From the NCBI GenBank assembly GCA_946406115.1, contig OX291545.1, positions 6,820,001 through 6,884,000 of the forward strand: a stretch of DNA of 64,000 bases, read 5' to 3'. Below, piece by piece: positions 1 to 64,000 of the stretch (positions within the stretch are counted from its first letter, which is position 1; the number at the start of each line of letters is the position of its first letter). The translations under genes and the position numbers were made by a program. Under the pieces are notes generated by a model that was given only the letters and a program-made list of their open reading frames with translations, did no database searches and had not been told where the DNA came from. Source of the DNA: Apoda limacodes. Its lineage: Eukaryota > Arthropoda > Insecta > Lepidoptera > Limacodidae.

Positions 1-1739
1 ATGTACTTTAATCTTCCTATACATGATTAAAGATCTGTGTTGCATTGATTAGGTTAATTAAATTTAAAATTCTTGGTTAATTTTTTGGTTAAACAGCTCG
101 ATTATTAAGAAAAACACAAGGCTGTAACTTCCAGTTATGACCCATAACCTAAGCCATTAAGAACAGCTAATAAGTAAAAATATTTCAAATAAACGGGCAA
201 CACTATTTGGCGCCAAAATACTTTTAGTTCTAGAGTTTAAACAAACAAACGTACATGCTTTATATATACTGGTATAGATAAATACAAAACGTTGCATTAT
301 AAAAGTAATCTCTTCTAAGTTTGAAACAAAATGTTGAAGCTCCAAAAGTTTGTTTCCTTCAGACATAAATAATAAAGTAGTTTGGAATAGGTTCTGATAT
401 TGTTGTTAAAGCTTGAATATAACAGGTAAATGACGAAATAAATCCGCTTACATGAATACCAAATATGTACCGTCACCTACTGTGTACTTTCTGGTACGTG
501 AGTTTAGACATGACCTTGAATGCGCAGAATTATTTTTTTAGGCACGTTTGATGTAGGAGCACGGAATGCGAGGGGTGCTTTTCAAATTAGCACCATTAGG
601 GGTCATAAAACTGGATTAACCGAAATTAAAAAAGCTAATAAACTGGGTTTACACACATTTTTCTTTCTAATTATTTTATTTTGAAACATTTATTATGATT
701 TGGATTTGTCAGAATCGAATTTAATTTATCATGCATTACATTCCAATTTTTTTTCTACATGTATACAAAAATATTTTTTTTTGTTTGTTTCTGTAAAATT
801 TATCTGATTGCCCTGAAACGTTGGTGATTTTTAGTGCACATGACCAAATTTAGAAAAAAAACTCAATCCATATCCATTGCATTAAAAACTTTTCGGTTTA
901 AGTAATTATCTCTAGTTATGACGCGATATAGACCTCAATGCTTAAACCTAAAATGATCATGTTAGAGTATAGTAGTATTAATAATTTATTTAGTATTGGG
1001 TGTTGTACTGTGTTACCCACAATATTATTATTGTTATTTAGATAGACCAGAAAAAATATTTTAGATTTCGTTTAAATTTCAAAAGAAAGCGAGGAATTAG
1101 ATAAAGTTTCAAATAGGTTAATAAATAACTGAGTGAAAAAACTAATAAAACATATAGCGCAATAATTTTTTGTGACCCGGCGCGCGCTCAAAATTAAAAC
1201 TTCGGTCATTATATTGAAATAGTGTGAACCTACAACGACACCAGCGACCAAACACCCAAGGTCAGAAAAGTTTGTTGCATTACATAATTTTGTAATAACA
1301 TAAAACCTTGAATTGCGACAGTTTTTTATTTAGAGTCCTAATTGCCATAGCAAATATAATAAAAAATATAATTTTTCTTTATCTGTCTGTTTGTATGTTA
1401 AACCGTTTTCTTATATTTCCGTCATATTCTAATCGATTCTAAGGAATTTTTACTGGAAATTGTCTTATTTAGGTAAACTGTAATACAGGTTTGTTATGAA
1501 ATTGAACTAAAATTTAAAGTAGCTCTCCAATATTCTATATACTTATCGGACTGTAGTATAATTTTTTTACCCTTTTGTGGGTGTTAAATTGTATTATTAA
1601 ATTTGCACAACTGCGTATTTACGCGATCTAGCCCTACGTTTAATATGTTTTTACAATCGATACATAAAAGATTGTAACAAAAATATCTGCTGTCATAAAT
1701 TAATAACTATTGCGTGCGCGACATTACTGCGCAAACACT
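1..1739. other. AT-rich noncoding DNA
   Basis: No convincing gene or repeat structure is seen. The only open frame (157-366, minus) is a low-complexity chance ORF without recognisable motifs. Confidence 0.6.
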
Positions 1740-2040
1740 CCCCGTGTCACCCACCGCTAGATTTTATGTGCCACGGCGTATAAATGTAAGCAACTGGCGT
1801 AGGTATCTTAAGACACCCGCGTAACAGGGAACTCCCCTCCTAGCGCCGACTCACCTTCGGGTTCGAGGCTCGCGCTGGTCGAAGGGACGGCCCCGAGAGC
1901 GTCAATTTAACCCAAGCCGAGGCTCCCCCCGCGGGGAGCCCTTGAGTATTGGGCGCTGTATGGCCTGAGATTTCCTCAGAGTCTCGCCCCAAAAGCCCGG
2001 TGAAGCAGTAATGGCTGCGAGAGCCAACTGCATAGTCAGT
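1740..2040. other. GC-rich island, probably repeat-derived
   Basis: A sharply GC-rich block sits in otherwise AT-rich DNA. It contains runs such as ccccgcggggagccc and several CpG dinucleotides, and ends in an A-rich run (2045-2054). No ORF crosses it. It could be the untranslated end of a retroelement or a CpG-rich host segment; the sequence does not decide. Confidence 0.4.
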
Positions 2041-2862
2041 TCAGAAAAAAAAACTTAAGATCAGCGAAATAACGAAAAAACAAGATTCTTTTTTTTTTGG
2101 TGCGGAACAGTGAATTGTAACTTACACCATGCACCAGGGATTGTTACGATAGTGAAATTAAACATACTTTATGCTCTTTTATGACATTATTGGTATATTA
2201 ACAGTTATAAATTTATAGCACTAACACAATATTGGTCTGTTTGCTTCAAAATGGCAAAGTAATAAAGCAGACTGTGAATGAGCCACATTAAATGAATAAT
2301 AATCGTCGATTGACTTGCTGCAATCACCTCATGTGTGAAACCTTATAAAAAAACAAATAACTAAATAACTGCCATATCAAAGCACAGTCCAAACCGGTGA
2401 GTGTGCATTTGGGTTCCTAGTATGAAGACGTAGGAATCCATTAAAAACGGATTTTGCAAGGGGTAAATGAGTTGAAAATTTGTATATATTTTTGTGTCTA
2501 ATATTTTTTTAAAGCCCACGTGAACAAAGTAGCAGTAAAACGCTAGTTTCTATGAATATCAAAGAATTACAATTAAATTTGCCATTTGGGAAGTATAAGA
2601 TATTTTCAAATGGAGTATCTAATACGTTTGAAGTCAGACTTTGCCAAGTCTGAGAGGCCTGAGAGCCTTAGATAACATAATATTTTCATCTAGTTGATGT
2701 GTTGAAAACTTGTACTTGTCTTGTAGTTTGGCGATTAACATGAGTTGTGTTCAACTATGTGAGTTATGTTTAACGACGTTATTCTGCTAAATTTTTTTTA
2801 TTTTGTAAAGTATTTAATGCAGTATGTTTCGCGATGTCATTGCTGATTGTCAGCCAGTTTTA
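2041..2862. other. Noncoding DNA
   Basis: AT-rich sequence with no supported gene or repeat. Confidence 0.5.
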
Positions 2863-3036
2863 ATAAAGGTGAACACCTCCCTACAGATAAAGGTGAACCC
2901 CTCCCTACAGATAAAGGAGAACCCCTCCCTACAGATAAAGGCGATCCCCTGCTTACAGATAAAGGTGAACCCCTCCCTACAGATAAAGTTAAACACCTCC
3001 CTAGAGATAAAGTTGAACCCCTCCCTAAGGATAAAT
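2863..3036. repeat. 24-bp minisatellite, about 7 copies
   Basis: A unit of the form ataaaggtgaacccctccctacag repeats head to tail about seven times, with single-base variants increasing to the right. The 24-bp period is a multiple of three and lacks stops in several frames. It therefore produces overlapping open frames on both strands (peptide repeats of eight residues) that are not evidence of a gene. Confidence 0.9.
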
Positions 3037-4461
3037 GTCTAAGTAAAAATTTAAATAACACAATTACAACGACTTAAAATCCCTACCAAAAAGTTAAAAA
3101 TAAACCTACTGTATCATTACAATACAGTTTCTTTCTATAAAGAAAACATGACTTAGCAATTGCACAAGAAAAACTTTCACAGAACATGTGGAAAAAACAA
3201 AAAGTTAAAAACTAAAATATTATTTTTGTTGTTTTTGCTCTATCAAAAACGATAATAAATACAAAGTTCAGACTTAAAAAATTATAGTTTAAGCTCTGCA
3301 GTAAAACAACAAATAATTAAAACTTTTATCAGCTTCAACGTTAACAAACATGAATTTAAAACAAAATTTGGAATTCGAATTTAACCAATGTTTAGTTGTT
3401 GTACTGATTTAAAACTTCGCAATTTTTTTTTATACCGATGACGACATTATAATATGGACCCATCGAGCTGATTAAATGATGGAAACAAACAGGTGGATAG
3501 TGGAACTCTACAATGGCTTCTAATAAACCCCTCGAGTTTAGGCTCATTTGGATTATTTAATGTTTCCAATACATTAAATTTTATAACCGATGATGCTTTT
3601 GAGCTAATTTATTTTGTTTTAACGAGTCAAAGACATCGCAGTTGGTGATGAGTATCTGAAGATGCATCCTGGAACTGGATAGGGGAACTATTTAACTGTC
3701 GCTGGCAAACTCTTCGACTTTGGGCTCAATTGATTTATTTTAATGAGTAGAATATTGATACATCACACTTGTTGACGAAAGTGTGTTTTTTTAGTTTATT
3801 TTTGTAAACAAAAATAAATTATTAAAAACAAAAACAAATCCCTAAAGACCTCAGCGTCTTTTGTGTAAAGATATATGGTCTTTATTATGTTATTTTATTT
3901 AATGGTATATCAGATATTTTTGAAACATAATATTTACTGCCACTTAGTATTTTACTGCAGTCGACAGAGATTTTTATAGGACCGTCAGATTTGTGCAAAC
4001 CATAAACTTTATGATCTCACATAACCAACTTGGTGTCTTTTAGGGCAGTATAATAAAATTATCAACTATTAGTTTATTCCCACGACTACGTCCACTATAA
4101 AAAAGAAAACTGTCATACTGTTAATGGTTTTACCTAGAAAAATATAGGAATTCTCATACAAATTTTCATCCTCTATTTCAACCAATAGGACATAAATTGC
4201 GAGAAACGGTTCATCACGACAATATTTTAATTTTCAAAATATTATGCATTCATATTAACTTAAATAAATGACCAGAATTTACCCGCTTAGGTGATGACAT
4301 TTGTAAATTCCTACTCACTGATTGGTTTGAAGACGTATTATCAGCCGATCAGTAATCCATCCACGCAGTAAACGAAGTCAAATTCAAAGATCTATTGCAT
4401 TGACTAATTGTAAAAATATTATTTGCCAACTATATGTTTATGTATAAATATATATTTCACT
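3037..4461. other. Noncoding DNA
   Basis: AT-rich sequence with no supported feature. Confidence 0.5.
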
Positions 4462-4545
4462 AAATCCCAGGATTAGATGGATATTCGCACTGGGCGTTGG
4501 ACTGCTGAGTTGAATATCCTGGGTTCGATTCCCAGTGGGGGGTAA
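4462..4545 (+). repeat. Possible tRNA-derived SINE fragment
   Basis: A perfect RNA polymerase III B-box (ggttcgattcc, near 4520) sits in a T-arm-like hairpin (ctggg/cccag), followed by a G-run. The upstream half does not give a matching acceptor stem or a clear A-box, so this is more likely a SINE head or tRNA relic than a tRNA gene. Confidence 0.35.
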
Positions 4546-5290
4546 CAATTTGTTGCTCTTGTGCATTGTGAAAGTTGTCTTAAGTCAATTTGAATTAAGG
4601 TTACAAAGTTAAAGCTTGTGACTAGTTTCATAATTTAAACATTAAAATTGAAAAAAAATGTTTTATACGAAGAGGTTATTGGTAATAGCTTATGGCGGTG
4701 CTAGTTAGCTACTACATGCCTGTTTTTTACACAAAAACAATCAAATTATAATTGGGAATCTTACTGTTAATACTGTTGATTAAGGACACCGAAGGCTTTG
4801 TTTGTCTTTGCCCACTATGGTATAGACCTATGACAAATTATCAAGGGAAATTAATAAACATTACAAAAAGCCACAAATATAATATACAATAAAAACAATG
4901 GTAAAAAAAAATTATGGCAATTCTAAACATTCAATTAATCCGGGATGGACTAAGATTTAAGCACATCAAATCACATAGGATCACTAATTCGCTAACTTAT
5001 AACTTCATGAGATCCGACACGATCTTTCGAGGGTTCCGCGAGCTGACAGTGATGCAACACTAAACGAGCTCGGCGGCCAGAAGCGCAATAAATAACAGCG
5101 CAATTTATTTATTTCAACAGAAACCTGCATCACTCACAGTTTCCCAAAACGTGAAACAGGGATATAAACAGTAGAAACTTACTAAGCTAAACTTACCTAA
5201 CCTATTCTAATTACATTTAAAAACTTATATACTAATGCCATAAATGATGCATATTTCGTAAACAAAATATCAGTATAGGTACTGCGAGAT
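4546..5290. other. Noncoding DNA
   Basis: No supported feature. Confidence 0.45.
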
Positions 5291-5420
5291 CAAAGCGTTG
5301 AGCAAGCGGCAGGCTTGGGGGATGGGAGCGTATCGGGCGTGTTCGATGCGGGCCGAGGGCACCGTGAGCAGGGGCCGCGCGCGACGCATAGGGCCCAGCT
5401 GGCCAACCCGTGGTACCACC
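5291..5420. other. Short GC-rich block
   Basis: A CpG-rich stretch in AT-rich surroundings, open in one frame on each strand by composition only. It looks like the 5' part of a degraded repeat. No protein motif was recognised. Confidence 0.3.
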
Positions 5421-5530
5421 ACGCCACAATATTCTAGCACGCTTGGGCTATTTTATGAAAAACAAGGTAGATGTGCTCAAGCACAGCTGCACACACACAC
5501 AACCTCAACGCTAGCTGCGTATAAGTACTA

Positions 5531-5644
5531 GAAACCATTTTAGAGAACTGGACTTGGTGTCGATAAACGACAGTAAATCTCGGTGGATTTGCGGGAAGAG
5601 GGATCCTTACATTAGGACGGAAAAATTCCCCTAATGCCATTCTA
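5531..5644 (+). repeat. Left arm of a 114-bp inverted repeat pair
   Basis: This segment recurs as its near-exact reverse complement at 7485-7598. The arms begin at the outside with gaaaccattttagagaactg. They could be long terminal inverted repeats of a roughly 2.07-kb nonautonomous DNA element or two independent insertions of one repeat. No target-site duplication is obvious. Confidence 0.8.
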
Positions 5645-5934
5645 GGTAACCGCACCGAGATTCGAGATACTGTAGCGTCTCAATATATTTACGCTTGCTA
5701 ACTGTATGTTGTTAAAACCTAAGTTTATTTCTTATAAATATATATACACATACCCTTATTTCCTTGTCTATCAGCCTCATACATTCCCACTACGCTCCCA
5801 TACACACGCGGACCCAGTACGGACTGTGGACTTCACATACGTATTTTTTTGACGTATGCATGCAAACCTGCAGCTTTCGTCACAATATTTTCCTTCACTG
5901 AAGAGCCAGTAGAGAATAAAAAAAAATGTCTTTG

Positions 5935-6060
5935 AGCAATTGAGAAAAGGACTCATTGGTACACGCCGGGCACGAACCTGCGCCATTCAGAACGCTAGGC
6001 GAAATCGTAATCCTTAGACTACCAACGACTTTATATGTATAAACACCAGGAATAAAACTA
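5935..6060 (-). repeat. Probable SINE-like repeat remnant
   Basis: On the minus strand the segment carries a B-box-like ggttcgtgcc preceded by a short GC-rich stretch, resembling a degraded pol III-derived SINE. It lies between the two inverted-repeat arms at 5531 and 7485. Confidence 0.3.
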
Positions 6061-6164
6061 AACTTGCAATTCCGAAATGTCGCCTTAAGAAGGTGCATGG
6101 ATCGTTGATAACTCAAAGCATTCTAAAATCTATTTAAGAAAACTGAATCCTGCCAAAATTAACA

Positions 6165-6232
6165 GACAATAAACTCCGTTTACCATCAGGCGGACCGTTA
6201 GCTTGATTGCCACCTTAATGGTATAAAAAAAA
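6165..6232 (-). repeat. Short interspersed repeat fragment
   Basis: On the minus strand this reads aaggtggcaatcaagc...ggtccgcctgatggtaa. The same core, with changes, occurs on the plus strand at 8905-9030 and 35280-35455, so at least three copies of one repeat family are present. Confidence 0.55.
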
Positions 6233-7484
6233 TACTTAGTTAATTTATAGATTGAAGAATAATTTAGAATACAATCTGTATAGAAAATTTAACAGTATAA
6301 ATAAGTTTGTCAAGCACCTTAAACAAAGTTGTCTAAAATAAATGTTAAATATTATTTAATGGCTTTATGTAGCATAGGGGGCGCCAAATATAAAGCATAA
6401 AATGTCGTATACTGTAGCCTTTTAGGTAACTCACCTGTACAGAAAAGGAGTAAAATGAAGTGTTTAATAATTTACATTGATTTGTACTAAAAATGGTTTT
6501 TAAATTAGTTGTAATTAACATGTGAAAATTATGGTCTCGACACATTATGACATATTTCATCAAAGTGAAAGCGAAGTTCACAAACGCGAATTGTTTTCAT
6601 TTCACAAACACCTACGATCGCTTACGTTATGTGTGTACTTATTGTTTTAGTAACAAAGAAGCTTACTGGTTTCAATTTACTGAATTGCTTTACTGTAGGT
6701 GTGTTTGGAAATTAACTTTGGGTATCGAGGGAAGGTTCGATTGTTACTAAATATGTGAAACAAATGTGTATTCACTGAATTTAATTTAACATCATCCATA
6801 AACATATTTTAATTGCAAGTACATGGTAAAACCTCTATTGGAACTTGAAATCAAAGGTTCATTCATAATTTTGCCATTTGAAATTATGAAGAATAAAATA
6901 AATCAATGGGCCGATTTTGCTGTCTAAAAAATTGTGTTTGAGGGTAATTTTAATAGTTCCTGATGGCCGTACATTTTCATTCCTAAAACTATAAACATTT
7001 ACTCAAACAAAAAAATAAACATTTACTCACTCTAAAACTCCATAAAGTACTTTTTTCCCCAAGCATAAAGCTTCCAGAACTTTTGTACTTTATTTAATAT
7101 TAAAACGATAATTCTGAAATTATTTCTTTTTGTCATGAATTCTGTAGAAAGTTGTAAAGTTCTCGGAGGTTGCTTGCAATATATAAAAATCTGAGTAAAT
7201 TTGAAATAAATTATCTCATTTTTTTTGTCTTTTTAAGGAGTAATGTATGTAATTTGTTATAGAATTTAATTTAAGTAACTACTTATATATTTTAAGTCTT
7301 TATTATATTTTCTATATAAATTTTTTGAAATAAAAAATACAATGTATGAACATAATTGTTTCTATTTAAAATGCTACTTTAATAACAATATTTTATATAC
7401 CCTTTTTCAACTATTCATTAAAACCTTAAAATGAAGGTTGCAGTAGTATCGCGACCAAAATAATGAGTGATGATAATGAATCAT
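6233..7484. other. Noncoding interior between inverted arms
   Basis: AT-rich, without a transposase-like ORF. If the 5531/7485 arms belong to one element, it is nonautonomous. Confidence 0.4.
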
Positions 7485-7598
7485 TAGAATGGCATTAGGG
7501 GCATTTTTCCGTCCTAATGTAAGGATCCCTCTTCTCGCAAATCCACCGAGATTTATTGTCGTTTATCGACACCAAGTCCAGTTCTCTAAAATGGTTTC
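7485..7598 (-). repeat. Right arm of the 114-bp inverted repeat pair
   Basis: Near-exact reverse complement of 5531-5644, with only a handful of differences. Identity that high in otherwise decayed DNA suggests a comparatively recent element or repair between arms. Confidence 0.8.
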
Positions 7599-8904
7599 TT
7601 CAGCTACCCTAAACTACAACAAAAAGCCATGTGACAGAATGGAACGAAAATAACTAAAATATATTAACCGATGAGTTTTTTTTATATTTGTAAATTGACT
7701 AATTTTTCTGACAGCATAAGATGCTGAGCTATGTTTGCCTAATAAGAAATTTGGGACTGCCATTTTTTATTTAAAGTGATTCCCAAAAAGACAGCAAACA
7801 ATTTTGAATTCAGAAAATTCACTGTTTATAAATAATTTTGTTGTAGTATCTTTAACATGAGTCAAAGAAACGTTTATACGTTTTGTTTTTTTTGCATTTC
7901 ATTTGTGCATCTTCATAGCGTCCATTACGTATTTGTGCGGTTGTGACAATTACCACACAAGTGCCATTTACTTTATATTTTTTTTTTATTTTTCAACACA
8001 CTTGCTCAAAAACTGCGCTGCACTGTTCAGCTTTTTAAGCTTCTTAATAGCGTACATTACGCACTTGTGCAATTATGACAATTTTAACGTGTTTGTTACA
8101 AAAAAATCAAAACTATTAGATTGAACATACACCTTTTATAACCTTCAATTAATATTATATAATAATAATACATTTTTGCTGGTTGGATACTTATTAAGCT
8201 TAAAATGTTAAGCTGTATACTTTAGGTAATAAACTAAACCACTGAAGTCGATGGAACATTGAGCTACGAGTTTAAAGATAATTTTAAACACGGTAAAGTT
8301 AAAAATTTATATCAAAGTATTCACGAAACATTTGTATTAGTTGGCTTAAATAAAATCGCGGTAAACTCGATTCTTGCAGCAACAAAGCAATTTCTCAACT
8401 TCACTTTCATGCTGCATTCTGCTGCATATTGCAAAATTGCAAAGTTAACTTCTGGTAATACTAACGATGTGCGTTGTGAGTCGAATCACGGTTCTTGGGG
8501 TTTCAAGGTCATATTAATTATTTAATATTACAATTAATTTCATACATTTTTTTACTGAATTGTACTAAGCAATTCGCCAATTAGCCAATCCCGGTTCCAG
8601 GTAAAAAAGAAAACTAATCGGTGAACAAACCAAACGCATGTTTGGTAAAGGATCAATAGGTCTAAGACTATCTGCGATCTGCACAGATGGCCTAGAAACC
8701 CCAAGAGTCGTGGTTCAAACTGCAGTGTATATTTGTTATGCATAGCGTAAGCTAATCTATTTTTCTATTACCTTCAGTAAAATCTTTCGAAATTTATCTT
8801 TTAACGGAAAAATCAGTATAACTTATCTTTTTTGGTACAAAACTTAGAAAATTGTGAACAAGTAGCTATGCCCCGCTGTGTCTAAGGCTGTTCTTAAAAC
8901 ATCA
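7599..8904. other. Noncoding DNA with a weak foldback
   Basis: An 88-codon ORF at 8259-8525 shows no family features. Segments near 8470-8508 and 8695-8725 share an inverted core (gaaaccccaaga) followed by B-box-like ttc sequence, suggesting a small tRNA-related foldback. Nothing else is supported. Confidence 0.35.
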
Positions 8905-9035
8905 AGGCGGCAAACAAGCTTATGGCCCGCGCATTGTGAAGCGATCACCAGAGGAAAATTCAATTACTTTCCTCTTGAAGAATCACATAGTGTACGCCCT
9001 AGAGGAAACCTTGACAGGGTTTATTCCACAACCCA
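8905..9035 (+). repeat. Interspersed repeat fragment (same family as 35280-35455)
   Basis: Contains aggcggcaaacaagc and a cctcttgaagaa stretch in the same order and spacing as the 35-kb copy, with scattered substitutions. Small overlapping ORFs here are by-products. Confidence 0.55.
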
Positions 9036-10523
9036 AGCGTCTGTGCGTTGGAACTTGTATAACAAAAAGTGTACCTACACTAGTATCTAATAGCAAAGGG
9101 GAGGTGAGCCAATTAGCGAACCTTGTCCAAACTTCACTAATGATGTTCTCCACGTAGGTGTGCTCCTCAAATACTAGCTGGTACTTTATCTCGTGCAAGG
9201 CCGTGTAATACCTTACCTCAAGACTTTCATATTCTGCAGACTCGGGGAAAAATGCTCAGAATAACTATTCCCGGAACGTTGTGGAAATTTCTGGTTTGCA
9301 GCCAATGGTCATAATTTAATATAACTGTATTTTTTTATAATTAAATGATAATGGTTAAACTAATAACGTTATAAATTGTACTGATATAACCTTTTACTTG
9401 TACGCAGTTCTAAAAACATACTAATGCGAGCTTGCGTAAATCGATTATTGTAGTAGGTACGATATCAGGTATTTTTTTGTAAGGGCACAAGTCACTCCTT
9501 GGAGTAATGAGGCCCAGATCATAGCAGTGTTGTTTTTTTATATTTTTTATACCGTTTATGTTAATCATTAACTTTTGTCCGCGGCTCCGCCCACGCTACA
9601 CTCATTGGCTCAAGTCATTGGCGTTGTCATTCATCATTTATCTTACCGCATAAATATTGGTTGTATTTTAAGAAGTACAAATTGAAATAAGAATCCATCT
9701 CTAGATAATTGAATATTATAATATTCACAATGATGTAAATAAAAACTTACATTACATGCTAAGAGAAAAATCGTAACGCACTTCCATTTCATTTAACGAA
9801 GGAGCAATCTTTCATCTTCACAACCATACCCTCTACAATTCAGCAACATATTTCATAAAAATATAGCATGAATGGTTTGGATACATTAAAATAACTTGTT
9901 AACTTCGTCCCCGCGGCCTGTGGTTTTTTATATGTTCAATAAGTCATAAATACCAACTTTATAGCAATAAGCGGTAAAATGAAAGACCAGAGAGGGACAC
10001 AAAAAATATACCCCTTTGCCAATTCTAGACAAACTATGTATAAAAAGTAAGTCAGGATTGGATACGGGGAAATGACGCAGACAATTATTTAAACGCCTAC
10101 TAAACCCTACACTAGACATAGCCTGACATTATTTTTTCAAATGTGCGAAATTTTACTCTAGTCTACACAACTTGTAATAAAGTCTTATGTGCATGATAAA
10201 ATATTAATGCCAATGAACATAACAATGAAATCTTTTGTGGAATAGGTAATAAAGTGGTTTTACAAAGGTCATAAATGTATTGTATAGTCTCTACAGATTG
10301 GATGGCTTTGGTTACAAAATTTATTTACTGAATTATCTATATATTGTTATTAATAGTTTCACGTGGCGTAAGTTCTAGTATTTACGTCAGAAGCAATGAG
10401 TCTCATATATAATAAATGAATTAATATTTTTGGACATAGCGCACAGCGCCGTCTGATCCCAAACTAAGCAAAGCTTGTGCTATGGATAATTGACAACGGA
10501 TACAAATACATACCTACATACAA
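9036..10523. other. Noncoding DNA
   Basis: No supported gene or structured repeat. Confidence 0.45.
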
Positions 10524-10670
10524 CTTTTTTTTTTAAATACATACATGTTATACATAGAAAACACCTAGTCTCAAGACAAACACATATAATAAATATTTGT
10601 CTTGTGCGATATCAAACCCACGCCCCTCGATTCGGCAGTTGGGTCATTACCCACTGAGCCACGGAGCCTC
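10524..10670 (-). repeat. tRNA-derived SINE, minus strand
   Basis: On the minus strand the element starts gaggctccg and has a clear A-box (tggctcagtggg) followed about 40 nt later by a degenerate B-box (gggtttgatatc). Its body ends in an A-rich tail. The body (gtgttttctatgtataacatg) is shared with the minus-strand SINE at 12343-12485, so both are copies of one family. Confidence 0.65.
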
Positions 10671-12067
10671 ATATATAGGTATAATAAATACTTTATAAAT
10701 TTTTACTCGTAATTTTAATTAACAGATTACATCTATATGACTATACACATTTTGTAAACAATACATTATGCACGTAACTAAAAGTTAATTCATAAAAAAA
10801 TCTGCCGGCAAACTAGTGCGCGGATAGACTAAATTTTTAAGTGATTGGTATAATCATAATTTCGAGTCGTTGCTTTCAGAGTACTTTTTAAAAGTCCTTT
10901 ATATTTTTTCAGCGACACTCCTAATATTTGGATTATCGTTATTTTTGTAAATAGGCACTTAAGGGTAATAGGATCAGTTTGTTTCAAACTCCAAGAAATA
11001 TAATCAAATTGTTCAATTCTTCTTCCCTTTTTCCCTATTTTTCTGTTTCAAGCTGTTTGGATTGAAATACAGAGATGAACATTTTATTTCATTTTCCAAG
11101 TCTGTCGACATTATTAACTGCAGCGCTTTTTTTTCTGCTCTACGTGGTAGAAAATTATATTAAGGCTATGGCATACCCTAGCAAAAGCGTGCAATTTCGA
11201 CCAGTATTAAAAGACCTATAACAATATTGAAGCATACAAAGAGACACAGTTCCGCGTTCGATAGGCACTGGCACGTGACCGCACGTTGAAAATCTCGATT
11301 TTCTCAGTTTTTTTCGGTATAAAATTCAAATATTTATTTAGAACTATGAAATTAGCATATTCACTTGGTCATATTAATATATATTTCATAAGAATAGCTT
11401 AGTTATTTACCCTTAGTTTTTTAAACAATTTTAATTAAAGCCCAAAAACAGAGTTTCAGATTTAATTTATTTCTAACTGTTATAGCAAATATACTTAATT
11501 AAGGTTTGAACTATAATATATAATTTTTCCACATCGAAAAGTGTACTCAGGACTGTAATAAAATTAATCATATTATTGCAAACTTAACTGGTTTGGGTAT
11601 GCCAACACCTTAAGCCCGTCATAGTATACAAATGTAATAAAAATTATAATACAGTTGGAAAAAATGATATTATTTTACAAAACATACATTTTAGCTAGAA
11701 TAAAGATATCAAACTGAATCCATACAAATATAAATGCCAGGGGTTCTAACTTTGGCTGCAAGGGAGAGCTGCTGCGAATTAAAAATTTTTCAACTTCGGT
11801 TACGAAAGTTAAAAGTTTGGATGGCCCAATGTCGATCAATAATTGAGTTATATTTATACGTAAAGCTATGTAATACCTTAATTTTCTTTGTCTTATTTCA
11901 CTTACCTACAATATTAATGACTGCCTGGCCTAGTAAATACAAACATGTTGATCATGTCCTGGTTGACACATGACGCTTTTTATTTACTATATTCAAATAT
12001 TAAGCTTGCTTAATGTGTTCAGAACAAAGTTTTGTATAAAAAATGTTTATTTATTTATATGGATATA
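10671..12067. other. Noncoding DNA
   Basis: No supported feature; the 79-codon ORF at 11734-11973 has no recognisable motif. Confidence 0.45.
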
Positions 12068-12315
12068 GGTTCAGATAGAACCTCTGTGATAACGAAGTGA
12101 GGCCAGTTAAAACTACACCTCACCATGTACAAACAATATCATACATGCATTTTTACTTGAATATTTTTTAATAAGTTTTGCTTAACGCGCCGTTACTGCA
12201 AAAGCATAAGTACTGTTTTGCATCGGTAAATATCTTTATTCAAGTGTATGTTACACGGCGAGGTGTAGTTTTAACTGGCCTCACTTCGTTGTCGCAGAGG
12301 TTCCATCTGACCTTT
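12068..12315. repeat. Foldback element with ~65-bp arms
   Basis: Arms 12068-12130 and 12252-12315 are near-perfect inverted copies (core gaggtgtagttttaactggc), separated by about 120 bp. This is typical of a MITE or the tip of a larger DNA transposon. Confidence 0.7.
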
Positions 12316-12342
12316 TTTATTTGATCTGAATATATGGGTATA

Positions 12343-12485
12343 TACTTTTTTTGCAAATACACACATGTTATACATAGAAAACACCCAGACTCAAGATATT
12401 TGTCCTGTGCAGGAATCGAACCCATGGCCCTCGGTGTAGCAGGCAGATCATTGTAGTGCTTTATCTATAGGTACTGTGACCACGG
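12343..12485 (-). repeat. tRNA-derived SINE, minus strand
   Basis: The minus strand carries a perfect B-box (gggttcgattcc) followed by the same body and A-rich tail as the SINE at 10524-10670. The A-box half is degraded. Confidence 0.6.
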
Positions 12486-13117
12486 TGTGGCTACATACAA
12501 CCCAAGAATGTTCTGATAAATTTATATATTGTAGCCCATAATTACTTTGTAAGGACGCCGCCAGCAGCGTCTTCAAGTAGGCGTAGCTTTTTATTCCGAC
12601 GGAGTCAAAAATTGTCACCGCGTGAGATGACCAACGTGATTTCATCCAGTATGTATGCGAGTACGCTATTTTCTTTAGTTTTGAAATGTAGTAACAGCTG
12701 ACGCAATTTTACTATGTAAAATATAACTTGAAAACGTTCACTTGGCTATATATTATTTACTTTTATATCAATGACCTACAGTCAGTTGCAGTAAGAATCC
12801 CACGCTGATAACCTTAACTAGATCATCTAAATATGCATATAACTTTCGCCGGGTCAACTGTAAATAACAGCATGGAAAGTTAAATATTATATTATAATTT
12901 TGTCGAAATACAATGTTAATCTCATACGTGACCCTGCTGGGGAACGGCCTATCCCTCACCGAGGGTAATTTATCAATAGGAAAACCATTTTAATTTTCAA
13001 TACCTACCTCTTTCAGGTAAGTGATATTCCAGATCGCCACTGGTTGCTGTCATGCATCGGTAAGTATAAAATCTTTATCTATATCATATTTATATATATA
13101 TATATATAATATCTTTA
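12486..13117. other. Noncoding DNA with (TA)n
   Basis: Holds a short (TA)n tract near 13090-13110. The segment near 12800 shares aatcccacgctgataacc with 27113-27130, hinting at a common repeat. No gene is seen. Confidence 0.4.
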
Positions 13118-13375
13118 CGCAAAAATGCTTGTAATGTGATAATTATTTTGCCAATCTTCTTTGAGTAAAGTCTACCTTTCCACGCTTCTTAAATAGGCAC
13201 CAAAACTTGCAAAGGATGCAATTTAATTACTGGTGAGTTTTAGCCATCACCAATTTCCTTTGAAAATTAATTATAGTCGAGGTTTATTTTAAAATAGGTG
13301 CAAAAAATTTCTTCAAAAATGCTTGTAATGTGATAATTATTTTGACAACCTTCTTTGAGTAATATTGACCTTGTA
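13118..13375. repeat. Direct repeat pair, ~60-bp units 194 bp apart
   Basis: The sequence aaaaatgcttgtaatgtgat with its following 40 bases occurs near 13121-13181 and again near 13315-13375 with few differences. It is a simple local duplication. Confidence 0.7.
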
Positions 13376-15456
13376 TCTGGGTTTTATTAAAAATACTCGC
13401 ATTGTATGAGTAGTACACCATACAAACCTTGTTATGCAAGTATTGCGCTGCTGGCTACCCTATGATGACCTTAACTTAGCTACGCTCTCGGCTTTCAAGC
13501 TTGGTCATCAATGCAGCCCTTGCTATCCGCACTATAAAGGCTTCCATCCAAAGCTTGTCCATCAAGTGTTGAAATGCTGACCACACTGTGATGGCCTAGA
13601 GCTGCGCTACGCCGACATCAGCACTGCCAGCAACGAACTCATTACAGTCCGTGACAGTAATATACTATTAAGTAGTTGCCGTGTTTATGACAGACACATT
13701 ATTTTATATTGATGACTAAACCGGACTCAGAATCTGTTTGCAATTCGGGTAAACAAAAATTACCTTGACACGCGTCTTTCGCTTTGTTAGTCTATGCAAC
13801 ATATACATAAAAACGTATAATATTTCTCATTGTAAATTTGAAATTTTGTAGATTTTAGGTTTAGTCAGTGTCGTGATTTGAAAACCAGTTAAAGAATGTG
13901 ACAATAAAGATTATCATGTAAGTATTTTAATGATTTATGATTAAATTACCAGAAAAAGTGAACATTAAGTAAAGTTAGGTTATGTTTACAAGATTTGCAA
14001 AGAGATTCTGAGTTAGGTTTAGCACTTTACCAAGTCTTCGTACATATTTTTTATTGCGTAGACTTAGAAGCTCGATGTTCAGAGACCGTAGACCTAAGGT
14101 CTATTTACTTTAAGTTTTAATTTGATACCTTCACGCGTTCCTGAGAGACAGACAGACAGACAGACGGACAACAAAGTGATCCTAAAGGGATTCCTTTTTT
14201 GCTTTTGAGGTACAGAACCCTAAAAACCTACCTACATAAGGTATAAGCGTTTTATATATCAATTTATGTTTAATATACAAAAGAAAACATTTTTTCTTTT
14301 TGAATCATCATAGACTAGGGCAGAGGGTGCATGATAGCGCCATTTTTGAATAGTATGAAAAAAAACCATCCTTTTCATAAATTATTTTCAAATAAAACTA
14401 GTATTTCTTATTATCACTTTAATTGTTAATGTTGTAAAATGAAAATAAAGAGGATAACAACGCTGATAATCTCTCAATCAAAACTAGTTTTAAAAAAAAT
14501 GATTTCGGCTATTTCATAGCAGCAGGTCAATGAAAGAGCTACCATGTGTTAAGAAAGAGCCGATACCTACTTTTGAGGTACTAAACGGTTTTTATCAATT
14601 AAATTATGTTAAGTATTTAAAATCAGATTAATACTAAACTTACTTTGGTAATTCTATGAAAATCACAATTTTTAATCAGTCTCAATAATAACTAAACATT
14701 GTCTTAATCAACAATTAAAACTTTTGAATATTGTCTGAGTGAAAAAGTAAATAACTAAATAAAAATTAGTCTGAAAACATAAAGTCAAGCCGAGCCGTAA
14801 ATAATTAAATGAAAATTTGTATACATAGAGTATACAAATTTTCAAATAAAAATAAAAATAATTAGCATTAAAAACATTTTTGGCAGAAGAAATTAATCAC
14901 CCCTTTGTGGCCACACGATTAATTTGCCCAAGCCGGCTCTTTAAAAGCATAGATGATTGGCTCTTTCAAAACACGACGCTGTTAAAAATATAACCTCAAA
15001 AAAAAGGTACTATACCAAAACGCTGATCTGATATTATTTGTGCAAAACAAGGGCAAATATATGGACGCCAATACTGCATATCTTTTTTTTTCAACTTATG
15101 CAATACCCTTTTTGAAAAAAAAAATGAAATAAACACAAAGAAACTTACTTTTTGGCTTCTTAATTTTAGCAACAGTCCTGTGAGGCGATTTGCTTTCGTA
15201 GAACTGACAAATGTTTGGGGGTGACAGCTATCCAGTGTTGCCCTTTAAGGAGTAAAATTAAACTTTGGTAGAATATCGATGAGTGATGAAAAATTACATC
15301 GGCTCGTTTAAAGCCTGGCTCTTTCATGCACACTCTCCCCTACATGACAACCGCAGAGTATTGCTAGAAACACGCGCTGTTCGTAACAACATTACGTTCC
15401 AGTTAACAAAGCTGACCGAAACATTTCACATAATAAAATTGATACACTTTTTACAC
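13376..15456. other. Noncoding DNA with repeat traces
   Basis: Near 14110-14215 a minus-strand fragment has cagacagacagacagacggac and ggtacagaaccctaaaaa, matching the front of the repeat family at 15457 and 33091. A palindrome (gaaaatttgtatac / gtatacaaattttc) lies at about 14811-14843. No gene is seen. Confidence 0.45.
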
Positions 15457-15863
15457 ATTTTTAGGGTTCCGTACCTAAAGGGTAATTAGCGGAACCCTAT
15501 TACTAAGACTTCGCTGTCCGTCCGTCCGTCCGTCCGTCCGTCTGTCACCAGGCTGTATCTCAAGAACCGTGATAATTAAACAGTTGAAATTTTCACAGAA
15601 GATGTACATCTGTTGTCGCGATAGCAACAGTTACTAAAAACAGAATAAAATAAACATTTAAGGGGGCTTCCATACAGTGTTCCATACAGCTTCCACACGT
15701 GATTTTAATGCTCGATTTTGCTCGATATTGATAAGAGGTAGACGCTTAAAATATTCACTGAATATTTAGTTATATAGTCACTTTAAAAATAAATAATTAA
15801 AATAAATCAAATATTTACGGAACCCTTCGTGCGCGAGTCCGACTCGCACTTAGCCGATTTTTT
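15457..15863 (+). repeat. Interspersed repeat family copy 1
   Basis: Begins tttagggttccgtacc, contains a (tccg)n tract and tcaccaggctgtatctca, and ends gagtccgactcgcac...ccgattttt. Copy 2 at 33091-33390 has the same order of blocks. Such elements are very common in lepidopteran genomes; the class (Helitron- or MITE-like) is not resolved here. Confidence 0.75.
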
Positions 15864-16289
15864 ATAATAATATACTTTATTTGACAAATTATGAGCACAT
15901 TACAAATTTCCAAGTTGTACAATACAAATTAAACAATACACTATTCTATAGATAAATTAATAATATGCTACCGTAACCTACAGAACGAAACCTTGGCTCC
16001 CAATATAGCTAATATCCTGAATTTCAGGAACCAGTTGACAGTGTCAACGAAATCTCAATTTACAATTTGCACGAAAAATCATGTCAGTTTTTACTACTGT
16101 CAATTTATGACAGCCTGGTACTTCGAGTCCAATTTGCCACGTGGTAGTGACCGTTGCCACGCCTTCGTCGCCGTCACAAATCACAACCGTGCCACGTAAT
16201 GCACGTACGCGTTTTAGTGAGTGTAATTTGTATCTCACCCCCAAGGTCTGTAAAACTAGGTTTGGTTTTTTTGCACAGATTTTATTTTA
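15864..16289. other. Noncoding DNA, possible LINE tail
   Basis: Starts with ttataataatatactttattt, which on the minus strand reads as a LINE-like 3' tail with a poly(A) signal. The rest shows no feature. Confidence 0.35.
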
Positions 16290-16770
16290 TATCGATCTAG
16301 AGTTTTAACAGGAACCTTCTTTTCCTTTTTATTTACGCATTTTTCTTTCTTAACACCGTGCCGAAGCATCTAAATGCCAAGATTATTGGAATAGCTATAG
16401 TTGAAATAATAAACATACATAAGAATAGAATACTTTTTTTCTCGATCGAGAGTTCCCACTAAAACATATTTTTTGCATGTTTTGAATTTTTATTCCTTAT
16501 AGCCGTAACGAAGCACCTAGAGTTTTGGCATAGCTATAGCTGAAAGGATGAATATAGTAAAAGGATACTTTTTATCCCGATTAAGAGCGCCTATGGGAAT
16601 AGTTTTTTTTGTGAATAATACCGAAGGCCACTATTTCTTCATGTAGCAACAGAGAAGTGGTTTGACATGATGTTTGGCACATAAATAGTTGGTAGGCAAA
16701 AAAACAGATGGGAAAGTTCTTTTCCTGGTTTCTTCTTCTTTAATTATAGTAACGGAGCGATGTAATTTTT
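16290..16770. repeat. Diverged tandem repeat, roughly 150-200-bp units
   Basis: Blocks such as gccgtaacgaagcacctaga, tagctatagctgaaa and tcgagagttccca recur two to three times in the same order with strong divergence. It is an old local amplification. Confidence 0.45.
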
Positions 16771-18429
16771 TAGCCCGAAACTAATGAAGCGGTGACCAAT
16801 TTTCGGTTCCGATTCCTATGGCTACAAATTTTGGGTTTTTAGAACTTTATTTTTCTCAAAGAATTTATACATTCGCTTATTAGATAAAAATACAGGTTAT
16901 CTTAAATATAGGATATTTAAAAATTAGGCAAGCAAAAGAAACGGACGAGAACAAAATAAAAATAGTACTTACATTTGCACGCCTCATAAGCCGAGCGGTG
17001 AGGTAGTGCTTTACTCTCGACATGTCAAAAAACCCAGTCTTTCGAAACTTAAATGACGTTTTTTTTTTTAATATAACACTCACAGGATAATATGAGTGCA
17101 CTAATATGAAGTTAAATAATCTGTCTAGCACATATGGTACATTTTATAAACAATTAATTTGTTTAATATAATAAATAATAACATTAAAACTAATCATTCT
17201 TGGACGTCCGTGAGTCTGTGTTTATGTGACCATGTATGTGGCAGAGAAATTGGTCGAAAAATTCATCTTACCGAAATACTTTTGTTTTTAATATATAAAG
17301 TATTACACTGTGCTGATTCCTAGTTAATATTAGCGTTCTAAGTACTGTCGTTTAATTATAATTTATAAAAAACTAATATACCACTGTATACTGTATATCT
17401 ATATATATATTTTTTATTTTTATTTTATAGTATATTTTTTCCTCACCTTATTTGTTATTTTATTTTAAAAAACTTGAGTTTTTGTTTTAGAATTTTTTTT
17501 TAAATGTGAATGACCGCTATGAGGCGTGCACTTTTGGATTTTCCAAATTTTTTTACATTTCAACTTCCAAGCAAAAAACAACCATAAATACAGTGTGATC
17601 ACAGTTTGGTTATAAAATTAAAATTACAAAACTATACCTATGATCTTGTATCAGGTGAGTTACTTCTAATCAACTTCTATTGTTTCTATTTAGTACTAGT
17701 ATAAATAAATAAACAAACACAACTGCAAAAAGAAAACAAACCAAATGATCGAAACGGTTGTGTGATATCTGTAAGAATTGATTTTATTGGCAGGTAGGTA
17801 ATTTTGTGGCAGTAGTCAGTTGAGTTGTGGTGATGATAGTAAACATGGTTTTTATTACGTATCGTACCGTACGTAGTCTCAGTGGATAACGATCGGCAGT
17901 GTAGGCCATTATAGTCATGATGATTATTGTTAGTTATTGATAATCAAAATTTAGATTGTGAAACAGTTTAGATTAGATATTCTTTAATAATTAATAATAA
18001 TGAAATAAAATAATAATAAAATAAAATATATAGGATATAAGATTTTTCATTATGTGAAAGATTCCCGCGTTTTTGAGTTTTTGGTTTTCTTAGTTTGATT
18101 TTAATTTTTTTTTGAAGTGAAAACTTCTTTAGCGGCGTTGTGCACTTTTTTTGGTATGGGTAAAAAATGATTAACTCGCGTCAGGTCACGTGTTCTAATC
18201 GTGGAAATTCGTAAGACGGAAACCGTAATGCCACGCCTATTATAATTTTTATTTTTAGTATTCGCGATTATGAGTAGTACAGGGAGGTTGGATATGGATT
18301 TTTAATTGACAGATTGCGATGTCAAATATACTACGTCAAAAAAGTAAATAAACAAACATTATTATTTCTTGACAATGTCAAAGACATGTCTTGTGACATA
18401 TTTGAGTGTTAAGCGCGAATCGTGTGTAA
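16771..18429. other. Noncoding DNA
   Basis: No supported feature. Confidence 0.45.
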
Positions 18430-19714
18430 AGGTTTTCACTTCTGCCGGCACTCCCGAAGTGCAACTCGTTTTTTTTTGTACAAAATGTTCCAGATTTTTT
18501 TGAACAATGAAACTGATTGGATATTTTTTATATCGTTTGGTAATCTGTTAAACATTTGCGCACCGTCATACATAATGTTTTTCGGACCATAATTGGTTCT
18601 AGGTTTATTTATTAAGAGATTATTGTTCGGGTTTCTTAAAGATCGTGTTTGGACTTGGGACTATACAGTGTAGGAAATGGACGAGTGTATGTCTTTTCTT
18701 AGAATTTTTTGAACAAGCATACAAGTATTGTAATTGTATATCTGAGACAATGTCATGAGTTTTATTTTTTTGTAGACTGTAGTTGTTGGGGTTAAATAGT
18801 TGAGGTGAAAAAGTAATTTTATAATTTTATTTTGGGTTATTTGTAATTTTTTTAAATTGGTTTTGTTTGCCGATCCCCATACATCGATGAGATATGTGAG
18901 GTGGCTGTTTACGAGGGAATTATAAATTAAGTCCCGAACAGGTAGCAACGGACGTTATTACGTAGGATGCCGAGGAGGGCTGATAGTTTAGATTTTACTT
19001 GTTTTACGTGAGGTTTCCAGGTGAGATGAGTGTCTAGAGTAAGGCCAATATATTTTTCAAATTCTACAACTACACATCGTATTTGAGCATTGTTTATTTG
19101 TAGAGAGGTCACGTTCCCATTTTTTTTTGCTCTAAATCTCATGTAGTTAGTTTAAGTTACGTTTATAGTTAAAAGATTGTTCAGAAACCAATTGTCAAGC
19201 ATATCGAGGTCAGTTTGTGACTGTGAGAACACTGTTTGAATTTTAATGCCAAAATAAAACAAGCAGGTATCGTCAGCGTATAATGTAAGGTCGCCGACCA
19301 AGTTTAGTTTGTGGCTATCGTTTATATATATCAAGACGAGTAGGGTACCTAAAATGGATCCCTGTGGGTTGCCGTAGGTAATTAGTTCTGGTTTACTAGT
19401 TGCTTCCCCAATTTTTTATATTTGGTACCTATTTGTCATATATGACTGTAACATATTAAAGGCTGCTTGTTTAATACCGATTGCGTTTAGTTTGTGAAGA
19501 AGTAGTTTGTGGCTGATCGTGTCAAAAGCTTTCTTTAGATCAATAAATATACCTAGATTTGTTTTTTGTCTATTTTGTTCTTTAGGGTCGTAACAAGGTC
19601 TATGCTTGCTGAAAGCTTATTAGACTTAGAGCGAAAGCCGTACTGTTATTTAAGAAGTCAAGTGATTTAAGGTATGTTTCTAATCTACTATAAATATTTT
19701 TTTTTTGGAGGGTA
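18430..19714 (-). pseudogene. LINE reverse transcriptase, 3' half (minus strand, degraded)
   Basis: Read on the minus strand this is the core and C-terminal part of a non-LTR retrotransposon reverse transcriptase. It shows a fingers/palm segment with [10 protein letters not shown] (near 19545), a GNPQGS box (near 19360), the catalytic YADDT box (near 19265) and a C-terminal segment ending in a NRLPNDIK-type motif (near 18540). Stops and frameshifts break the frame into at least three pieces. The 5' part of the same RT lies at 25926-27060; a plus-strand LINE block separates the two. Motif style fits the CR1/L2/Jockey group, but the clade is not resolved. Confidence 0.8.
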
Positions 19715-19880
19715 GGTGCCTCACTGTATAGATGACTTTTTGTATCTTACATTATAAAAAATAATTAAAAATAGTATTTAAATAATTTATTAGCAGGAAA
19801 GTACATGAATATATTTAGAAATAATTAGTGGTACCTGTTAGCAGTAAAATTCCTTAATTTTGCACTTATAACCTTCTATT

Positions 19881-20615
19881 ATGGATTCACTGAGGCAAAC
19901 TGTCACAGACTTAGCTGATGTTTTTAACACCCGCATGGCTGAGTTTCAAATGGACCTTAAGAGTAAATCCACTCCTCAGGCTACCTCCACTTCATTTTCA
20001 GATATTGCAGCAGAATTTGAAGTCTTCAAAAGTTTTATCACTACTGCACTGAGTAGCCTGCAGCAACAAGTTGAGTTGTTGGCCTATGAGCTGAATAGAC
20101 AAGAGATGCATAGTCGTCGGAAGTTTCTACTTGTCCACGGCATTTCAGAAGCTAAGCAGGAAGACAGCGCAGCAGTTTGTGTGAAGATTTTTAAAGACAA
20201 GCTTGGTGAAGATTTTGCGAATTTTTCAACAGAGTGTATTAGCCGATGTCATCGGATGGGTCGTGACGTAAATAAATCCAGGCCAATCGTGGTTAAGTTT
20301 AAAGAAGTGAGTGTGAGAGACAAAGTGTGGTTTGCGAAGACATCTCTTAAAGGTTCAGGTGTCACATTTTCCGAATTCTTGACCAAAGTTCGACATACGA
20401 CTGTTTTAGCTGCACGTGAGCGCTTTGGTGTTACTAAATGCTGGACCAAAGGCGGCATTATCGTTGTGATTGGAGCCGATGGAAAGCGACACCAAATCCA
20501 AACTATTGCCGATTTAAAGCGTATTCCTTCTTCTTCGATAAACGAACCAAATAAACAGTCGTCAATTAAAGCTGTTGAAGACAAAAATTCCAGATCTAAG
20601 CGTGTCAAAAAATAG
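19881..20615 (+). CDS. LINE A ORF1 nucleic-acid chaperone protein
   Basis: An uninterrupted 244-codon ORF with an ATG start. Residues about 1-78 form a helical, probably coiled-coil segment; 80-135 resemble an RRM (KFLLVHGI as strand 1); 136-205 resemble the C-terminal RNA-binding domain (RPIVVKFKEVSVRDKVW, with a basic tail). This is the layout of the L1-type ORF1p that trimerises and coats LINE RNA in the cytoplasmic RNP. It lies upstream of, and in the same orientation as, the endonuclease/RT remnants. It is intact although ORF2 is not, so it is either a young copy or lucky. The clade is uncertain, and the intact frame does not prove expression. Confidence 0.75.
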   Translation: MDSLRQTVTDLADVFNTRMAEFQMDLKSKSTPQATSTSFSDIAAEFEVFKSFITTALSSLQQQVELLAYELNRQEMHSRRKFLLVHGISEAKQEDSAAVCVKIFKDKLGEDFANFSTECISRCHRMGRDVNKSRPIVVKFKEVSVRDKVWFAKTSLKGSGVTFSEFLTKVRHTTVLAARERFGVTKCWTKGGIIVVIGADGKRHQIQTIADLKRIPSSSINEPNKQSSIKAVEDKNSRSKRVKK

Positions 20616-20744
20616 TTCGATTGCTGTACGCTCCGCAGTGTTGTTAAATCCTTCCAGTGAGTAGTAATCGCTTGTTAAATATATCTACCCTCATCTTCCT
20701 TTCTTTACTTTGTTAATCACACCATATTTATACAGTAGAAAAAT

Positions 20745-22880
20745 TTGTTCAAAAATTTTGTGGTTAGATTTGTTTGTTGTTGTTCTTGGTTTCACTACCT
20801 TCCCTACCTTCTACTTCGTACTCTTTACCAGGATTCCAAATTATTCGTAATGACCGAATTGGTCGTGGTGGAGGTGGGGTTGCCATATATCTTCGGTCCG
20901 ATATTCCCTTTTCAGTACTCAACATGTCATCTCAACCAGCTGCTGGTGCCGAACATATTCTTATTGAGATATCTCTTGTTAATAATAAAATTCTTCTTGG
21001 CGTGTATTACAATCCTTCACTTCAAATTAATTATTTTTCCGCATTCGAATCCCTCCTTGAGACATTTACACCCATTTATAGTCATACTATTATAATGGGA
21101 GACTTCAATACATGTCTTCTAAAGAAGGACTACCGTACTAACCGACTTCAATCAATAGTAATCTCAATATTCTCCCTCTTAACGCTACACATTACTTCCC
21201 CAATTGTTCTCCTTCTCTCCTAGATCTCATAATTGTCTCTTCGCAGGAACATGCCTCTGCTCATGGTCAATTTTCTGCTGATGCGTTCTCCTACCATGAC
21301 CTTATTTACCTATCATATAAAATTCATCCCAAAAAAAGTAAATCGAGACTACTTTCGCAGCGTAATTTTAGTGGAATGAAATTGGAGCAATTACGTAAAG
21401 ACGTTGCCAACACTGATTGGTCGGTAGTTCTTAACGCTAACTCAGTTAACTCAGAAAAAGTTGTAGTGTTTAACTCGCTTTTGACTCAATTGTATGAAAT
21501 CCATCCACCTGTCAGATTATTGCGTGTAAAACAATTTCCTGCACCATGGCTTAGTGAAGAAATTAGAGTGCTTCAAAAAAAACGTAATAATGCTAAAGCA
21601 AAATTCAAAAGAGAGCCCACAGAGGAGAATCTTGCTAAATATAAAAGTCTTCGAAATCGCTGTGGTACGGTGTGCAGGGACGCACAACGACGCCATATCT
21701 ATAGTTCCGTTGAAAACGGGGATCCAGCTAAAATCTGGAAGTTTCTTAAGTCACTAGGAGTTGGCAAAACACAGTCATCATCCTCAGCTATTAATTTAAA
21801 CTTAAATGAACTCAATCAACTGCTTTTAATAGCAGTAAAAACGCTAGCACGCTTAATAATCTTTCTTCAAATCCAACTCCTGACTTCTCTCCTTTTACTT
21901 TTCATCAATTTACTGATTGTGATGTTAGGAAGTGTGTTTTGGCTATATCATCCAGTGCTGTTGGTAGCGATTGCATTAGCCGTACTATGATTGTACCTAT
22001 CCTTGACCTGATTACTCCTATTATCACTCATATCCTCAATTCTTCCATTAGCTCAGGTATTTTTCCCAATGCTTGGAAAAATGCACACGTCATACCATTG
22101 CCCAAGAAACTTATTACATCTGCTGTTTCTGATTTCTGTCCAATTTTGATATTAACATTTCTCTCCAAAGTTCTCGAACAGTTGGTAAATAAGCAGCTTA
22201 ACCTTTTCCTGACCAAAAATAATTTGTTGAATTCCTTACAATCAGGATTTCGTCCTGGGCATAGTACGGTTACAACACTTGCTAAGGTTACTGATGATAT
22301 TCGCTTAAGTATGGATACCAAACAAGTTACAGTTCTTTCACTCTTAGATTTTAGCAATACTTTCAATTCAGTAGACTTTGATATCTTGTTGGGCATTCTA
22401 CACTCTCTTAACATATCTCCAACTCCAATGACTGGTTTCGTAGTTACTTGTGCGGCCGCCGGCAACGCATCCAATTTGATAATTCCTTTTCTGACTGGTG
22501 CAACATTACTGCCGGCGTACCACAAGGTGGTGTGGTGTCACCGCTTTGCACTTTTCATTAATACAATCACTCTAAAGATTTCTTCTCCCTAACACCTTTA
22601 TGCAGACGACCTTCAAATTTATGCAAGTGGACCTGTTGACCATCTTAACAATGTTATCAAGTCATTAAATACTGACCTTGAAAATATTGTGGAATGGTGC
22701 GAGTATTATGGTCTTAGAATGAATCCCTTAAAATCACAAGCCATAATTATTGGTAGTCCAAAACTTACGTCCAGGGTTAACTGGAATAACTTACCACAAA
22801 TTGAAATTAATAGAATTCCAATTTCATACAGCGACACAGTTAAAAATCTTGGAGTCTTATTAGACAATAATTTGACTTGA
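20745..22880 (+). pseudogene. LINE A ORF2: endonuclease and reverse transcriptase, broken
   Basis: The endonuclease part is visible around 20830-21150 (GRGGGGVAIYLR, then IIMGDFNT), but its N-terminal roughly 60 residues are missing. A linker with a basic helical region follows (21376-21760). RT motifs follow in shifted frames: WKNAHVIPLPKK (about 22075), SGFRPGHST (22246), LLDFSNTFNSVDF (22345), AGVPQGG (near 22510) and YADDLQIYA (near 22600). At least three frameshifts or stops break the frame, so no functional enzyme can be made. The enzyme would nick target DNA and prime reverse transcription of the element RNA. Confidence 0.8.
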
Positions 22881-25800
22881 GTTCCACAAGAAGAGTTTAA
22901 AGAAAGGTAGGGCACTGCAAGTACTCGCTCGAATAAGCTGCCCCAACAAATAAAGCGGGGCATAGCGAGTACTTGCTCGAATGAGCGGCCCGAACTGGGG
23001 AAGTACCTCCACCTTACAGAAAACCGCGGCCACAATAACACTAACATTGAGTAGTGCTGTGTTCCTGGCGGTGAGTAAGGTTGCCAGAGCTCTCTTTGAG
23101 GATTCGCTGCGCGGACAGCGGAGGACCGGCGGTGCTTATCGCTGTCTTTGCTCGGCGTAGACGCGGCGTGCTGGTTCGGCGGTCAGGGAGACCTGATGAA
23201 ACGGCTGACCGCTGACCGCCCGCAGGTTGAACGGGTTCCCGAACCCAGGGATCACTTAATCTCCGCCCTGGGAGGCTGATCCGCCAGCCTGTGTAATGTC
23301 TCTGAAGTGGTAGTCGTGCCGGAGAAGGAGACCGGAGTGGACCCGGCTACTGCAACAGAAAGGGATCAGGGGCCCTTCCGCCCGCCGTGCCAGCAACCGT
23401 ATCATCTGTGTTGAGATTCGGCAGCCTTAGAACCGCACCTTTTTGTCTTCTAAGCTGTCTGTGCAGTGAATCCTCATCCCTAGTCTAAGTAACTTTATAT
23501 ACAATGGCCAGAAATAGAAAAAGGAAAAGAGTTTTTACAGCGGCTACTCCATCCTCATACAATGTAGATTTTTGAATATCAGGGGTATTTACGCAAATCT
23601 TAATGCAGTCCACCATCACCTCGAGACTGCGCAGCCGACCATCCTCTTTCTAACGGAGACGCAGATATCCTGCCCGGCCGACACATCATACCTTCATTAT
23701 CTCGGCTACAAACTCGAGCACAATTTTTTGAGTCGTGCCGGTGTATGTATGTTCGTCCGCGAGAATATCTGCTGTCGCCGACTTCATAGCCTTGAAGACA
23801 GGGACCTGTCGATATTGTGGGTGCGCGTAGATCATGGCGGCCACACTCGTATCTATGCGTGCCTATACAGGTCTCATAGCGGTGACACGGACGTAACTCG
23901 ACTCTTCACGCACCTGAGTTTGACGACTAGTTATTTTGGGAGAGCAGAACTAGTTATTTTGGGAGACTTTAATGCCCACCATCGTGAGTAGCTCAGTTCT
24001 CGAACCAATAACTATGCAGGGATATCTGCTTATGAATTTGCTCTGACCTATGGATTCTCTCAGCTGGTACTTTCTCCAACGAGGATACCAGATATAGAGG
24101 ACCATACGAGCTCCTTACTGGACCTTCTGCTGACTACACGTCCGGACGGATACTCCGTCTCAGTGGATGCGCCTCTTGGCTCCTTGACCACTGTCTCGTT
24201 CGGACTCAAATATCATGCACACAACCCGATCTTTCTGGGCCAACTAATTGGCGTCGTGTGTGGCACTATAAGTCGGCAGACTGGGACGGATTGCGAGAAT
24301 TTTATGCATCGTACCCGTGGAGGCAGCTCTGCTTTAGCTTTAGAGACAATCCTCGCTGGTATGAAATGTTTCATTCCTAACCTGCGAGTAGCTGCCGGCG
24401 TCAAAAAACGACCGTGGTTTAATAGGTCTTGCAGAGAAGCTAAAATTCTTAAGCAAACTGCGTATGAGGCTTGGACCACGGCGTAATAATAAGGATCCGA
24501 ACATTTCTGAGTTAAAACGCAAATTAAATGCTGCCTCGAGGTTCAGTAAGAAAGCAACTGCTAGAGCAAAATTCCAATTCATTGGCAAAATAGGTGGGCA
24601 ACTTGCGAGCTATCCTTCTGAGAGTCGTGCTTTCTGGTCGCTTGCTAAAGCTGCCGAGGGGAACTTCTGCCAGTCGTCGTTACCACCACTGCGATGGTGA
24701 CTTGTCCCATAGTACAGAAGAGAAAGCCGATCTATTGGGCAGTCTCTTTGCCTCCAACTCGAACATGAACGACGAAGGCGCTGTACCACCTACTTTACCG
24801 TGGTGCGGTAAGACCGTGCCGGAAATCTCTATAACACAGCGAGAGGTCCGGCGGGCGTTGTTTTCCCTAGACGTTCATAAGTCGAGTGGGCCAGACGGTA
24901 TACCAACAGTGGTGCTTAAGAAGTGTGATCCTGAGTTATGTCCTGTACTCACGCGCCTCTTCGCGCTTTCCTACCATACTAGGCAACTTCCGTCTTCATG
25001 GAAGACTGCGAATGTGCACCCGGTGCCCAAAAAGGGCGATAGATCAGATCCATCGAATTACAGGCTTATCGCTATTACCTCTCTCCTCTCCAAGGTGATG
25101 GAGCGTGTGATCAACACACAGCTTTTGAGATACCTAGAAAAAACATGACCTGATCAGCGATCGTCAATATGGCTTTCGCCACGGTCGCTCGACTGGTGAC
25201 CTTCTAGTGTATCTCACACACCGATGGGCACTAGCCATTGAGAGTCAGGGGGAGGCATTGGCATGTAGCCTAGACATAGCGAAGGCGTTCGATCGGGTCT
25301 GGCACCGGGGTCTTCTATCGAAGTTGCCATCTTACGGAGTGCCCGAGGGTTTGTGCAAATGGGTGGCTAGCTTTTTGTCCGTCAGACGCATACGAGCCGT
25401 AGTTGACGGTAGTTGTTCTGATAGCATGGAAATTAATGCTGGTGTACCGCAAGGCTCTGTGCTGTCTCCTACGTTGTTTCTACTGCACATCAATGATATG
25501 TTGGAGATCAACAACATACATTGCTATGCAGATGACAGTACTGGAGACGCTTATTACACGGGCCGTGCAAGCATCCCTCGTTCTGTTGTGGAGGAAAAAC
25601 GTGAAGAACTTGTGTCTCAAATCGAGATCGGTCTGTCCAAGGTCTCTGGCTGGGGACGGGAAAACTTGGTCCGTTTCAACCCTTCAAAGACACAAGCCTG
25701 CGCGTTCACCGCTAAGAAAACCCCATTCACTGTAGTCCCACAATTCCAGAACACTCCCCTCTCCATCTCCAAGAGCATTGGGATCCTTGGTGTTAGTAAG

Positions 25801-25925
25801 AGCGATAAGGCCGCCTAGTTAATTATCTTATATATTATAGTACATATATAAGATTATATTTATTTATATATTTTAAATTTTTTGGTGTACAATAAAAGTA
25901 TATTCTATTCTATTGTATTCTATTT
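22881..25925 (+). mobile_element. LINE B (non-LTR retrotransposon with internal deletion)
   Basis: A GC-rich leader (about 22900-23500) is followed by endonuclease and reverse transcriptase coding remnants and a short 3' UTR. The 3' UTR contains gcgataaggccgcct and ends in attctattctattgtattct before a T-run. The coding region jumps from the RT thumb (ILGV, near 25790) directly into the 3' UTR motif, so the C-terminal RT segment has been lost by internal deletion. Fragments of that missing segment type occur separately at 28199-28470 and 31515-31820. Confidence 0.75.
23505..25818 (+). pseudogene. LINE B endonuclease/reverse transcriptase, broken
   Basis: The frame begins with a basic ATG segment at 23505 (MARNRKRKR) that stops at once; the endonuclease continues in another frame from 23572, with LTETQ near residue 30 and LGDFNAHH near 23960. 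After further breaks the RT shows KKGDRSDPSNYR (25035), the FRHGRSTGD box (25180), SLDIAKAFDRVWHR (25267), AGVPQGSVLSPTLF (25438) and CYADDST (25521). At least five frame breaks and the lost thumb/connection region make it non-functional. In life it would mobilise its own transcript by target-primed reverse transcription. Confidence 0.85.
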
Positions 25926-27060
25926 TTTTCGAAGATTTTGAAATAGTTGGGAGATCCGATATGGGGCAATAATTAACCGGATCAGTTTTATATCCAGACT
26001 TGTGTAGAGGAGTGACTTTGGCAATTTTTAGTAATTCGGGAAAGAAGCCGCATTCGAGACAGCTGTTGACGCACGCAGCTAGTTTCTCTGGAATGAGATT
26101 TTTGACACATTTCAGAGCTATACAAGAGAAACCGTCAAGGCTTGTGCTGGTGTTAGCGTTAAGATTGTCGATAATTTTGCTTACTTCATCCGATGAAGCA
26201 GGGAGAAAATTTTGTAGTTGTTTTGATTTTCCTATGCTACTCTTTGTACCAGTGGTATAGTGCGTCGCAATGTCGTGTCTTTGTGGTGGTGGAGGTATTT
26301 GATTAGCTGGTATTGACCCAATCCTGCCAAAAAAATCGTTTTTTTCCTAGCAGCTAGTAGCTGTTTTTCGATATCGTTTTCCTCATTACCGCATCTCTTT
26401 ATACTCTTATTCCATAATTTGTTTCATCGGTCGATAATTAATATTAATCCATTCAGACTTTGGTGGGTATTCTATTTTAGTTTTGATTATCTTGCTATTT
26501 TTACAGCAGCTAGTAGATCTGTCTCTAATTCTTCGTAAGATTGGTTATGATTGAAAGGAAGCTGTTGCACAGTTTTGTACAATTTGTTGTAATCTGTTCC
26601 TTCGTACTTCACCGTATTCCTTTTGTCTGGTTGGTGTGTGTGGATGTCTAAGTAAAGACGCTTATGGTCAGACATTGCTGAGTTAATGACAGCTAAGTGA
26701 GACTTGTCATTGTTTAGATTGGAACCAATTTGATCTAAGATAGTTTGAGTACTAGGTGTATGTCAGGTGCAGTAGGCGCTATCAATTTTGTTTAGAATAT
26801 CCACTTTCTTGTAGTGTTTTTTTTTTTTGTAATAACGAGTCGGTTGGCTATTCATTAGGAGATCATAATTAAATTCCCCAAAAACAATAACTCGTTTACT
26901 TAATAATAACTGCTCTGAATAAGTTTCAAGAAAATCATTACTGTTGGTTCTTTCCGGCTTGTAAATACCATCGATATCTAGGGAGAATTTTTCAGGTGTA
27001 TCCAAAGGTAGTGGTTATCGTTTTCGTTTATATTTTTAATAAGATCGTGCTTAATGCTAA
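25926..27060 (-). pseudogene. LINE endonuclease/RT, 5' half (minus strand, degraded)
   Basis: On the minus strand the segment holds endonuclease remains (KRVIVFGEFNYDLL, near 26900; a GEFN variant of the GDFN motif) and a linker at 26487-26675. It then holds the start of an RT domain between 26260 and 25926 (DGFSCIALKCV, LKIAKVTPLHKSG, NYCPIS). The RT resumes at about 19710 in the same orientation, so 19715-25925 is an insertion. The junction lies in an A-rich tract present on both sides, consistent with a LINE target site. Confidence 0.8.
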
Positions 27061-28198
27061 ATTTAGTTTGCTATAGCCAACTTTATTACTATAATCAAAA
27101 AGTTACCGTACGAATCCCACGCTGATAACCGAAATAAACGCAACGAGCCACGGTCAAAAGCAGTATAATATAAAAGCGACTTATGGTTTCATTTCACTAA
27201 CAGCATCGAGAACAAAAAGTGCAGTGCACAGAGTAGACTAATTATACCAAGAGAAAGTGCCGATCCGCTAAACCACAGCACAGATAGGATAACTGCGCGT
27301 TACCACGACGTGATAGTACTCTGCAGAAAATTGTAATCCCGTAGAAACTTACACTATCAGCTCCAAATATTACGTCATCCAGTTACTTCGTTACAACGTG
27401 ATAGTATACAGTTTTTTTTTCTAGTTTTGCTATCTAGATAGCGAGATCGTCGTCAGGGGCCGTTAGTATGTACTGAGGTCGCCTAACAATGGTTTTTCGG
27501 GCGTGCCGTGATCGGTCGAGGGGATGGTAGTTCGGGATACTGCATTTTTTTTTCAGACTTGATCTACAAATATTGATATTTCGAACTAAAAACTGATTTT
27601 AGTCATAACAAAATGTGTAATTTGTAGGAATAGTAAAAAACAATAATTTCAATCGGCTTCGTAGTTTCAGAGATTAACACCCACCTACATCCAAACAAAA
27701 AACAAATTTTAGTTCTGTATAATATAGTACAGAATATTTTGGTGACAATTGCAGTCTGTTACCAAAGTTATAATACGTCCAATGCCTGGTTGAAATTGAA
27801 TTGGTCCGCAGTGCGGAGTGCAGTTCAGTCGCAGCTTGAAACTTTCACTATAGTTGTTTCTTGTTCCCAATTTGTAGGTAAAATCCTAGTCAGTTTCAGC
27901 TCGGTAATAATACTGTGATACAGAATCTTAAACACCTAAGCGACAATTTTAAGTTTTTGAATTTGAACAGTATTTTTATCCATAGAATTTGAGATTTTAT
28001 TCTCCAATAAAGTATTTGAATATACTGTGTTACTAAGGAAACGTAAATTATTTATGCAAAACGAGTAATTTTGACTACCATCTAAACTATCTTTTAACTC
28101 ATCAATTCCATGTATTAAAATCCACTGTGCCTATAATTACTGGGTAATTTCTAAATTTTTTGAAACACTAAATTGATGTACTTTCGCATATATTAGCA
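27061..28198. other. Noncoding DNA with a promoter-like stretch
   Basis: Near 27113 the block aatcccacgctgataacc also occurs near 12799. Downstream is a TATA-like aatataaaagc (about 27167) in moderately GC-rich DNA, resembling an LTR or retroelement promoter remnant. No coding potential is seen. Confidence 0.3.
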
Positions 28199-28475
28199 TT
28201 ATAACCTATAAACAAATTTCGGTTCTAAAGTGTGAGAACGAATTCCCTGCCGATGGCGAGCGTTGTTATGGAATAAAATAGCAGAGGGCATCATTTCGAA
28301 CAATTCCTCAGAACACATCCTAATGTACAAGCAGTAGAACACACACAGGGAGGCAAAGTCTCTCCTCAGACTTAAGGGCTCGATACGGCAAGTGAGTTTG
28401 GGATCGTCGACAATTCTCACAGCCCGTCGTTGAACCGGATCAAATGGATCAAGCTGGTATACGGATGCACCGGCC
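28199..28475 (-). pseudogene. LINE RT C-terminal fragment (minus strand)
   Basis: Minus-strand translation gives RRAVRIVDDPKL, LSLRRDFASLCVFY and CSEELFEMMPSA, the C-terminal segment of the LINE B type of reverse transcriptase. It is truncated at both ends. A close copy in the opposite orientation lies at 31515-31820. Confidence 0.75.
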
Positions 28476-29620
28476 TATAGATGGCTGCTGTAAAACAAAT
28501 ATCTATATTGAAGTTAATTTAATGCATAAAATCTAGGAAAACGATCAAAAGTACACTGTGTAGAAGTGACGTTACTCCTATTAACCCCAGGCAGGATGGA
28601 CGCTTAGTTTTCCGATAATTTAGTGTCGGTTTACATACGAGAATATTAGAACGATAACCGGTGTTGAGTCTGTCATTTTAAATACGGAAACGTCAATTTG
28701 AAGTTTGTGATGTCAAACAGCTTCATGGGAATTTTTCACGCCGTTTAATACTCGCGGTTTTCTGGACAGGTTGGTGTCAGAGCGACATCAGTCGGGAGCT
28801 ATTTAACCGAATGGTCACCCAATAATTTTTTTTTTCCAACTTTCGATTCGACCAGATTTATTTTTAAAGAAAGTCATTTACCGACACATTTATTCGGTTA
28901 TACTTATAGACATAGAACTGTACAGCGCATTTCCTTACCAGATGAAAAAAAGGGTCACAAAATTGTGCCAGAGACGAAGCGAAATTGAGATCGGTTGTCT
29001 TTTTCTAACCTTTTCAATAAACATAAACAAACAAAATGCCGGACTTTGGTAAAAAGAGAAAAGAGACAACAAGCTGTTTTTGTCTCTTTCTAAAGGATCA
29101 AGTTTGTGACGCTAATGCACAGTCCATAGGACAGATTACAAAACTCGAAGTCTATGGTTATATTCCATTCAGATTAAATCCCACGAAGGCAAGTGAAACT
29201 TTAGTCAACGTTGATTAAATGAATCTCAAGGAGGTTATTTACTCCTAAGACTTAAACTTTACCTACTTTAAACGAGCAATTCTTGTAAATATGTATATAT
29301 ATACAGATATATAATCTGAATCTCGCAAACGGCTTCCACGATTTTCATGAAATTTGGAGTGCAATGGGTTTTCGGGGGCGAAAAATCGATCTAACTAGGT
29401 TTAATTTTAAGAAAACGTCGTTTTATCCGTGTTTTCAGGCAATGATAAACTGAAAAATATGATTCTTCCTGACATCTATTGGCGAATAGTAATACTATTA
29501 TTTTTACCAACACAGCATTACTAAAGTTACCTGAATATATATGGCGTTGTTAAGCAACACTAAAGCTAATTGAAAATAGATGGCATGGTTAAAAAAAACG
29601 AACAAAGCTCAGATATTATT
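28476..29620. other. Noncoding DNA
   Basis: Near 29320-29400 a stretch around cgattttcatgaaatttgga resembles widely dispersed insect repeats. No gene is supported. Confidence 0.4.
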
Positions 29621-29940
29621 ACAGTTTGGCTGCACTCTTTGGGTTCTACATAGATCATTGATTTTTATGAATATTAAGAAAACCCTTATCAGATTGAATA
29701 ACTTTTAATAATGCGGCATTTTGATAGCTCTTACAGTTTGGCGGGACTCTTAAGCTTCCTCATAAAGTACTACAGATCTTCGATTTCTATGTGCCATCAG
29801 AAAACGCTCATTAGATTTATTTTTTTTACTAAAGTGGCTAATAGTTTGGCTTGGCTCTTGGGTTTCACATCAAGTACTCCAAATTTTCAAAAATCCAATT
29901 TTTTCCTTCAATACTGAACCCTACCTCTGTGCCAAATTTC
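29621..29940. repeat. Diverged tandem repeat, about 110-bp units, 3 copies
   Basis: The anchor cagtttggc recurs at about 29623, 29735 and 29842, each followed by similar ggctcttgggttt / agatcttcgattt blocks. Divergence is high. Confidence 0.45.
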
Positions 29941-31490
29941 AGCTCCCGAGCAGCAGGTATTGTAGAAGTACTAGTTCTGTTTTGATGGTCATAAATCAGT
30001 CAGTATTGAATTTCATACCTTTGAACTCTATAACTTATAACCGATTGAAGCTACAAACTTGAATTGTACGGTTCCTGTGGTACCCTTAGCTTATTAGTAA
30101 AACAGAATTTAACCATTATATACCATAACCATGGTCAGGTGCTTGGAAAATTATGTGAAACATCACTGTTGTCTACTATATTTAAATTTCATCCGAGAAA
30201 AAACCTATACTTGCCTATTCAAATGGGAACTCTCGATATATAGGGTGGCCCTGTTAATCGTGGATCAAACGTAACAGAATGATAGTGGGGGTCTTTCTCC
30301 TCTACAGTATGCCCGGAGATCGACGACAAAAAATTTATGGCATTTTTTGATTCATCATAATCATATTCATATATTGGCATAATAATGAAAGCGGATTGTT
30401 AAAACTAGTCCTTTTTTGGTGTTTCCTTATTGCCAGAGAATTGATCTTCACAAAAAAGTGATTCGAGAACTGTGAGTACAGTAACTAGTGAGCAAAGGCA
30501 GCTTTTGTAAGAAAAGTATAATTCGCACGAATTATAAGCTTTTTTCCAACTTTAAGGAGGACTGTGAAAAATAAGTATAGTACTTAAAAGTAGCCCTTTA
30601 TTGAAGAAAAATTCCTGTTAATTTTGACTTCCAATGAGGTATAACACATTGCTATTTGTGGATATTTCACAAAATAAATTTTGCCGGTGCCGAGTCGAGT
30701 TTAGTTACACACAAACACAGGGTACATATAAAATAAATATACCTAATGAACATTTTGTATATTGTTTTTTTTGTGTGACCGTTATACCAAAGCTAATTGG
30801 GCACTGTACCTTCACCAAAACTTGTTGAGAACACTTGTAAGGAAACGTACATAATCCATCGAAAGATTTATTAACCTTTTTTATTTCCTCTTCCCTTTAA
30901 TCCTCGTATTTAATCTTATAGTATGTTTTAAATATTATTCCCCTCATTAAATAAAATCCAGGCTTGTATGAGCGCTCAAGTACCAGCAAAATTGTAATAT
31001 CGCATGTGTGCGGTTAACTCAATTTGGATCCTGCCAACATCACATTGCTCAAGTATTTGTAAATAAGGTTGACATCAAAGAGCGTTTGATACGAAGTAGC
31101 ATATTTTGAGTATCAGAATTTAAATTATTACTTGTAGGCAAATATTAACCATCGTTTATTACATTTTGTAGCATTCCCTTTAAATGCTTAGATATGTATA
31201 TTATTCACTTGCTTATGCAATGCCCGTGCCTTGTTTCACGAGAAATTTAAAAAGTTTATACCCTAAAGACTTTTGAGAAACTCCGTTAGAGAACGATTGA
31301 TCAAAAACGCTGAAACACGTTTACTGTTTAACCTATAAAAACATAAATTTTTGATCCTGTATAACGCCCCTTAAAATATAATTTTTCTAGAGAATGTGAA
31401 ACATGTGGTTCCGTATTTTTAATCAAAAGGAAAATACCAACTTTATATAATTTACTTCGAAAAAATCTTCTACCTATTATATACAATATG
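29941..31490. other. Noncoding DNA
   Basis: No supported gene or structured repeat. Confidence 0.4.
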
Positions 31491-31499
31491 AAGTACTGC

Positions 31500-31820
31500 T
31501 ACTATCTCTGGGCGGGTGCTTCCGGAAACCAGCTTGGCCCATTTGACTGGGTTCAACGACGGGCTGTGAGAATTGTCGACGATCCCAAACTCACTTGCCA
31601 TATCGAGCCCTTAAGTCTTTAAGGAGAGACTTTGCCTACGATGTCTGCTGAGGAATTGTTCGAAATGATGCCCACGGCTACCATCGCACCGCTCGCCATC
31701 GGAAGGAAATTCATTTTCACACTTTAGAACCGAAATGGTAGCGTACAGTGCAGTTTCAGAGAAACTTCCTCCCGCGAACGCTAAGGTTGTGAAATGAGCT
31801 CTCTGCTAAGGTTTTCTCAC
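31500..31820 (+). pseudogene. LINE RT C-terminal fragment (plus strand)
   Basis: Encodes the LWAGASGNQ, RRAVRIVDDPKL and LPPANA-type pieces of the LINE B class RT C-terminus, with a short deletion and stops. About 70 consecutive bases match 28199-28475 (inverted) almost exactly, implying recent common origin or local inverted duplication. Confidence 0.75.
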
Positions 31821-33090
31821 ACTGCCAACACATTAAAAAAACTCTAAAAATGCTGTGAAGTTTACCTGACTTATACTGTGAAGATACTAGGTAGGACAAC
31901 TCAGGCCATCAGTAGGTTAATTGTTCCCTATGCTGGGTCCTAAGCTATATTTACATGGATAGGACATTTAAATTAAAGTACGCAAAAAACATTATACAAA
32001 ATAAGTGCAAAAAGGAATAAGTAAGGATGAAAAAATCATTCGTGTTGCATGGGTTGATGTCGTATTGCATGATCTCAATAGCCGTGGAGACCATTGCTGT
32101 GTGCTAAATTGCGTGGTGGTAATCCATTCATCCTCAGGAATTTGACACGGCACAAGTAGGATAATTTTTACTCTTTTTAAACTTTTTCTTTTAAACGCTG
32201 GGTTTAGCCGGCGTTAAAACTACCAAGGACTTCGATATCTGTGAACCATGATACGGAGTGCTAATCGCAGATAAGGAAAGACTGGTTCTTACACAAGATG
32301 GCCAAGACGAGACCGGAGAAAATGTATCTCACAGAGAGATGACCGTTATACATTGCTTCGAAAGTTCTTCGCAATTGATCTTCTTTTTTGTACCGACTAT
32401 TTTACGTGCTGCCGTCCAAAACACGGAGAAGCTTCGCAAAATGTGCTTCTGTCGGTCAAATATCCAAGTAATGACTACGCCCGACGTTCGCGTATCGTTT
32501 CAGATAGATGAGTATCACAGGGCCACGAGCTCCTCAATAGCTCCTAAAAATTTAAGTATTTTTTTAAATCTTCCTAGCTTACTTACATTTTTAGATCGTC
32601 AGAAACTGGCAGTGTGGATATATTATTCTATCTCTGGCCTTTTATTTTAGCGCTCATTACTTTAAAGTTGTTAATTTACGACGTCTGTGACATATGTAAA
32701 GCCATCTTAGTTCAGATACATTGCTTGAAAATGCGTGTTGCGTCGATAGGCTCACCCCCTGTCACAATTAAAGCACTAAGAGGTTGGTGAAAATAGGGTT
32801 CCCATTTATCATTATATTGGTGTGCATCTAGCGGCTGGTTAATCCCTTCTAAGGATAAAAGCCATGAAGATATACTTTCTGTCAAAAAAGTTCTAGTTAT
32901 TGGTTTTTATTTTCAATTGATATAACATAAAGTAATATTAAATGAAACAAAATATAATTGATGATATATAAAATACCGCGTGCAGAAAACCGCCTATATT
33001 TTACTTTGCCTTTTATTGTCTTGTAGCCTGTACATTATATTTTATTTTGATTAAATAAGTATAAAAATAATAAGAATAAAATAACATGAT
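31821..33090. other. Noncoding DNA
   Basis: The 130-codon ORF at 32258-32650 has no ATG at its start and no recognised domain. Nothing else is supported. Confidence 0.4.
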
Positions 33091-33390
33091 TTTTAGGGTT
33101 CTGTACCTGAAAGGTAATTAGGAACCCTATTACTAAGACTTCGCTGTCCGTCCGTGCGTCCGTTCTTCTGTCACCAGGCTGTATCTCATGAACCGTGGTA
33201 GCTAGACAGTTAAAATTTTCACAGAAGATGTATTTCTGTTGCCGATATAACAAGAAATATTAAAAAACAGAAAATAATAAATATCTAAGGGGGGGTACTT
33301 CATACAACAAACGTGCTTTTTTGCCTTTTGTATAGGTAATGTTAGGGAACCGTTCGCGCATGAGTCCGACTCGCACTTGGCCGATTTTTT
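33091..33390 (+). repeat. Interspersed repeat family copy 2
   Basis: Same block order as 15457-15863: agggttctgtacc, ccgtccgtgcgtcc, tcaccaggctgtatctca, then gagtccgactcgcacttgg at the end. Confidence 0.75.
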
Positions 33391-33633
33391 AACAAATATT
33401 ACGAGTAGTCATATTTATCTTATTTTAATGCTAATGAAAACAAAAACAACATTATAATTAAAAACTTGCACCAGTTAAATGTTAGTTTTAGCGTAAGTGT
33501 CACTAATTGGAATGCTTTAACATTTTAAAAAATAAATGTTAAAAATTTATATTTATAAACTATTTTTAAAGTGCTTTGCATTGTCTGTAGAATTTATTAT
33601 TTGTGATTAAGGTATAGCAGGCATTTAGTAGCT

Positions 33634-33845
33634 CACCATGTCCTACTAAAACTCGCAGATATTTTAGTAGAGATGGTCTACCACAACTTGCTTATATATT
33701 AGTAGACAAAGCCTACTACAACTCGCAAATACATTACTTGACATGGCCTACTACAACTCACGAATAAAAAGGAAGAGATGGTCTACTACTACTCGCAGAT
33801 ATAATAGTAGACATGGCCTCGCAGATACTTTTAGTACTCGCAGTT
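33634..33845. repeat. 35-bp minisatellite, about 5-6 copies
   Basis: Units of the form acatggcctactacaactcg with a following agatata-tagtag repeat head to tail with 10-25% divergence; the last copy is shortened. Confidence 0.85.
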
Positions 33846-33974
33846 ACTATTTCTCAAACCGTAAGCGCTTTACAGTAAGCAATATTAGATTGGTTGCCAA
33901 ACTTACGTACATGAACTTAGTGAACCCTCATTCTATTCGATATATCGATAAACTCAAACCCAAAACTCAAACTC

Positions 33975-34320
33975 AAATGTTTTTTATTCAAATAGACTTT
34001 GAAACAGCACTTTGGAATCGTCAATTCAATTATTAACTAAAAATATTACCAAAAAATTTCCACCGGTTCGAATGATTTACTACCGAGAAGAACCTGCAAG
34101 AAACTCAGCAGTTAATCTTTTATATTTTTCAACTTCAAATTAAAATTCAATAAAGCCTTACACTTGGTAATAACATAACATACAATGTTTAAATTTAAAA
34201 AATATTACAAATGCCCCAATACAAACAAAAATCAATTAAGTTCTAATTTTTCCAAGCATTTTTATTATTTATCAACTTTGTATTAGTTTTTTTCATTAAA
34301 CTGTCAGTGATTTAAATTTT
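33975..34320 (+). repeat. LINE-like 3' tail copy 1
   Basis: The block order caaatagactttgaaacagc, gaatgatttactaccgagaagaacc, acttcaaattaaaatt, taagttctaatt-ttccaagcatt and tttttcattaaact is shared with 55875-56175. It fits the 3' UTR of a LINE family; no coding part is attached. Confidence 0.6.
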
Positions 34321-35270
34321 AAATTTATTTGAGTGTAAATTAACCACATGTACTGGAATTTTATTGATGAAAAATATACTTTGTATTGCGACAGAGCTAT
34401 GTACCTTCTGAAGACGATATTTTGGAACTACCAGTTTATCCTTATTCCTTATATTAACATTGTGTAGATCACTATTGTAAGTAAATAAATGTCTATTTTT
34501 GTGTACATACATTATAAAAGCGAAGATATATTGGCAAGGAACAGTTAAAATATCAATGTCCCTAAATAGTTCCCTAAGAGAAAGTTTAAAATAAAACAAA
34601 TTGTCTATGGTTTCGTTCGTAAACGTCTAACATTTCTCTTAATTTTTTATTCAACTTATTCTAATAGCGTTCACCATAATAGAAAACCACTTGGCTAGGT
34701 CTGTTTTACTAATGTGTTTGTGTCTGTGTTTGTGTTTCATAGTATTATTAACTTGTATTTTCTATCCTACTGATCTGTGTATTCTGTGTCTGTAACTGAA
34801 AGTTATTTTTTTATTATAGTTAATTCTTAATTCATAAAGTATGCGTTTTTTCTATTTTATAAAGGCATTTAGAGTATTTCGACTTTTCGGAGAATCTCTG
34901 GTGATTCAATAATATCTCCGCATTCTCTTCGGAGGCTGAATTTGCCTCCGGTACACATCTCTACCTTCAGCTATCTCTGTCCCTAATTTGAGCTAAATTG
35001 CATTCATTGCGACGTAAAGGAAGGACAGAAAAACAAACCAACGCACTTGCACATTTTATTATAAATGCAAAAATGCGAATATGGATACTAAGGTACCTTG
35101 CTTTTGCTAAAGTTAGTTTGATTGAAACTATTGAATAGAAACTATTGAATAGCTATGATTCCGGATGAGAACTTTTCGAAATGTTATAAAAGTACCTTTC
35201 ATCGATATTTTAATGGAGTTAGTCTACGTTTGGTTTATGACGTATCTGTGTACCAGTACGTGTTTTTTTT
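34321..35270. other. Noncoding DNA
   Basis: No supported feature. Confidence 0.4.
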
Positions 35271-35274
35271 CTTT

Positions 35275-35460
35275 TTCTGCCACTTAGGTGGCAAGCAAGT
35301 TTACGGTCCGCCTGAAGTTAAGCGGTCACCGTAGCCTATGAAAGCTTGCAAACAGTAGGGGTATCACTCGTTCGTTGCCAACCCTTCAGAAATCTAATTA
35401 CTTCTTTCTTGAAGAACCCCATACTATAGTCCTTGGAGAAAAACTTGGCAGGGAGCTCGT
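35275..35460 (+). repeat. Interspersed repeat fragment
   Basis: Contains aggtggcaagcaagtttacg, gtccgcctgaagttaagcgg and acttctttcttgaagaa in the same order as the 8905-9035 copy. Confidence 0.6.
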
Positions 35461-36110
35461 ATTTTTTTAAATAGGCAGGTATAGTGTAACAAACATTTCT
35501 GACCCGTTGTTCAAAGAATTAAAACTACAGTCGCCATATTAAATAGTGTGAACTAACAACGACACTAACGACTCAACGTTGCATTTTACATTGACGAAAT
35601 AATGATGTATTAAGAAAATTCGCTTTCAAATTAACGATTTTAGCCATTTTAAGTTATTAGCCATACCTTCAAGGTTAGACCCGAAAGGATTACACTTACC
35701 AGGTAAACTTGATATCCGCGGGGGTTTCTTCCCCTAAAAAACAATCAGTATAACGCTGAAAGTTTTTGATGCATTTGCTCAAAATTTCCGAACTGAGTCG
35801 TTATAGTCTAGGACACCCTTGCGTAAGTATAGGCCGCATACTAGTTTTGTAAAGCGTCACCTTATTTCTAAGAGAAATTTTACTTTTCTTGTTTAGCATT
35901 GTCTCAGAAACCCTAGGAGATACCTGCGCTAAGAGACCAATGACTTCCTTCTACGCGGTAGCAAAGACTACGATCCCTTAAGAAATCGAGTAGGATGAGT
36001 ACGAGACGATCCGGTATTCCAAGATTAAACAGCTTGTAAATCAAGTTGTTATGCTAGTCTTTATAAAAATCCTTCGATACATCGAAAAAGAGGCTTCCCG
36101 TGCTGAATTC
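35461..36110. other. Noncoding DNA
   Basis: No supported feature. Confidence 0.4.
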
Positions 36111-37330
36111 GATTACAATAAAGATGGCGGATCAAATATGGCGTCCAGGTTTGGCAAAAATTCTTCTGAGGAATTGTTTTTTGACGAAACTAAGGTGCGA
36201 TAATTTTTATAATTAGTACTTTATTGTAATGAATATCTTTTGGGTATTTAAGGGTACTTTTATCAGTGTTTCAAATTCAAGATGACTGATCTAATATAAA
36301 ATTTTTTTTTTAACAATATAAACGAAAAGAAGTTTATTACTTGCTTTTATTTAACTCGCAATGTTTCCTTTTTTTTCCATCCATCTTGTGGTGGAATCTT
36401 GCAAGCTTAACTAAACATACTTCCTGTTATCACTCTTCGATGAAATTTTGCATACTTACTAAGCTCGGATGACAATACAATATTCCACAGTTACTTTGAC
36501 TAACAACCCCCTCCCAGAGTTGTACCAGGGTTACAACCTAGAGGTGGAGGTCAAAGATTTAAAAATCTTCAAAATGGGTATCCGGGGGTTTTGAGGGTCG
36601 TAGATCACGAATTTGATGTTCATTTTGATGTTATCACCTCTTGGCATATGCAGGACGTGCACCTGAAGGTGGACATTAGGGTGGAACGTGAATAATTAAG
36701 TAAAAATTTAATTACTAATTTATATTGATCATAATATCGGTTTCGAAGTTCTCATCACCCAACTAATGAGACTTGGGTGATAAACTATAAGAATTCAATT
36801 AAATTATCACTAAAAAGTATAAAATAAAAATAAGTAAAAAAATATTTTTTTAAAAACTTGCTTTTCTTAAAACTTTAGAATCATATAAAAAATTCAATCT
36901 AACCGAAAATTGTACTAAAAAGTAAAAAATAATTTATGTAAGTGCATGGGCTTTGTTTTTGGGATCGAGCATCTTTACAACAATATACTGATTTGCTTCA
37001 TCGAAATCTTAATCGATGCCCCTTTCCAAAAATATTTAACCAGCGGTGTTTCTTTAAGAATAAAAAAGTTTACTAGGTTATTAAATACAAATATTTATTT
37101 AGTTTTTGAAATTCAAGATGGCGGTTCCAATATGGCTTCCATTTGTTTAAAAAACTCCGATTTTGACGAATTAAGTTTTTGAGATCAAAAGATTTTTTGA
37201 GATATGACATCAATTTTTTTGATAGATGAAACAAGTTCTACTGGGTATTTGAGGGTTCTAAATCCAAATTTTTACAAATGTTTTATAATTCAAGATGGTG
37301 GATGTTGGTAGAACGATGCATATTTTTTTG
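36110..37330. repeat. Diverged repeat array around aagatggcgg
   Basis: Blocks reading like ttcaagatggcgg(a/t)tc-aatatggc followed by a gacgaa(a/t)taag segment and gggtatttgagggt recur three times (about 36118, 36280, 37115-37300). It is an old amplified dispersed repeat; the ORF at 36946-37182 is a by-product. Confidence 0.5.
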
Positions 37331-37694
37331 CCAAAATTCTTTGGTTTTCTACTATTTTCTATAAGAATATAAACATTTTGTTTGCATGCATGTGCAAAAT
37401 ACCAGCTGTAAATTATCCTCGATTACCTGCACTTTCACGCATGCGTGGTAAAATACTCGTGGTCCTGATACCTACTACCTATATTTTATGCAACCTTGGT
37501 ACAAATATTTCAGGGCGGGGGCGCCGAATTTGTTCGACAAGGTGACTTTGTAGGACACAACACATCAAACATCGGTCTGTCAAATTATCAATTCTGTATT
37601 GCCCGACTGACGGACGGAAGGTAATGTTTTTACGCGTATTTATGTGGGTATGTTTGTTACATTATGACCTCCTGTAGCTTTAATGGCTAGACAG

Positions 37695-37700
37695 TAGGTG
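37695..37700. repeat. Target-site duplication, left (TAGGTG)
   Basis: The six bases immediately outside the left element end are identical to those immediately outside the right end (54754-54759). Six bp is the duplication length known for Maverick/Polinton integrases. Confidence 0.85.
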
Positions 37701-37891
37701 TTTATTGGGCATTCTGGCTCACTTTCCGCAGCGCAGATGCTGGCGCATCTTCACTGCTCCAATTGAGCTAGAATGCCCAATAAACATTTTGGAATTGATT
37801 ACGTGCATCTGCGCTGCGGAAAGTGAGCCAGAATGCCCAATAAACATTTTGAAATTGATTACGTAAAGTTTTCAATTTGGGTGAATGTAAA
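37701..37891. repeat. Left terminal inverted repeat with extra terminal hairpin
   Basis: The inner part (37782-37891) matches the reverse complement of the right end over about 110 bp with few differences. Outside it lies an 81-bp extension (37701-37781) that can fold on the inner part. Arm 37701-37740 begins tttattgggcattctggctc; arm 37745-37784 ends agaatgcccaataaa. The duplication TAGGTG lies outside this extension. Confidence 0.85.
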
Positions 37892-37913
37892 TAGATTAAC
37901 GTATTTCATACCG

Positions 37914-37944
37914 ACCAACCTTCTTCTAGCTCTATGAACAAGGT
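37914..37944 (-). repeat. Left subterminal repeat core (inverted copy of right-end repeats)
   Basis: On the minus strand this reads accttgttcatagagctaga followed by agaaggttggt, matching with one or two changes the core repeated four times at 53928-54226. Flanking sequence up to about 37985 also matches. It may be a replication or packaging signal shared by both ends (inference). Confidence 0.75.
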
Positions 37945-38146
37945 ATTTTGGAGAGCATCATTCCGTTTTACGAGAGAAGAAGACATAAACTTACAAATAT
38001 ATACAAACCGTTCTGTTCTGTTCTAGTAGAAAAATGTTTTACCCTATTACAACTGTCGGGCAAATAATATTTCATTAATCAATTATAAAAATCTTACCTT
38101 TCTTTTATCTTTCGGTAGTCTTGTGTGTCAATGTCTCTCAAATTAA

Positions 38147-38154
38147 TATAAATA
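38147..38154 (+). promoter_or_regulatory. TATA box of the ATPase gene
   Basis: TATAAATA lies 58 bp before the ATPase ATG. TATAAA at 38905-38910 and TATAAATA at 41380-41387 lie 50-65 bp before the starts of the 338-residue and PLA2 genes, suggesting a shared promoter layout. Confidence 0.45.
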
Positions 38155-38211
38155 TGGAGTCATAGCGATTAGAGATTTCATTGCATAATTAACTTCTTTC
38201 ACCAAGACATC

Positions 38212-38898
38212 ATGAAATTTGTAAAGCAGCCACTAAAGCTACATTTAGAAAAAATATGTTCTGAATCTGATCTAGGCATATCACGTCATGGTAAACTATT
38301 ACCTAATTCGATTCGATGTTTGATTTGCGGACCATCTAACTGTGGAAAAACAAACCTAATAGTTGGACTTCTTTTGCATGAAAATGGTTTATGCTATAAA
38401 AATATATATTTATATTCCAAAACGCTTTACCAACCAAAATATATATTTTTAGAAAAAGTGTTAAATGAGGTTCCAGAAGTACAATTAATGAAATATAACG
38501 ATAATAGTGACGTTATAAGCCCTCATCATGCAAAACCTGATTCAGTAATTATTTTCGACGATGTTGCTTGTGAAAATCAAAATAACATTCGTGATTATTT
38601 CTCAATGGGGCGACATAAGCGTATAGACTGCTTTTATTTGAATCAAACATATAGTAAAGTACCTAAACAATTAATTAGAGATAATGCAAATCTTATAATT
38701 TTGTTTAAACAAGATGACATTAATTTACGACATGTTTATGATGAACATGTCAGTACAGATATGAATTGGAATCAATTTCGTGATATGTGTTCGGAAATCT
38801 GGAAAACTTCGTATGATTTCATAGTAATCAATAAAGACTGTGAAAAAAATAAAGGTTGCTATAGAAAAAAGTTTGATACTTTTGTCATTCTTGATTAA
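38212..38898 (+). CDS. Virus genome-packaging ATPase (FtsK/HerA type)
   Basis: A 228-residue P-loop ATPase expected to pump viral DNA into preformed capsids. The Walker A motif GPSNCGKT is at residues 40-47; the Walker B strand SVIIFDD is at 111-117. They are followed by a polar NQTYSKVP segment (sensor region) and an RDNAN motif that may hold the arginine finger. Length fits the compact A32-like packaging ATPases of Polintons, adintoviruses and virophages (usually about 200-280 residues). The ATG follows a TATA box by 58 bp and is the first gene inside the left end. The frame is fully open and all key residues are present, so the protein is probably functional in principle. Family assignment is confident; the exact relative is not. 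Confidence 0.9.
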   Translation: MKFVKQPLKLHLEKICSESDLGISRHGKLLPNSIRCLICGPSNCGKTNLIVGLLLHENGLCYKNIYLYSKTLYQPKYIFLEKVLNEVPEVQLMKYNDNSDVISPHHAKPDSVIIFDDVACENQNNIRDYFSMGRHKRIDCFYLNQTYSKVPKQLIRDNANLIILFKQDDINLRHVYDEHVSTDMNWNQFRDMCSEIWKTSYDFIVINKDCEKNKGCYRKKFDTFVILD

Positions 38899-38904
38899 AA
38901 CTCT

Positions 38905-38910
38905 TATAAA
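38905..38910 (+). promoter_or_regulatory. TATA-like box before the 338-residue gene
   Basis: TATAAA, 63 bp before the ATG at 38973 and just after the ATPase stop codon. Confidence 0.35.
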
Positions 38911-38972
38911 CGACAAAAACTCTGATATGTGTTTAGTGTTGTCTATAACATTGGTAAAGCTTATTGTGAAAA

Positions 38973-39989
38973 ATGGATTCGCAAGTAAATATCAAAAAAG
39001 AGATAATTAAATCAGCTAGCGTTGTTAAGAAAAAAGTTAGGCAGTTGCGTAATATTCAAACTGAAAATGATAAAGTCCTTAAATCTGTGTTCAAACCTTT
39101 AACGGATCCACTTCATAAAATGGTATCAAGAAATGCAACACAAAATATCAAACCTAATTACAATGAAGACGTAATCCCAGGGAAAAAAGCAAAATATATG
39201 AAAACTGAATTTGATTTTGATCTTCAGGGTGGAAGTGAATATGAAATAGATTCCGATGAACAGTGTGAAAAAGTTGATAAAACTCTTAAGAACTTTGATG
39301 ATTATGAAGACGATATCTATGAAGATGATTCAGAAAGTATGAGCGATACAAATAATAAAGAAACCAACATTTCAAGTGACGCTTCATTCAAAACAATTGA
39401 ATCTATTTCAAGTCCACAACATAATTGGTCACCACCTTCAGAAGGAACTGTAAAAGTATTGGAAGATATTCCATTTGGTGTTAGAAATGAACGTGGTAAA
39501 CTGATGATAGGTAATTCTCGAATTGTCCAAACAGAAAATACAATTTTAGTTTCTGGAAAGCCTTACAAAAAAACTGAAGGTCTAATGGAATTATTATTTA
39601 AAAGAATACCAGATTTAAAAACAATCACTAATAGTGACTTAAACAGTTACAAACAGATTTTAACTATTACAAATGCACATAGGCGTGACTTCAACCCTAA
39701 AAAACCAATTAAAAGTAATAAAGGAAGCAAGTACTTAAATATTATCAAACCACTTTTCAAGTTATCTAAGCAATGTACAAGCACCGAAAGTCTTAATCAA
39801 GGGTCTGGGTTACCAATTTTAAAAAAATATAATAAAAATGTGGATTATATGTATTGGGATGACCCTAATGAGTTAGTTGAAAGACTAAAACTTTTAATAT
39901 CTTCTCGTGATGCAGGAAACAGTGGATTAGACAATGAAATAATATCTATCGTAGAGGAGTTGCAAGAAGCTGGTATTATTAACAAATAA
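38973..39989 (+). CDS. Conserved Polinton/adintovirus protein with C-terminal YWDDPNEL motif
   Basis: A 338-residue protein with no enzymatic motif. Residues 1-60 are basic; 96-125 form a strongly acidic stretch (DDYEDDIYEDDSESMSD). The last 55 residues contain YWDDPNELVERL and NEIISIVEEL, a motif I recognise from proteins of Polinton-like elements in arthropods (recalled, not checked). Residues 84-87 (LQGG) before Ser fit the adenain cleavage consensus (M/L/I)xGG-x, so it may be a virion precursor cut by the protease encoded at 42134. It lies between the ATPase and the fibre-like gene in the structural block. Candidate roles are core, scaffold or minor virion protein; none is proved. Confidence 0.75.
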   Translation: MDSQVNIKKEIIKSASVVKKKVRQLRNIQTENDKVLKSVFKPLTDPLHKMVSRNATQNIKPNYNEDVIPGKKAKYMKTEFDFDLQGGSEYEIDSDEQCEKVDKTLKNFDDYEDDIYEDDSESMSDTNNKETNISSDASFKTIESISSPQHNWSPPSEGTVKVLEDIPFGVRNERGKLMIGNSRIVQTENTILVSGKPYKKTEGLMELLFKRIPDLKTITNSDLNSYKQILTITNAHRRDFNPKKPIKSNKGSKYLNIIKPLFKLSKQCTSTESLNQGSGLPILKKYNKNVDYMYWDDPNELVERLKLLISSRDAGNSGLDNEIISIVEELQEAGIINK

Positions 39990-40105
39990 AATATGAAAAG
40001 TAACGTATTACATGCATTCTTAACGATTTATTCAAATATAATACAGAGAACTTTATATTAACATTCAGTTGTAATCAAACCATTTAGGTATACATTTATT
40101 AAACA

Positions 40106-40441
40106 ATGAACGTTGACAAGTTTGGTCATCACGTGCATAAAAGATTGCGTTTGTCAGAAGTTTTCGATATTACTGACAAAGTATTTCTTAAGTCTATTAA
40201 TGGAGATTTAGACTTAATATCAGCAAGTATAAAAGGACTCAAAACACCTCAGCTACCTGACGAAGCCGTCAATAAGCAGTATGTAGATAATGTACTAAAA
40301 GAATATTGTGGAAAACAATCTTTCCTGCTCGAAATAAATGCTATAAAAAGCCTGATTCAAATTTTAAAAAATCAGTTGCTAGATATTAAATCAGAATTAA
40401 AAAAGGTTGGATCACAGAAAACCGCACCTAAACAATTATGA
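40106..40441 (+). CDS. Small fibre-like / coiled-coil virion protein
   Basis: A 111-residue protein. The N-terminal half contains LRLSEVFDITDK and an LPDEAVNKQYVDN motif (residues 50-62). That motif resembles the (A/V)xKxYVD register found at the stem of many phage tail-fibre and receptor-binding proteins. Residues about 66-102 are an amphipathic, probably coiled-coil helix. These features suggest a trimeric stalk or capsid-anchored fibre (inference). Its TGA stop overlaps the integrase ATG (ATGA at 40438-40441), so the two are likely translated from one mRNA. It is too short to hold a receptor-binding head, so it may only be the anchor. Confidence 0.7.
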   Translation: MNVDKFGHHVHKRLRLSEVFDITDKVFLKSINGDLDLISASIKGLKTPQLPDEAVNKQYVDNVLKEYCGKQSFLLEINAIKSLIQILKNQLLDIKSELKKVGSQKTAPKQL

Positions 40442-41364
40442 ACAGAGAAGACATAGTTGGTGAACTTCATAAATCAGCTAGAAAACACTTCATTCGTAGG
40501 GCGGTAATATTAAAAGGGATTGATGATTTATGGCAAGCTGATTTAATTGACATGCAGAAAATGGAAAAAGTGAACAAAGGTTTTAAATATATTTTAGTTG
40601 TTATTGACTGCTTTTCAAAATTCGCGTGGGGAGTTCCTCTGAAAACGAAAACAAAACGTGACGTAGGAAACGCTTTTAAAAAAATTTTGGATTGTGGTCG
40701 AGTTCCTATTATTCTTCAGACAGATATGGGAAAAGAATTTTACAATGAAGTGTTTAAGAAAATAATAACAACTTTTAATATAAATCACTATTCTACATAT
40801 TCTGTGAAAAAGGCGTCAATTGTTGAAAGATTTATAAGAACACTGAAATCAAAATTATATAAATATTTTACTTTAATTGGAAATAACAAATGGATCGGAT
40901 CACCTTTGAACGATGCTTTGTCATCATATAATGATACTGTCCATCGAACCATAAAATTTAAACCAATAAATGTAACATGTGATAACCAAACCGTCGTTAT
41001 GAATAACATAAAGAGGAATGAAACACCTCAGTACTTAAGAAAATCAAAATTAAAAGTAGGTGACTGTGTTCGGATTAGCAAATATAAAGAAAATTTCAAA
41101 AAGGGGTATACACCTAACTGGTCTTCTGAACTATTTACCATAACAAAAGTTAATAATACTTACCCAGTAACTTATCACATTCATGATCAAAGAAATCAAA
41201 TAATACTCGGATCCTTTTACGAACAAGAGTTGCAAAAAACTAAACATCCAAACATTTATTTAATTGAAAGAGTGATAAGAAAGAAAGGAAATAAATTATT
41301 TGTAAAATGGTTAGGACTCAATGAAAAGGAAAATAGTTGGATTAACAAAATGTCTATTGTATAG
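40438..41364 (+). CDS. Retroviral-type DDE integrase with C-terminal chromodomain
   Basis: A 308-residue integrase that would join the element ends to host DNA with a 6-bp staggered cut. The catalytic core has Asp35 (WQADL), Asp96 (LQTDMGKEF) and Glu130 (SIVERF), giving a D,D(33)E triad. It is followed by YNDTVHRTIKFKP, a stretch conserved in Polinton integrases. Residues about 270-306 form a chromodomain (YLIERVIRKKGNK, then VKWLG and NSWI), which in related elements may steer integration to particular histone marks. An SH3-like basic segment lies between. The N-terminus is short, with no complete HHCC zinc-binding set. The flanking TAGGTG duplication is the expected footprint of this enzyme. 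The frame is intact. Confidence 0.92.
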   Translation: MNREDIVGELHKSARKHFIRRAVILKGIDDLWQADLIDMQKMEKVNKGFKYILVVIDCFSKFAWGVPLKTKTKRDVGNAFKKILDCGRVPIILQTDMGKEFYNEVFKKIITTFNINHYSTYSVKKASIVERFIRTLKSKLYKYFTLIGNNKWIGSPLNDALSSYNDTVHRTIKFKPINVTCDNQTVVMNNIKRNETPQYLRKSKLKVGDCVRISKYKENFKKGYTPNWSSELFTITKVNNTYPVTYHIHDQRNQIILGSFYEQELQKTKHPNIYLIERVIRKKGNKLFVKWLGLNEKENSWINKMSIV

Positions 41365-41379
41365 TGTTTACTTTTAACT

Positions 41380-41387
41380 TATAAATA
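41380..41387 (+). promoter_or_regulatory. TATA box before the PLA2 gene
   Basis: TATAAATA, 56 bp before the ATG at 41436, in the short gap after the integrase. Confidence 0.4.
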
Positions 41388-41435
41388 CTTTATAATTGTA
41401 AGATATTCAACCATGTATTCATTTTAAATTCAGTG

Positions 41436-42158
41436 ATGAACGGTGGAGGACTTGTTAATAATATTGTAAACAATTTACCATTTGAACTTCATTTACCAGG
41501 ATATAATTATTGTGGTCCTGGTACGAGACTACAAGAAAGATTGGCTCGAGGTGACAAAGGGATAAACGAATTAGACGAGGCTTGTAAGCGTCACGATATA
41601 GCATATTCCGAACATCGTAATTTAGAAGATCGTCATAAAGCTGACTTTGCGCTTCTGAATATGGCAAAACAAAGAATGAAGTCAAAAAATACTAGAACCG
41701 GAGAAAAATTAGCGTCTTGGCTCGTAAGCAAAGTTATGAAAACTAAATTAAAAAATGGTGCTGGAGTTAAATCTTTTAAGTCAGTCGTGTCTAAAATCCG
41801 TAATTATATGAAAAACCGCAAGCCAAAAGATAACAATACTGCTATAAAGATAGCCTACTTGACTGCAAAAAAATTATTTAAAAATAAAAATGTTTGCTTA
41901 CCCCGTCTTATACCAATACCAAAATCTGGAGAGATTCTACCACTTATACCAATTTTTGCTGGCTTATCTGCATTAGGGTCTTTAGCTGGAGGAGCTGCAG
42001 GTATTGCTAAAGCAGTGAATAGCTATAAATCAGCAAAGCAAAACCTTGAAGAGTCACAGCGTCATAACAAAATGTTGGAATCTATTGCGTTAGGAAAAGG
42101 TCTCTACATCAAACCTTATAAAGGTAACGGATTATGTTTAAAATCAGCAAAAAACTAA
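41436..42158 (+). CDS. Phospholipase A2 / pX-like fusion virion protein
   Basis: A 240-residue protein. I chose the ATG at 41436; the codon before it is GTG. Residues 26-29 (CGPG) form a calcium loop and residues 50-57 hold the catalytic His53-Asp54 (CKRHDIAY), as in parvovirus VP1 and adintovirus phospholipase A2 domains that breach endosomal membranes. A basic middle section (about 99-163) leads to a hydrophobic Gly/Ala-rich segment (168-195, LPLIPIFAGLSALGSLAGG). It ends in GKGLYIKPYKGNG, which resembles the adenovirus pX/pVI-type capsid cement peptides. MNGG-G at the N-terminus fits the protease consensus. The last 25 bases overlap the protease gene. It probably combines membrane penetration with genome or capsid contact. 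Confidence 0.85.
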   Translation: MNGGGLVNNIVNNLPFELHLPGYNYCGPGTRLQERLARGDKGINELDEACKRHDIAYSEHRNLEDRHKADFALLNMAKQRMKSKNTRTGEKLASWLVSKVMKTKLKNGAGVKSFKSVVSKIRNYMKNRKPKDNNTAIKIAYLTAKKLFKNKNVCLPRLIPIPKSGEILPLIPIFAGLSALGSLAGGAAGIAKAVNSYKSAKQNLEESQRHNKMLESIALGKGLYIKPYKGNGLCLKSAKN

Positions 42159-42526
42159 CTAGAAGGCTACCTAGACGTGCTTTAACGAATGTAGATATTT
42201 TAAAGCACACTAATGATATACCGTATTTTCGAGGAGTATTCATGAAAGATGCTTTACCAAAAAAACCTAAAGATATTGAGTGTGCGATTGTCAATTTGGA
42301 TAACTCTAAGAATCCTGGAACGCACTGGGTAGCCTATATAAAAATTAACAACTACTGTGAGTACTTCAATAGTTTTGGAAATCTAAGACCACCCCAAGAG
42401 TTACTGTCCTATTTAAATTTGTCTAATGTTTATTACAATTACAATGTTTATCAGAACTTTAATACTGTTAATTGTGGTCACTTGTGTATAAAATATTTGA
42501 ACAATTTTTGGCATTCAAAAGAATAA
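42134..42526 (+). CDS. Adenain-like maturation cysteine protease
   Basis: A 130-residue protease of the adenovirus/Polinton (C5-like) family that would cleave capsid and core precursors inside the particle. His64 sits in GTHWVAY, Cys114 in NTVNCGHLC, and Gln107 may form the oxyanion hole. The position of the catalytic acid, between Phe78 and Ser80 of the YFNSFGNL motif, is Asn79, where adenovirus has Glu and related proteins usually have Asp. The enzyme may therefore be weakened or use another residue. It begins inside the end of the PLA2 gene in another frame, implying leaky scanning or reinitiation. Length is a little short compared with about 200 residues in adenovirus, but normal for compact Polintons. 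Confidence 0.85.
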   Translation: MFKISKKLTRRLPRRALTNVDILKHTNDIPYFRGVFMKDALPKKPKDIECAIVNLDNSKNPGTHWVAYIKINNYCEYFNSFGNLRPPQELLSYLNLSNVYYNYNVYQNFNTVNCGHLCIKYLNNFWHSKE

Positions 42527-42561
42527 ATTAAGATAATTCAATAAAATAAACCATTTTAATC

Positions 42562-43233
42562 ATGTCTTTCACGCTGTCAATATCTGGATTCACATCAAGC
42601 TTAAATACTTGTTATTCTCCTGCTCTACAGTTAGACGGAGATTACGAATGTGGTCTTTTATACTTTTCTACTTTTAACTCTATTCCAAACGTTGAAAGTA
42701 AAAATAATAAATTTCATTATGGTGATAATGAAGTGATTGAAATTCCTGAAGGATCTTATGAACTACAGGACATTTGTGACTATATAAAGAAAAATATTAG
42801 AAGCAGCACCTTTAGTTTAACTTGTAACAATAATACTTTACGTACTGTAATTTGTTGCTCTAAAGACATTCATTTTGAAAAAGAAAATTCTATTGGGAGT
42901 ATTCTCGGATACAATAAAAAAACATTACAAAAGAATAAATTTCATGAATCACAGATCCCAGTCAGTATTCTTTCTACCACTGTTGTCCGAGTTGAATGTG
43001 ATATTGTCTGTGGATCCTTTATTAATGGAATTCCAAGCCACATAATCCATGAATTTGCACCTAATGTTCCGCCTGGATATAGAATTATTGAGGTACCAAA
43101 GAATATAATATATTTTCCGATTAATCAAAAGACTATCAGTAGTGTAAATATAAAAATTTTAGATTCACAGAACAAGTTAGTTAATTTTCGGGGAGAAGAG
43201 GTACTACTGTACCTACATCTGAAGAAAAAATGA
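42562..43233 (+). CDS. Penton-like minor capsid protein
   Basis: A 223-residue protein expected to fold as a single jelly roll and occupy capsid vertices. Recognisable blocks include VVRVECDIVCGSFING (about 139-154), HIIHEFAPNVPPGYRIIEVP (159-178) and LVNFRGEEV near the end, which I recall as conserved in Polinton/adintovirus minor capsid proteins. The N-terminal half (GDYECGLLYFSTFNSIPNV) also fits that family. Its stop codon overlaps the start of the 56-residue ORF (ATGA at 43230-43233). Its position just upstream of the major capsid gene is the usual order. The frame is intact. Confidence 0.82.
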   Translation: MSFTLSISGFTSSLNTCYSPALQLDGDYECGLLYFSTFNSIPNVESKNNKFHYGDNEVIEIPEGSYELQDICDYIKKNIRSSTFSLTCNNNTLRTVICCSKDIHFEKENSIGSILGYNKKTLQKNKFHESQIPVSILSTTVVRVECDIVCGSFINGIPSHIIHEFAPNVPPGYRIIEVPKNIIYFPINQKTISSVNIKILDSQNKLVNFRGEEVLLYLHLKKK

Positions 43234-43400
43234 TAGACTTTCACCAAATTAATATAAATTCTTTTTCACGACCAAAGAAGCTCAGAAAGATACAGGTAAT
43301 TCGCAAAAGAGCACCTGTGTCACTAACATCTACTAACTTAAAAAAAAAATTAAGTGTTGAAAATAAAGACTTTTTAAAATTAATTGGATTACTAAAATGA
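43230..43400 (+). CDS. Small basic 56-residue protein between capsid genes
   Basis: An ATG-started ORF of 56 codons linked at both ends by ATGA stop-start overlaps: with the penton gene (43230-43233) and with the major capsid gene (43397-43400). The peptide is rich in Lys and Arg (RPKKLRKIQVIRKR) with a hydrophobic C-terminus. Small basic peptides in this position could be DNA-condensing core proteins or capsid cement peptides; no family was recognised. The exact fit between neighbours argues that it is real and translationally coupled. Confidence 0.6.
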   Translation: MIDFHQININSFSRPKKLRKIQVIRKRAPVSLTSTNLKKKLSVENKDFLKLIGLLK

Positions 43401-44608
43401 GTGTATTAAACGTAGCGCAACCTATAGTATTTGATAATACTATAGAAAGCATGGAAATTCATTCGTATAAGCCATATATCACTACTTTTAATAAAAATGA
43501 TGAAAAAAGAATACCTATCAACCAACAAGACTTGTACGTATTGCCATCAGCGAGTACAATATACCTAGAAGGAATGGTCATCGTTAAAAAAGGAGATCTA
43601 AAAGATGTTGCAACTAGCGTTAATTTTACTAACAACCCCATTTTATTTCTGTTTCAAGATGTTCGCTATGAACTTAACGGAGTTGAAATAGATAGAATTA
43701 AAAATGCTGGTATAACAACAACTATAAAATCATTTTTGTCTATGAATGAAAATGAATCAAAAATTTCGAAAGCATGGGGTTGGGATATAGATGGAACAAA
43801 AAATACAAGATCAGGGAATTTTGCAGTATCTATACCACTGAACAAAATGCTTGGATTTGCTGAGGATTATAATAAAATAATAATGAATTGTAGACATGAG
43901 CTAATACTTTTACGCAGCAATACTAATCTAAACGCAATAAAACTAAACACTGGAGAAGTAATAGATGATATCATACTTAAAAAAATTGTTTGGCGTGTTC
44001 CACATGTAAAAGTTTCCGATCGAGAAAAACTAAATCTATTAAAATATCTAGAAAAAGATCGTTCAATCAACTTGTTATTCCGAAACTGGGACTTGTATGA
44101 ATATCCCTTATTACCAAAAACAACAAAACATACATGGGTAATTAAAACGTCTTCACAAATAGAAAAACCGAGATATGCTGTTATTGCATTTCAGACAGAC
44201 CGAAAAAATAAATCAGAAAAAGACATGTCACACTTCGATCACTGCAATATAAGAGAAGTTAAAGTATTTTTGAATTCAGTGTATTTTCCCTATGAGGGTC
44301 TTAATGTTCGATTTGATGAGGATAAATTTGCTTTATTATATGAACAATACACTAGATTCCAACAGTCTTACTACGGACGACGTCCTGAACCCTTGCTAAG
44401 TTATAAAGAATTTAGAGATAAAGTACCGTTATACGTTATAGATTGCTCAAGACAGAACGATACACTTAAAACTGGCCCAGTTGATGTTCGTATCGAAATA
44501 GAGAGTGATAAAGATATACCAAATCTAACTTCTGCGTATTGTTTGTTATTAAACGATTGCATATTTGAATACAAACCCTTAAGCGGTATAGTGAAAAAAA
44601 TATCATGA
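43397..44608 (+). CDS. Major capsid protein (double jelly roll, hexon-like)
   Basis: A 403-residue protein. The segment FLFQDVRYELNGVEIDR (about residues 85-101) is a signature I associate with insect Polinton/adintovirus major capsid proteins. Later blocks include NLLFRNWDLYEYPLLP (about 223-238), the strand-rich HTWVIKTSSQIEKPRYAVIA-like region and FDHCNIREVKVFLNS. Trimers of such proteins build pseudo-hexagonal capsomers. Start and stop overlap the 56-residue and 161-residue ORFs (ATGA each), so the capsid block behaves like a single transcription unit. It is shorter than adenovirus hexon, but of a size expected for this group. The frame is fully open. Confidence 0.87.
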   Translation: MSVLNVAQPIVFDNTIESMEIHSYKPYITTFNKNDEKRIPINQQDLYVLPSASTIYLEGMVIVKKGDLKDVATSVNFTNNPILFLFQDVRYELNGVEIDRIKNAGITTTIKSFLSMNENESKISKAWGWDIDGTKNTRSGNFAVSIPLNKMLGFAEDYNKIIMNCRHELILLRSNTNLNAIKLNTGEVIDDIILKKIVWRVPHVKVSDREKLNLLKYLEKDRSINLLFRNWDLYEYPLLPKTTKHTWVIKTSSQIEKPRYAVIAFQTDRKNKSEKDMSHFDHCNIREVKVFLNSVYFPYEGLNVRFDEDKFALLYEQYTRFQQSYYGRRPEPLLSYKEFRDKVPLYVIDCSRQNDTLKTGPVDVRIEIESDKDIPNLTSAYCLLLNDCIFEYKPLSGIVKKIS

Positions 44609-45090
44609 ATATTACCGGACCTATTTTCGTAGACTTACAAGGCTTTAAGGATTCTCATAATAAATTTATTGTAAAAGAATTTGCCTTGGCTACCTCAGAA
44701 TACACTCAAGTATTTCTAATAAAACCACCATATCCCTTTTCTTATTTGACTAAGGAAGAAAAAAGAAATGTATCTTGGTTAGAAAGTAATCGCGGTATTT
44801 ATTGGAGTGACGGTTACATAGATTATCAAGAATTTAGAAAACTTATCAAACTAATTTTAAAACACCAATATTTGCTTTTGAAGGGTAGAGAAAAAATCCT
44901 ATGGATTAATGAACTTTGTACAGAATGTAATGTTGAAGATATTGCAGAAAAGGGATGCCCTAATTTTCCTAATTTGTACAGCACCTATTCTAAAGGGCAA
45001 AAAAACAAATGTTTTAATCATAGAAAATATTGTGCTCTGGAAAATGTTATTTGTATTAAGAAATGGTGCAATGAAAATGTGGACGTTTAA
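44605..45090 (+). CDS. Conserved Cys-rich 161-residue protein, function unknown
   Basis: Begins at an ATGA overlap with the major capsid gene. The N-terminal part (FVDLQGFKDSHNKFIVKEFA, then FLIKPPYPFSYL and NRGIYWSDGYI) resembles a protein family repeatedly seen near transposons and viruses of arthropods (recalled). The alternating strands and the early Asp could fit an RNase H-like or exonuclease-like fold, but a complete catalytic set is not visible. The C-terminal 55 residues hold eight Cys plus two His (ELCTEC, GCPN, CFNHRKYC, CIKKWC), probably a zinc-binding module. It is the last gene of the rightward block and is followed at once by a poly(A) signal. Confidence 0.65.
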   Translation: MNITGPIFVDLQGFKDSHNKFIVKEFALATSEYTQVFLIKPPYPFSYLTKEEKRNVSWLESNRGIYWSDGYIDYQEFRKLIKLILKHQYLLLKGREKILWINELCTECNVEDIAEKGCPNFPNLYSTYSKGQKNKCFNHRKYCALENVICIKKWCNENVDV

Positions 45091-45096
45091 AATAAA
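45091..45096 (+). terminator. Poly(A) signal of the rightward gene block
   Basis: AATAAA directly follows the TAA of the 161-residue gene; a second AATAAA is at 45255-45260. No other strong signal lies between the capsid genes, consistent with shared 3' ends. Confidence 0.5.
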
Positions 45097-45284
45097 ATAC
45101 TTGAATTAGTTTAAAATATAATAGTTTAGTTTTTTCATTTGTGTACAAATGTATAATATAAGTATTAAGTATTAAAATATATTAACTAAGTATAAGTATT
45201 TTGCTTAACTAAGTTTAAGTATTTTTATTAAGAAAATTCAATAAATGTTATAACAATAAAACATTTTTTATTTAATTTCTATTC

Positions 45285-45522
45285 CTAAAGAGACATTACA
45301 TATCTTAATGTTTGTACATGACAAAATCGTTTATTTACAATACAAAAAAAAAAGAGAAATAAGTTTTGAATGAAATCTCCACGGAGGAAACCTCTTCCTC
45401 TGCTACTGCTACTGATATTCTTTGCCTCAGGTATATCTGAAAGACAAGGAAAATAATTAGATTTTCTGTAAATTTTGAAAGTAAAAGCAAAAATAGGAAA
45501 GTTTATACATACCTCTGCTCAT
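45285..45522 (-). CDS. Possible two-exon small ORF at the convergent junction
   Basis: On the minus strand an ATG at 45522 overlaps the stop of the upstream 77-residue ORF (TAATG). Ten bases later comes a strong splice donor (AG/GTATGT at 45513/45512), and a pyrimidine-rich acceptor (ctttcag) ends at 45437. Splicing out the 76-bp intron opens a 53-codon frame with a short Ser/Arg-Gly run (ISSSSRGRGF) that ends in a hydrophobic tail at 45285. Without splicing it stops after about 18 codons. Intron 45437-45512 is well formed, but the product is unknown and the 3' exon contains an AATAAA. Confidence 0.3.
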
Positions 45523-45755
45523 TAAATTTTCTCAGTTTGTTTTCCCAACTCTGTCGAAATAAGGAAAAGGGAATGCAGTACAGAATTCATCACTGGGTCA
45601 TTTTCACTTTCTGCATGATAACTTGTTTTTACAATTGTTCTGCTTTCCACAACGTTTGGTAGTTCCGTTAATTGACTAATTTCGATTTTGACCACATACT
45701 TTAAAACTTTGCCTACTGAAAAAGCGATATAATTTGCCTTTTGGTAATTAGACAT
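45522..45755 (-). CDS. Hypothetical 77-residue protein
   Basis: ATG at 45755 in the AT-rich junction between convergent gene blocks. The peptide (QKANYIAFSVGKVLKYVVKI near the N-terminus) has no recognised domain. It is preceded by an AT-rich stretch with TATATGA-like sequence and followed by a possible spliced ORF with a TAATG overlap. Position and overlap suggest a real small viral gene; composition alone would not. Confidence 0.4.
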   Translation of the reverse strand: MSNYQKANYIAFSVGKVLKYVVKIEISQLTELPNVVESRTIVKTSYHAESENDPVMNSVLHSLFLISTELGKQTEKI

Positions 45756-45759
45756 ATTT

Positions 45760-46166
45760 TAAAATTATAATAAAGACGTGTTAACGAATCGACACCTTTT
45801 AATTATGTGATTTATTTTTCATATAATGCAACAATCTGTTTGCGTCATACAGGTTTCAAATAAAAACTTGTTGGTTCATGTATGTTAGATATCGTATGAC
45901 CGGCTGCCTACACCGAAGACATCTTGAATATCGAAATGTATCTGAATCAGCATAAATTTTCTTTTCTAACGTTCGTAATAAAATAGTTAAAGTTTTTTTG
46001 TTTGTCTGTCTGTCACAAATGCTAATTATATCTACCAACATTCTTTATCTAAAGGTTAACACTAAAGTTGGACTTAGATTAATAAAACAACATTTTCAAA
46101 TAGGTACATTTTATTGTTATTATAAAAAAATCACTAAATTATAAAAAACACAAAATCCAAAAAAAA
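45760..46166. other. AT-rich convergent junction
   Basis: Contains TTTATT (46110-46115), which on the minus strand is an AATAAA about 50 bp after the 174-residue ORF. A 61-codon minus-strand ORF (45856-46041) has a Cys/Arg-rich middle but no family signature. A tttgtctgtctgtc tract suggests a small repeat insertion. Confidence 0.4.
46110..46115 (-). terminator. Poly(A) signal of the leftward replication block
   Basis: AATAAA on the minus strand, about 50 bp downstream of the stop of the 174-residue ORF. Confidence 0.45.
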
Positions 46167-46691
46167 TTAACAACAAGTCAAATAGTTATAAAAATATGAA
46201 CTACCAAAAAGTAAAAGTTCTTGCACAGCTAAAACGTTAGATTTACTTTTATAAAAATGAAGTACCATTTCAATTTGACTGACAGTTAGGGTATTATAAC
46301 AAGCTAAATTATTTTTTATATTATGTACAAAATGACTAACTATTACATAGTCATGCTTAAGTAAATAGTTTAATCTTAATTCTACACAATGACAAAATGT
46401 ACTAAGAGCACCACAAATTAAAGAAATCACATTTTCAGGACAACGTTTTTCACAAAAAAGAAGTTGGTATAGAATAGTCATGTTGTCTATACATTTCGAG
46501 TTGATTTCAATGTAAATTCTGTGCCATTCCTTAGTAGTAATAAATAAATCATAATTCTCGCTATTGACAAGGATATGAATTTGTGGTAAGAAATTATTGA
46601 CTGCCCATAATCCTGTAGTTACATAAATATTATTTGAATATACATAATTATGTTTTGAAATAATAATATCGGTTAAATAACTTTCTGCCAT
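46167..46691 (-). CDS. Unknown 174-residue protein downstream of the polymerase
   Basis: The ATG at 46691 (MAESYLTDII) lies 17 bp after the polymerase stop; the longer frame from 46733 begins with TTG and is not used here. The protein is mostly hydrophobic and helical, with scattered Cys (CEKRCPENVISLICG, CHCVELRLNYLL) and no signal peptide or enzymatic motif that I recognise. Its position suggests a replication-associated or virus-specific accessory gene cotranscribed with polymerase. The frame is intact. Confidence 0.6.
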   Translation of the reverse strand: MAESYLTDIIISKHNYVYSNNIYVTTGLWAVNNFLPQIHILVNSENYDLFITTKEWHRIYIEINSKCIDNMTILYQLLFCEKRCPENVISLICGALSTFCHCVELRLNYLLKHDYVIVSHFVHNIKNNLACYNTLTVSQIEMVLHFYKSKSNVLAVQELLLFGSSYFYNYLTCC

Positions 46692-46708
46692 CTTCGCAAC
46701 AGTGATAT

Positions 46709-49700
46709 TCAGAAAAATGAGCAATGTCCCCAAGCAAACGTTTTTATGTTGTCTTCCATTATTCGACGTTTTTCGTCATTGGAAGACAAAGCTACTTTGT
46801 TAACAGATCTTGTAAATATTTCATGTTTAAGAGACTTAAAAAAAACATTTTTTCTTCGTAGGATTTTGTCTTTTTTCTTCAAAGACTTATAATAGTCATT
46901 GAAATGAACACCAGTTAAAACATATTTTTGAACACCTTTAGCCTTTTTTATTTCGCACGATTCCGTTCTAATACAATATAACTTAGATCGCAACCCAACA
47001 AACTCTACAATATTTTGACCTCCTAATTCATCTTTAAACAAACCTGGCACTTTTTTGTTGACGCGTTCAATTTGATATTTATTTGGCTCCGAGTAGTTAC
47101 TTGTATCAAAATAGTGCTTTAAATTTAGATTTAAATGCCTATAGAAGTCTTTTGTTTCTATTGAATATAAAAAACTATCAGTATCGGTATAACACATTTT
47201 TAAATTAGAGCCGTAAAAAGGTTTCATAATAGTATAGTGAAAATTATACATATGGCTTTTGGATAGTTCTAAGACTGTGAAACCTATGTATATAGGTTTA
47301 TCAAGGACTACTTTTTCTGGTTTCAATTGAACAGCTACACAATTTTCGGTAAATGTAGTTGAACTATGAAAGTTAGGTCTAGATATTAACTGCTCTGCAC
47401 AGTAATTTTTTTTTGTCTTGTTTTTATCATCACTCCATTGATTTACTATTTTAACGTCTAATCTATTCTCTGTGTTTTCCAAAGTTTTTCCAAATATGCT
47501 GTTATTCATTAGTTTGAAAAAGTCTTGTTCAAATACAGATTTAGCTTGTTGCCTTAGTTTAGTGTTTAGGTCAATATAGTCTTTTAGATAAGGGCTTTGT
47601 TTGAATTTTATTACTCGATGCACGGTAGTCAACTTAAGTCCCGCTTTTAAACACAGTTTCAAATGGACGTAATGAATAACGTAAAAAATTTGTCGTATAA
47701 ATTAGGAATCAATTTTGATGTTTTTGAACCGGGTGGAACACATTTTTGAGGACAGAACGGTAAATCATTGTGTGAATCATGAAGTTCTTCTGGATATTCG
47801 ATATCTACTTCTAAAATGTACCCATATTCGTTTTCGTCTGGTATTTTGCAAACGTTTAATTCATCGATTTCTCGTCTATCTAATAGTCTAAAATCAGAAT
47901 ATGGTAAGTATGCGCACATAGCGTAACCATATAAATTGTTACAATCAATATAAATAAGGTACTTCTGAGGTTCAGCAGGGTTATAATTATTTAAATACTT
48001 ATTGTTGGCTTTTGCGAACCGCGTAGAACATAAGCATACTCCTCCCCGTATTCCTTTTTGAAGCATTCGAATGATTTCTAGATCATTAATAAGTTCTAAT
48101 TTAATATTAGTTTTTAATAACATGCTGTCCCAGCTCAAAGCAGGAGCTGTCAAATAATAAGCAGCATCGACTTCGAAATTTAACCTACAAGTAGCTCGAA
48201 ATTTTTGAAAAACATCGGCTAATAATAAAATATCCGTAAGTAGGTACAGATCTGTGTATTTCCCTAAATTTTGAATCTTAAACGTATTCCAAACCTTAAG
48301 GGCGTGATTATAGTCCTCTTTAGAGATATTTTGATTTGTTAGTGTACTAAAAAAATCTTCATAGGACGGTAAGTTAGTTTCGTCATACGATTTCCAGCTT
48401 TTCATATATTCATACGGATATACTCCTTTGCGTCTCAACAATTTAAACTTTGTTTTATTCGTAAAAAACTTAGACAAGTTGACCAAGTCTACTGTAATTA
48501 AATTTTCCGCTAACTTTTGTAAACTAGCTCCTAAAAATTTAAATGAATCTACAAAACGGACTGGAACAAAGCTTCCTTCTTCGGTTGAAAAAAACTTTGT
48601 AAATGAAATGTAATTTTCTTTAGTTTTAGCTATAACTTTTATTTTGCCACGAATATCTCCCAGCTCACGTATAAATAAATGTGCATCGTAGCCTGAAAGG
48701 TTGTGAAAAAACACTGGAATGAATTTTGGTAATTGGAAATGTATATTGCAGTAAGAATGTGCGGCACCCCTATATTTGCCTGTTAGGTGGTCATGATCTC
48801 TTACTTTATCATCAAATAACAATTGGGAGCAAATAGAACAGTCTCTGGCATTAGTGAAATCTTTTGAATTATTTTCGGTAAATATCAATGGCACAGGATT
48901 TTTCAAAATTTTATATATCTTTAGAACGTCGCGTTGAAGATATTCTATAAATTTCTCAACACAGTTTGGACCCCGATATGACACATATTTATTTAAAGAA
49001 GTATCGTACGAGCATACAATGTAATAACCAAACGCGGCAGGAACATGTTTTTGCAAGTCTGACGTAAAACCTCCTTTGTTAAAAGTTTGATTTGTTTGGC
49101 ATGGTTCTAAAAAACATTCGAAATCTGCATAAATGACAAAGGGTACGTCTTGCATACGCTCAAAATGCGTAAACTGTAAAATTGAGCCTTTATTAGGCAA
49201 TTTGGTCGATACCCCTCCACATACATGCTCATCAAAATTAGTTTTACAATTAAAAAAAAGCAAGCAGTCATCACAAAAAAAGATTTTCCCATGATGTTTA
49301 GTAGTTTGGGATCTAACCAATCGTTCCAAGTTTTTAATTAGACAGTAATGACTACGGGACTTATTTTGCAAGAATAGAAGATTGACATGACGCTTTTTTC
49401 TATGTGTTGTTCTATACAATGGTCCAATTATTTTATTATTGGAATTCAAGCCGTAAACGTTGACACTAATTCTGTGATTATTTTTTTCAAATATTTTAAT
49501 GTCCGAGAATGTCGCCGGAAATGCCATATTTTTGGTGTTAAGTACATCTTCGAAGTGAGGATAAGACGTAGTTCTATCTGCGTTTGATTTAGCTGGGAAC
49601 AATGCTGCAATTATACTCCACAAAAAACAAAAATTATCGTTATTTTTTACATTAATACAAGCTTTTTTATTTTTTACATATTTTGGCAATTCAATAAAAC

Positions 49701-50268
49701 TCGAAGCTCTTAAAGGTGAATACCGATTTAAATTAATTTCTAAATACAGGCTTTTTAAAAATGACCACCCACTGTCCTTCTCTTGGAATTCGCTAATTTT
49801 TTTGTTTATTTTTGACACAAGATCAGAATACAAGTGGTTAAAATTGTAATTTTGATGAATAATTACATTTTCTGTTGCAAAAGATTTAATTTCAATATAG
49901 TCATTTTTCGGTAAAATGAACTCTCCAAAAAATTCAAAATTTACTTTTAAATTAACATGTTGTGCTAATTTAACATCGATAAGCTGTCGTACAGCACGAC
50001 GCAAAGGTATTCGAGATAAGAACGTGTGAGGTGTAAGCAGATACGAATTTGCTGAGCTGTTACTTGATGGCGACCTCGAGGCATTGCTAGTGGGGCAATG
50101 CACCCTGTAACTAGAAATACGGTTTCTAAATGCTGAACTAATTTTTTCTACACATTCATTGATCTCAATAGCGCTATTATTCTTATGAATATTACTACGA
50201 AGATGGGCAGAAAATATCCTACTCGAAACATCTTGTTCGCAAACAGTACAAAAAACTTTTTTACTCAT
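46709..50268 (-). pseudogene. Protein-primed DNA polymerase B, broken by one frameshift
   Basis: The N-terminal ORF (50268-47659, 869 residues) has a C2H2 zinc finger at residues 7-28 and a Cys/His block around 210-315 (NNDNFCFLWSI, then SHYCLIKNLERLV) reminiscent of an OTU-like fold. It also has a zinc/HNH-like segment (CSIC..DHDHLTGKYRGAAHSYCN, about 480-510). Exonuclease motifs are ADFEC (about 381) and NLSGYDAHLF (about 523); polymerase motif A is IDCNNLYGYAM (about 774). The frame ends shortly after NLYDK. The C-terminal part (47662-46709) begins without an ATG and holds motif B (MNNSIFGKT) and motif C (YTDTDS). Reading resumes in the -1 frame at a T-run (A-run near 47690 on the plus strand), so a single-base contraction explains the break. 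All catalytic motifs survive. It copied the element DNA from protein-primed ends. Confidence 0.9.
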
Positions 50269-50607
50269 ATTTACATAGATCAGTAGTATGGCTCTTAGGA
50301 GTTGTTAGTGTGGTCATATATCTACCGTCGGAAAATCTAAATTTCTATAAACAAAAAAAACCAAATTTAAAAAAAGTATTCGTATTTTAAGCACATTAAG
50401 GAAGTTGTTAATAAAATGACTAATTTAGGTTATCTACTTTTTATCCCAGGAAAAAATTAGTAATTTATCTGGTATTATATGTAATCAAAATTATACTTCA
50501 TATGTTACTAAAATAATTTGTATGATAAAAAAAACTAAGTACAGTATCTACCTATTTAGTTACTTTATTATTACTAATAAAAAAAATTTAGGAGCTAGTT
50601 TACAAAA
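50269..50607. other. Polymerase upstream region
   Basis: AT-rich spacer between the polymerase start and the 3' end of the spliced gene. A weak tatatgac lies about 60 bp upstream of the polymerase ATG. No ORF is seen. Confidence 0.4.
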
Positions 50608-50610
50608 GTT

Positions 50611-52246
50611 TCATTCTTTTTTATTAGAGTAAAACTTGCCTTCTTGGACAAACTTTAGCTTTGCTTTTCTGAGAAAAATTCTTAGTTCCTCCAAATCGGA
50701 TGACGACGCTTGAAAGCGTAACGCAACTTGGGCTTTCTCCAAACGCTCTTTCCACCCAGTAGCAGCGATAACGTCTTTGGTGTTGTAAACTCTCAGCTCG
50801 ATGAAAGTATCGCCGTCGAGTTCCGCAGTCCGACGCAGCACACCATCCGCCACTCGCCGGGTCAGAGACGACGTAAGTCCCTGCTGAGCGGCAGCACGAG
50901 CAGACCGAGAAGCTTCAAGTTCGTCTTCACTGTCCGAAGACAGGAGTCTGTAGCTCGAGGACCGTTTTCGTGATGATTGCGGACAATGAGCGCTCAGCGA
51001 TGCAGTCACAGTTCCTCGCGCCTTCCCTTCCACTTTCTTGCGCGGTTTTTTTACTTTTGGCTCTGCCTTAACAGAACTTGCTTCGATCCTGTGTATCAAA
51101 AATATAAGTAGTCAATATTTATTTCCATAAAGAAATTATGTACTGCACGTACAGTATTCTTAATACTACCAGTAATAAATAGGCCTCAGTATTCTTATTT
51201 AAAGTACTAATTTATGTTTAAAAATAAATATTAATGTTATAAAAACAATGGCTTTACTATCCTCTTTAATCATTAGGGTTTGGTATTTAATTTGAATACA
51301 GTGAACTTAATAAGTAATGAAACTATTAAAAGCGTAAGACAAAATTAATCTCTTACAACACACCTTCAACAATCCGAATCTAGATACTTTGGACACTTGA
51401 TATAAACACTTTTACTAATTACGTCTTTAATCCGAACATAATACAAAAAAAAAAGTGTGCAGTCAACAAGGCAAGTAAGATAAGTTCGGATTAAATAGGT
51501 AGGAATAGTTGGTAGGAGTGTTTATATAAAGTGTCCCAAAGTATCTAGATTCGGATTATGGAGGGTGTGTTGTATGGGAGATATGACAAAACTAGAAATT
51601 CTGAGGTCAGCTTTTGGAGTTATAAAAAGATTTATGTAAATTACATTTTTCAACAAAAATAATTGAGTTTTCCATATTAAACTAACCTAGTCTCACCGTC
51701 GTCTGAATCGGAAAAGGAAAAGCAGGTGGTTCCCTCTTTTCCAACCTTCCTCTTCTGTTTGAATTCAAACTCCGACCTGTAACAATATAGTAGTTAGAAA
51801 GATCTTGACTTCTCATTATATTTATTGACGTATTTACCTAAAATTGATTCGCATTATTTAGAAAAGTAACAAGAACAGGGCCTTTATTCAATTACGAACA
51901 AATCATATGATTTCGAGATGATTTTGACCTACGCTGCCGCTTTACATCGTTAGTCTTTTCTTTCATGTTTCAGAACGTTAAGCCATAGAGTCATCTCGAA
52001 ACAAGATGGATTACACAGAGTTAAATAAAAGCCTGTTATAAAATTAACATTACAGATTTATGTACAGATAATACTAAGTTTAAAACTTTAATTTAAAATA
52101 AATAATTAAACAAACACACAGATTACTTCAAAGTTAAAACTTACGAACATAATTTTTGATGCTTTGATCCTCAGCTTGAAAATTAGAAGTTCACCAATAG
52201 CAGCTTCACAGCTTGGTTGTTTAGCAGCACTTATTCACACCCAAGA
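50611..52246 (-). CDS. Spliced, GC-rich, serine/basic-rich gene of unknown function
   Basis: The last exon (50611-51088) is open to a stop at 50611 and encodes a Ser/Lys/Arg-rich region (KVKKPRKKVEGKARG, SSRKRSSS, SSDSEDELEASRSA) followed by a C-terminal alpha/beta-like part (DTFIELRVYNTKDVIAATGW, DLEELRIFLRKAKLKF). A phase-compatible upstream exon (51687-51776, 90 bp) has a consensus acceptor (ttgttacag) and donor (AG/GTTAGT) and adds SEFEFKQKRK and SDSDDGETR. A further exon ending in a GTAAGT donor at 52145 joins in frame, but I found no ATG in it, so the start is unknown. Acidic and basic patches suggest a nuclear protein. Its exons are far richer in GC than any other viral gene, hinting at different origin. 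Confidence 0.55.
51356..51572. mobile_element. MITE inside an intron of the spliced viral gene
   Basis: 217 bp flanked by TA on both sides, with long inverted ends starting caacacacc; the arms (about 65 bp: aatccgaatctagatacttt, then tataaacact) match closely. TA duplications fit a Tc1/mariner-type nonautonomous element. It must have entered after, or together with, the virus copy. Confidence 0.75.
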
Positions 52247-52249
52247 GTG

Positions 52250-53848
52250 TTGGAAATTGTGTATATTTTTAACCGGAAAATAAGGCTTAAAAAGGGAAAA
52301 GTCAGAGATCTGCAACCTTTTATTACAGTTAACTATAATCAGAAGAAATTAAATCGTACACACTGGTACCCTACATAATCAGCTGACACCGAGCGATAGC
52401 AAATTAGACTCCAACAGAAAAGACCTTGGTTTTCTTAGTTCAAGAGTCAAGTAACATAAATTGTAGTTTAACCTACAATAAAGTACTATGAAGTGTAGGT
52501 TAACCAAACTTATATTATTATAAACAGGTATTTACGTTCATACTAAATAAAGATTATTCAAGTTTTATACGCTTACTGTTATACGTGTTTAGTACAAATA
52601 TATTGTTAAGTCATCTAAATTTATAATATACCAATTAGGTTTTCTACCCCTTAAATTGTTTCAAGTCAGCAAAACGGCATTCCCATAGAAAAGATTGAAG
52701 AATAAATATATTTAATTACTATTTTATTTTACATTAATAACAGAAATATGAAGTACAAAGAATATGCCGCTATTTGGTTTGGGGTTCAATGTTGAATATA
52801 AGAATGGTTCTACTCAGTGTCCGCGAATATAAATTACTTATATGTTATAATTAATTGTTTTGGCATACCTTATTTATGTTTGTAAGGAAAAATAAGATAA
52901 AGGTCAAACTAGTAAAATAAAAAGTCTTGTGCTTTAATGTTAAAACAAGTTACCTACTCGAATATATATTTTTCAATTACCTTAATTACTTATAGTTTTT
53001 TAATTTTTAAACCTCAAAAGGCTCGCTTAAAAGTTTATGTTTGTTTTCTTAATCATATTATTTTGCTCTAAGTATATAGTACCCAATAGAAATAACAAAA
53101 CTAAACCATAAATAATTAAACAGGTACGTAAGGAACCCAGAGCAGATTATGCCGCTTAGATATCGTAACACAAAGAAAAGCCGCATTAATGTTTCTTTCC
53201 ATAAGATTTGTAGAATAGGTAGCTACTTGGTTTACGCTGCACAGCAGTCACGTTTTGTTGGATATGCAATAAAACTGGGGACTTACCACGAAAACTTTTA
53301 TGAAATCGAGTGTTGATCAAAATCATTAGTGAAATTTTACATATATTCAGGCTTAAGGTTTCATTAGATTAAAAAAAATTAAAACTTAAACAAACATTAT
53401 GTACAAAAGCATAACTTTCATTTTAAAAAATCTTTCTGCATTCTTCATTTATATTTTAACAATTAAAGTTAATTATGGTTAAAGATATTTTAAGACTTGT
53501 CCTATTTGCTATAACCTTTTGTAAAAAACTAAACGTAAGTTTGATTTTAAAAACACTGTGTAACGAAAGTATCTTTCGTTATCGCTGACCGATTAAGATG
53601 TTTGATCGACAGTGTTAATGGTGAAGCGCCTGATTTATGGGAACAGTTTTCATTTCAAACAATTGTTCTAATATGTGCGTACGTCATTTTATTATATATA
53701 AAATTACATGTTTAGTAAAAAACATCTAAATCTGATTTAAGATATGTAGATAAAATTTTGGAGTTTAATTTGTTCTGTTTTAGAAGAAGCCTGTGTAATA
53801 ATAGATCATATCGTTTACTGCGATAACGAAAGTTTTAACTTTAAAAAT
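52250..53848. other. Right-end noncoding region of the element
   Basis: About 1.6 kb without ORFs longer than 60 codons. A perfect short hairpin (aacgaaagta/tctttcgtt) is at about 53562-53581, and ctttcgttatcgc recurs inverted near 53820 (gcgataacgaaag). It may hold promoters or upstream exons of the spliced gene, or decayed genes. Confidence 0.4.
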
Positions 53849-54260
53849 CATGTGCTTAGAGTTAGATAAGATGAGTGTGTTAAGTTATCCCTCCCTGTAT
53901 CCTAAAACGGAACGATACAGCCTAAACACCTTGTGCATAGAGCTAGAAGAAGGTTGGTCATGTCAAGTACGTTATCCTTTCCTGTTGCCTTGTTTTGAAA
54001 AATATGGTCTAAACGCCTTGTGCATAGAGCTAGTAGAAGGTTTGTCTGTATCTGTGTCAAAACATATTTTCTCTCCTATATCCTAATACGGAACGATACG
54101 GCCTAAACGCCTTGTGCATAGAGCTAGAAGAAGGTTGGTCATGTCAAGTACGTTATCCTTTCCTGTTGCCTTGTTTTGAAAAATACGGCCTAAACACCTT
54201 GTGCATAGAGCTAGAAGAGGGTTGGTCTGTATCTAATCTATGTTAAAACTTTTCTCTTTC
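53849..54260 (+). repeat. Right subterminal repeats, 181-bp unit in two copies
   Basis: Two tandem units (about 53894-54074 and 54075-54255), each with two half-copies of the core cttgtgcatagagctagaag at 53930, 54017, 54111 and 54198 (spacing alternating 87 and 94 bp), plus a degraded copy at 53850. The same core lies inverted at the left end (37914-37944). The open frame 53850-54086 is repeat-derived. Confidence 0.85.
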
Positions 54261-54570
54261 CTGTAAAATAGGAGTCCGATCTGCTCGGAGCACATGTTTT
54301 CCTTTGTCATTGCAGTAAACGATAGGATCTTACCTAGAACAAAATGGTTCAATTCCATTTAGTTGTTCTTCTATTTATCTTGTCTATCTTCAGACATATA
54401 TTTTCAAGAATTAAACTAATTACAAATGTTTATCTAAATGTCATAAATCCTAATTTAAACAAAATCTAGTGTAATAGTGTGCAAGTGGAAGTCATGAAAA
54501 ATATTTATTGGTAAGTTTTTATTAGTAAATTAATCATTCGCTGTGGTTATTTAAAAAACTATTTCGTGTC

Positions 54571-54753
54571 GTTTACATCACCCAAATTGAAAACTTTGCG
54601 TAACCAATTTCAAAATGTTTATTGGGCATTCTGGCTCACTTTCCGCAGCGCAGATGCACGTAATCACTTTACGTAATCAATTTCAAAATGTTTATTGGGC
54701 ATTCTGGCTCACTTTCCGCAGCGCAGATGCACGTAATCAATTCCAAAATGTTT
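54571..54753. repeat. Right terminal inverted repeat (tandemly doubled)
   Basis: Contains two direct copies (about 75-bp period) of a unit with tttattgggcattctggctc and cgcagcgcagatgcacgtaa, and ends in ccaaaatgttt. The outer 110 bp match the left end at 37782-37891 in reverse complement. Just outside is TAGGTG. Confidence 0.88.
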
Positions 54754-54759
54754 TAGGTG
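54754..54759. repeat. Target-site duplication, right (TAGGTG)
   Basis: Identical to 37695-37700; the bases beyond it differ from the left flank, giving exactly six duplicated bases. Confidence 0.85.
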
Positions 54760-55109
54760 CACTTTTTATTTTTCGTTGTCAATGTTTATGCAGTCGGGTT
54801 TTTTTATTTATTTTTATTTAATGTTACTTACCACTTTGCTCATTTATCCGTACTATGTAAGGTTAGTCACTTGAGCAGCATTTACATGTTTTTTAAAGTT
54901 TTAGACAGAAAGAAGCTTGACGATACAGTTACTGCTGAATTGCCTTATATTTGTATTTTGGAATTTCAGGCTGGAATTGAAAAGATCGCCTTTTACAGAA
55001 TAATGAGTAATTTGTTATTAAAATGTATGTCGTTGTTTGTCCTTGAGCCATTATTTCTAACTAATTGCATGCAAAATATTAAGAATATTACTATTTAATT
55101 TTGCTAAGA
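54760..55109. other. Host flank, noncoding
   Basis: A 113-codon ORF (54757-55098) starts in the target duplication and has no recognised domain; it is hydrophobic by composition. No gene is supported. Confidence 0.4.
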
Positions 55110-55490
55110 GAACACGATTCGGAGCGCCTCTCCGCGTGCTTCATACAAACGAATTTCTCACTTATTTTTCACACTTGCTGATCAAACGCCACGAAATTTT
55201 AAAGACATGTTCTAGTAATAAATTTCTAGGTCTGCAGTGTACCAGTTTTCTATTAAATTTTATAGTTCAAAAGTTATACAGAATTCTAGTTTTTCATACA
55301 ATTGGTTTAAAGAAATATTTCTAGTTAACAAAACGTTTTACAAGATTTTGGAAAAACCACAGACAAAGGTATTCGGTTTGGGATTATGATTAAGAAATTT
55401 TACAGTGATTGATCAGTAAAGGCCAAAAACAAATGAGAAATTCGTTTGTATAAAGCCCGCTGCAAGGCGCCACGAGTGTATCCTCTTTTG
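55110..55490. repeat. Foldback element with ~85-bp diverged arms
   Basis: Arms around 55115-55200 and 55400-55485 are inverted copies (shared core atacaaacgaatttctca; also ctgatcaa). It is likely a MITE in the DNA next to the viral integration site. Confidence 0.6.
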
Positions 55491-55874
55491 CGTGTGTGGA
55501 AAATAATTTGGTACACCAAATACTGCTATGACTCGTTTAACAAAATAAAAATATATATGTAAAAATGCGTAATGTTGAGCTTGCGAGATAAAATAGTAGT
55601 CACTGAATTATTAAATTTTGAATAGAGAAAAAAAAACAAAATAAAAAGGGGTTAGTCAAGCAGCTTGAACAAATATTATTATTTCAAAGACAACATTAAT
55701 GATTAAGTTAGAATTTTAATTAAAATAATAAATGCAAATTGTATGAATCAAATAAATTAATTTAATATTTTGTTGAAGAAAAATCTAAAATTGTCAAAAA
55801 TTTACTATCCATTAATAAATATTGAGTTTTAATTTAGTTATCTATTATAATTTTATTAAACTCTAACTCAATGA
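55491..55874. other. Noncoding DNA
   Basis: AT-rich with no supported feature. Confidence 0.4.
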
Positions 55875-56175
55875 ATTTTTGTTTAAGTAGACTTTTAAAC
55901 AGCACTTTTGAGTAGTCAGTTCAATACTACCAATCATCTCGGAATGATTTTACTGCCGAGAAGAGCCGGCAAGCAACTCAGTTATTCATCTTATATATAT
56001 TTTAACTTCAAATTAAAAATGATACAATATAAAGTCTTACACTAGGTAATAAAAATATAACATTTATATGCCTCCCAATTAATTAAGTTCTAATTCTTCC
56101 AAGCATTCTTATCATTAATGTATTGATCAACTTAGTAACAATAACTTCTTTTTTTCATTAAACTATCTTTAATAA
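55875..56175 (+). repeat. LINE-like 3' tail copy 2
   Basis: Shares block order with 33975-34320 (agacttttaaacagcactt, gaatgattttactgccgaga, taagttctaattcttccaag, tttttttcattaaacta) with about 20-25% divergence. Confidence 0.6.
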
Positions 56176-57629
56176 CTTTTGTAGGTACATTTGTAAAACA
56201 TAATATGTAGGGTACCATTTTTTTTGCCTTATAAGTCCTCTAAGATCTATAGGTCTTAGGACGTTCTAGGTATATGTTTGTCCTAGTTTTTATTTATCTA
56301 CTCCTTTGGCACAAGAAATCCTCATCGAAATATCATCTTTATTTATTAATACAAAAATGGGCATCAAATCCGTGAAATTTAGATCCAAATGATTACAAAG
56401 GTTTTCAAGTTTAATGGAGGAAAAAATAGATAAAAACGGATGGGGAAAAAACTGACACCTTTCATCTTTATTAAATTAAAACTGACAGTGAACCGAGGGT
56501 TTAATTACACTGAGTAAGCAATTCGTTAGGGATTTTGTTTTAACAGCCAACTCTGACATCATTTAAAACGTGTTAATTTGTTTGTCACAATGTTTTGTAC
56601 ATTCCATCCAGTGAAATATAAAAGGATGCATCTCTGTTTGAAAGGGTTTATCTTTGTTTTAAAATGGTTCATTGGATATCGTAGATCTTTAGAAATTACG
56701 TGTGTTTTCTACAATTAGGGTACAAAGTTTACTCCTGGAGCCTCTTGCGAAAAGTCTGGAGTGTTACTTGACCTTGGTGACCTAAATTTTAGGCCCATTT
56801 AAAATTCACCTGTTTAGAAAAAACAATGTGTTTGTGTGTGTGTATTCTGTACTTAAATACATTCTCTTAAAATTAAGTATTATATTAATAGAGTACAGTA
56901 GGAGCACAAAAAACATAAATAATGAATGCTTACTGCACACTTAAGCGCTTTAAACCCTTTCCCGGACGCATAAGTCCCGTACATCAGAGCTCAAGGTATT
57001 TCAAAAGCAGTTGAGGAAGGATTTAAAATGCTTAGGTGTAGTGAGGATTTTTTATCAGAATCATTGAGATATGAGTGACTATGCAAGAGTAAAGTGTTAT
57101 TGATACTGAGCTACCGAGGTGAAACTGCGGCAAAAACCTGCTTTGTTCCATTAGTAGTAAATACCAAAGCTCTATAAAGTAACGACCTTCGCCCTCGATT
57201 AGAGGGCGGATCCACATCAGAAAAAGTCGAGTCAGCGCTTGCCCCTATTTGTGGGAATGACTTGTCCATTAGAGTAACCACCTTGATTGGCATTAGCTAT
57301 CCTTGATTAAATTTTGTTTTATTTGGGATGAAACTGAAGATTAGGAAATATAAAAAAATTCTAGACATCGAAAAGATTTGGGATTCGTAAATAGCGTGCG
57401 TGCATATTTTTATTAATTAATGTTCTATTGAAAAATAGAATCCAATGCAGTCCAATCCAATGTTCTGTAACACTTGACTTTTGCTGTGACAGACGAATGG
57501 ACTAGTGAATGCGCAATAATATCACAGTCGAAACATTCACTTAATTCATGCAGTCAATCACTTTTGATGAATCCGAAAACGTCGAGACATTATTGATAAA
57601 ATCAGACGTTACTTTGCGGAAATTCATTA
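56176..57629. other. Noncoding DNA
   Basis: Short minus-strand ORFs near 57032-57293 show no domain. Nothing else is supported. Confidence 0.4.
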
Positions 57630-57898
57630 TTATGATAAAATATTATTACCTTGCAAATCCGCTAAAAACAATTCAGTGTGCAGAAATACACCATCCACAT
57701 GTGTAGAAGTGCACCTACTTCCCTCCCTCCTTATGAGGACGATGCAAAATTCACCACAACGTTACACCACCAAATTTTTAAAAAAACTCGACACGTGTTT
57801 CGCCTCAACACGAGGCATCTTCAGGAGACGCAAGTTAGTCGTGCGCTATACCTTCACCAAAATTAGCGGATTTGCAAGGTAATAATATTTTATCATAA
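57630..57898. mobile_element. 269-bp element with perfect 36-bp terminal inverted repeats
   Basis: Arms 57630-57665 and 57863-57898 are exact reverse complements (start ttatgataaaatattattac, inner end aatccgctaa). The interior contains cacgtgtttcgcctcaacac followed by gaggcatcttcagg, a dispersed-repeat-like block. Perfect arms indicate recent insertion or selection for pairing. The overlapping small ORFs inside are not genes. Confidence 0.75.
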
Positions 57899-59359
57899 CG
57901 TCCAGACAGTCAAATTTATGACTGGCTGGACATCACCCGACTAGCCATATGTGACGCCTTAGGCACAGATATAATAATTCAAACTTCTTATAGCTTATCG
58001 CTCTGGAAAACAGCACTTTTTATTAGTCTTTTTTTTTTAAATCTGGTAGTTTTTTCAAAATGTCACCTTAATTAAGTGCATGACCAACATCCAATTTTGT
58101 GACACCCTAATTTAACGATGTTTTGATATTCGAAAAAACCAAGTGATAATGTTAATACAAAATTGTAGTCATTTATTCTATGGAAATTCCTAGCTGAAAC
58201 CGAATATTAAAAAGCGGAATTTTTCCGCGACCACGTCTAAAAATAGAACAGGGAAAAGTCAGGTTCGTAAGTCTCAACGCGTGTTGACAGACGTCAGACG
58301 ACAGACATTTTCTAGTAGGGCGATTTGTATAAAAGCCTTATTTCACGTTAAAACTGTATTAAAAAATATATTTAGGATGGAATTCAGATTTCGTTGTTTA
58401 AAGTGACCTGGTAGCGGATCTTCAGCATTTTGTTCTACAATTCTGCATTTTTTACTTTTTCCACGTATTTGAAAAGTTAGCGTGTCGTACACGCATTAAG
58501 CTAGGGCTCCGTAGAATTATAATGATTGCGAATATTCAACTTTCGAATTTAATAACTTCGATTTTGTTCTAAACTTTTATTAAAACAATTTGAATCGTAA
58601 ATTTTGAAAAGGGGTTTGTCGATAAAGTTAAAATTTTCAGAAGACACAAAAAGTAGATACTTGACTCATTCTTTTTTTCTACTTACTGACCGCTGTAGTA
58701 TGTAAATTAAGCCTATAATTAAGATCGTATAAGGAGTATATTGTCGTAGAAAAATTGACTGTCACAATATATCTTGTTTTATTACTTTGTGCCTGAGCTA
58801 AGCCGCGGACTGACAGACAGACGGACGATTATATGGCTCTAATGGTTGCTTGTTGCCTAAAGTACCCATAAAATAAAGTAAACATAAAATAATAGGTCCC
58901 GTAAAACTTAAATTCAACCTACCTTGTCTGTTAAATTAAGAAAACCTTGTTAATTATATAAATAAAAGTAAAAGTCTAGACAGACTCCCGAGAGCCAATG
59001 TAATTACTGTCCAATTCAACCTAAATTAATAGTACTTCATGTAGAAAATAACTAACAAACCGTACTATTGTTATGGCACAGAGATTCTTTGTTGGTTTGC
59101 TTTATTTTATTACAATTTATAATTTTTAGCGCTGACTATGACCTCTATTTTAGAATACAAAAGATTAAAATAGAGCAATTTACATAGAACGATTAGTGTA
59201 ATTTTATCAAACATAAGTTTTGAATAGGCTTAGAATGCATTTCATTGGGACTTAACATCGAAGAAAATATATAATATTAAGTATCATGAAAATATTTAGT
59301 AACAATGCAGTCATAGCTTATCATTGAAAAAAATATTAAGTGTGTAACAATATTTTATA
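57899..59359. other. Noncoding DNA with repeat traces
   Basis: Near 58790-58830 ctgacagacagacggacg resembles the front of the 15457/33091 repeat family. No gene is supported. Confidence 0.4.
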
Positions 59360-59650
59360 ATAATAATAATAATAATATTCTTTATTGCACGGTTAGACAT
59401 ACATTTAAATCTATAAAATAATGAAAAAAAAGGACAATAAGGCGGTCTTCCAGGCTTTGGGTAGGGAAATTATAAAAACAAGAAAATTCAGTAAGGTGTG
59501 CACATCTCAAGGAGGAGACTTAAAAATATATTACTACATACATAGTATAAATTAATATATAATACTTTAGAAATAAAAAGAATATAAAAATATATAGATA
59601 CATATACATACATTCCTATATAAAAAATAAATTAAATATATTCAAATACA
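59360..59650 (-). repeat. LINE 3' end, minus strand
   Basis: On the minus strand the segment ends gcaataaagaatatt followed by an (att)n tail and includes a gaccgccttattgtcc-like block comparable with the gcgataaggccgcct motif in the LINE B 3' UTR. The interior is A/T-rich and noncoding. Confidence 0.5.
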
Positions 59651-60643
59651 TATATAAGCGAACAGCTTAAGATTTAAAAAAATGTAAAAATCTAAAAAAA
59701 ATAGGATGAAAAACCTACTTTAGACTTCCATTGGCAAATTTGTTGAATATTATCTATATCCAACTAAATACTTTTACTTAAAAAACGGTATATTATCTAA
59801 TGGATGTCTATCGTGTGGTAATTGGCTATTGAGTTTTAGCAAAGTGGGCGCCGTAGCTTAATCCTTATTTGCTGCATGCAGCGGCTTTATTATGTGCTTT
59901 AACCGACGAAAGAAAAAAAAGGAGATCCTCAATGCGATCGTATATAAATTTTTATTTAGTAACTTGACTTAGGTCAATATATCAAAACGCTGCAGCGCTG
60001 AAACCTGATCGCTTTGTCACACCTGATACTCTGTCACCTGCTTAGCGCAAAGGTCGCCTGCCATTGTTCATTATATATTTTCACTATAGAGTTTTTTTTG
60101 GGAGAGGCACTACTGTGAATGAGAAAAACAAAACAGTATGGTAAATATGTAGTTCCGCTTTTCAAGATATTCAAACTTATATGGCACGACTCTAGTAGTG
60201 CAAGATATGACAAAGTGTCAGAAGAAGAAAATATGATTTTGACATTTTTGACGCGTTTAATAGGGACCTGTGTTAAAATGATAAAAATGGCTCAGCCCTT
60301 GTAGTTTCTTGGAAATTCAAGAAAAGTATGTATGATATTAATCAAAATAAAAATAATTAAATATTTGTACCGAAATTAGTTTCTGAACCAGTTATTCCAT
60401 TGTTTTTTTTTGATGATGCATTCGTGCTGCAGAGGTAAAATAATATGTTCCGATCAAGATACAAAAATATTCCAAGTGCAGAAATCTTAGTGCAAATTAA
60501 TTGCATAAGACTATTATCACAGTATTTTTTATCAGACATTTTATCAATACGTTGAAGACTGGTGCCGCCAATTGATATTTTTATTTTTCTCGTTGTACAA
60601 AGCGAATTTCAAATTTTTGCGTCTACAGAAATATGTTACTATG
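59651..60643. other. Noncoding DNA
   Basis: No supported gene. Confidence 0.4.
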
Positions 60644-60796
60644 TATAAGCTATTTTAAGAATGTTTTATTATGTTTCTAGAATAACACTGAGAGTTGTAC
60701 ATATTCGCTAAAAACGGCCACTTTTAGCAGAAGCGCTATCTACTACTCACAGTTTTATCCTAGAAACAGTACTAAATGTTCATAAAATAGCTTATA
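60644..60796. repeat. Palindromic MITE-like element
   Basis: About 70-bp arms starting tataagctatttta are inverted copies at roughly 75% identity, meeting near 60720. Part of the end (cataaaatagcttata) is duplicated just outside at 60805-60820. Confidence 0.6.
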
Positions 60797-63700
60797 ACTG
60801 GTTACATAAAATAGCTTATAAAGAGGAAAGTAATATATTAATTAGCGGCGCTCGTGGACGTCACGAACCCTCTGAAGCCGTGAGAAGCAAAACCCAAAAG
60901 TGTGCGAGACCGACTCTCACTTACCCTGTTTTTTTATGTTATTGGTACAGAAAATTGTTTAAAAAGCGACGATTATCATAAACGCGTCACGGTAATTTAA
61001 ATTACGATTTAAAGTAACAGACGAATACTAAACTTCATTACAGAAATGCAAAAAAATATGTAAAAACTACAAATAATATTATGACAGCACGCGTCACAAC
61101 TTTGACGTATTTTGTGTAACGTAAATTTATATGTATCCCTATCACACAAAATATTTGTTCATCGATGAAGGGTTCAAAGTTCAACTGGTCCATTTTAGCG
61201 TGTGGCCCTCTTGTCTGTACATTATTAACCGTTCGTTTTTATCGTAATAATATTATGAAGAAAAAAGATGTTGTCGCCTAATAACTCAATAGATGAACAA
61301 ATTGTTATAAAATGTTTACCTACATGTAGCTTGTACACAGCTAGAAAGTATGTAAGTACGGATAACAAAAAGCAAAACAGACGTATAGGTATAAATTGAG
61401 AAGCAAAAAACATTCCCGCTTCGCCGGTTTTGCTGTAGAAATTCCAGTAAACAAACAGTAATTAATAAGAGCTATCTTCGTTAGCTAAGAATGTAACAAT
61501 AAATTGGAAACTGTTAAAGTAAGTACCAAAGCGCTTATAGTCATTCTTTTCCCGTCAACAATTTCAGACATTACCGTAGTAAGGGCCCTAATAAATATTA
61601 CTCCGTTGAACACTGAGGGTGCTTATGAAATACTTCTGTATCCATTAAGTCATGAGAAACAGCGATCATCACAGGTTTTGTGTTGAATATGAATGAGTTC
61701 CCAAAATATTGTGACTATGAAAATAAAAAATCTCAGTATTTAAGAACGAGATAATGTTTGTTTTTATTACATCAAAGTATAGTACCACAAATATTTATTG
61801 TGACCTAAAACTTCGTATGCCCAGACCGTGAATGGACCTAGGAACTTATTGGGAACAGTTCCTAGCTAATTGGACTTTGTGATTCGGAAGAAAAATGAAT
61901 GCAAGTACATTCACGGGTTTTGAGAGGTAATTCAGACTTTCATACATTATTGTCTTGAATTCCAGAGTACAAATAGCTCGAGACTAGAGGCGGCTCGTGA
62001 CTTTTTTAATGGCTGTTCACAAAAAAAAAACAAAAGAGGAATTACTTTAATGCTTACCTTTTATTATTCTATATATGACTAAAATACATTTGCATATTTA
62101 GATTTACAAACGTGAATTTTTTTAACCATTTTTATTTATTTCAAGCTGAATTACTACTATTTCAGCACTGTTTAATCACGTCACAATAATCACATTTTAT
62201 TTTGCTATAGTTACTAATTAGACAATAGACAAATTGTTTATTTAGGTATGTACTTATTTAATTTGTTAATAAAAACTCGCGCGCTCCAATAAAACATTTG
62301 TTGTGATGAGAGCCGTCGGACCGAAGGCGGGGGTCAAGCTGGCAACAGTATTTTTCTTACATAGCCCAGGAGCGACGCTCCTCATTTTGCTAATTTTTCA
62401 TACAAAATCTTCTGTTACACGTTTGAGACTGTGTCGAACTTTCTCCTTCACACTCGTTTATTTTAGCTTAAAGTCTAAATGTACTGAAATTCGTTTCATA
62501 GGAGCGCTTCACTTAGTGACACAGTCTCGTCGGTTCAATTCCATACAAAATCTTAAGTTAGCTGTGTATGTACAGAATGTTTTTAGTGAAATACTATTTT
62601 AACATAAAGAGTAATCGAAGGATAATTTTTTTTTTTAATTTTAATTTTACAAAATCTACAACATATTGTTTCTTAAGTAGATAATTATTTATGGGAGTGC
62701 GCTGCACCAACGCACCTTAGGACGAGCCGCTTCTGCTTGAGACTGTTCCTTATAAGATTTCTAATCTTAGCCAGAAACAAACACACGCTCAGAAAGATTT
62801 TGAAAGCTCAATAAAAATTTTATTCAACTTTATACCGTTAAATTTTAATCGTTTTAATGCCGTGGATGGGTGATTGACTTTTAAAACACTAATTACTATT
62901 CACTATTCATCAACAACTTAATCTGGGTTATATCTCTTAAAATAAAAAAGATAGGAAGTGATACTGTAATATCAGCAAAGTGCTTAAAAAAAAGAAGTAA
63001 CGCCATGAGTTAGTTACCTACGTATGCCTACGTTGTACAGGTCATTGACTCGCTTAGCTGGTGTCAATTTGTTCGTTCGAAAAAATTCAATGATTGTACA
63101 TTCTCCTTCATACTTTTACCAGTGTTGTGTGTTGTTGTTGTATCTAGATCCCGGGACCTAATTGCACCATACGAAGGTGCTCCATGTTAGAGTATGCGTA
63201 ATTTCGAGACGCCATACTTTCGCAAGACAAGGATCGTAAACAGCGATGCACCAAGCACCGCACCCGTGACGACTTAGAGAAAACTGATTTTTTGATATGT
63301 TTTGACCGTAGCTTGCGGGGCGCGGGGGGCACACTTGCGAATTGCCAATCAAATAAGATGTAGGGGCGGTAATTAGTCTAGCATTGGTTAATTTATCGAA
63401 GTCCACGTGGACTGCGCTACGCGTCATTCGTGAAATGGGTCATGTGTCATAATAGGGTCGGTTTTTTGAATATTGACCTACCTACTAATGGTTCGCGTCA
63501 TTTTGTCACTCAAGCAAAAATTGATTCGAGTTTTAAAAACAATGTTATTTTATTTTTTATTTTTATCTTTACAAATCGATAGTGTTTCATTCCACGGCAT
63601 TAAAATGATTAAAATTTACCGGTGTTAAACAGTAGGAACGTATGAGGCTTAGAAGGTAGGATACAATATGTAACAGAGTAAAAAGGGAGATAAATTGACT

Positions 63701-64000
63701 GAAGGGTGGAATATTTAAACATTGGACAAATGAAAGCACAAAAATGTAACCATGTCAATGTCGTCAATAGTCCTAAAATACCTACGTCTACGGCATCTGT
63801 ATCCATATAAGTCATATTAAATTTACGCCCATCGCCAAACGCAGACCAGCCAACCTAGGGTTGCCAAATTTGTTGAGGGCAATACGACTGCATTGCAACT
63901 GATGTGCCAACTATTGTAGTCCCTAACGGAAACCTTGGCAGCTGTATACGATCTTGTTTAGGAGTAAGCGAGCAGGATTTGGAGATACACCGGCTACTTT
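60797..64000. other. Noncoding DNA
   Basis: At 60845-60935 a cacgaaccctctgaag...gcgagaccgactctcac stretch resembles the end of the 15457/33091 repeat family. Around 62423-62530 the pair gagactgtgtc / gacacagtctc is inverted. A GC-richer stretch at 63150-63430 gives overlapping chance ORFs. No gene is supported. Confidence 0.4.

What the first reader, a model, noticed from the sequence alone, without database searches (positions are those of the whole stretch)
37695..54759. Complete endogenous adintovirus/Polinton with both ends and a 6-bp target duplication
Seen: TAGGTG at both borders, inverted ends, and a full set of replication, integration and capsid genes in 17,053 bp, nearly all open. 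Known: Maverick/Polinton and adintovirus elements have this gene set and duplicate 6 bp. Inferred: a comparatively recent integration of a virus able to build particles, and the most likely undescribed system in the window.
Basis: partly seen in the sequence, partly recalled or inferred. Interest (0 to 1): 0.88.

Follow-up and report, generated by a model that had tools for sequence, protein, structure and literature searches.

The report
Broken copy of abundant insect Polinton

Summary
The gene set is confirmed: a Polinton/adintovirus with the gene order published for Sf Maverick 2 of a moth. "Both ends and a 6-bp target duplication" is not. TAGGTG at 37695 belongs to the element's terminus AGTAGGTG. 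Of 15 other copies whose right end was fetched, 10 showed both exact termini, and all 10 have a perfect 6-bp duplication just outside AGTAGG...CCTACT; an eleventh with one changed terminal base does too. The window copy lacks the right terminus and the matching hexamer, and its polymerase frame is broken, privately (15 of 15 comparable copies in frame). It is a dead member of a large young family: 218 exact terminal matches; 58 of 79 near-identical capsid genes without stop; at least 23 open polymerases. Changes shared between copies are mostly silent in virion genes (7 N:19 S) unlike private ones (119:64; p = 4e-4), suggesting spread with working capsids; the integrase does not show this. New point: the terminal 84-nt imperfect palindrome occurs in both orientations, at either end, independently, resembling parvovirus flip/flop, though most inverted ends are damaged. 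A new member of a known kind with an unusual end structure.

The parts
37687..37692 (+). CTAGAC: the hexamer that would be the left copy of the true target duplication
   Evidence: position just outside AGTAGGTG, where 10 of 10 copies with both exact termini have their duplication; no partner at the right border
37693..37700 (+).
   Evidence: constant in other copies with different flanks; 218 exact matches of terminus plus 17 nt genome-wide, control 0
37701..37784 (+). 84-nt imperfect terminal palindrome: arm A 37701-37740, loop TGGC 37741-37744, arm B' 37745-37784 ('flop' orientation)
   Evidence: flop with terminus, up to 3 mismatches, at 111 places genome-wide, control 0
37785..37864 (+). 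inner inverted-repeat units (20-nt m, 40-nt A', 20-nt n); number of 60-nt units varies between copies
38212..38898 (+). packaging ATPase (A32/FtsK-HerA type)
   Evidence: Pox_A32 3.2e-6, above cut-off; Walker A GPSNCGKT, Walker B VIIFDD
38973..39989 (+). 338-aa protein in the position of Sf Maverick ORF2
   Evidence: no family hit in Pfam or NCBIfam; position compared with PMC5803895
40106..40441 (+). 111-aa small protein, function unknown
   Evidence: ORF; only hits far below cut-offs
40438..41364 (+). retrovirus-type integrase with C-terminal chromodomain
   Evidence: rve 6.2e-12, Chromo 1.5e-4, the latter below Pfam's cut-off
41433..42158 (+). phospholipase A2 protein (parvovirus VP1-like; CAP of Sf Mavericks)
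   Evidence: Phospholip_A2_4 1.9e-14; solved chains named 'Capsid protein', best E 3.3e-4, then 'Capsid protein VP1' 0.037
42134..42526 (+). adenovirus-type cysteine protease
   Evidence: Peptidase_C5 0.0038, below cut-off; HW and CGH motifs
42562..43233 (+). 223-aa probable penton/minor capsid protein (ORF6 position)
   Evidence: position only; no meaningful family hit; fold of the single sequence unusable, pLDDT 34
43397..44608 (+). major capsid protein, double jelly roll (hexon)
   Evidence: DJR-like_dom 4.8e-114; 93% best relative, 72% to Spodoptera moth adintovirus 1 hexon
44605..45090 (+). 161-aa protein in the ORF8 position
   Evidence: ORF; no hit above a cut-off
46167..46733 (-). 188-aa gene downstream of PolB, no database relative found
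   Evidence: no protein at E <= 0.001 (16 candidates); in the own genome the first 50 rows by score of 150 scored matches are full length without stop
46709..50268 (-). PolB, broken in this copy: frames 47659-50268 and 46709-47701
   Evidence: DCNNLY, KLMNNSIFG and YTDTDS found; frame break not in 15 of 15 comparable copies; other copies have open frames of about 1198 aa
50611..51099 (-). 162-aa G+C-rich accessory gene
   Evidence: 4 database relatives, 48-56% identity; first 50 rows by score of 151 genomic matches are full length without stop
53894..54234 (+). 181-nt subterminal tandem repeat, partly inverted copy at 37903-37951
54578..54753 (+). right terminal repeat, truncated: palindrome and CACCTACT missing

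Best explanation
It is one inactivated copy of a recently and massively amplified lepidopteran Polinton/adintovirus (now Eupolintoviridae). Shown: integrated copies end in 5'-AGTAGGTG and are flanked by 6-bp duplications of host DNA; virion genes carry few shared replacement changes. Inferred: new copies arise through a linear DNA form copied by its own PolB, packaged in double-jelly-roll capsids and inserted by the integrase with staggered cuts. Inferred: next to each terminus an 84-nt imperfect palindrome folds back when the strand is single and is often inverted or damaged while ends are copied, giving both orientations at either end. Inferred: after insertion this copy lost its right terminus with the adjoining target duplication, and its PolB frame; it cannot move by itself.
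For: Gene set and order (PMC5803895). Terminus and 6-bp duplications. Copies: 103 scored MCP matches; the first 79 rows are near full length at 98% or more, 58 of 79 without stop. PolB break private (15 of 15 comparable of 20 fetched). N:S in virion genes 119:64 private against 7:19 shared, p = 4e-4. Palindrome: flip is exactly the reverse complement of flop; B-outer ends at 65 places (218 ends of either kind); orientation at the two ends of one element independent (17 AA, 11 mixed, 3 BB; expected 16.3, 12.3, 2.3).
Against: Shared integrase changes are not depleted in replacements (12 N:6 S). Of the virion genes only MCP is significant alone (p = 0.004; PLA2 0.39, protease 0.47, ORF6 0.18), and private changes in protease and ORF6 are themselves below the neutral ratio (0.48, 0.51). 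The copies were ranked by MCP identity (98% or more), which can lower N. Five of 20 fetched PolB pieces did not span the break. No Pfam polymerase model matched the split ORFs. The penton rests on position. No empty site was seen: among the scored matches none but the window's own covers the first 327 bases of the right flank.
Confidence: 0.88

Rival explanations
1. One reading: a complete element with TAGGTG as its 6-bp target duplication.
For: TAGGTG is at both borders in direct orientation; a match exactly at one fixed pair of positions has roughly a 1 in 4000 chance (own estimate).
Against: AGTAGGTG follows different flanks in other copies and duplications lie outside it; the listed genome-wide termini include the window's left end and none at its right border (the window has one match).
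Confidence: 0.03
2. The family spreads as a transposon inside cells; capsid genes are passengers.
For: Very high copy number within one genome; shared integrase changes not depleted in replacements; 15 of 20 sampled copies have damage in at least one of five genes.
Against: Shared changes in virion genes are mainly silent (7 N:19 S) while private ones are not (119:64), p = 4e-4. A passenger gene should not show this.
Confidence: 0.2
3. The two palindrome orientations are not made by end replication but by recombination between the arms, or by palindrome damage in the chromosome after insertion.
For: 10 of 12 B-outer ends have a damaged inner arm against 4 of 32 A-outer ends (p = 2e-5); the outer AGTAGGTG did not invert in the ends classified; the outer 15 nt of both arms are identical, which allows exchange.
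Against: Both orientations occur at either end and independently within one element; two ends are clean inversions (L020 with one private base, L039).
Confidence: 0.45

Closest known systems
Sf Maverick 2 of Spodoptera frugiperda (Sf Mavericks 1 and 2: KY042018, KY042019; PMC5803895, passages and section 11 part 1 of 2 read)
   Same: series of small tandem genes (ATP, ORF2, INT, CAP/PLA2, PRO, ORF6, ORF7, ORF8; order inferred from its numbering and tables), then POLB on the opposite strand; chromodomain integrase; endonuclease VII match in POLB
   Different: about 72% MCP identity to the Spodoptera proteins; one more small ORF (111 aa) before INT; 188-aa and 162-aa genes not among that paper's nine; ORF6 223 aa here, 148 aa in its table; termini not described in what I read
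Adintoviruses / family Eupolintoviridae, formerly Adintoviridae (PMC12451622 and PMC11071296, passages; the founding paper PMC8502044 is not held)
   Same: PolB, hexon, retrovirus-type integrase with chromodomain
   Different: N-terminal OTU domain of PolB not tested; alpha/beta class not assigned
Vertebrate Mavericks (PMC8097293, passages and section 8 read)
   Same: 6-bp target duplications; (AGT)2-type end motif close to AGTAGG; purifying selection on virion genes
   Different: host group; at most 38 intact copies in one genome there; there all eight core genes are under selection, here the integrase shows no sign; invertible palindrome not mentioned in the passages I read
Parvovirus inverted terminal repeats, flip/flop (recalled, no call)
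   Same: imperfect terminal palindrome present in both orientations
   Different: no Rep/NS1-type match in the ORFs scanned; a constant 8-nt terminus lies outside the palindrome; most inverted forms classified are damaged

Membership tests
[quoted passage not shown]
   PF21738 4.8e-114
Polinton/Maverick (Eupolintoviridae) | retrovirus-type integrase with C-terminal chromodomain | tested here: met
   rve 6.2e-12, Chromo 1.5e-4 but below Pfam's cut-off
Polinton/Maverick (Eupolintoviridae) | packaging ATPase | tested here: met
   Pox_A32 3.2e-6 above cut-off; Walker motifs
Polinton/Maverick (Eupolintoviridae) | adenovirus/Ulp1-type cysteine protease | tested here: inconclusive
   Peptidase_C5 0.0038, below cut-off; H and C motifs and gene position fit
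Polinton/Maverick (Eupolintoviridae) | protein-primed family B polymerase | tested here: inconclusive
   PolB motifs found by pattern and endonuclease VII match 2.2e-4 (below cut-off), but no Pfam polymerase hit on the two split ORFs; about 1198-aa open frame in other copies
Polinton/Maverick (Eupolintoviridae) | penton/minor capsid protein | tested here: inconclusive
   right position, no family hit, fold unusable
Polinton/Maverick (Eupolintoviridae) | terminal inverted repeats with AG...CT termini | tested here: met
   AGTAGG...CCTACT in other copies; left terminus only in the window
Polinton/Maverick (Eupolintoviridae) | 6-bp target site duplication | tested here: met
   family: 10 of 10 copies with both exact termini, plus 1 with a changed end; window copy itself: not met, right end lost
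Polinton/Maverick (Eupolintoviridae) | OTU-like domain in N-terminal PolB | not tested
   no structure of PolB predicted
Parvovirus-like hairpin telomere replicon | imperfect terminal palindrome in both orientations | tested here: met
   intact inverted form seen in only 2 of 44 classified ends
Parvovirus-like hairpin telomere replicon | Rep/NS1 nickase-helicase | tested here: not met
   14 ORF translations scanned against Pfam, none matched such a family

The most novel reading that the evidence does not exclude
A protein-primed, capsid-forming animal DNA virus whose linear genome ends in short hairpin telomeres that invert (flip/flop) afresh as ends are copied, outside which a fixed AGTAGGTG is restored each time for integration; it is still multiplying in this insect, where a second, even more uniform lineage coexists.
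Probability: 0.3. Interest if true: 0.75.

Novelty: new member of a known kind. Interest (0 to 1): 0.48.

Why it matters
Whether Polintons are viruses or transposons is an old question; the abstract of PMC8097293 (2021) says Maverick particles had not been observed. A genome with about a hundred or more near-identical copies gives the numbers to test it from sequence: virion genes here carry a mark of selection during the spread, as that paper reports for fish Mavericks. The invertible palindrome gives a testable clue to how such ends are copied.

Tried and rejected
Rejected: TAGGTG as target duplication. Rejected: the 50.6-51.1 kb G+C-rich ORF as a private host insertion - it is in other copies. 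Rejected: programmed frameshift or shared defect as the reason for the split PolB - comparable copies are in one frame.

Led nowhere: IMG/VR searches with one MCP and with 16 aligned MCPs gave no confirmed relative; protein search of the 188-aa gene gave none at E <= 0.001; PDB search of the PolB C-part none; single-sequence fold of ORF6 pLDDT 34; ends of the second lineage not caught in L094, L095; the PolB piece had no shared changes (private 13 N:2 S). The genome-wide count of the full inverted palindrome did not complete, so an intact flip is known only from 2 of 44 classified ends. A DNA search for right ends did not complete either. Literature searches. For hairpin, flip-flop or palindrome with Polinton/Maverick: one search found no paper; two searches listed 15 of 38 and 10 of 44, none on this point by title or abstract start; of these I opened only PMC6431247 and PMC11071308 (passages). 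I also saw passages of PMC8363768.

Rows dropped: L070 (rearranged integrase) was left out of the INT, PLA2, PRO and ORF6 counts but kept in MCP; with it, one search had INT at 159:40 private and 14:9 shared. L025 (complex inverted structure) and two of L018, L019, L032 (one insertion) were left out of the 44 ends, as were ends without the terminus (L011, L024, L028, L029, L033; L046, L051), L040 and L045 (right end not reached), seven loci whose anchor was not found, and L115 and L120, which lost the palindrome. Pairs come from the first 100 of 218 termini and assume that facing termini 10-36 kb apart belong to one element.

Full report
WHAT WAS CLAIMED. The finding claims a complete adintovirus/Polinton between 37695 and 54759 with a TAGGTG target duplication.

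GENES. The + strand carries a packaging ATPase, a 338-aa protein, a 111-aa protein, an integrase with chromodomain, a phospholipase A2 protein, an adenovirus-type protease, a 223-aa probable penton, the double-jelly-roll MCP and a 161-aa protein; the - strand carries PolB, a 188-aa and a 162-aa gene. The protease and chromodomain matches are below Pfam's cut-offs and the penton rests on position. This is the arrangement published for Sf Maverick 2 of Spodoptera frugiperda: eight small tandem ORFs and POLB on the other strand (PMC5803895). The MCP has 1691 relatives at E <= 0.001; of the 120 listed, those named with an organism are from moths and butterflies, including Spodoptera moth adintovirus 1 at 72%; the best is 93% and unnamed. 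The host is therefore probably a moth or butterfly (inference); its assembly is unnamed, 800 Mb in 31 contigs.

ENDS. The left TAGGTG sits in AGTAGGTG|TTTATTGGG. I read 30 left ends, the window's own included (L009-L038): 25 have this junction after different host flanks (three of the 25 are one insertion duplicated); 5 lack it. I then fetched 15 predicted right ends and compared 14 with their left ends. Ten elements had both exact termini and all ten have an identical hexamer immediately outside AGTAGG and CCTACT; an eleventh has one changed terminal base and the same hexamer on both sides; in three a terminus was missing or not reached, and the fifteenth fetch held no element sequence. So TAGGTG is part of the element. 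Genome-wide the terminus with 17 more bases occurs 218 times exactly, 0 times in the reversed control. The window has the left one only. Its right side stops at 54753 inside the repeat, without palindrome and CACCTACT, and CTAGAC does not follow. The right TAGGTG is most simply chance at a deletion junction, but I cannot exclude that it is a remnant of a rearranged end. Of 31 elements paired from the first 100 listed termini, 16 are 17.0-17.5 kb long, median 17.3 kb.

STATE OF THIS COPY. PolB is in two overlapping frames. Of 20 other copies fetched at that place, 15 span it; all 15 are in one frame and 14 have no stop there. In a genome search of the PolB C-part 125 matches were scored of 1420 candidates; 23 at 97% or more have an open frame of 1187-1210 aa without stop in the matched part, the window's is 330 aa. 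The break is private to this copy as far as compared.

THE FAMILY. Of 103 scored MCP matches (679 candidates), the first 79 rows are near full length at 98% identity or more, and 58 of these 79 have no stop. In 20 copies read from integrase to MCP, 5 are open in all five genes. MCP pairwise difference is 0.64% on average over 44 sequences, with 2.5 private changes each; with a recalled butterfly mutation rate of 2.9e-9 per site and generation this is about 0.7-1.1 million generations, less if change was faster in a viral phase. A second lineage (72% MCP, 3 rows; 63% PolB-C) appears in 18 rows, 16 of them with the same score and 15 with an open 1172-aa frame; it is not counted fully.

VIRUS OR TRANSPOSON. 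If capsids were needed, changes inherited by several copies should avoid replacements while private changes should not. In MCP (44 sequences: the window, 20 copies, 4, 19; the pool was the 79) private changes are 74 N:36 S and shared 3:10 (p = 0.004). Pooled with PLA2, protease and ORF6 (window and 19 copies each): 119:64 against 7:19 (p = 4e-4). Alone, PLA2, protease and ORF6 are not significant (0.39, 0.47, 0.18). The integrase does not follow: 31:9 private, 12:6 shared, with several amino-acid variants present in 6-9 of 20 sequences. Counts are small and copies were chosen by MCP identity, which may bias towards low N. That the family spread with functional capsids agrees with vertebrate Mavericks (PMC8097293, passages).

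THE INVERTIBLE PALINDROME. Inside the terminus lies an 84-nt imperfect palindrome, arm A, loop TGGC, arm B'. In some copies its reverse complement stands there instead. I classified 44 ends (22 left, 11 left, 11 right): A outside in 32, of which 28 have an intact palindrome; B outside in 12, of which 2 are intact (L020, L039) and 10 have lost much of the inner arm or more, at varying points (p = 2e-5). Genome-wide, B outside occurs at 65 places and near-exact flop at 111; the intact flip count did not complete. Within one element the two ends are independent: 17 AA, 11 mixed, 3 BB against 16.3, 12.3, 2.3 expected. Two separate sublineages would not give this. Fold-back of single-stranded ends during copying is my preferred cause (inference); exchange between arms or palindrome damage after insertion are close rivals, and the strong link between inversion and damage is unexplained.

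VERDICT. A real, young, but damaged member of a known kind of element. The genome-wide family, the selection contrast and the palindrome are worth more than the single copy.

Noticed in passing
G000 C1, C5, C6, C8, C10, C16, C18, C19, C22, C26, C27, C28: Second Polinton lineage, 63% identical in the PolB C-part: 18 rows, 16 with identical score, 15 with an open 1172-aa frame; looks younger than the window's family.
   Followed up: partly
window 50611-51099 (-): 162-aa gene with 50% G+C and GC3 0.46 against 0.21-0.31 in the other 11 ORFs; relatives at 48-56% on other contigs; possibly a terminal exon (CAG before it; not tested).
   Followed up: partly
L025 (near G000:C20:16318000): Terminus, several A units, palindrome, reverse terminus, then about 30 nt of host flank inverted before the element interior: a fold-back of end plus host DNA.
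   Followed up: no
G000:C12:24.10-24.19 Mb; C3:4.59-4.76 Mb; C16:9629762-9631647: Clusters of termini: two intervals of exactly 18,379 bp on C12, three with the same flank on C3, three 930 bp apart on C16; probably tandem or segmental duplications.
   Followed up: no
window 40438-41361 and copies L054-L073: Several integrase amino-acid variants each present in 6-9 of 20 sequences, unlike the virion genes; linkage into haplotypes not tested.
   Followed up: partly
L115, L120: Left ends in which the palindrome is lost and the whole or part of the terminus joins the inner repeat directly.
   Followed up: no
window 51349-51579: Hairpin of two 44-nt arms 143 nt apart (89% complementary) inside the element, perhaps a small nested mobile element.
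   Followed up: no
window 19.8-26.3 kb: ORF fragments that look like LINE reverse transcriptase and endonuclease (by eye, from the translations).
   Followed up: no
window 2863-3035 and 33637-33819: Tandem repeats of 24 nt (7.2 copies) and 35 nt (5.2 copies).
   Followed up: no
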